From positions 1 to 20,566 of the IMG/VR virus record IMGVR_UViG_3300021959_009794: a DNA stretch of 20,566 nt; one strand, given 5' to 3'. Source of the DNA: a virus. Each line of letters begins with the position of its first letter. Position 1 is the first letter of the stretch. The position numbers and the translations under genes are program-made. The notes beneath the pieces are model-generated. The model had not been told where the DNA came from. It was given only the letters and a program-made list of their open reading frames with translations, and made no database searches. Below, piece by piece: positions 1 to 20,566 of this stretch.

Positions 1-57
1 AAATTTAATCAAGCGTTAGCCTATACGCAAAATACCTGGCAAAAATTAAATAAATAA
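1..57 (+). CDS. C-terminal end of an upstream gene (partial)
   Basis: Frame 1 is open from the first base to a TAA at 55-57 and gives 18 residues ending in WQKLNK; the other two forward frames hit stops within 20 bases. The stop lies two bases before the queC start, the same close packing seen between other genes here. Too little is left to assign a family. The call rests on the open frame and on gene spacing only. Confidence 0.5.
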   Translation, partial: KFNQALAYTQNTWQKLNK

Positions 58-59
58 AT

Positions 60-875
60 ATGGCACATTGTGTAGTAAGTTTAAGTGGTGGAATGGATAG
101 CAGCACCCTATTGTTAAGAGCTATCGAAAAGTATGATTCTGTAACAGCTATATCTTTTGATTATGGTCAAAAACATAGAGTAGAGCTTGAAAGAGCTCAA
201 CAATTAGTTGATTATATCAATGAAAATTGCCCAGCAGATGAAAATTGTTTTAATGGGTGTACAGTTAATTACCGTCAAATTAAATTAGATGGACTAGTAG
301 ATTTGCTAGATTCAGCTTTGGTTTCAGGTGGGGAAGACGTACCAGAAGGACATTATGAACAAGATAATATGAAAGAAACAGTTGTTCCTAATAGGAATAA
401 AATGTTTGCTTCAATAGTACAAGCAGTAGCCTTATCTGTAGCAAATAGAACAGAAGATGTTTGTGATATTGCTTTAGGTATTCATGCTGGTGATCACGCA
501 GTTTATCCTGATTGTAGACAAGAATTTAGAGATGCAGATGATGCAGCTTTTAGAATGGGGAATTGGGATGCTGATAGAGTAGGGTACTTTACTCCTTATT
601 TAGATACTGATAAATTTGGTATTTTACAGGATGGAGAAAAGTTATGTGAAGTATTAGGTATTGATTTTAATGAAGTATATAAAAGAACAAATACATCATA
701 TAAACCTTACCCAAGTGGTAATAGCGATTATAAATCAGCATCTAGTGTTGAACGTATAGAAGCATTTATTTTATTAGGAAGACCTGATCCAGTACAGTAT
801 GAAGATGAAACAGGAGAAGTTGGATACGAAGTTGCAAAAACTCATGTTGAGAAGGTTCTTGCTGAATACGTATAA
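60..875 (+). CDS. queC: QueC-like 7-cyano-7-deazaguanine (preQ0) synthase lacking the zinc cysteines
   Basis: QueC converts 7-carboxy-7-deazaguanine (CDG) to preQ0 using ATP and ammonia, the last step of preQ0 synthesis. The 271-aa protein has the N-type ATP pyrophosphatase P-loop SGGMDS at residues 9-14, then VVPNRNKMF (family VPxRN), the LGIHAGDHAVYPDCRQEF block (family VNAxDYSGYPDCRPEF) and TPYLDTDKFGI. Length is slightly above the usual 220-235 aa. In typical QueC, four cysteines near the C-terminus (WSC, then CxxCxxC before VERKEAF) bind zinc. Here the first site is TNTSY (Ser213) and the segment just before VERIEAF (about 223-229) reads DYKSASS, so all four are missing. The flanking VER.EAF..GRPDP match is good, so this is a real variant and not a frameshift. 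Queue genes queD, queE and folE follow downstream. The family call is firm; activity without zinc is unknown. Confidence 0.93.
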   Translation: MAHCVVSLSGGMDSSTLLLRAIEKYDSVTAISFDYGQKHRVELERAQQLVDYINENCPADENCFNGCTVNYRQIKLDGLVDLLDSALVSGGEDVPEGHYEQDNMKETVVPNRNKMFASIVQAVALSVANRTEDVCDIALGIHAGDHAVYPDCRQEFRDADDAAFRMGNWDADRVGYFTPYLDTDKFGILQDGEKLCEVLGIDFNEVYKRTNTSYKPYPSGNSDYKSASSVERIEAFILLGRPDPVQYEDETGEVGYEVAKTHVEKVLAEYV

Positions 876-898
876 TACTCAAAATATATACATAAATA
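847..898 (+). promoter_or_regulatory. candidate promoters ahead of the 48-aa gene and tRNA-Gln
   Basis: Two weak signals sit at the end of queC. TTG at 847-849 is followed by 21 bases and CGTATAAT (TATAAT at 871-876), a variant of the (T/G)TG-N20-TATATT element found elsewhere in the window. CATAAATA at 891-898 differs by one base from the T4 late -10 TATAAATA and lies 15 bases before the ATG at 914. Either could drive the 48-aa gene and the tRNA. This is pattern matching only. Confidence 0.35.
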
Positions 899-913
899 CG
901 TAAAATTAAAGTA

Positions 914-1060
914 ATGACAACAAATCAACAATCAAACAACGGACAAACCCAAATCAATCAAGCTAGAGGGTCGTTCAACAACAAAGTATCTTCCTATAGT
1001 ATGTTAGGAAAATCTAAAAAAATTGCCTGGGATAGCGCAAGAAGAAACAGGTCAATTTAA
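914..1060 (+). CDS. 48-aa hypothetical protein, polar and basic
   Basis: ATG at 914 opens a 48-codon frame ending TAA at 1058-1060, eight bases before the tRNA. The protein is rich in Asn, Gln and Ser in its first half (MTTNQQSNNGQ) and basic at the end (KSKKIAWDSARRNRSI). There is no membrane segment and no motif I recognise. An A-rich leader (taaaattaaagta) precedes the start, as for most genes here. It is probably a real small phage gene, because it fills the gap between queC and the tRNA without overlap, but function is unknown. Confidence 0.6.
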   Translation: MTTNQQSNNGQTQINQARGSFNNKVSSYSMLGKSKKIAWDSARRNRSI

Positions 1061-1068
1061 GGGTTAAA

Positions 1069-1141
1069 TGTCTTATGGTGTAATTGGTAACACGTCTGTT
1101 TTTGGTACAGAAGAGTCTAGGTTCGAGACCTAGTAAGACAA
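1069..1141 (+). tRNA. tRNA-Gln (anticodon TTG)
   Basis: A complete cloverleaf can be read by eye: acceptor TGTCTTA (1069-1075) pairs perfectly with TAAGACA (1134-1140). The D stem is GTGT/ACAC (1078-1081, 1090-1093). The anticodon stem TCTGT/ACAGA (1095-1099, 1107-1111) encloses loop TTTTGGT with anticodon TTG at 1102-1104. Variable loop AGAGT; T stem CTAGG/CCTAG (1117-1121, 1129-1133) with loop TTCGAGA; discriminator A at 1141. CCA is not encoded (the next bases are CAA), so the host must add it. The anticodon reads CAA, in keeping with an AT-rich phage. It has no G34, so it is not itself a queuosine acceptor despite lying among queuosine-pathway genes. Confidence 0.95.
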
Positions 1142-1152
1142 CAAGAAGTTAT

Positions 1153-1389
1153 ATGAAAAAATTTATAGAATTCGCTCTAATTTGGTACAGCCAACAAATG
1201 GCAATTCCATTTTGGGTTGTAGGGCATATCCACCTTAGTATAAATACCTATAAAGACCTTCATGAAATACTTACTAGTTTAGGTTTAAACCTTCTAGTAG
1301 CAATTGGGTTTATAATAGATTATAGAAAAACAACAAAAAGTTATGAAAAAACAAGAACTACCAGACGCAAAAAAACACCAACAAATTAG
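1153..1389 (+). CDS. 78-aa small membrane protein
   Basis: The open frame extends upstream into the tRNA, so I place the start at the ATG at 1153, 11 bases after the tRNA and preceded by AGTTAT, a leader shared with other starts in the window. The 78-aa product has hydrophobic stretches around residues 5-21 (FALIWYSQQMAIPFWVV) and 40-52 (LGLNLLVAIGFII), then a strongly basic tail (YRKTTKSYEKTRTTRRKK). Two membrane passes with the basic tail in the cytoplasm is the likely layout. Its 3' end overlaps the next small membrane gene by 47 bases in another frame. Function is unknown. Confidence 0.65.
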   Translation: MKKFIEFALIWYSQQMAIPFWVVGHIHLSINTYKDLHEILTSLGLNLLVAIGFIIDYRKTTKSYEKTRTTRRKKTPTN

Positions 1390-1507
1390 CTTTATAAAAT
1401 CAGGAATTCGTATCTTAGGATATGGAGCTTTATGGTATAGCTTGGATATTGCAGTTATTTTACTTATATTGAGTGAAATAGTAGGAATAGGAGAAGAATT
1501 AGTATAA
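1343..1507 (+). CDS. 54-aa small membrane protein of a type recurrent in marine T4-like phages
   Basis: ATG at 1343 follows AAAAAGTT and opens a 54-codon frame ending TAA at 1505-1507. The protein has a polar start (MKKQELPDAKKHQQ), then a hydrophobic section with conserved-looking GIRILGYGALWYSL and a membrane segment around residues 36-48 (DIAVILLILSEIVGI), and an acidic end (EELV). I recall close relatives of the MKKQELPD...LGYGAL pattern in many marine T4-like phages, always as an uncharacterised small gene. It overlaps the preceding membrane gene by 47 bases, which suggests coupled translation. A role in the host envelope is only a guess. Confidence 0.75.
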   Translation: MKKQELPDAKKHQQISFIKSGIRILGYGALWYSLDIAVILLILSEIVGIGEELV

Positions 1508-1523
1508 CAATTAAAAATTAAAT

Positions 1524-1766
1524 ATGAGTAAAATTTATTATTTTAGTGCACCTTGGTGTGGTCCTTGTAAAATGTTAGGACCCGTAATGGATAAAAGTGG
1601 GTTGCCTTTTCAAAAAATTAATGTTGATGAAGATTCAACTTTATCAGCCAAATATGGAATTAGAAATGTACCTACTCTAGTAAAAGTAGATTCTAATGGT
1701 ACAGAAATTAGTAGGCTAGTGGGAAATAACCCATTAGATAAAATTAAAAATTGGTATAATGGGTAA
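1524..1766 (+). CDS. Thioredoxin-like protein
   Basis: A compact 80-aa thioredoxin fold, shorter than the usual ~105 aa host thioredoxin and near phage glutaredoxin/thioredoxin size. The active site WCGPCK is at residues 11-16 (Cys12, Cys15), with the cis-proline motif VPT at 49-51 and the expected INVDED strand at 32-37. It probably reduces disulfides in the cytoplasm, for instance for a ribonucleotide reductase outside this window; the partner is not visible here. The stop overlaps the queD start by 8 bases, so the two are likely translated together. The fold and active site are clear; the physiological substrate is inferred. Confidence 0.92.
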   Translation: MSKIYYFSAPWCGPCKMLGPVMDKSGLPFQKINVDEDSTLSAKYGIRNVPTLVKVDSNGTEISRLVGNNPLDKIKNWYNG

Positions 1767-2223
1767 ATTTCAATCAAGTAAGGTATTTGACGGTTTTAGT
1801 ACAGTGTTTCGTCAACATTCAGCAGAAAACACACACTGTAGGTTTGTACATGGCTATGGCATTTCATTTAAGGTTTATTTTGAAGGTGAATTAGATCATA
1901 GAAATTGGGTTTGGGATTTTGGAGGAATGAAAAGAGCTAAAACCTTAATAGATGGTAAAACACCAAAAGCATGGATGGATTATATGTTTGATCATACTAT
2001 GATTGTAGCAGAAGATGACCCTGAAGTAGAAGCATTTAAACAAATGGGTACCGCAGGTGTAGCACAAGTAAGAATAATCCCAGCTACTGGAGCAGAAAAA
2101 TTTGCTGAGTATATTTATGGTAAACTTAATGAATTTGTTAAAACTGAAACTGATAATAGAGTAAGAGTTATTAAAGTTAAGTTTATGGAACATGGAAAAA
2201 ATGCAGCTTATTACTGCGAATAG
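1759..2223 (+). CDS. queD: QueD-like 6-carboxy-tetrahydropterin synthase
   Basis: QueD turns 7,8-dihydroneopterin triphosphate, the FolE product, into 6-carboxy-tetrahydropterin. The 154-aa protein has the family block F17-RQ-H20...H26-C27-RFVHGY-G, followed by FKVYFEGELDHRNWVWDFGGMK (family LD..g.v.DF) and the D-H-T segment (FDHTMIVAEDDP) and a late E-H pair (MEHGKN). C27 and H31 fall where the catalytic Cys and a zinc His are expected, but the usual HGH is HGY (Tyr33), a change I also recall from a QueD-like branch in proteobacteria and marine phages. The start overlaps the thioredoxin gene and queE follows 39 bases later. The family is clear; exact zinc ligands are uncertain. Confidence 0.9.
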   Translation: MGKFQSSKVFDGFSTVFRQHSAENTHCRFVHGYGISFKVYFEGELDHRNWVWDFGGMKRAKTLIDGKTPKAWMDYMFDHTMIVAEDDPEVEAFKQMGTAGVAQVRIIPATGAEKFAEYIYGKLNEFVKTETDNRVRVIKVKFMEHGKNAAYYCE

Positions 2224-2262
2224 AGTTATAACAGTGAATAAAAAACCACTTAAAAAAATTAT

Positions 2263-3051
2263 ATGGAACACAAGCAATTAAAGCGTATTGAGGATTACGA
2301 TAAAAACCTCCCGATTGTAGAAATCTACACTGCAGTACAATCAGAAGGATCAAGAGCAGGATACCCAACAGTAGTAATTAGAACAACAGGATGTACTCAC
2401 AGATGTTATTTCGGTGAAGGTGGTTGGTGTGATTCTTGGTATACTAGCATCCATCCAGAAAAAGGACATTTTAATTTTAATGATATTATTAAAGCATATG
2501 AGGACAACCCCCATATCAAAGAGATGATGTTAACAGGAGGATCTCCTACTATGCATCCTGCTTTAGTAAACGAATTAACACACTTTGCACATGAAAAAGA
2601 TATATTTATCACTATCGAGACTGAAGGCTCGCATTTTCTTCCCACTGATTATCCGATTAATTTATTATCGATTTCTCCTAAATTCTCTAATTCAGTCCCT
2701 GTGGTCGGTGTTGAAACCCCTCAAGGTGGAATCACGGACGAAAGAATGGTAAAACGCCATAATAAGTTTAGACTTAATGGAGAAGCAATTGTAAAATCTA
2801 TAGAATATCATTCTGATTACCATATAAAACCCGTATGGGATGGTAAAGATCAATTAGCATTGGGTGAAATAATAGATTTTATTCGAATGTTAGATGTACC
2901 TCAAGATAAAGTATGGTTTATGCCTGCTGGAGATTCAAGAGAAGGGTTATTTAAATCTTACCCACTAGTATTTGATTGGGTTAGAGATAATGGTTATAGA
3001 ATGACTTGGAGACCACATATTATTGCTTTTGAGGACCAGCGAGAAGTATAG
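2263..3051 (+). CDS. queE: QueE-like 7-carboxy-7-deazaguanine synthase (radical SAM)
   Basis: QueE is the radical SAM enzyme that rearranges 6-carboxy-tetrahydropterin to 7-carboxy-7-deazaguanine using a 4Fe-4S cluster and S-adenosylmethionine. Key features in 262 aa: EIYTAVQSEGSRAGYPTVVI (20-39, family EIF.SvQGEG...G.P.vFvR), the cluster site C44-THR-C48-YFGEGGW-C56-DSWYT, and LTGGSPTMHP (family TGGEP). The cluster motif is CX3CX7C instead of the usual CX3CX2C, five residues having been added before the WCDS that normally follows. No Shine-Dalgarno is present; the start follows an A-rich run. The stop shares its last base with a GTG start of the next small ORF. The assignment is firm; the loop is unusual for cellular QueE. 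Confidence 0.93.
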   Translation: MEHKQLKRIEDYDKNLPIVEIYTAVQSEGSRAGYPTVVIRTTGCTHRCYFGEGGWCDSWYTSIHPEKGHFNFNDIIKAYEDNPHIKEMMLTGGSPTMHPALVNELTHFAHEKDIFITIETEGSHFLPTDYPINLLSISPKFSNSVPVVGVETPQGGITDERMVKRHNKFRLNGEAIVKSIEYHSDYHIKPVWDGKDQLALGEIIDFIRMLDVPQDKVWFMPAGDSREGLFKSYPLVFDWVRDNGYRMTWRPHIIAFEDQREV

Positions 3052-3080
3052 TGGATAAGCAAGAAGCCCTTCGTATATTA
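3051..3080 (+). promoter_or_regulatory. promoter-like element upstream of folE
   Basis: GTG at 3051-3053, 20 bases, then TATATT at 3074-3079 inside TTCGTATATTA. This is the same arrangement as at five other places in the window, but lies 95 bases before the folE ATG and within a possible small ORF. It is the member with the longest leader, so it is less certain. Confidence 0.4.
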
Positions 3081-3191
3081 GAGGAAATAGAAGAGAATAT
3101 CAATGTCTGTTGTGCCATAACAATGGAACCAGATGAAGTATTAGTATTAGTAGATAAATTAAAAAGTTATATAAATGGAGAACAAACGTAG
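3051..3191 (+). CDS. 46-aa hypothetical protein with GTG start
   Basis: A GTG overlapping the last base of the queE stop opens a 46-codon frame ending TAG at 3189-3191, 17 bases inside folE. The product is acidic and probably helical (DKQEALRILEEIEENINV, then EPDEVLVLVDKLKSYING). It fills an otherwise empty 123-base gap and uses overlap at both ends, typical of phage gene packing. The non-ATG start and small size keep confidence moderate. The same DNA carries a promoter-like element (TTCGTATATTA at 3070-3080), so this stretch could instead be a folE leader. Confidence 0.45.
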   Translation: MDKQEALRILEEIEENINVCCAITMEPDEVLVLVDKLKSYINGEQT

Positions 3192-3870
3192 AAAAGTTCA
3201 CGAAGAATTAGAAGTAGTAAAAGTAGGTTATGCAAATGGAGTTGCTGAAGGATTTCCCTTCAATGATGAAGAAAAGTTAAAAATGATTGATAAAGCTGAA
3301 ACAGCTTATGGTCAATTTTTAGATGCATTAAAATGTGATTGGAGAGATGATCCCAATTCAATGGAAACACCCCGTCGTGTAGCTAAAGCATATGTAAATG
3401 ATTTATGGGCTGGTCGTTACACAGCAATGTCTCCAATTACATCATTCCCAAGTGATGGTTATGATGGTATTGTTATTGAACGTAATATACCGTTAACTTC
3501 AATGTGTTCTCACCACCATCAAACAATTGGAGGTGTTGTTCATATTGGTTACATTGCAGGAGAAGGTGGTCAAGTAATTGGATTATCTAAATTAAATAGA
3601 ATTGTAGAATTATTTGGTCGTAGAGGAGCAATACAAGAACAATTAACATCAGCTATCCATAATGCTGTAGATAAAATTACAGATGGGAATAAAGGTGTTA
3701 TTGTTACTATAGTTGGAACACACAATTGTGTTAGCTGTAGAGGAGTTAAACATCAAGGTGCAGCAATGGTTACTACTAAGGCATCAGGGGTATTTAGAGA
3801 AAACGATAATTTATCTCGTAAAGAGTTTTTTGATAGTTTAAAAATTAATAACGGAGGACATAACATATAA
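3175..3870 (+). CDS. folE: GTP cyclohydrolase I
   Basis: FolE hydrolyses GTP to 7,8-dihydroneopterin triphosphate, the first step of both folate and 7-deazaguanine synthesis. At 231 aa it is full length (E. coli 222). Motifs in order: ETPRRVAKAYV, SMCSHHHQTIGGVVHIGYI with zinc ligands C111 and H114, GLSKLNRIVELFGRRGAIQE, and THNCVSCRGVKHQGA with C185 as the third zinc ligand, then MVTTKASGVF. All residues expected for a type IA enzyme are seen. Overlap with the upstream mini-ORF and the 3-base gap to the phosphoribosyltransferase suggest one operon. In this setting it most likely feeds QueD-QueE-QueC for preQ0 rather than folate. Confidence in the family is very high. Confidence 0.96.
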   Translation: MENKRRKVHEELEVVKVGYANGVAEGFPFNDEEKLKMIDKAETAYGQFLDALKCDWRDDPNSMETPRRVAKAYVNDLWAGRYTAMSPITSFPSDGYDGIVIERNIPLTSMCSHHHQTIGGVVHIGYIAGEGGQVIGLSKLNRIVELFGRRGAIQEQLTSAIHNAVDKITDGNKGVIVTIVGTHNCVSCRGVKHQGAAMVTTKASGVFRENDNLSRKEFFDSLKINNGGHNI

Positions 3871-3873
3871 ATT

Positions 3874-4323
3874 ATGGCATTAAAAGCAGACAATAAAATA
3901 TATCTATGTTGGGATGATATAAACATTTTAGTTGATATATTAATCAATAAAATCCGACATGACCAACCTAATATAGATTCAGTTCATGGTATTCCAAGAG
4001 GTGGATTAATCCCAGCAGTATTAATATCACATAAATTAGGTTTACCTTATGTAAATGCAGTAGGTCCAAATACATTAGTAATCGATGACATATGTGATTC
4101 AGGAGTTACATTAGAAAAAGCCCCAGGTGTTTGGACTGCAGTATTACATTATAAACCCCATACATCCAGTTTCCAACCTAGTATGTGGGCTAATATACAT
4201 GAAGGGGATGAATGGGTTATATACCCTTGGGAAACTAAAGATTCCAAACCCATTCAAGATTATTTAAAACCTGGAGCTAAGGAATATAGAGATAAATGTG
4301 ATGAATATTATAAATCAAAATAA
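3874..4323 (+). CDS. Purine phosphoribosyltransferase-like protein (Gpt-like)
   Basis: A 149-aa type I phosphoribosyltransferase: HGIPRGGLIPAVLIS at 38-52 (PPi-binding loop) and the PRPP motif VIDDICDSGVTL at 69-80. The C-terminal half has W, HEGDEWVIYPWE, a pattern I associate with xanthine/guanine phosphoribosyltransferases. It likely joins a purine base to PRPP. Placed next to folE it could restore the GMP/GTP pool that FolE consumes, or salvage a modified guanine; neither can be decided from sequence. The segment between residues 80 and 100 is short for a flexible catalytic loop. Family confident, substrate not. Confidence 0.85.
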   Translation: MALKADNKIYLCWDDINILVDILINKIRHDQPNIDSVHGIPRGGLIPAVLISHKLGLPYVNAVGPNTLVIDDICDSGVTLEKAPGVWTAVLHYKPHTSSFQPSMWANIHEGDEWVIYPWETKDSKPIQDYLKPGAKEYRDKCDEYYKSK

Positions 4324-4329
4324 ATAAAT

Positions 4330-4527
4330 ATGGAATATTGGCAAATTAAAACTCAAAATGAATTTGAGAATGAAAGAGGTAGAATACAAAAAACAACTGA
4401 ATTATATTTAGTAGTAGCAGTATCAGCAACAGACGCAGAAGCTAAGATGTACAAACATAATGAAGGTATGTCTAATTTTCGAGTTGTAGAAGTAAAGAAA
4501 ACTAAATTTTTAGACGTTATAAACTAA
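4330..4527 (+). CDS. 65-aa DUF4494-like protein
   Basis: The 65-aa product reads as a small alpha/beta domain: WQIKTQNEFENERGRIQKTT, then ELYLVVAVSATDAEAKMY and FRVVEVKKTKFLDVI. The order 'basic patch, E.YLV.A.S.T.AEA, then a strand ending I.rakf.ei' matches what I remember of DUF4494, a short family frequent in Bacteroidota and their phages and of unknown function. The TAA overlaps the ATG of the next gene by one base, indicating coupled translation with the pyrophosphohydrolase. The family match is from memory and would need a profile search. Confidence 0.7.
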   Translation: MEYWQIKTQNEFENERGRIQKTTELYLVVAVSATDAEAKMYKHNEGMSNFRVVEVKKTKFLDVIN

Positions 4528-5090
4528 TGGGAAAACAATTAACAATATTTGATGAGGCAAATGGTGGTATTGAAGCACCACCTAGTGTGCCCTTTGTAAA
4601 TGAAGTAGAGATATTTAATTCTACTTTTGGAAAACCAAATAATTATGAACCAACAATACCAGAAAAAAAGGAGTGGGAATTCGTATACGACTTTGTACTT
4701 GAAGAATTGGAAGAATATAGACAGGCTTGCGAAAACGGAGACATCGTGGAAGTTTTGGATGCTTTGTGTGATATTGCTTATGTTTCCCTTGGGAACGGTA
4801 CTATGTTACACGGTCTTAAAGGTAAGATATGGCCCGCGTATCAAGAAGTACAGGGAAGCAATATGTCGAAGTCTTGTAGCACTAAAGAAGAAGCCATGGA
4901 GACTGTCACCCTCCGCTCTAAAGAACAAGCTGAGCCATGTCACTTTGAACAGGTCGAAGACCGATTCGTAGTATATAGAACACGTGACCGTAAAGTAATG
5001 AAATCAATCAATTACTACAGACCCGATTTACACCAATTTTTCAGTGATGATGAATTAGGAAAGTTTCATGATGTTGAAACAATAATATAA
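4527..5090 (+). CDS. MazG/PRA-PH-like nucleoside triphosphate pyrophosphohydrolase
   Basis: A 187-aa protein whose middle part is an all-alpha NTP pyrophosphohydrolase: the metal-binding pattern ExxE (E60-LE-E63) is followed after 11 residues by ExxD (E75-VL-D78) and D82, the EX2E...EX2D signature of MazG and HisE-like enzymes. A further section WPAYQEVQGSNMSKSCST is typical of the phage and bacterial versions that act on deoxynucleotides. The last ~50 residues (HFEQVEDRFVVYRTRD...) form an added, beta-like tail I do not recognise. It probably hydrolyses a nucleoside triphosphate to the monophosphate, either cleaning the dNTP pool or removing a canonical dNTP that competes with a modified one. 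It is the last gene before a terminator. Confidence 0.82.
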   Translation: MGKQLTIFDEANGGIEAPPSVPFVNEVEIFNSTFGKPNNYEPTIPEKKEWEFVYDFVLEELEEYRQACENGDIVEVLDALCDIAYVSLGNGTMLHGLKGKIWPAYQEVQGSNMSKSCSTKEEAMETVTLRSKEQAEPCHFEQVEDRFVVYRTRDRKVMKSINYYRPDLHQFFSDDELGKFHDVETII

Positions 5091-5099
5091 AAAACGTAG

Positions 5100-5117
5100 G
5101 CTCCCGTAGGGAGCTTT
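5100..5117 (+). terminator. hairpin terminator after the MazG-like gene
   Basis: GCTCCC (5100-5105), loop GTA, GGGAGC (5109-5114), followed by TTT: a six-pair GC-rich stem with a tight loop, in an otherwise AT-rich gap 10 bases after the stop. The T-run is short (TTTCGTATATTT) and is itself the start of the promoter-like element, so termination and re-initiation appear fused here. Confidence 0.7.
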
Positions 5118-5126
5118 CGTATATTT
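5115..5126 (+). promoter_or_regulatory. promoter-like element TTTCGTATATTT before the polymerase gene
   Basis: The core TATATT is at 5120-5125, 21 bases before the ATG at 5147. The 10-base core TTCGTATATT recurs at 8419, 10361, 12865, 19762 and 3070. The position 20 bases upstream reads TAG instead of (T/G)TG, so the -33-like half is poor here. The bases after it (TAAATAAAAGTTATATA) closely resemble those after the 10361 copy, suggesting a shared leader. Confidence 0.6.
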
Positions 5127-5146
5127 AGTTAAATAAAAGTTATATA

Positions 5147-6856
5147 ATGTATAAAAAGTGCTATTCCACTAGGTTAAAAAATAATAAATTTAAAATCCAT
5201 TTATGGGATGAAGGTGGATATGATGAGATTGAGTGGACTAATTATGCCTATAAAGAATGTAGAGAAGATAAAGCAACCCATAGGGGAATAAATGGTGAAT
5301 ATTTACTTAAAACACATCAATGGTATAAAACAGATTCAAACTTACACTTTCATGATATCCCTCCTTATCAAAAATTTTTAATTGAAAAATATGGAACAAA
5401 TGATGCTCCTTCAACGGGACATAGAGAATTATTTTTTGATATTGAGTGTGAAATAGGAGGAGCACTTACTGAAGAATACATTGAAAGTGCACCCATGCCT
5501 ATTACTTCTATCGCTTATTGGGATAAAACACCTGATAAATGGGTTATTTTAATTTTAGATAGAAAAAATGAATTATCTTATAAGAAAATTGATGGTAAAG
5601 AAGTTATACCTATAAGAACTGAAAGAGATTTACTATTAAAATTTATAGAAAACTTTAGAGAAATAAACCCAGATATTTTAATAGGTTATAACAGTGATTA
5701 TTTTGATATTCCTTATTTATATTACAGAATGTGTAATGTAATAGGAAAGGATTATGCTAGTTATCTTTCACCTATTAATAAAGTAAATGCTAAGAAAAAT
5801 AACCAATACTTTTTTAAACAAAATCAATATGTTGATATAGTAGGAGTTGAATCTTTAGATTATATTCGTTTACACAAAAAATACCATTGGAAAGATGAAC
5901 CTAGTTGGAAACTAGATGCTGTTGGTTTAAAATATGCTAATTTAGGAAAGGTTGAATATGAAGGAAATTTAGATCAACTTTTTTCAAATGATATAAATAA
6001 ATTTATTGAGTATAACTTTCGTGATGTTGAAATATTACAAAAATTAGATGAAAAACTTCAATATATTGCATTAACAAAGAATTTAGCACATAAGGGTAAA
6101 CACAATTACAGTGAAGTATATGCTAATAGTAAAACCCAAGATGGAGCAATTTCAGCTTATTTATTAGACCAAGATATAGTCCCACCACCTAAAGAGCAAA
6201 ACCCACAAAAGAAAGATAGTTATGCTGGAGGATACCTTTTTTGCCCCAAAGCAGGATTGTATAAGTATATGTTTGATGAAGATTTAACATCGCTATATCC
6301 CTCTATAATAATGTCTATAAACATAGGTAAGGAAACATTTGTAGGGCGTATTGTAGATGAAGATGACCGTAATAATAGATTGGGACTTAACGATTTAAAA
6401 TCTAAAGACCCTAAAGAAGAACTATTAGTTGAAAATAGTAAGCAACAAAGAACAGTTGTTACCGTAAGTAAGTTAATAGAAATAATTGAAACACAGAAAC
6501 TAGCTATAGCAGCTAACGGTTCAATGTTTAGAACAGATAAGGAATCAGTTTTATCTACTATTTTAAAGAAATGGTTTAAAGAAAGAGTTGTATATAAAAA
6601 TCGTATGAAAAAAGCTTATAAAGCTGGAGATAAACAATTAGGTGAATATAATCATTTAATGCAGTATACAATGAAAATTCTATTAAATAGTTTATATGGT
6701 GCTACTGCTTTACCTTCATTTAGATATGGTATGAATTTCCAAACTTTAAGTGAAGCAATTACTTTATCAGGACACAGAATTATACAAGAATCTGCCTTAT
6801 GTGCCAATAGACATATGAATAAAGTTATACGTGGAGAATTAAAATTAGATATATAA
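5147..6856 (+). CDS. Family B DNA polymerase, N-terminal fragment (gp43-like, exonuclease plus motifs A and B)
   Basis: The first 569 aa of a T4 gp43-type replicative polymerase. Proofreading exonuclease motifs: Exo I FDIEC (D98, E100), Exo II NSDYFDIPYL (N182, D187), Exo III YNFRD (Y289, D293). Polymerase motif A is EDLTSLYPSII with metal-binding D379; motif B is KILLNSLYGA at 510-519. The reading frame stops after RGELKLDI, before motif C, which lies on a separate gene at 7476. The stop overlaps the ATG of the cupin gene (TAATG). Together the two parts are 880 aa, close to T4 gp43 (898), so little or nothing is lost at the break. No intein motif is seen at the end. The product must pair with the second fragment to make a complete palm active site. 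Confidence 0.95.
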   Translation: MYKKCYSTRLKNNKFKIHLWDEGGYDEIEWTNYAYKECREDKATHRGINGEYLLKTHQWYKTDSNLHFHDIPPYQKFLIEKYGTNDAPSTGHRELFFDIECEIGGALTEEYIESAPMPITSIAYWDKTPDKWVILILDRKNELSYKKIDGKEVIPIRTERDLLLKFIENFREINPDILIGYNSDYFDIPYLYYRMCNVIGKDYASYLSPINKVNAKKNNQYFFKQNQYVDIVGVESLDYIRLHKKYHWKDEPSWKLDAVGLKYANLGKVEYEGNLDQLFSNDINKFIEYNFRDVEILQKLDEKLQYIALTKNLAHKGKHNYSEVYANSKTQDGAISAYLLDQDIVPPPKEQNPQKKDSYAGGYLFCPKAGLYKYMFDEDLTSLYPSIIMSINIGKETFVGRIVDEDDRNNRLGLNDLKSKDPKEELLVENSKQQRTVVTVSKLIEIIETQKLAIAANGSMFRTDKESVLSTILKKWFKERVVYKNRMKKAYKAGDKQLGEYNHLMQYTMKILLNSLYGATALPSFRYGMNFQTLSEAITLSGHRIIQESALCANRHMNKVIRGELKLDI

Positions 6857-7197
6857 TGGGAATAGAAAGTAGACCTTGGGGAATGTATGAAGTATTATTA
6901 GATTCTCCTGAATGTAAAGTAAAAAGAATAACAGTAGCACCTGGTCAAAGGTTATCATATCAATACCATTATAAAAGAAAAGAAACTTGGACTGTAGTTA
7001 AAGGTAATTTAACAATTATTCTAGATGGTGAGAAAGTATTTAGAGGACCAGGACAATCAATAAGGATACCATTAGGAGCTAAACATAGAGCCTGGAATGA
7101 AACAGGTGGAGTAGTACAATTTATAGAAGTACAAACAGGAACATACTTTGGTGAAGACGATATTGTTAGAATCGAAGATGATTATAAAAGAGAATAA
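6856..7197 (+). CDS. Cupin, ManC C-terminal/type II phosphomannose isomerase-like
   Basis: A stand-alone 113-aa cupin. The order RPWGMYEVLL, CKVKRITVAPGQRLSYQYHY, R.ETWTVVKG, GPGQSIRIPLGAKHRAWN and FIEVQTGTYFGEDDIVRIED follows the C-terminal domain of ManC-type mannose-1-phosphate guanylyltransferases (type II phosphomannose isomerase) very closely. In those proteins this domain converts fructose-6-phosphate to mannose-6-phosphate; here the nucleotidyltransferase half is absent. The metal-site pattern is Q.H...E, with a second His in AKHR. It sits inside the split polymerase gene, overlapping its stop by one base, with no obvious tie to replication. A link to the glycosyltransferases from 16615 is possible. 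Family confident, reaction inferred. Confidence 0.88.
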   Translation: MGIESRPWGMYEVLLDSPECKVKRITVAPGQRLSYQYHYKRKETWTVVKGNLTIILDGEKVFRGPGQSIRIPLGAKHRAWNETGGVVQFIEVQTGTYFGEDDIVRIEDDYKRE

Positions 7198-7198
7198 T

Positions 7199-7462
7199 AT
7201 GGCATTGAAAAAACAATCAATTAGAAAAAACCAACACATATCATCAGGAGGTAATTACCTTCAAAAAGATGAAATTATTCTAAGGAGTGAAAGTTGGAGT
7301 GATTCACAAACAAACTTCTTTAAGAAAATGCTTAAACAAGGGGGTGAATTTAAAGTTGCGGGTATTAAGTATAAAGTAGAATTAGACGAAAGAGATGATG
7401 TTGATTCTAAAGGGGAACGACCAAAAACAGTCCCAAAATTACCCGGAGAAAGAACATTTTAA
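7199..7462 (+). CDS. 87-aa hypothetical protein inside the split polymerase locus
   Basis: The open frame reaches back to 7148, but the ATG at 7199, one base after the cupin stop, is the natural start. The 87-aa product is basic at the N-terminus (MALKKQSIRKNQ), has a central block DEIILRSESWSDSQTNFFKKMLKQGGEFKVAGIKYKVEL and a charged, proline-rich end (RPKTVPKLPGERTF). No domain is recognised and there is no membrane segment. It lies between the cupin and the C-terminal polymerase gene, 13 bases from the latter, so it is made from the same transcript. Confidence 0.75.
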   Translation: MALKKQSIRKNQHISSGGNYLQKDEIILRSESWSDSQTNFFKKMLKQGGEFKVAGIKYKVELDERDDVDSKGERPKTVPKLPGERTF

Positions 7463-7475
7463 AAATATTATATAA

Positions 7476-8411
7476 ATGAAACATATACAAGATACACCTT
7501 GGTGGATTTGCGATGAAGGAGATGATAATTATTGTGCCTATGTGGACACAGATTCTAATTATTTTAATGCCGAACCTTTATTACTTCATTTATACCCTAA
7601 TTTTGAAGAATTTACTGCTAAAGAAAAAGATAATCTTTTAGAAAAAGTAGCACTAAAATACCAAGATATTATCAATGATGATTATGATAGATTAGCACGT
7701 GAAGCATTTAATGTGCAAGATCATAGACTAGAAATGAAAACAGAATGTGTTATACGTTCAGCTTATTTTAGAGCAAACAGAAGATATGCACAATGGATTA
7801 CAAAGCAAGAAGGTATAGAAAAAGAATCTTTAGATATTAAAGGTTTAGAATTTATGAAGGCAAATTTTCCCCCTATTTTAGGAAAGTTTTTTAATGATAT
7901 ACTCCAACAAGTATTAAAGGGTGAAGAAAAATCTAGTATTTTAGATCAAATTAAAATATTTAAAAAACAAATATTAGACGGTACTATTTCATTATCACAG
8001 CTAGGTAATCCTACAGCAGTTAAAAAATTAGGAAAATATAGTGGAACTAAAGCTAGAGCAGGTGAAATGTTTACTGAAATACTCAAAGGAGCTCCTGCCC
8101 CAGTACGAGCAGCAATCCGTTATAATGACTTGCTAAAACTTTGGTCATTAGATAAAAAACATAATTTAATAACACAAGCAGATAAAGTAAAATGGATTTA
8201 TCTAAAAGATAATCCATATAAAATAGAATCATTAGCCTTTCAAGATCATGATATACCTGAAAAGATACAAGATTTTTTAGATAAATACGCTAATCGTAGA
8301 AAAGTATTTGAGTCTATATTATTAAACAAATTAGAAGGATTTTTTAGTGATTTACAATGGTCATTAGATTTAAACCCTTATAAAAACCAATTTAATTTCT
8401 TTGAGATATAA
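7476..8411 (+). CDS. Family B DNA polymerase, C-terminal fragment (motif C, thumb, clamp-binding tail)
   Basis: This 311-aa protein supplies the part missing from the 5147 gene. Motif C is YVDTDS at residues 22-27, with catalytic D24 and D26. Further on come the KTECVIRSAYFRANRRYAQW and LDIKGLEFMKANFPP blocks (the KKRYA/KG region of family B polymerases) and a thumb-like C-terminal third. The tail NQFNFFEI resembles a clamp-binding peptide, and the next gene is the clamp. It begins with its own ATG about 23 residues before motif C, after an A-rich leader ending TATAAATG. It is not a pseudogene: both halves are intact and uninterrupted. The arrangement recalls the two-subunit PolB of Methanothermobacter and split gp43 in some Aeromonas T4-like phages. 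Confidence 0.94.
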   Translation: MKHIQDTPWWICDEGDDNYCAYVDTDSNYFNAEPLLLHLYPNFEEFTAKEKDNLLEKVALKYQDIINDDYDRLAREAFNVQDHRLEMKTECVIRSAYFRANRRYAQWITKQEGIEKESLDIKGLEFMKANFPPILGKFFNDILQQVLKGEEKSSILDQIKIFKKQILDGTISLSQLGNPTAVKKLGKYSGTKARAGEMFTEILKGAPAPVRAAIRYNDLLKLWSLDKKHNLITQADKVKWIYLKDNPYKIESLAFQDHDIPEKIQDFLDKYANRRKVFESILLNKLEGFFSDLQWSLDLNPYKNQFNFFEI

Positions 8412-8429
8412 AATAAATTTCGTATATTA
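8401..8429 (+). promoter_or_regulatory. promoter-like element directly before the clamp gene
   Basis: TTTG at 8400-8403, 19 bases, then TATATT at 8423-8428 within TTTCGTATATTA. TTTG-N19-TAnnTT is close to the Bacteroidota -33/-7 consensus. The TATATT ends exactly 6 bases before the ATG at 8435, so transcription would begin at or very near the start codon. The upstream half overlaps the end of the polymerase fragment gene. Confidence 0.65.
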
Positions 8430-8434
8430 CAGTT

Positions 8435-9166
8435 ATGATAAATAAAAACCTATTACAAAGCACAATATCTAAATATTATTTAGGTGACTTACACAAATCA
8501 GTTAAATGGAGAATTAAAGATGATTCGTTAACTGTTTATGCCCAAAGTGAAGGGTTAGTATGTAAAACAGTATTAAATACTTTTCCTGTACAAGATAGTG
8601 ATATAGGTGTATTTGATACCGATAAATTAGTCAAACTTTTATCTATTACTAATGGAGACTTACTAATGAGTTTAAGTGGTAATGGAGCATTAAAAAATGT
8701 TATGTATATTGAAGATGCTAATTTTAATTTAACTTATACACTTGCCGATCCATTAGCAATAGGGAAAACAAGTTGGGTTACAGACCCCGAATTTGATGTT
8801 GAATTAGAATTAGATGAAGAAGATATTACCCATTTAATAAAAGCTAAGGGGGCGTTAGATGCCGCTAGTGTGCTTGTAAAAACAACTGAAAACTTAGATG
8901 GTTCTTTAGTATGTGATTTTATGTTTAGCCCCGAAGCTATTGAGGACAATTATAGTAACAAGATATCATACCAAATCAAAGGTAAAATAAAGGAAGAAGG
9001 AATGCGCTTACCTTTTAATGCACTTAAATTTAGTGAAATATTAAAAAACAATAAAGATATGGATAACGCCAAGCTATCAATAGCACCAAATGGTATGATG
9101 AAAATCCATTTCACCTCAGAAAATATAGAAAGTACTTATTATTTATTAAGAAACGAATTAAATTAA
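8435..9166 (+). CDS. DNA polymerase sliding clamp (T4 gp45-like)
   Basis: A 243-aa protein at the place and of the size of T4 gp45 (228 aa), directly after the polymerase. The sequence is typical of clamps: an acidic, strand-rich two-domain chain (WRIKDDSLTVYAQSEGLVCKTVL..., FDTDKLVKLLSITNGD, a mid-protein YTLADPLAIG linker, then EEDITHLIKAKGAL and a final LSIAPNGMMKIHF strand). Clamps share little sequence, so the call depends on pattern and neighbours: polymerase before it, clamp loader at 13134 and 14303. The ring would tether the split polymerase and, by analogy with T4, also support late transcription. A putative promoter ends 6 bases before the ATG. Confidence 0.85.
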   Translation: MINKNLLQSTISKYYLGDLHKSVKWRIKDDSLTVYAQSEGLVCKTVLNTFPVQDSDIGVFDTDKLVKLLSITNGDLLMSLSGNGALKNVMYIEDANFNLTYTLADPLAIGKTSWVTDPEFDVELELDEEDITHLIKAKGALDAASVLVKTTENLDGSLVCDFMFSPEAIEDNYSNKISYQIKGKIKEEGMRLPFNALKFSEILKNNKDMDNAKLSIAPNGMMKIHFTSENIESTYYLLRNELN

Positions 9167-9178
9167 AAACCAAAAATT

Positions 9179-9802
9179 ATGAATACAGATTCAGACCCAA
9201 AAAATGATTGGGGTTTTATTAAAACAGATGATTTTAAAGTAAACCCATTAGCACCAAGAAGATTTACAGTTATAGATGATTTCTATGAAAACCCAATTGA
9301 ACTAAGAGATTTTGCTCTTAAACAATGGTTTCACGATGATAGTGGATTTCTAGGATTAAGAACTAGAAAACAATTTTTCTTTGAAGGAGTAAAAGAGAAA
9401 TTTGAAAATGCTTTAGGTACAAAAATAACTAAATGGGAAGGCTATGAAATGAATGGTAGATTCCAATCACATGAAGCTAAAGTAAATACTGTATGGCACT
9501 GTGATAGTCAGCAATGGGCAGCAGCAGTATATCTAAACCCTAATGCCCCTTATGAAGCAGGAACCTGTTTTTATGCTCATAAAAAAACCAGAGGAAGACA
9601 TGCTAGTGAAAGTGATGGAATGTTTAACCAACATACCTTTGTAGATTCAACCCCTTATGAAAAAGTAGACCAAGTAGGTAATGTATTTAATAGATGCGTT
9701 ATATGGGATGCTCGTTTATTACACGCAGCACCTACTTACTTTGGGTGGGATGTAGCATCATCAAGATTATCACAGGTATTCTTTTTTGATACAGAAAAAT
9801 AA
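9179..9802 (+). CDS. 2-oxoglutarate/Fe(II)-dependent oxygenase-like protein (DUF6445-like)
   Basis: The 207-aa protein has a double-stranded beta-helix iron site: H107-C-D109 in VWHCDSQQWAAAVYLNP, distal H182 in RLLHAAPTYFG and a candidate 2-oxoglutarate-binding R196 in SSRLSQVFFF. Spacing (H-x-D, then H and R 14 apart) fits the family. The N-terminal FTVIDDFYENPIELRDFAL pattern is one I associate with DUF6445 and related prolyl-hydroxylase-like phage proteins. Substrate is unknown; these enzymes hydroxylate proteins, sugars or nucleobases. It is last in the polymerase-clamp transcript and followed by a 101-base gap. Fold call confident, role open. Confidence 0.8.
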   Translation: MNTDSDPKNDWGFIKTDDFKVNPLAPRRFTVIDDFYENPIELRDFALKQWFHDDSGFLGLRTRKQFFFEGVKEKFENALGTKITKWEGYEMNGRFQSHEAKVNTVWHCDSQQWAAAVYLNPNAPYEAGTCFYAHKKTRGRHASESDGMFNQHTFVDSTPYEKVDQVGNVFNRCVIWDARLLHAAPTYFGWDVASSRLSQVFFFDTEK

Positions 9803-9903
9803 TTTTATATATGTATAACTGAATCCAATATTGTATAGCTAGGGCATGCAGTTGCATTCAAATAAAATAAACCGAGAGCTTTGGCCTCACAAAACTAAAT
9901 GAT
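9803..9903. other. 101-base noncoding gap before hsp20
   Basis: No ORF, tRNA or strong terminator is seen. The gap holds a short perfect inverted repeat ATGCA-GT-TGCAT at 9846-9857, in a locally less AT-rich patch, and AT-rich runs on both sides (tatatatgtata near 9808-9820). It carries no copy of the TTCGTATATT element, unlike the gaps before the polymerase, clamp and clamp-loader genes. A promoter or operator for the chaperone block is plausible but not shown. Confidence 0.4.
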
Positions 9904-10323
9904 ATGAGTACATTATTCAATGAACGTACACCGTTCGACTTACTATTCCGTAACCTATTTAAGGCAGACGGCGTTTTTCAACCAACAACGTTTGAAAACA
10001 AACAACCACATCCACTAGATATTTTTTATGACGAAGAAGGACTTCACTTTGAAGTTGCCTGTACTGGTCTAACTAAAAAAGATATTCAATTAGAAATTGA
10101 TGGAGATCTTTTAAAAATTATCTATGATAAACCCAATGAAGAAGAATTTGATTACAGTGGCTACATCTATAAGGGATTAGCTAAACGTTCTTTTAACTTA
10201 GGTTATAAAGTAGCAGCTAAATTTGAACTTGAGAAATTAGAGGCAGAAATGAAAGATGGTTTGCTTCATCTATTTATTCCAATTGCGGAATCTAAAAAAG
10301 CAAAAACAATTAAAATTAAATAA
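9904..10323 (+). CDS. Hsp20 small heat-shock protein
   Basis: A 139-aa alpha-crystallin-type chaperone that would hold unfolding proteins in the cytoplasm. The alpha-crystallin domain spans about residues 36-130: LDIFYDEEGLHFEVACTGL (A/P..vd..d..y.i....G), KDIQLEIDGDLLKII, YIYKGLAKRSFNLGY (the G.f.R.f.Lp strand) and the signature-like AEMKDGLLHLFIPI (A...nGvL.i.iP). The N-terminal part is short (MSTLFNERTPFDLLFRNLF). The end KTIKIK matches the family's k.i.i tail. Small Hsp20 genes are regular members of marine T4-like phages. It starts the chaperone block with GroES and GroEL downstream. Confidence 0.93.
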   Translation: MSTLFNERTPFDLLFRNLFKADGVFQPTTFENKQPHPLDIFYDEEGLHFEVACTGLTKKDIQLEIDGDLLKIIYDKPNEEEFDYSGYIYKGLAKRSFNLGYKVAAKFELEKLEAEMKDGLLHLFIPIAESKKAKTIKIK

Positions 10324-10341
10324 AGGTATACACAAAAAAGC

Positions 10342-10371
10342 GTGTCCTAGCGCAATATTATTCGTATATTC
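10342..10371 (+). promoter_or_regulatory. promoter-like element upstream of the GroES/GroEL operon
   Basis: GTG at 10342-10344, 20 bases, TATATT at 10365-10370 inside ATTCGTATATTC, 22 bases before the ATG at 10393. The downstream leader (TAAATAAATAAGTTAT) is nearly the same as that before the polymerase gene. This would drive the 106-aa gene, groES and groEL. Confidence 0.62.
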
Positions 10372-10392
10372 ACGTCTAAATAAATAAGTTAT

Positions 10393-10713
10393 ATGACAAC
10401 AAAAAGAAAGTCTATTAAGACTATTACCGATCCTTTACTGGAACCTTATTTTATTACTAAGGATGAATACAGTTACACCATTAAAATGAATGTAACTTCA
10501 GATGCCACCCACTTTAGGGCTAAAGGTAAAACTAAGACTTATGAAAAGTCTTTATATTATTATCCCACAATAGGAGCAGCTCTAATGAGAATTTCTGAAT
10601 TACAATCCAATAATAAGGATTACAATCAATTAAGTGAATACATAGAGAATTATAAACAAATAACACTAAATTTAAAACAGTACGTAGATGAAAGAGCTAA
10701 GAGCATTTTATGA
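10393..10713 (+). CDS. 106-aa hypothetical protein upstream of groES
   Basis: An intact 106-codon gene with its own promoter-like element and leader. The product is basic at the start (MTTKRKSIKTI), contains DEYSYTIKMNVTSDATHFRAKGKTKTYEKSLYYYPTIGAALMRI and ends in a helical, polar stretch (YIENYKQITLNLKQYVDERAKSIL). No catalytic motif, signal peptide or membrane segment is visible. Its last 26 bases overlap groES in a different frame, so it is translationally tied to the chaperonin genes. A co-chaperone role would be speculation. Confidence 0.75.
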   Translation: MTTKRKSIKTITDPLLEPYFITKDEYSYTIKMNVTSDATHFRAKGKTKTYEKSLYYYPTIGAALMRISELQSNNKDYNQLSEYIENYKQITLNLKQYVDERAKSIL

Positions 10714-10993
10714 TGCAGTTATCGTTAAACCCATAGAAGTAGAAGAAACTGTCTATGGTAACATTATCGTTCCTGATATGGGGAAAGATACAAATACCTT
10801 TGGTGAAGTTATTGCCGTAGGTCCTGGTAGATATACTATCAGTGGAGTACTATTAGTACCACAAGTAAAAATTGGAGATAAAGTAGTCCTACCAACACAA
10901 GGATTTACTAAATTACCATTTGAAGGTGTAGAGTATTTCATAGGCCCAGAAAACCAAGTATTAGCAAAAGTAGAAGAATCAACTAATCAATAA
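10688..10993 (+). CDS. groES: GroES-type co-chaperonin
   Basis: A 101-aa chaperonin-10. The start at 10688 is chosen because it gives the expected first strand (KELRAFYDAVIVKPIE, family lrPL.DRVlVk..e); starting at 10711 would remove it. The mobile-loop region lies around residues 20-31 (ETVYGNIIVPDM), followed by GEVIAVGPGRY (family G.VvAVGpG), VKIGDKVVLPTQGFTKL and EYFIGPENQVLAKVE (family y.i....dilA.ie). It caps the GroEL ring, here encoded 7 bases downstream. T4 uses a distant GroES analogue, gp31, with host GroEL; this phage has a recognisable GroES instead. Confidence 0.93.
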   Translation: MKELRAFYDAVIVKPIEVEETVYGNIIVPDMGKDTNTFGEVIAVGPGRYTISGVLLVPQVKIGDKVVLPTQGFTKLPFEGVEYFIGPENQVLAKVEESTNQ

Positions 10994-11000
10994 TTAAGAA

Positions 11001-12635
11001 ATGGAAACAAAAATTCATTACGGCAAAGATGCCAGAACAAAATTACAATCAGGTATAAATAAACTTGCTGATGCAGTTGTTGCTACTTTAGGACCTAATG
11101 GGAGAAATGTAGTAATTTTTAGAGGAGCACAAGAAGCACCTCAATCAACTAAAGATGGAGTTACAGTTGCAAAGTCTTTTTTATTAGACGATCCTAGTGA
11201 GGAATTAGGAGTATTACTAATTAAACAAGCAGCAGTTAAAACCGCTGAAAAAGCAGGAGATGGTACAACAACTTCTACCTTATTAGCAAGGGAGATGATT
11301 AAAAAAGGATTATCACATCTTGATAATGGTGAAAACGCTGTCGAAATTAAAAGACAAATTGAATCAGCAATCAAGGAAGTTACATCTAAACTAAGAGAAT
11401 CAGTATCTGAAGATATTTCAGCAGAAGATCAATTAGAACAAATTGCAACTATATCTGCTAACAATGACCCAGAAACAGGTAAACTAATTGCTCAATCAAT
11501 TGATAAAGTAGGCTTAGAAGGTGTAGTGCATATTGAAGAATCTAAAACAGGAGATACTTACCTGGAAACAGTAGAAGGGATGCAGTTTGATAGAGGTTAT
11601 AAATCACCTTATTTTGTAACTGACAATAATACTATGTCTTGTACTTTAGATAACCCCGCTATTTTAATCCTAGATCAAAGACTAAATACAGTTAAAGAAT
11701 TATTACCTATATTACAAGCAGTATCTGCACAAGGAAAATCATTATTAGTTATTGCAGAAGATATTGATAACGAAGCTTTAGCTACTTTAATTGTAAACAA
11801 AATGAGAGGTACAGTTAATGTATGTGCTGTAAAAGCACCTGATTTTGGAGACAGAAGAAAACTTGTTTTAGAAGATATTGCCAACTTAACTGGTGGTGTT
11901 GTATTTAGTAAAGATAAGGGTATGAAACTTGATAAGTTTAGTTGGGATTGGTTTGGTGAAGCAAGAATTGCAACCATTACTAAAGATCAAACAACTATTG
12001 TAGATGGTAAAGGAGATGCGGATACTATAACAAAACGTGTTGATGAATTACAAGAACAAATTCTAAAAAGTAAGACACCATATGAACAAGAACAACTACA
12101 AAACAGGTTATCTAAATTTGTTGGTGGAGTAGCTATTGTACACGTAGGTGGAAGTACTGAAACTGAAATGTTAGAGAAAAAAGATAGAGTAGATGATGCT
12201 TTACATGCTACAAAAGCAGCAATTGAAGAAGGTATAGTACCTGGAGGTGGAAAAGCTTTATTAGTTGCACGTGAATCTATTACTAAAGGTAATATTGGTG
12301 CACAAATTGTATATGATGCTTGTGGTATGCCATTCGAACAAATTTTAACTAATGCTGGTATATCAAATACAGATTCTAGTATTTTAGCACGTGATATTAT
12401 TAAAAATAATAATGTTTGGGAATCATATAATCTTAAAACAGAAGGAATTGAAAACTTCAAAGAAGCAGGTATTATTGACCCAACTAAAGTAACAAGATTA
12501 GCACTAGAAAATGCTGCGTCAGTAGCAGGAACAGTATTATTAACTGAGTGTACTTTAACTCAAGATAAAACATCTCAACTAGAAAAAATGAGAATGTTAG
12601 ATTCTAATGCCCAAATGGGTGCCGGAATGATGTAA
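11001..12635 (+). CDS. groEL: GroEL-type chaperonin
   Basis: A full-length 544-aa Hsp60/GroEL (E. coli 548 aa) that would fold proteins inside a double ring with ATP. Conserved sites are intact: LGPNGRNVVI at 30-39, TKDGVTVAKS at 50-59, the ATPase motif GDGTTTSTLLA with D87 at the E. coli position, GMQFDRGYKSPYFVTD in the apical domain, RVDDALHATKAAIEEGIVPGGG in the nucleotide-binding part, and the terminal AQMGAGMM tail like GGM repeats. Some usual residues vary (for example ANLTGGVVFSKDKGMKL), so it is diverged but appears functional. groES is directly upstream. GroEL is uncommon in phages; likely clients are phage proteins such as capsid or polymerase parts. Confidence 0.96.
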   Translation: METKIHYGKDARTKLQSGINKLADAVVATLGPNGRNVVIFRGAQEAPQSTKDGVTVAKSFLLDDPSEELGVLLIKQAAVKTAEKAGDGTTTSTLLAREMIKKGLSHLDNGENAVEIKRQIESAIKEVTSKLRESVSEDISAEDQLEQIATISANNDPETGKLIAQSIDKVGLEGVVHIEESKTGDTYLETVEGMQFDRGYKSPYFVTDNNTMSCTLDNPAILILDQRLNTVKELLPILQAVSAQGKSLLVIAEDIDNEALATLIVNKMRGTVNVCAVKAPDFGDRRKLVLEDIANLTGGVVFSKDKGMKLDKFSWDWFGEARIATITKDQTTIVDGKGDADTITKRVDELQEQILKSKTPYEQEQLQNRLSKFVGGVAIVHVGGSTETEMLEKKDRVDDALHATKAAIEEGIVPGGGKALLVARESITKGNIGAQIVYDACGMPFEQILTNAGISNTDSSILARDIIKNNNVWESYNLKTEGIENFKEAGIIDPTKVTRLALENAASVAGTVLLTECTLTQDKTSQLEKMRMLDSNAQMGAGMM

Positions 12636-12663
12636 ATTAATATTAATTAATAAATAAATAAAA

Positions 12664-12828
12664 ATGACAAAACAGGAATTATTTGAGGCGATTGAAGAAA
12701 ATTTCAATACCTTAGCAGAAAACAATGCAGGAACAACAAAAGCCTCACAACAACGAGCTCGTAAAGCAGCAATGGCTATTAAAAACCTAATTACAGATTA
12801 TAAAAAAGCATCTGTAAAAGAACAATAA
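12664..12828 (+). CDS. 54-aa histone H1-like (Hc1-like) protein
   Basis: ATG at 12664 follows an A-rich leader (aataaataaataaaa) and encodes 54 aa ending TAA at 12826-12828. The chain is helical: an acidic half (MTKQELFEAIEENFNTLAEN), then a basic half KASQQRARKAAMAIKNLITDYKKA. The layout with 'G..KA...R.RKA...IK.L...yrk' is that of the short Bacteroidota Hc1/histone H1-like proteins. It may bind phage DNA in the cell. It ends seven bases before a strong terminator and closes the chaperone block. The match is by memory of the pattern, so moderately sure. Confidence 0.72.
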   Translation: MTKQELFEAIEENFNTLAENNAGTTKASQQRARKAAMAIKNLITDYKKASVKEQ

Positions 12829-12834
12829 GGTAAT

Positions 12835-12867
12835 TGGGGGAGTTTTTGTCTCCCCCATTTATTTTTC
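12835..12867 (+). terminator. rho-independent terminator after the chaperone block
   Basis: An eight-pair stem, TGGGGGAG (12835-12842) with CTCCCCCA (12850-12857), loop TTTTTGT, then the T-rich tail TTTATTTTTC. This is the most GC-rich spot nearby and a textbook shape. Its loop supplies the TTG of the following promoter-like element, whose TTTCGTATATTC begins in the T tail. Confidence 0.88.
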
Positions 12868-12875
12868 GTATATTC
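12846..12875 (+). promoter_or_regulatory. promoter-like element before the clamp-loader operon
   Basis: TTG at 12846-12848 (in the terminator loop), 20 bases, TATATT at 12869-12874 in TTTCGTATATTC. The ATG at 12881 begins 6 bases after TATATT, the same spacing as before the clamp gene, so the transcript should be leaderless or nearly so. Confidence 0.65.
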
Positions 12876-12880
12876 ATATT

Positions 12881-13147
12881 ATGGAAGAAACTAAAACAAT
12901 AGAAAAAGATATATTAATCGCTAGGAGGGTACCTCCTGGAGATAAATGGAGACTAATTGCAAATGAACCTAGTGGTCCAGTTCATAAAACTTTAACTGAT
13001 ACTTTAGAAGCTTATATGACTAAAACAGGATTTAAAGGCGAGTATAAATTATCACCACTAGCAGGTAAATTATTTGCTATAGATGCAGAAGAAGTTATAA
13101 TTGAAAAACCAAAAGAACAGAAATTCTCTATATATGGTGAATACTAA
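12881..13147 (+). CDS. 88-aa hypothetical protein ahead of the clamp loader
   Basis: The first gene of the clamp-loader transcript. The 88-aa chain contains [20 protein letters not shown], a helical THKTL-like section ([20 protein letters not shown]) and [17 protein letters not shown]. No known domain is recognised. The last residues, QKFSIYGEY, look a little like a short clamp-binding peptide, which would suit a gene made with the clamp loader, but this is only a resemblance. It overlaps the gp44-like gene by 14 bases. Confidence 0.78.
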
Positions 13148-14051
13148 AGAAAATAGTTTATTAAACGAAAAACATAGGCCTACAACTTTAGAAACGTATG
13201 TTGGAAATGAGAGCCTAAAAGCCTCTATTTCTAACCAGTTGGATAATAATGATATTCAAAATTATCTATTTTATGGTCCAGCGGGAACAGGTAAAACCAC
13301 TCTTGCTAAACTGTGCGTTAGAAATCTAGATTGTGATCATCTTTATATTAATGCCTCTGATGAAAGGGGAATTGAAACTATTAGAGATAAAGTATCAAGT
13401 TTTGCAAGTGTTGCTTCTTTTAAACCACTTAAAGTGGTAATTTTGGATGAAGCAGATTTTCTTACAATTCAAGCACAGGCTTCACTTCGTAATATAATTG
13501 AAACATTTTCACGTACCACTAGGTTTATTTTAACCTGTAATTATGTAGAAAGAATTATAGACCCCTTACAATCAAGGTGTCAAACATTTAAAATAGTACC
13601 ACCTACTAAAAAAGAAGTAGCAGCACATTTAGCCACTATTTGTGATATTGAAAGCATTAGTTATGAAGCCCCTGCCATTGGGAAAATTGTTAACAGGTTT
13701 TATCCTGATATTAGAAAAATGCTTAACACTATTCAATCAAGTAGTACTGAAGGTCAATTAAAGATAGATGATTCTTTACTTGTATCTACAGGCTATATGT
13801 CTGCTATAGTAGGTGAATTAAAACAATCTAAACCTCAAATTAAAAAGATAAGACAAATACTCGCTAATTCAAACGTTGATGATTTTGAGGATTTATTTCG
13901 ATATCTATTTGATAATGCTGAAGAATATCTCCCCAATAAGGTAGGTACAGCAGCAATAATAATAAATGAACATCAATATAAAGCAAACTTCCGTTTAGAT
14001 AAGGAAATAAATTGTATAAGTTTAATAACAAATTTAATAAATAATAAATAA
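13134..14051 (+). CDS. Clamp loader large subunit, AAA+ ATPase (T4 gp44-like)
   Basis: A 305-aa AAA+ ATPase that would open the sliding clamp and load it at primer ends with gp62. The open frame goes back to 13101, but the ATG at 13134 gives a sensible N-terminus ([19 protein letters not shown], family ...eKyRP.tl) and a short 14-base overlap. Walker [10 protein letters not shown] is at 48-56, Walker B VVILDEAD with D105-E106-A-D108, sensor 1 LTCNY, and the arginine finger in S147-R148-C149 (SRC motif). Length is close to T4 gp44 (319 aa). The small subunit follows after one intervening gene, not directly as in T4. Confidence 0.95.
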
Positions 14052-14053
14052 TT

Positions 14054-14302
14054 ATGAATCAAGCACCACAATCACCACAGTTAAACATAGATTTAACTAA
14101 CACAACAGGAATAACTAACGAAGAAGGTGGAAGCATCTTTATGAGTGGAGTTATTTTAAGAAAAATTTCAAAATTTGTAGCAGGAACCGATAATGACGCA
14201 ATCATGCCTATTCCTGTATTTTATGATCCAACAACTATGAAAATCTTAGGTGAAGGAATCCCAGTAGAATTAAGAGAGGAATTAAAAGAGGAATTAGTAT
14301 AA
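14054..14302 (+). CDS. 82-aa protein resembling a marine-phage zinc-ribbon family, without the cysteines
   Basis: An 82-aa gene between the two clamp-loader subunits. The core GGSIFMSGVILRKISKFVAGTDNDAIMPIPVFYDP matches a small family I recall from marine T4-like phages, where the text is roughly 'C..CG...F..G..LRKVS...TG..qD...PIPVF.C..CG'. In those, two CxxC pairs form a zinc ribbon; here both pairs are absent (TNEEGG and YDPTTMK in their places), and the C-terminus is acidic (PVELREELKEELV). It is therefore a metal-free version, if the family link is right. Function unknown. Confidence 0.72.
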   Translation: MNQAPQSPQLNIDLTNTTGITNEEGGSIFMSGVILRKISKFVAGTDNDAIMPIPVFYDPTTMKILGEGIPVELREELKEELV

Positions 14303-14716
14303 ATGAAAAATATATTTGATTGGATAAAGGAGATTAATACAAAAAAATCTCCTTCATCTTCATTTACCGATGATGATTGGAATTTATTCAATTCATATAT
14401 GATACACAGATTTGTATCTCAAAATACAGACTATGTAGAGGTAGTTAATCTTGCACAAGAAATACCACCTCAAGAAAAAACTATGATTTATAATATCTAT
14501 AGAGAATTTATTCCTAAAAATAATAAATGGAATAAATATATTAAATCTACAGTGAAAAAGAAAAACCCTGAATTAATAGATCATTTAAGGGATCATTTTA
14601 AATGTTCATCAAGGGAGGTAAATGAATACCTAATTTTGTTGGATACTGAAGAAATAAGTCGTATATTAGCAAATAGGGGATTAGAAACTAAAGAAATAAA
14701 AAAAATATTAAAATGA
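14303..14716 (+). CDS. Clamp loader small subunit (T4 gp62-like)
   Basis: A 137-aa protein similar in layout to T4 gp62: an N-terminal IFDWIKEINTKK, a D-D-x-x-x-F-N-S-Y-M-I-H-R section (gp62 has an equivalent NaFMvNRalS), then NIYREFIPKNNKWNKYIKSTVKKK and a C-terminal helical part SSREVNEYLILLDTEEI (gp62: vSkeKAkEikrLLt.eqi). It would complete the loader with the gp44-like ATPase. It is shorter than T4 gp62 (187 aa). It starts directly after the preceding stop and overlaps the next gene by 4 bases. Confidence 0.85.
   Translation: MKNIFDWIKEINTKKSPSSSFTDDDWNLFNSYMIHRFVSQNTDYVEVVNLAQEIPPQEKTMIYNIYREFIPKNNKWNKYIKSTVKKKNPELIDHLRDHFKCSSREVNEYLILLDTEEISRILANRGLETKEIKKILK
14639..14668 (+). promoter_or_regulatory. 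promoter-like element inside the gp62-like gene
   Basis: TTG at 14639-14641, 20 bases, TATATT at 14662-14667 within GTCGTATATTA, 45 bases before the ATG at 14713. It lies in coding sequence and has one difference in the TTTCG part, so it is a weaker member of the set. Confidence 0.4.
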
Positions 14717-14937
14717 GTAAATTAGTAGATATGTTAAGGACATCTGCACAAGCAGATAAAGCGAAAGCTATATTATCACTTGAGTTATTAGGTAATAAAG
14801 CAGTTGGTATTGGAGACCATTCAACAGGAGACTTTTATAAAAATGCTGAAGAAGCACTTATTATGTTAGTTGATGCCGATGATAGATTATCAGCACTAGA
14901 TAAGTATTTTAATACTAAAGGATTACTAAATGGGTAG
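14713..14937 (+). CDS. 74-aa hypothetical protein
   Basis: A 74-aa, probably all-helical protein: KLVDMLRTSAQADKAKAILSL, a central GNKAVGIGDHSTGDFYKNAEEAL and a last helix MLVDADDRLSALDKYF. No motif is recognised. It overlaps gp62 by 4 bases (ATGA) and the Nmad1-like gene by 8, so it is locked into the replication operon. I have a vague memory of similar short proteins in marine T4-like phages but cannot name a family. Confidence 0.75.
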   Translation: MSKLVDMLRTSAQADKAKAILSLELLGNKAVGIGDHSTGDFYKNAEEALIMLVDADDRLSALDKYFNTKGLLNG

Positions 14938-15391
14938 TTCAATATCAAAATATTTAGAAGAAAACGTAGGCCATTTTGGTAATAACGCAAAAGAAATAGA
15001 AAAAGTTATGAGCGATAGAGAAATTATGAATGCTAAATCAGGTGTTTCAGAAAAATTAACAATTAAGGTATTTGAAAAAGAATACCCAGAGTTGTCTAAA
15101 GAATTCAAACAAATCCAAGCCGAAATGTATGCAATGTTTGCGGCTAAACATATGGATTATGGGTTAAATAACATATCATTAGGCGGAGATATCGTTAATA
15201 ATAGCGATGATAAAAAATTCTCATTAACTGGGTTAGCTATTAGATTAACGGATAAAATATCGCGTTTAAGAAATTTGATGGTTAATGGTAGAAATTATGT
15301 TAAAGGTGAAGGTATGGAAGATACTTTTATTGATGTAGCTAATTATGGTATAATCGGTCTTTTAGTAGGTCGAGATAAATGGAAAAAATAG
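14930..15391 (+). CDS. Nmad1/DUF1599-like protein (nucleotide modification associated)
   Basis: A 153-aa protein. The block FAAKHMDYGLNNISLGGD, followed by GLAIRLTDKISRLRNLMV and EDTFIDVANYGIIGLLV, gives the DUF1599 pattern (KN.DYG......G..iR..DK..Rl..L....e...D...D..nY..i). This domain was named Nmad1 because it is found in phage and bacterial loci with modified nucleotides; its reaction is not established. The similar acidic/His residues (H, D, E, D) could bind metal. Its presence supports the idea that this phage modifies DNA, in line with the preQ0 genes at 60-3870. Confidence 0.85.
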   Translation: MGSSISKYLEENVGHFGNNAKEIEKVMSDREIMNAKSGVSEKLTIKVFEKEYPELSKEFKQIQAEMYAMFAAKHMDYGLNNISLGGDIVNNSDDKKFSLTGLAIRLTDKISRLRNLMVNGRNYVKGEGMEDTFIDVANYGIIGLLVGRDKWKK

Positions 15392-15392
15392 T

Positions 15393-16364
15393 TTGGCGAA
15401 AAAACTCCCAAGTATAGTAAAAGAAATAAGAAATAATCCACCTTCACCGGTGAATTATGCTTATCAAAAGAATATATCGTATTCTCAAATGTCTATTTAT
15501 AGAGGTTGCCAACATCGTTGGAAACTCCAATATAAAGATAAGATAAAACGATTTACATCTTCGATTCATACTGTATTTGGAACAGCTATTCACGAAGCGA
15601 TGCAACATTATTTAGATGTAGCTTATGAAAAGTCTTTCGCAGCTGCCGATAGGGAAATAGATATACAAGAATACTTTCAAGAAGCTTATATAAGCGAATA
15701 TCAAACTCAATATAAAAAGAATAATGATTCTCATTTTTCTTCTGCTGTTGAAATGAGAGAGTTTTTTGAAGATGGGGTTGCTATTTTAGAATGGTTTAAG
15801 AAAAAACGTAGTAGATATTTTAGTAAAAAAGGTACATATTTAGTTGGTTGTGAAATACCTATTGTAATAGCACCAAATAAAATGTTAAATAACGTGTTAT
15901 ATATGGGGTATCTTGATGTTGTCACATATCATGAAGCAACAGAGACATTTAAGATAATTGACATAAAAACAAGTACTGGGGGATGGAATGATTATGCTAA
16001 AAAAGATGAAAATAAACAATTCCAATTACTCCTCTACAAACAATATTTCTCAGAACAATATGGAATACCTTTAGATAAGATTGAAATTGAATTTTTCATT
16101 CTTAAAAGAAAAGTATTAGATCCTGATGATGAAAAACTTATGTCACCCTATCAAGCTTATAGGGTGCAGCAATTTACACCACCTAGTGGTAAAATTAAAT
16201 TGGGTAGAGCAAAAACTGCTATTAATGATTTTATTAGTGAATGTTTTAACTCTAGTGGGAAAATAAAAGAAAAAGATTACCCAAAACAAGCTTCAAAATG
16301 GAATTGTAATTTCTGTCCTTATAAAGAGGATAAAGAATATTGTGGTGAAGGTATTATATACTAA
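15393..16364 (+). CDS. Cas4/RecB-like PD-(D/E)XK nuclease with Fe-S cysteines
   Basis: A 323-aa nuclease. It opens with S-Y-S-Q-M-S-IYRGC39QHRWKLQY, then FGTAIHEAMQHYL (the GT..H motif), GYLD175V, and D190-I-K192 as the catalytic D...DxK, followed by QFQLLLYKQYF (Q..Y helix). Three C-terminal cysteines C305-NF-C308...C317 with C39 give the 1+3 pattern of the Fe-S cluster in Cas4 and AddB. The start is TTG at 15393, one base after the previous stop; the next ATG (residue 33) would cut into the conserved C39 region. No CRISPR array or cas genes are present, so a role in replication, recombination or host DNA breakdown is more likely. Confidence 0.88.
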   Translation: MAKKLPSIVKEIRNNPPSPVNYAYQKNISYSQMSIYRGCQHRWKLQYKDKIKRFTSSIHTVFGTAIHEAMQHYLDVAYEKSFAAADREIDIQEYFQEAYISEYQTQYKKNNDSHFSSAVEMREFFEDGVAILEWFKKKRSRYFSKKGTYLVGCEIPIVIAPNKMLNNVLYMGYLDVVTYHEATETFKIIDIKTSTGGWNDYAKKDENKQFQLLLYKQYFSEQYGIPLDKIEIEFFILKRKVLDPDDEKLMSPYQAYRVQQFTPPSGKIKLGRAKTAINDFISECFNSSGKIKEKDYPKQASKWNCNFCPYKEDKEYCGEGIIY

Positions 16365-16384
16365 AATAATTATATACGTATACC

Positions 16385-16392
16385 TATAAATA
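16385..16392 (+). promoter_or_regulatory. T4 late-type promoter TATAAATA
   Basis: A perfect TATAAATA octamer in the 50-base gap after the nuclease gene, 22 bases before the ATG at 16415. This is the T4 late -10 consensus recognised through the gp55-type sigma factor. It differs from the TTCGTATATT elements and may mark a switch to late expression of the RHH-like and glycosyltransferase genes. Confidence 0.6.
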
Positions 16393-16414
16393 AACGTTAT
16401 TAAAAATAAAAATT

Positions 16415-16603
16415 ATGGCAGATGCTAAAAAAATGACACTAACTAGTGTTAAAGTGAAAAGTGAATTATTTGAAAATTTTAAAGTTGAATGTGTAAGAAG
16501 AAAATTCTCGTTCCAAAAACTTGCCGATCGTGCTTTGTTTTTGTACCTTACGGATGAAGATTTTAGAAAACAAATTTCAAATCAAACTAATCTTGAATTA
16601 TAA
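16415..16603 (+). CDS. 62-aa ribbon-helix-helix-like protein
   Basis: The 62-aa product starts with a polar tail and a strand (KMTLTSVKVKS), then helix ELFENFKVECVRRK, a turn with FSFQKLADRALFLYLTDEDF and a short end. Strand-helix-helix with this size is the ribbon-helix-helix DNA-binding layout (Arc/MetJ). I recall very similar small proteins with 'LTSVKV...F..FK......FSLQKL..R.L.LY..DE.FR' in marine T4-like phages. It may be a dimeric regulator. It is first behind the late-type promoter and before the glycosyltransferases. Confidence 0.78.
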   Translation: MADAKKMTLTSVKVKSELFENFKVECVRRKFSFQKLADRALFLYLTDEDFRKQISNQTNLEL

Positions 16604-16614
16604 ATTTTAAATAA

Positions 16615-18063
16615 ATGAAAAAAAGTTTTGAACACATTCCTAAAGAACAAAGGAAAAAAATATTATTAGTTTGTGACGATATTAGGGTACATTCAGGTGT
16701 TGCCACAGTTGCAAAAGAAATAGTAATTCATACAGCCCATCATTTCAACTGGGTAAATGTAGCAGGAGCTATTAAACACCCAGAAAAGGGAAAAACATTA
16801 GATATATCTCAATCTGTTAATACAGAAGCAAAAATAGAAGATGCTAATGTGAAATTGTATTGTGTAGATGGTTATGCTCAATCTATTGAAATACAACAGA
16901 TTTTATCTTTTGAAAAACCTGATGCAGTAATGTTAATTACAGATCCTAGATATTTTAAACATATTTTTAATATGGAGGATACTATTAGAAAACAATGTCC
17001 TCTAGTATATTTAAATATTTGGGATGATTACCCAGCACCAATGTATAATAAGCCTTTTTATGAGGCTTGTGATTTGTTAATGGGTATTTCAAAACAAACA
17101 GTAAATATTAATAAGTTAGTTTTAGATGGGGTTGATAATAGTAAAAGAGTATTTAAGTATGTTCCTCATGGTTTAAATCATGAACAATTTTACCCAATAA
17201 ATAAAGAACATGAAGAATTTGAGGAATTTCAAAAATTTAAAGAGGGTATTATAGGAAAAGATACTGAATTTGTAATGTTTTTTAATTCAAGAAATATTCG
17301 TAGAAAACAAATCCCAGATTCAATGTTAGCTTTTAGATCGTTTTTAGATTCTTTACCAAAAGCAAAGGCGGATAAATGTAAATTTATTTTACACACTGAT
17401 TTATCAACGGACCATGGTACAGATTTAGGAGCAGTAGCTGAATATCTGTTTGGAGAAAATTATGAAGAAAATATTGTTTTCTCACACGCAAAACTTTCAA
17501 GAAAACAGTTAAATTGGTTATATAACACAGCAGATGTTCAAATTCTAATCACTTCAAATGAAGGGTGGGGATTAACTCTTACAGAAGCAATGTTAACAGG
17601 TACCCCTACAATTTCTAATGTAACAGGAGGTATGCAAGACCAAATGAGATTTATTGATGAAAATGGTAAATGGTTTGAACCAAGTGCTGATGTTCCTTCT
17701 AACCATAGAGGTACTTATAAAGAACATGGTGAATGGGTATTTCCAGTTTATCCAACTTCAAGATCAGTACAAGGATCACCTCAAACACCTTATATATTTG
17801 ATGATAGATGTGCATGGGAAGATGTTTGTGATAGAATAAAAGAAGTATATGAACTAACACCTAAAGAACGTAAATCCAGAGGATTAAAAGGTAGAGAATG
17901 GGCATTAGGTGATGAAGCAGGGTTTACAGCAGAACACCAAGCTCAAAGAGTAATGGAAGCCTTTGATGAATTATTCTCAGTTTGGGAACCAAGAGGAGAT
18001 TATGAGATAGTTAATGCAACAGAGTATAAAGGAAGATTTTTAAACCATAAAATTACATATTAA
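16615..18063 (+). CDS. GT4-type glycosyltransferase
   Basis: A 482-aa GT-B fold glycosyltransferase. The N-terminal domain starts with KILLVCDDIRVHSGVATVAKEI (GvG-like acceptor loop) and contains KPDAVMLITDPRYF; the C-terminal domain has VPHGLNHEQFYPI, FFNSRNIRRKQIPDSMLAF and the EX7E motif in E316-GWGLTLT-E324-AMLTGTP, the retaining GT4 signature. It would transfer a sugar from an NDP-sugar; the acceptor could be phage DNA, a virion protein or host surface glycan. The stop shares one base with the next gene's ATG. Family clear, substrate unknown. Confidence 0.9.
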   Translation: MKKSFEHIPKEQRKKILLVCDDIRVHSGVATVAKEIVIHTAHHFNWVNVAGAIKHPEKGKTLDISQSVNTEAKIEDANVKLYCVDGYAQSIEIQQILSFEKPDAVMLITDPRYFKHIFNMEDTIRKQCPLVYLNIWDDYPAPMYNKPFYEACDLLMGISKQTVNINKLVLDGVDNSKRVFKYVPHGLNHEQFYPINKEHEEFEEFQKFKEGIIGKDTEFVMFFNSRNIRRKQIPDSMLAFRSFLDSLPKAKADKCKFILHTDLSTDHGTDLGAVAEYLFGENYEENIVFSHAKLSRKQLNWLYNTADVQILITSNEGWGLTLTEAMLTGTPTISNVTGGMQDQMRFIDENGKWFEPSADVPSNHRGTYKEHGEWVFPVYPTSRSVQGSPQTPYIFDDRCAWEDVCDRIKEVYELTPKERKSRGLKGREWALGDEAGFTAEHQAQRVMEAFDELFSVWEPRGDYEIVNATEYKGRFLNHKITY

Positions 18064-19337
18064 TGAGTAAACCAGTTTTTATAATTAGTGCCCCAGTAGA
18101 CACATATAGTGGTTATGGTGCAAGATCAAGAGATATAGTTAAATCTATAGTGGAGTTAGATAAATATGATGTTAAAATCTTAGCACAAAGATGGGGTGAT
18201 ACTCCAACAAATTTTATAGAGGATCATAGTAATTGGAGCTTTTTAAAACCTTTATTAATACCAAACTTAACATCAAAACCTGATATTTGGATGCAGATTA
18301 CAATCCCAAATGAGTTCCAACCAGTAGGTACTTATAATATTGGTTGTACAGCGGGGATTGAAAGTACAGGTTGTGCTTCAACTTGGATTGAAGGATTAAA
18401 TAGAATGAATCTTAATTTAGTATCATCAGAACATAGTAAAAAAGTATTTTCAGATATTAAATTTGAGCAAAGAGATAAAAGAACAAATGTAATCCAGGGA
18501 ATAATTAAATTAGAAAAACCCATAGAAGTTATATTTGAAGGAGTTGATTTGGATACTTATTTTTATAAAAAACCACAAGAAGTAGAATTAGATTTAGATT
18601 CAATAAATGAAACATTTTGTTATTTATTTGTAGGACATTGGATGAATGGTGCTTTTGGTCATGATAGAAAAAATGTTGGATTAATGGTTAGAAATTTCTT
18701 TGACGCCTTTAAGAATAAAAAATCACAACCTGCTTTAATTTTAAAAGCATGTACTGGGAGAAATAGTTATATAAGTAGAGAGGAATTATTAGAAAAAATC
18801 AAAATCATAAAAAAACATTACCCTAAAGGTACTAAATTACCTAATGTTTATATTTTTAATGGTAATTTATCTGATACTCAAATGAATGATTTATATAACC
18901 ATCCTAAAGTAAAATCCATGATTAGCTTTACTAAAGGTGAAGGTTATGGTAGACCTTTAGCAGAATTTGGATTAAGTAAAAAACCTATTATTGCATCAGC
19001 TTGGTCGGGTCATGTTGATTTTTTAACTCAGGGTAATTGTATTTTAGTTCCTGGTCAATTAGAACCAGTACATGCAAGTGCTGCTAATCAGTGGTTATTA
19101 AAAGAAACACAATGGTTTAAAATTGATGATAACGCATCAATAAAAGCACTTAAGGATGTTTACGAAAATTATAAAAAATATATAGTAGGAGCTAAAAAAC
19201 ATGGTCATCATATAAAAACCAATTTTTCATTTGATGCTATGAAAGAATTATTAGGGGATGTATTAGAAAAGAATATACCCTTTATTCCTAAAGAGGTAAA
19301 ATTATCTTTACCACAATTAATAACACCAAAACTATAA
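18063..19337 (+). CDS. Second GT4-type glycosyltransferase
   Basis: A 424-aa GT-B protein of the same family as its upstream neighbour but diverged. It has SGYGARSRDIVKSI near the start, CTAGIESTGCASTWIEGLNRM and LVSSEHSKKVF in the N-terminal domain, VIFEGVDLDTYFY at the domain border and the EX7E site E293-GYGRPLA-E301 in TKGEGYGRPLAEFGLSKKPIIAS. The tandem with the 16615 gene (TAATG overlap) suggests sequential sugar additions. The Cys-rich IGCTAGIESTGCAS block is unusual for GT4 but known to me from phage versions. Confidence 0.88.
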   Translation: MSKPVFIISAPVDTYSGYGARSRDIVKSIVELDKYDVKILAQRWGDTPTNFIEDHSNWSFLKPLLIPNLTSKPDIWMQITIPNEFQPVGTYNIGCTAGIESTGCASTWIEGLNRMNLNLVSSEHSKKVFSDIKFEQRDKRTNVIQGIIKLEKPIEVIFEGVDLDTYFYKKPQEVELDLDSINETFCYLFVGHWMNGAFGHDRKNVGLMVRNFFDAFKNKKSQPALILKACTGRNSYISREELLEKIKIIKKHYPKGTKLPNVYIFNGNLSDTQMNDLYNHPKVKSMISFTKGEGYGRPLAEFGLSKKPIIASAWSGHVDFLTQGNCILVPGQLEPVHASAANQWLLKETQWFKIDDNASIKALKDVYENYKKYIVGAKKHGHHIKTNFSFDAMKELLGDVLEKNIPFIPKEVKLSLPQLITPKL

Positions 19338-19339
19338 GT

Positions 19340-19789
19340 ATGGCACAATACGATGAAATAATACAATGTCCTAAATCAGGCGGTGATTTATGTTATAAAA
19401 TAGAAGTAAGCAAAGATATAACGCAATATATGAGTTTATCATGTGGGTTTATGACAAATACATTAATGAAAGTCGATACAGACTTTTATAAAGAACAAAT
19501 GGTTTTACTTCCCGAATTATATAAGGACTTAGCTTGGTTAGATACCGATACCGAATTAGTATGGTTACCCAACAACATAAATGTTCCTGAATTAGGAATG
19601 GTTTACGCTTCAGGTGCTAATATAGAAGAATGGAAATGGGCGGCAGTTAAAGCTATTAAATTAGATAAAGAAGTTACAAACAAAGATGGATCAAAATCCT
19701 TATATAAACCAGATATGTCTACAGTAGAATATTTTGAAGAGCGTGATTATATAGATGCTCTTTCGTATATTGGGGCATTACCAAGCTAG
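19340..19789 (+). CDS. 149-aa hypothetical protein between glycosyltransferases
   Basis: A 149-aa acidic protein with no domain I recognise. It begins MAQYDEIIQCPKSGGDLCYKIE and continues CGFMTNTLMKVDTDFYKEQM, LAWLDTDTELVWLPNNINVPELGMVYASG, IEEWKWAAVKAIKL and ends in YIDALSYIGALPS. It has three Cys (CP...LCY...SCGF) but no clear zinc site. There is no signal peptide or membrane segment. I recall similar proteins in other marine T4-like phages without an assigned role. Position, 2 bases after one glycosyltransferase and 6 before another, hints at a structural or glycosylation link. Confidence 0.8.
   Translation: MAQYDEIIQCPKSGGDLCYKIEVSKDITQYMSLSCGFMTNTLMKVDTDFYKEQMVLLPELYKDLAWLDTDTELVWLPNNINVPELGMVYASGANIEEWKWAAVKAIKLDKEVTNKDGSKSLYKPDMSTVEYFEERDYIDALSYIGALPS
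19743..19772 (+). promoter_or_regulatory. promoter-like element before the last glycosyltransferase
   Basis: GTG at 19743-19745, 20 bases, TATATT at 19766-19771 within TTTCGTATATTG, 24 bases before the ATG at 19796. It lies in the 3' end of the preceding gene, but the 10-base core and spacing match the intergenic copies. Confidence 0.5.
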
Positions 19790-19795
19790 ATAAAT

Positions 19796-20566
19796 ATGAA
19801 AATAAGTTACGGAATAACAGTTTGTAATGAACACGAAGAACTTCAACATTTAATAGAGTTTATATTTCCTTTAATTGATAGAGAAGATGAGATAGTAATT
19901 GTTTATGATGATAATAGAGTTACGGGTGAAGTTTTAGATGTAATAGACCACCACAAAGATATAGTAAAAGCATTTCCTTTTGATTTCCAACAGAATTTCT
20001 TGGAAAATAAGAATTATATGAATTCTTTATGCGAAGGAGATTTCATATTTCAAATAGATGCAGATGAAATACCAAATGAAAGTTTAGTATCTAACTTAAA
20101 ACCTATTTTAGAATCAAACCCTACTTTAGATATGTTAATAGTCCCACGTAAAAACCTTGTAAAAGGTTTAACAGAGGCACATATTAAAAAATGGGGTTGG
20201 AGAGTAAATGAGAAAGGTTGGGTTAATTGGCCTGATCAACAAAAAAGAATATACAAAAACACACCAAAAATCCAATGGACAGGTCACCCAGTCCATGGTA
20301 TGGTAACAGGATATAAGGAATTTGCAGCTTTACCTGTAGAGGAAGGATTTAGTATTACTCATAATAAGCAAGTAGAAAGACAAGAAAAGCAAAATGAAAG
20401 ATATGATAATATAGAAAGGGGAATGACATTGCAAAACATTTACGAGAGATATATGGATACAAACCCAAGTGGTGGACATGGAGATAAAGGAACTGCTCAT
20501 TCTTATATTAATTCATATGAAAAATTATTAGAACCTTATAGAAAAAATAATATTAATTTATTAGAA
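19796..20566 (+). CDS. GT2-type glycosyltransferase (partial, runs off the end)
   Basis: An ATG at 19796 opens a frame with no stop through base 20566 (257 codons). It starts KISYGITVCNEHEELQHLIEFI and continues DEIVIVYDDNRV, a GT-A nucleotide-binding start, then the DxD-type metal site Q-I-D88-A-D90-E in FIFQIDADEIPNE and LIVPRKN. Further along come WPDQQKRIYKN and VHGMVTG, common in GT2 proteins acting on glycans. The C-terminus is missing. It belongs with the two GT4 genes just upstream. The acceptor is unknown. Confidence 0.88.
   Translation, partial: MKISYGITVCNEHEELQHLIEFIFPLIDREDEIVIVYDDNRVTGEVLDVIDHHKDIVKAFPFDFQQNFLENKNYMNSLCEGDFIFQIDADEIPNESLVSNLKPILESNPTLDMLIVPRKNLVKGLTEAHIKKWGWRVNEKGWVNWPDQQKRIYKNTPKIQWTGHPVHGMVTGYKEFAALPVEEGFSITHNKQVERQEKQNERYDNIERGMTLQNIYERYMDTNPSGGHGDKGTAHSYINSYEKLLEPYRKNNINLLE

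Follow-up and report, generated by a model that had tools for sequence, protein, structure and literature searches.

Whether a 10-mer that recurs along one strand of a viral genome marks a family of promoters, and which RNA polymerase would then read it, is the question raised by the window analysed here, a stretch of 20,566 nt of the virus record IMGVR_UViG_3300021959_009794. The initial annotation had proposed a phage promoter family in which the Bacteroidota promoter layout is extended by a fixed TTCG. Six exact copies of TTCGTATATT and the one-mismatch variant GTCGTATATT were located on the plus strand where it had placed them (Table 1), each with the upstream trinucleotide that it had named (TTG at 8401 within the TTTG of promoter 3) and with a gap from there to TATATT of 20 nt, or 19 nt for the copy at 8419. 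Four copies (5116, 8419, 10361 and 12865) are intergenic, while those at 3070, 14658 and 19762 lie within open reading frames, each upstream of another gene start. The exact form is absent from the minus strand of the window, and on the plus strand 0.02-0.15 copies are expected under Markov models of order 1-4 against the six seen; with up to one mismatch, both strands together hold 10 matches, where a mean of 3.5 is expected and 2 of 100 shuffles reach 10. A matrix scan adds a possible weak promoter 8 (score 23.4, threshold 12.5) and a ninth site at 16540 (score 16.9), which is probably a chance match. As all genes of the window are called on the plus strand, strand bias within it is by itself little proof, and the two-strand test was taken from another contig.

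Table 1. Predicted promoters and assigned genes of the window.
Feature	Position	Strand	Elements or match	Setting
Promoter 1 (predicted)	3051..3079	+	GTGG 3051-3054 (-33 element), TTCGTATATT 3070-3079	Inside 46-aa GTG-start ORF; upstream of GTP cyclohydrolase I (ATG 3175)
Promoter 2 (predicted)	5097..5125	+	TAGG 5097-5100, TTCGTATATT 5116-5125	Upstream of DNA polymerase N part (ATG 5147); contains hairpin GGCTCCC-gta-GGGAGC
Promoter 3 (predicted)	8400..8428	+	TTTG 8400-8403, 19-nt gap to TATATT, TTCGTATATT 8419-8428	Upstream of sliding clamp gp45 (ATG 8435)
Promoter 4 (predicted)	10342..10370	+	GTGT 10342-10345, TTCGTATATT 10361-10370	Upstream of 106-aa ORF (ATG 10393), then GroES and GroEL
Promoter 5 (predicted)	12846..12874	+	TTGT 12846-12849, TTCGTATATT 12865-12874	Upstream of 88-aa ORF (ATG 12881) and clamp loader gp44
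Promoter 6 (predicted)	14639..14667	+	TTGG 14639-14642, GTCGTATATT 14658-14667	Within gp62; upstream of 74-aa ORF (ATG 14713)
Promoter 7 (predicted)	19743..19771	+	GTGA 19743-19746, TTCGTATATT 19762-19771	Near 3' end of 149-aa ORF; upstream of the window's last ORF (ATG 19796)
Promoter 8 (possible, weak)	1442..1470	+	TTGG 1442-1445, TACTTATATT 1461-1470; matrix scan only	Upstream of 80-aa ORF (ATG 1524; WCGPCK, thioredoxin-like by eye)
DNA polymerase gp43, N part (split gene)	5147..6856	+	phrog_262, E 1.7e-107	
Sliding clamp gp45	8435..9166	+	phrog_223, E 5.3e-7	
Clamp loader gp44	13101..14051	+	phrog_168, E 2.4e-76	
Clamp loader small subunit gp62	14303..14716	+	phrog_225, E 3.2e-15	Carries promoter 6

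Across 21 related T4-like contigs (970 kb, window included), TTCGTATATT occurs 139 times against 3.3 expected, counts that are not independent as the contigs are related, and all 139 copies lie on the coding strand. The next ATG follows at a median of 25 nt, compared with 379 nt for random positions, and 117 of the 139 copies stand within 60 nt of a start, as do 8.9% of random positions. The gene caller accepts ATG starts only, so that a tally of 120/139 intergenic copies takes in eight of the nine motif copies that lie within the small ORF with a GTG or TTG start, and at most 112 are truly intergenic; at 8 of the 139 copies the called ATG adjoins the 10-mer, before the point at which transcription is inferred to start, so that either the start codon or the transcription start site is misplaced there. 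On the contig with genes in both directions, all nine copies have a same-strand start at most 61 nt away, and for eight of them no opposite-strand gene comes first. The matrix scan, which covered 15 of the 21 contigs (omitting G005, G008, G009, G010, G015 and G016), gave 284 forward and 8 reverse sites at a threshold chosen from the forward/reverse ratio. Exact copies are lacking on G010 and G015, where TTTGG-N19-TATATTTA was seen by eye in a few gaps. The motif is common to many related uncultured phage contigs, and within a blind pattern scan it is restricted to this clade: each of the 120 stretches listed (3 from contigs already analysed) has at least one ORF homologous to the clade, 111 of these 120 have such homology in at least 30% of their ORFs, and the motif falls in them 281 times on the majority coding strand and 5 times on the opposite one. 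Strand, distance to starts and occurrence in relatives thus favour a predicted phage promoter family of the annotated kind, with Bacteroidota layout and added TTCG.

The upstream box is longer than the bare TTG/GTG first described. The 104 non-redundant copies give TTTGGnTnCC-N10-TTCGTATATT as the full element, the spacing of which is nearly rigid; the 20-nt gap to the -7 box is shortened by one in the window's clamp promoter. G is fixed in 100/104 copies, and the fixed upstream place is occupied by TTG in 66, GTG in 15 and TAG in 13 of the 104, with TTTGG in 37. The -7 box retains TAnnTT, whereas the G that ends TAnnTTTG is replaced by A in 72% of these copies and retained in 11%; TTCG reinforces a more general core, TNNTATATT. 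Between the genes of these phages, TAnnTTTG is not enriched (9 on the forward and 27 on the reverse strand, 16 reversed). The element clusters where the replication genes and the small genes of the genome lie: on contig G001, 36 of 51 class 1 sites but 4 of 22 sites of a second motif, TATTTATAA, fall within 30-90 kb (Fisher p 7e-5, with the boundary picked after looking at the data), a part away from the sheath, terminase and portal genes, and TATTTATAA precedes several virion genes. The helicase gp41, RNase H-like and NrdA-like genes of G001 lie at 23-28 kb and hence not in the part rich in class 1 sites.

From this arrangement, the repeated signal is very probably a transcription start switch for early and replication genes. 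We regard it as likely, with moderate confidence, that it constitutes the early/middle promoter family of one uncultured T4-like clade and is read by the host sigma-A-type polymerase via an extended -7 box. Transcription would then probably be initiated by host RNA polymerase with a sigma-A-type factor that recognises the -33 box (TTTG, at best TTTGGnTnCC) and, 20 nt from it, the -7 box TATATT, which in most copies has an A two bases further on, while TTCG directly upstream of the -7 box would provide an extended -7 contact, for which the extended -10 of other bacteria is the comparison. The element would drive replication, chaperone, nucleotide and small early genes, with the strongest copies tending to stand before the smallest genes, and recognition of TATTTATAA may fall to a phage sigma factor. 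At promoter 3, the transcription start predicted from the box position would be the A of the gp45 ATG.

The hosts of the clade are probably Flavobacteriales; a polymerase relative is present in six genome bins, three of which bear the title Flavobacteriaceae or Flavobacteriales. The 10-mer is without clear enrichment in the six bins (hits/reversed control 1/13, 13/9, 16/20, 22/13, 10/19 and 16/5), and in the bin with 16/5 nine of the 16 copies lie on one phage-like contig. In the Flavobacteriaceae bin G021, TAnnTTTG stands upstream of genes 66 times against 19 reversed, with neither a -33 signal nor TTCGTA-N2-TT, and in bin G024 it is not enriched (8 vs 9). The family to which the Flavobacteriaceae bin belongs, sampled by 26 genomes, shows enrichment of TTTG-N20-TATATTTG (102 vs 62) but not of TTTG-N20-TATATTTA (99 vs 97). 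The strict form of the element is absent from 395 genomes of Bacteroidota, a result that, as the reversed control also gave 0, excludes only a host-wide family of the strict form. The host consensus as a full explanation is weakened by the A in place of G, the absence from the 395 genomes and the 26-genome comparison. The phage specificity of TTCG considered in the annotation is consistent with this absence, but TTCG is also found before the canonical host box in the distant phage Mel-JY01, so that a separate activator site is not required.

It is conceivable, if rather unlikely, that the phages redirect transcription through their own promoter code, in which TTTGGnTnCC is combined with TTCG-TATATT; unmodified host polymerase would read it poorly, a phage-made or virion-borne factor would be required, and the host-type TAnnTTTG would be shunned. 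If true, phage genes would escape host control and host promoters would lose out. A related explanation and the main alternative, that the promoters require a phage-made activator or sigma-appropriating protein binding TTTGGnTnCC near -30 while host sigma-A holds only TATATT, has precedent in the T4 middle promoters, which require MotA and AsiA, and would suit the long, GC-rich and rigidly phased upstream box, the departure of the -7 box from the host consensus, the lack of enrichment of the A-ending box pair in the host family and the clade homology throughout the stretches listed by the blind scan. We nevertheless consider it unlikely, as the window's clamp promoter lacks GGnTnCC yet retains TTTG and TTCGTATATT, and the top over-represented 10-mers listed include no other promoter-like word to serve a first activator. 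PF09114 (MotA family) was found on 0/10 contigs at E 1, in a search of fragmentary contigs run without a T4 positive control, no ORF has T4 MotA, AsiA or gp33 as its best match at E 1e-3, and a 62-aa ORF of ribbon-helix-helix appearance, considered as candidate activator, has no such Pfam match.

That a phage-encoded sigma factor, gp55-like or unrecognised, reads the TTCGTATATT sites appears improbable. A candidate exists: a protein of the clade partially matches sigma region 2 in one of 20 contigs (PF04542, E 1.9e-5, short of the curated cut-off), and its predicted residues 15-115 superpose on sigma region 2 (5ipl_F, Z 9.6, rmsd 2.1, 92 residues), in a model of middling confidence (pLDDT 67.5) and with a second structural aligner giving Z of about 8-11, a level possible for any helical bundle. 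With Foldseek no match reached E 0.001, the best being 0.1, the profile of the protein against a single T4 gp55 reached a probability of 1.2%, and its search of PDB sequences returned one weak unrelated match; phrog_234 had no match even in controls and is thus uninformative. From the sub-cut-off PF04542 match, a PHROG match of 0.046 and the predicted fold, the protein may be gp55-like. Its gene, however, is located where exact TTCGTATATT copies have ceased (after 84.4 kb on G001 and 38.3 kb on G002) and TATTTATAA sites begin, a -33 box would need region 4, for which a search by PF08281 alone gave 0/10 contigs, and the sigma gene itself must first be transcribed by something. The same search yielded no ECF sigma factor of the phages in these 10 contigs, while reading by a host ECF factor is conceivable.

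Another DNA or RNA signal, such as an origin, a packaging or recombination site, an RNA processing site or part of a terminator, is very improbable. Although a hairpin predicted at -8 kcal/mol or below overlaps 31/104 copies (11.9 in mononucleotide shuffles), promoter 5 being merged with a hairpin and T-run of predicted -19.8 kcal/mol, and the core looks like a portion of a loxP arm, 73/104 copies lack such a hairpin, and the two-box spacing, the placement just before starts, the scarcity near virion genes and the turning with gene direction fit promoters. Where copies lie within genes, codon choice is fixed in the compared, mutually related sequences: at the promoter 1 site Arg is CGT in 25/25, Leu CTT in 27/28 and Ile ATA in 29/29 cases (30 distinct orthologous sequences), with a weaker constraint at promoter 7 (TCG 42%). 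Plain coding conservation is scarcely tenable as the cause, since, even though the peptides LRIL and SRIL recur at the in-gene sites, the synonymous codons match the motif, with Arg encoded by CGT in 77/77 cases at promoter 6 and 44/398 elsewhere in gp62 (119 distinct, albeit related, orthologous sequences).

A promoter family read by host sigma-A-type polymerase would provide a readable promoter code for much-sampled uncultured phages, the probable host polymerase family of which is little studied, and a testable claim that Bacteroidota transcription makes use of an extended -7 contact. With its near-rigid spacing, the two-box element is suited to marking genes and operons on clade contigs and is a DNA tag for finding clade members. 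Among the open-licence articles listed, neither the element nor phage TAnnTTTG promoters nor the name Mel-JY01 was found; a passage of one article describes the Exo-T4-like Bacteroidota phage TARA_ERS488589_N000003 as T4-like, with 32% GC and que genes (PMC7198788).

In comparison with known systems, the element resembles the promoters of the probable Bacteroidota hosts but, judged by sequence, differs from them. As in Bacteroidota sigma-A promoters, in which TTTG and the -7 box are 19-21 nt apart, TTTG or TTG is located around -33, followed by a 20-nt gap and TAnnTT, and the genes have A-rich leaders without a Shine-Dalgarno signal (clade 52/743 starts vs 41 shuffled; T4 27/51); different are the near-rigid gap, the longer -33 box and the TTCG before the -7 box. 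The annotated likeness to TTTG-N19-21-TAnnTTTG extends to TTTG and the 19-20-nt gap but not to the final G, which is mostly A. Passages of two articles place TTTG near -33 and TAnnTTTG at -7 in Bacteroidota, with spacers of variable length in Bacteroides and a -33 motif not found in F. johnsoniae (PMC7366714, PMC9723704), whereas the phage element is rigid.

Microcystis phage Mel-JY01 (PP395634), recorded from a cyanobacterium, shares TTG-N16-TTCG-TAnnTT, equally spaced and for the most part upstream of genes, although its polymerase shows only 34% identity. There TTCG is joined to the canonical box (TTG-N16-TTCG-TAnnTTTG, 10 vs 0 in reversed controls), the -7 box having the final G and the -33 box being TTGCATAC-like; Shine-Dalgarno-like signals occur at 18/44 starts vs 8 shuffled. 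In the first 50 kb each, phi14:2 and T4 have no motif excess, and the sites are too few to judge in RM378, with one TTG-N16-TTCGTA-N2-TT and none reversed, and in phi38:1, with three TTG-N20-TATATTTA and none reversed; the host of phi38:1 is Cellulophaga.

With T4 early promoters the element shares the position of strong promoters before small early genes, but sequences and sigma both differ. T4 middle promoters likewise stand in front of replication genes and carry an additional box near -30, ahead of a -10 element, but the box sequence differs and MotA/AsiA were not detected in the fragmentary contigs searched. Compared with the T4 late promoters, TATAAATA with gp55, TTCGTATATT is accompanied by a -33 box, which makes two boxes instead of one -10-like element upstream of virion genes, and has few sites in the structural part of G001; the same part as that of the T4 late system may be played in the clade by TATTTATAA and the sigma-like protein.

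The recurrent 10-mer of the window, TTCG joined to a TATATT core, very probably marks a family of phage promoters. The exact copies and the variant listed by the initial annotation were found again (see table), and the strand bias it anticipated is borne out in the window by six copies on the plus strand and none on the minus strand (expected 0.02-0.15). Among 171 relative loci collected via gp44, the clamp and the polymerase, which overlap one another and of which 26 lack a copy, the 10-mer is found 403 times in the orientation of the matched gene and once in the opposite one, while its backward reading gives 35 and 50, respectively. Eighteen of 20 whole contigs carry it, each on a single strand, and together with the window all 139 copies are on the coding strand. 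Among 10-mers counted at least 30 times in 970 kb it has the highest ratio of observed to expected occurrences (139 versus 3.3), with none for its reverse complement. Proximity to starts, likewise expected, is seen in a median distance to the next ATG of 25 nt versus 379 nt at random positions, with 84% of copies versus 9% of random positions having it within 60 nt.

As the 21 related contigs are coded nearly all on one strand, the strand test needed a contig with genes both ways, namely C69 of genome bin G025. Three of its nine copies are forward and six reverse; all nine have a same-strand start within 61 nt, eight without an opposite-strand gene coming first. Most promoters on this contig (loci L253 and L270) have their own common spacer, TTTGGAGAAGC, unlike the TTTGGnTACCC found elsewhere. 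Contig C73 of bin G023 carries seven copies, all on the plus strand.

The flanks of 104 non-redundant copies, drawn from 535 instances, disclose a second box at constant distance: 94 copies have TTG, GTG or TAG precisely 16 nt upstream of TTCG, position -17 is G in 100 and position -16 in 86%, and TnCC follows weakly. Of the four copies that depart from G at -17, three (the window clamp promoter and two whose flanks are similar) have TTTG one base nearer. A matrix trained on the same copies and run over 15 contigs found 284 forward and 8 reverse sites, 128 with the exact 10-mer. Across its 167 non-redundant sites TATATT hardly varies, whereas TTCG retains its C in 65% and its G in 71%; the core is therefore TTTG-N20-TATATT, to which TTCG adds strength. 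In Bacteroidota sigma-A promoters the usual gap between the boxes is 19-21 nt. A predicted hairpin, perhaps the terminator of the preceding gene, overlaps the -33 box in 31 of the 104 copies (about 30%) versus 11.9 expected from mononucleotide shuffles, clearly so at window copy 12865. If transcripts began 7 nt downstream of the 10-mer, the window clamp and an 88-aa ORF would have no leader. AAAGGTTATG, a translation start context found downstream of many of these promoters, is in large excess at start codons of the 21 contigs (58 versus 5.4 expected, reverse 0).

Codon usage in related, thus not independent, sequences indicates that DNA and not peptide is held fixed where the element lies within a gene. 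In gp62, 77 of 119 sequences have Arg over the motif CGT, encoded by CGT in 77/77, versus 44 of 398 Arg codons elsewhere in the gene. In a 46-aa ORF, Arg over the motif is CGT in 25/25, Leu CTT in 27/28 (elsewhere 0/91) and Ile ATA in 29/29 (elsewhere 103/139). The copy at 19762 shows weaker constraint (Ser TCG 42%, Leu CTT 70%).

The window, 20,566 bases of a virus record with all called genes on the plus strand, is a T4-like replication cluster which encodes QueC, tRNA-Gln, a radical-SAM protein, GTP cyclohydrolase, a PRA-PH (MazG-like) protein, a split family B DNA polymerase, sliding clamp, Hsp20, GroES, GroEL, clamp loader gp44, gp62, an exonuclease and a glycosyltransferase. A search of 50,697 phage records matched its clamp to a single one (25% identity); the best polymerase match there has 34% identity. 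A blind IMG/VR scan with the full pattern returned at least 120 stretches, three from contigs already collected; all 120 listed contain at least one ORF homologous to the clade, and in 111 of them such ORFs make up 30% or more. One, L325, has just one weak homologue and carries the motif in the wrong orientation; it may be a chance match.

Coordinates of features in the window, related contigs and Microcystis phage Mel-JY01
Feature	Sequence	Position	Remark
10-mer, exact	window	3070, 5116, 8419, 10361, 12865, 19762	plus strand
10-mer, one mismatch	window	14658	
DNA polymerase, two parts	window	5147-6856, 7476-8411	plus strand
ORF between polymerase parts	window	6856-7197	cupin/mannose-6-phosphate isomerase-like
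Clamp	window	8435	plus strand
54-aa ORF	window	12664-12828	histone H1-like Hc1 match above Pfam cut-off
88-aa ORF	window	12881	
62-aa ORF	window	16415-16603	ribbon-helix-helix DNA-binding protein by eye; in 20/21 contigs; palindromes resembling TATATACGTATA or TATATGTATA often upstream
237-aa gp55-like protein	G002	45848-46561 (L274 1303-2016)	relatives in 67 loci
237-aa gp55-like protein	G001, oriented	88071-88784	
TATTTATAA before sheath gene	G001	4877	example
TATTTATAA before portal gene	G001	132395	example
Inverted repeat around CAACGTATT...GTTGCG	G001, oriented	72-76 kb	by eye; recurs in several gaps between small ORFs
TTGC-N-TTCGTAnnTTTG, Bacteroidota-type promoters	Mel-JY01 (PP395634)	64051, 68736, 69105, 69467, 140609, 143693	examples

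On the related contig G001 (138,667 bases), 36 of 51 sites of the family lie within 30-90 kb, beside the polymerase, clamp loader and many small ORFs; outside are sheath, gp25-like, terminase, portal and protease genes and, at 23-28 kb, helicase gp41, RNase H-like and NrdA-like genes. Site strength and the size of the gene that follows are inversely correlated (rho -0.31, p 1e-6; 231 of 284 sites in related contigs). A second motif, TATTTATAA, which on the coding strand contains the reverse complement of the T4 late promoter TATAAATA, occurs on G001 22 times on the coding and 6 times on the other strand, in gaps before several virion genes; only 4 of the 22 fall within 30-90 kb (Fisher p 7e-5, with the boundary chosen after looking). 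In the intergenic gaps of all 21 contigs taken together it has 50 forward matches, 5 on the reverse strand and 19 in the reversed control. A gp55-like protein of 237 aa probably contains sigma region 2: the match itself is below cut-off, and residues 15-115 of the predicted fold superpose on this region in 5ipl_F (Z 9.6, rmsd 2.1, 92 residues) and 5h6x_A (Z 9.1, rmsd 2.5, 93 residues), with no significant match for the model by Foldseek alone. The protein may be the late sigma factor.

As to the reader of the element, we lean towards the sigma-A-type polymerase of the host, TTCG serving as an extended -7 contact. Shine-Dalgarno signals are lacking in these phages (52 of 743 starts versus 41 in shuffles; T4 control 27/51). 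Six bins contain a relative of the polymerase; three of them are titled Flavobacteriaceae or Flavobacteriales, one Pelagibacter, and two name no group. A T4-like genome with 32% GC and que genes is predicted to infect marine Bacteroidetes according to PMC7198788 (section 19). Simple host reading is weakened, as the final G of the Bacteroidota -7 box TAnnTTTG is mostly A in the phage element, the gaps between phage genes show no enrichment of TAnnTTTG, the 26 genomes examined from the Flavobacteriaceae bin's family are enriched in the G-ending box pair but not in the A-ending one, and the strict form TTGGNTNCC-N10-TTCGTATATT occurs in 0 of 395 genomes of the phylum (reversed control also 0). 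What tips the balance towards recognition by the host via an extended -7 element is Mel-JY01, whose polymerase is 34% identical to the window's and whose TTCG adjoins the canonical sigma-A-type box: TTG-N16-TTCGTA-N2-TT occurs 12 times (reversed controls 0), followed by TG in ten, i.e. TTCG joined to TAnnTTTG, and TTG-N20-TAnnTTTG 28 times versus 8 in the control. TTCG may also be a phage-specific device shared by common descent. The recorded host of Mel-JY01, a cyanobacterium, does not fit Bacteroidota-type promoters; a Bacteroidota companion in the Microcystis culture as real host is a guess, disfavoured by Shine-Dalgarno-like signals at 18 of 44 starts (8 in shuffles).

In the first 50 kb each of other phages, T4 and phi14:2 show no excess of the pattern, RM378 has one related match, too few to judge, and Cellulophaga phage phi38:1 (L470) three TTG-N20-TATATTTA versus 0 reversed, also too few to judge, possibly the same layout in an unrelated phage. 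Both boxes of the phage element have their like in Bacteroidota sigma-A promoters, described in PMC9723704 and PMC7366714 with TTTG near -33 and TAnnTTTG at -7; the element is well supported as a new variant of a promoter signal type already known.

What the first reader, a model, noticed from the sequence alone, without database searches (positions are those of the whole stretch)
5147..8411. Replicative DNA polymerase split in the palm, with two unrelated genes in the gap
Motifs A and B (catalytic D379) are on one protein and motif C (DTDS, D24/D26) on another. The total of 880 aa is near T4 gp43, so no part is lost. The gap holds a cupin and an 87-aa gene instead of a homing endonuclease, and its ends are tidy (TAATG overlap), so the split looks stable. 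It cuts at the same general place as the archaeal two-subunit PolB of Methanothermobacter, suggesting a recurrent tolerated breakpoint.
Basis: partly seen in the sequence, partly recalled or inferred. Interest (0 to 1): 0.65.

Follow-up and report, generated by a model that had tools for sequence, protein, structure and literature searches.

The report
Phage DNA polymerase made in halves
An uncultivated, T4-like group of marine phages makes its genome-copying enzyme as two separate protein pieces; the break is an old, inherited trait of the whole group, and other genes come and go in the space between the two pieces.

Summary
The family-B replicative polymerase lies on two ORFs: 5147-6856 (exonuclease, motifs A and B) and 7476-8411 (motif C). 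A cupin gene and an 87-aa gene lie between them. It is neither an assembly error nor decay. The same break occurs in all 138 curated relatives of three subclades, and both halves evolve under strong purifying selection (dN/dS mostly 0.03-0.14). Four related 158-164 kb contigs carry only the two halves and no intact PolB. The break falls in a predicted disordered loop between the helix after motif B and the motif C hairpin. I found no intein, intron or homing endonuclease. In one subclade the halves abut with ATGA or TAATG overlaps, so the inserted genes did not cause the split now seen there. In the window's subclade the 87-aa gene is always in the gap; the cupin and other cargo, mostly glycan or nucleotide-sugar type, vary. 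The nearest unsplit relatives are 51-53% identical (L139, L301). Most likely the halves are made from one mRNA and assemble into one polymerase, as shown for Aeromonas phage gp43A/gp43B; that split lies upstream of motif B. I rate it a new variant of a known kind. Assembly is inferred, not shown here.

The parts
5147..6856 (+). PolB N piece (569 aa): 3'-5' exonuclease, palm motif A (DxxSLYPS, D379), fingers and motif B (KILLNSLYG), ending just after the following helix
6854..6858 (+). stop/start overlap TAATG between PolB-N and the next gene; the equivalent junctions in relatives are mostly TAATG or ATGA
6856..7197 (+). cupin (mannose-6-phosphate isomerase C-terminal type), variable cargo found in about 16 of the loci of the subclade
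7199..7462 (+). orf87 (87 aa), no known family or fold; in the gap in all 62 curated loci of the window's subclade; in most sister-subclade contigs tested a homologue lies about 7-11 kb upstream instead
   Evidence: structure
7476..8411 (+). PolB C piece (311 aa): conserved start MKHxxDTPWWICD, motif C (YVDTDS, D24/D26), rest of palm, thumb and C-terminal tail
8435..9166 (+). sliding clamp (processivity factor), next gene in the replication module

Best explanation
The replicative family-B DNA polymerase of this T4-superfamily phage is a two-chain enzyme. The N chain carries proofreading, motif A and motif B; the C chain carries motif C, the rest of the palm and the thumb. They are made from one transcript, with stop/start overlaps favouring translational coupling. 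They assemble so that the motif A and motif C aspartates from different chains form one active site. The break is an old gene fission in an exposed loop, fixed in a clade of uncultivated marine phages. The junction later served as a place where whole genes were gained and lost without harming the enzyme. Shown: break position, clade-wide conservation, purifying selection, no intact copy in four contigs of 158-164 kb, zero-gap sister forms, unsplit nearest relatives. Inferred: coupling, assembly and activity of the pair.
For: Complementary halves of one profile. 138 curated split loci: 62 in subclade A, 65 in B, 11 in C. Both halves have dN/dS 0.03-0.14. Only the two halves, and no intact PolB, in contigs of 158-164 kb. 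Conserved ends CANRHMNKVxRxEIKLxI* and MKHxxDTPWWICD. ATGA or TAATG overlap between N and C in subclade B. The break maps to a loop of the unsplit homologue L139: helix 530-559, residues 569-577 with pLDDT under 50, DTDS at 587-590 between strands. The split group is monophyletic apart from unsplit L139/L301 (SH-aLRT 100). Precedent: split gp43A/gp43B of Aeromonas phage 25 co-purify and have polymerase activity (PMC2988022).
Against: No expression or binding data. The complex could not be modelled with these tools. L139/L301 fall weakly beside split subclade C (SH-aLRT 92), so two fissions or one re-fusion remain possible, although a single split clade is not rejected (AU p 0.438). The 164-kb contigs are of the sister subclade and are not certified complete; the window's own record is only 20.6 kb.
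Confidence: 0.86

Rival explanations
1. The pieces are joined after transcription or translation, by a trans-splicing intron or a split intein (a 'fractured gene').
For: Related phages do this: contig L122 has a split-intein-like break at motif C with a separate ORF between, and jumbo phage MIJ3 has a split PolB with intein (PMC6892783).
Against: No Rfam intron in the window or four related loci. The N piece ends in a conserved ordinary sequence and a stop, the C piece starts at a conserved Met, and no intein N- or C-terminal block is present. ATGA overlaps in subclade B leave no room for intein or intron sequence.
Confidence: 0.03
2. Decay or assembly artefact: a broken, non-functional polymerase, or a chimeric contig.
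For: Each case alone is a metagenomic contig, and one relative (L035) has a premature stop in the C piece.
Against: The same junction occurs in well over 100 separately assembled contigs, and the split also appears in bacterial-bin contigs from other projects (L135, L136, L137, L140, L141). Strong purifying selection on both halves. Catalytic residues invariant.
Confidence: 0.03
3. The C piece (or the pair) has been kept for another role, for example regulation, and another polymerase copies the genome.
For: Genomes of the window's subclade are incomplete here.
Against: All exonuclease, motif A, B and C residues are kept in the pieces. The genes sit in the replication module next to clamp and clamp loader. 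The PolB search found only the two halves in 158-164 kb sister contigs. Other polymerase families were not searched.
Confidence: 0.06

Closest known systems
Split gp43A/gp43B of Aeromonas phages 44RR2.8t and 25 (PMC2988022; record NC_005135)
   Same: T4-superfamily PolB encoded as two adjacent cistrons, no intein; the two proteins are reported to co-purify and to be active
   Different: 44RR is cut between motif A and motif B (43A ends before motif B, 43B carries motifs B and C) by a short untranslated spacer. Here the cut is between motifs B and C, is clade-wide, and the junction carries coding genes or a direct overlap.
Methanobacteriales two-subunit PolB3 (Kelman et al. 1999, cited in PMC4104785)
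   Same: Stable two-gene PolB; both polypeptides required (recalled from the abstract, not read here)
   Different: Proposed to come from erratic intein excision (PMC4104785). No intein trace here. The exact break position was not compared on sequence.
Split-intein or 'fractured' PolB of jumbo phages, e.g. MIJ3 (PMC6892783); contig L122 here
   Same: PolB in two ORFs with another ORF between, in L122 at motif C
   Different: There the pieces carry intein halves for protein trans-splicing; here none is present.
Huge phage LR756508 (L083)
   Same: PolB broken in the same loop before motif C, genes in a 3-kb gap
   Different: Carries intein-like insertions in motif B and inside motif C; only about 30% identical; independence of its break not established.
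Split DNA polymerase of OM43 phages MEP401/MEP402 (PMC10580990)
   Different: Different phage lineage (related to Zobellviridae); homology of the small ORFs was not tested here.

Membership tests
T4-like family-B DNA polymerase (gp43, phrog_262) | Exonuclease domain plus palm motifs A, B and C in order over the whole profile | tested here: met
   N piece covers 93-567 and C piece 565-843 of 856; motif residues invariant
T4-like family-B DNA polymerase (gp43, phrog_262) | Neighbouring clamp and clamp-loader genes, T4-type capsid in the genome | tested here: met
   Clamp at 8435 and clamp loader at 13101. Gp23 major capsid in G001, G003 and G004 (subclade B) and G010 (subclade A), E under 1e-72; not in the window itself, which is a fragment
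44RR-type split gp43 (IC-UTS) | Break between motif A and motif B | tested here: not met
   Alignment
44RR-type split gp43 (IC-UTS) | Untranslated spacer between the two cistrons | tested here: not met
   Gap holds conserved ORFs, or stop/start overlap in subclade B
44RR-type split gp43 (IC-UTS) | The two proteins form an active complex | not testable with these tools
   No binding or activity data; reported for Aeromonas phage 25 in PMC2988022
Fractured gene with split intein | Intein halves at the end of the N piece and start of the C piece | tested here: not met
   Conserved ordinary ends, no intein blocks, zero-gap forms
Fractured gene with split intein | Homing endonuclease between the pieces | tested here: not met
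   Gap genes are cupin, orf87, DUF6165, cytidylyltransferase, DegT, GNAT and others
Group I/II intron interruption | Catalytic intron RNA at the junction | tested here: not met
   Rfam search at gathering score found only a tRNA
Methanobacteriales two-subunit PolB | Break at the same place in the palm | not tested
Far-T4 phages (clade 1) | T4-like replication genes with queuosine genes, GTP cyclohydrolase, phosphoribosyltransferase and heat-shock protein | tested here: inconclusive
   Window has QueC/D/E, FolE, PRT and Hsp20, as listed for Far-T4 contigs (PMC4360716); no capsid-tree comparison made

The most novel reading that the evidence does not exclude
The junction is a functional slot rather than a neutral break. 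Orf87, which stays in the gap throughout the window's subclade and often overlaps the polymerase stop with its start, is a third component or regulator that times or aids assembly of the two polymerase chains. Separate synthesis of the chains would give the phage a control point over replication.
Probability: 0.12. Interest if true: 0.75.

Novelty: new variant of a known kind. Interest (0 to 1): 0.5.

Why it matters
The family-B polymerase palm is among the most conserved enzyme cores known. A whole phage clade that builds its active site from two chains, with an unsplit close relative, zero-gap split forms and forms with inserted genes, is a natural series for asking how a single-chain enzyme becomes a two-subunit one without intein or intron. 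The break site is also a lead for engineering split replicative polymerases. Annotation pipelines will call the pieces fragments, so such phages are easily misread.

Tried and rejected
Split intein, intron and homing endonuclease: rejected. Assembly error: rejected. Fold of orf87: AF2 mean pLDDT 72, pTM 0.52, and Foldseek against PDB gave nothing (best E 2.1). Scan of IMG/VR with the LR756508 C piece found no relative. AU tests did not settle whether there was one fission or two (p 0.438), nor whether LR756508 was split independently (p 0.343). The tree of orf87 is too short to settle vertical descent versus re-insertion; it hints that gap copies of subclades B and C nest among those of A. The Far-T4 paper was searched for 'split' and has none; no paper found describes this clade's split, but most subscription journals are not held.

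Full report
The window and its record. The window is a 20,566-base IMG/VR virus record, and that record is all that is held of its genome. All the long ORFs named below are on the + strand. It carries a replication and nucleotide module: QueC, thioredoxin, QueD, QueE, FolE, a phosphoribosyltransferase, a MazG-like protein, PolB-N, cupin, orf87, PolB-C, sliding clamp, DUF6445, Hsp20, GroES, GroEL, clamp loader, exonuclease and glycosyltransferases. Clamp, clamp loader, cupin, DUF6445, MazG-like and exonuclease rest on profile searches. The other names come from reading the translations, and most match the same gene order in relatives.

PolB-N is 5147-6856 (569 aa) and PolB-C is 7476-8411 (311 aa). 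Against the phage PolB profile phrog_262 (856 positions) the N piece matches 93-567 and the C piece 565-843, so together they make one complete enzyme. The N piece has the exonuclease, motif A (D379) and motif B. The C piece has motif C (YVDTDS). These residues are invariant across diverse relatives. Between the pieces lie a cupin (PF01050, E 7e-29) and an 87-aa ORF without a family.

It is a clade trait, not an accident. Scans of IMG/VR and of GTDB genomes were read locus by locus. Three subclades are split. Subclade A (the window's) has 62 curated loci, all with orf87 in the gap. Subclade B has 65 loci; 56 have gaps of 50 nt or less, mostly ATGA or TAATG overlaps of the N stop with the C start, 5 have orf87 in the gap, and 4 have other inserts. 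Subclade C has 11 loci: 9 with orf87, 2 with direct overlap. Many contigs are near-identical, so these counts are not independent events. After clustering at 90% identity, 36 split representatives remained in the tree. The remaining 133 curated loci are unsplit: L139, L301 and the Microcystis phage Mel-JY01 group.

Order of events. The zero-gap forms show that the break does not require inserted genes. The split group plus L139/L301 is one clade with full SH-aLRT support. L139 and L301, one-piece enzymes (L139 is 51-53% identical to the window's pieces), are the nearest unsplit relatives found. Their exact place is unsettled. The best tree puts them beside subclade C (SH-aLRT 92), which would need two fissions or a re-fusion, but one split clade is not rejected (AU p 0.438).

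Selection and redundancy. Pairwise dN/dS is 0.03-0.14 for both halves in all pairs tested, in the low range seen for the clamp (0.01-0.07). Contigs of 164, 164, 164 and 158 kb of subclade B contain the N and C pieces and no other PolB. Three of these look like nearly the same phage, so they count as about two genomes. Three of the four were tested for a T4-type Gp23 capsid and have it. The window's own subclade is represented only by contigs up to about 70 kb, each with just the two halves.

Where the cut is. In an AlphaFold2 model of the unsplit L139 enzyme (moderate quality, pLDDT 68, pTM 0.41), residues 530-559 form the helix after motif B, 569-577 have pLDDT under 50, and DTDS (587-590) sits between two short strands. 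The cut therefore falls in a predicted flexible loop at the edge of the palm. In RB69 gp43 the matching helix aligns up to residue 609. The split of Aeromonas 44RR lies elsewhere, upstream of motif B. Huge phage LR756508 is cut in the same loop and also has intein-like insertions in motifs B and C. Contig L122 is interrupted at motif C by a split-intein-like arrangement with a free ORF. The region before motif C is thus broken more than once among related phages, but independence of LR756508 is not proven (AU p 0.343).

The junction as a slot. In the gap, or directly after the N stop, relatives carry a cupin, DUF6165, cytidylyltransferase-like, DegT aminotransferase, GNAT, glycosyltransferase-like and formyltransferase proteins. 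Inserts in subclade B include proteins that read like Smr-domain and hexapeptide acetyltransferase proteins (by eye). The N stop usually overlaps the start of whatever gene follows. The PolB-C/clamp junction also takes inserts in some loci (for example L005, L009, L042), so insertion between replication genes is not unique to this gap. Orf87 recurs across the group. In five of the six longer subclade B records that were searched and lack it in the gap, counting the three alike ones separately, a homologue lies about 7-11 kb upstream of PolB-N, just before or a few kb before QueC in the two regions read. Its function is unknown, and the fold search found nothing.

How it most likely works. The two chains are translated from one mRNA, aided by stop/start overlaps, and assemble through the split palm, bringing the motif A and motif C aspartates together. 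This rests on precedent: gp43A and gp43B of Aeromonas phage 25 co-purify and are active (PMC2988022). Selection supports it, but it is not shown here. Protein or RNA splicing is excluded as far as sequence can.

Verdict. A genuine, stable, clade-wide two-chain family-B replicase with a break position different from the Aeromonas case and no intein. It is a new variant of a known kind. I did not find it described in the papers available.

Noticed in passing
L122:6500-9100: PolB relative interrupted at motif C by a split-intein-like N half (GDTDS|CDSETLIRTDRG...), a separate ORF, and a C half ending ...GNDILIHNS: the classic fractured-gene arrangement.
   Followed up: partly
L083 (LR756508) 11800-12790 and 16140-17073: Huge phage PolB carries an intein-like insertion in motif B and another of about 312 aa inside motif C, and is also split just before motif C with about 3 kb of other genes between.
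   Followed up: partly
L005, L009, L042, L056, L057 between PolB-C and clamp: A second insertion slot of about 0.9-1.7 kb between PolB-C and the sliding clamp in some relatives of the window.
   Followed up: no
L375:7257-7481 and L376:4821-5033: Homologue of orf87 upstream of QueC in phages whose polymerase junction has no gap: the gene has moved between two places in the replication module.
   Followed up: partly
L035:3855: In-frame stop in the C piece of one relative (residue 186); could be a sequencing error or a decayed copy.
   Followed up: no
window 60-3870: QueC, QueD, QueE and FolE together suggest 7-deazaguanine synthesis for tRNA or DNA modification; queuosine genes are also reported for Far-T4 clade 1 contigs (PMC4360716).
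   Followed up: partly
window 9904-12635: Phage-encoded chaperones: Hsp20, GroES and GroEL close together.
   Followed up: no
L136, L137, L138, L140: Relatives of the split polymerase occur in contigs binned with Flavobacteriaceae or Flavobacteriales MAGs, a weak hint at the host; another (L141) is binned with Pelagibacter.
   Followed up: no
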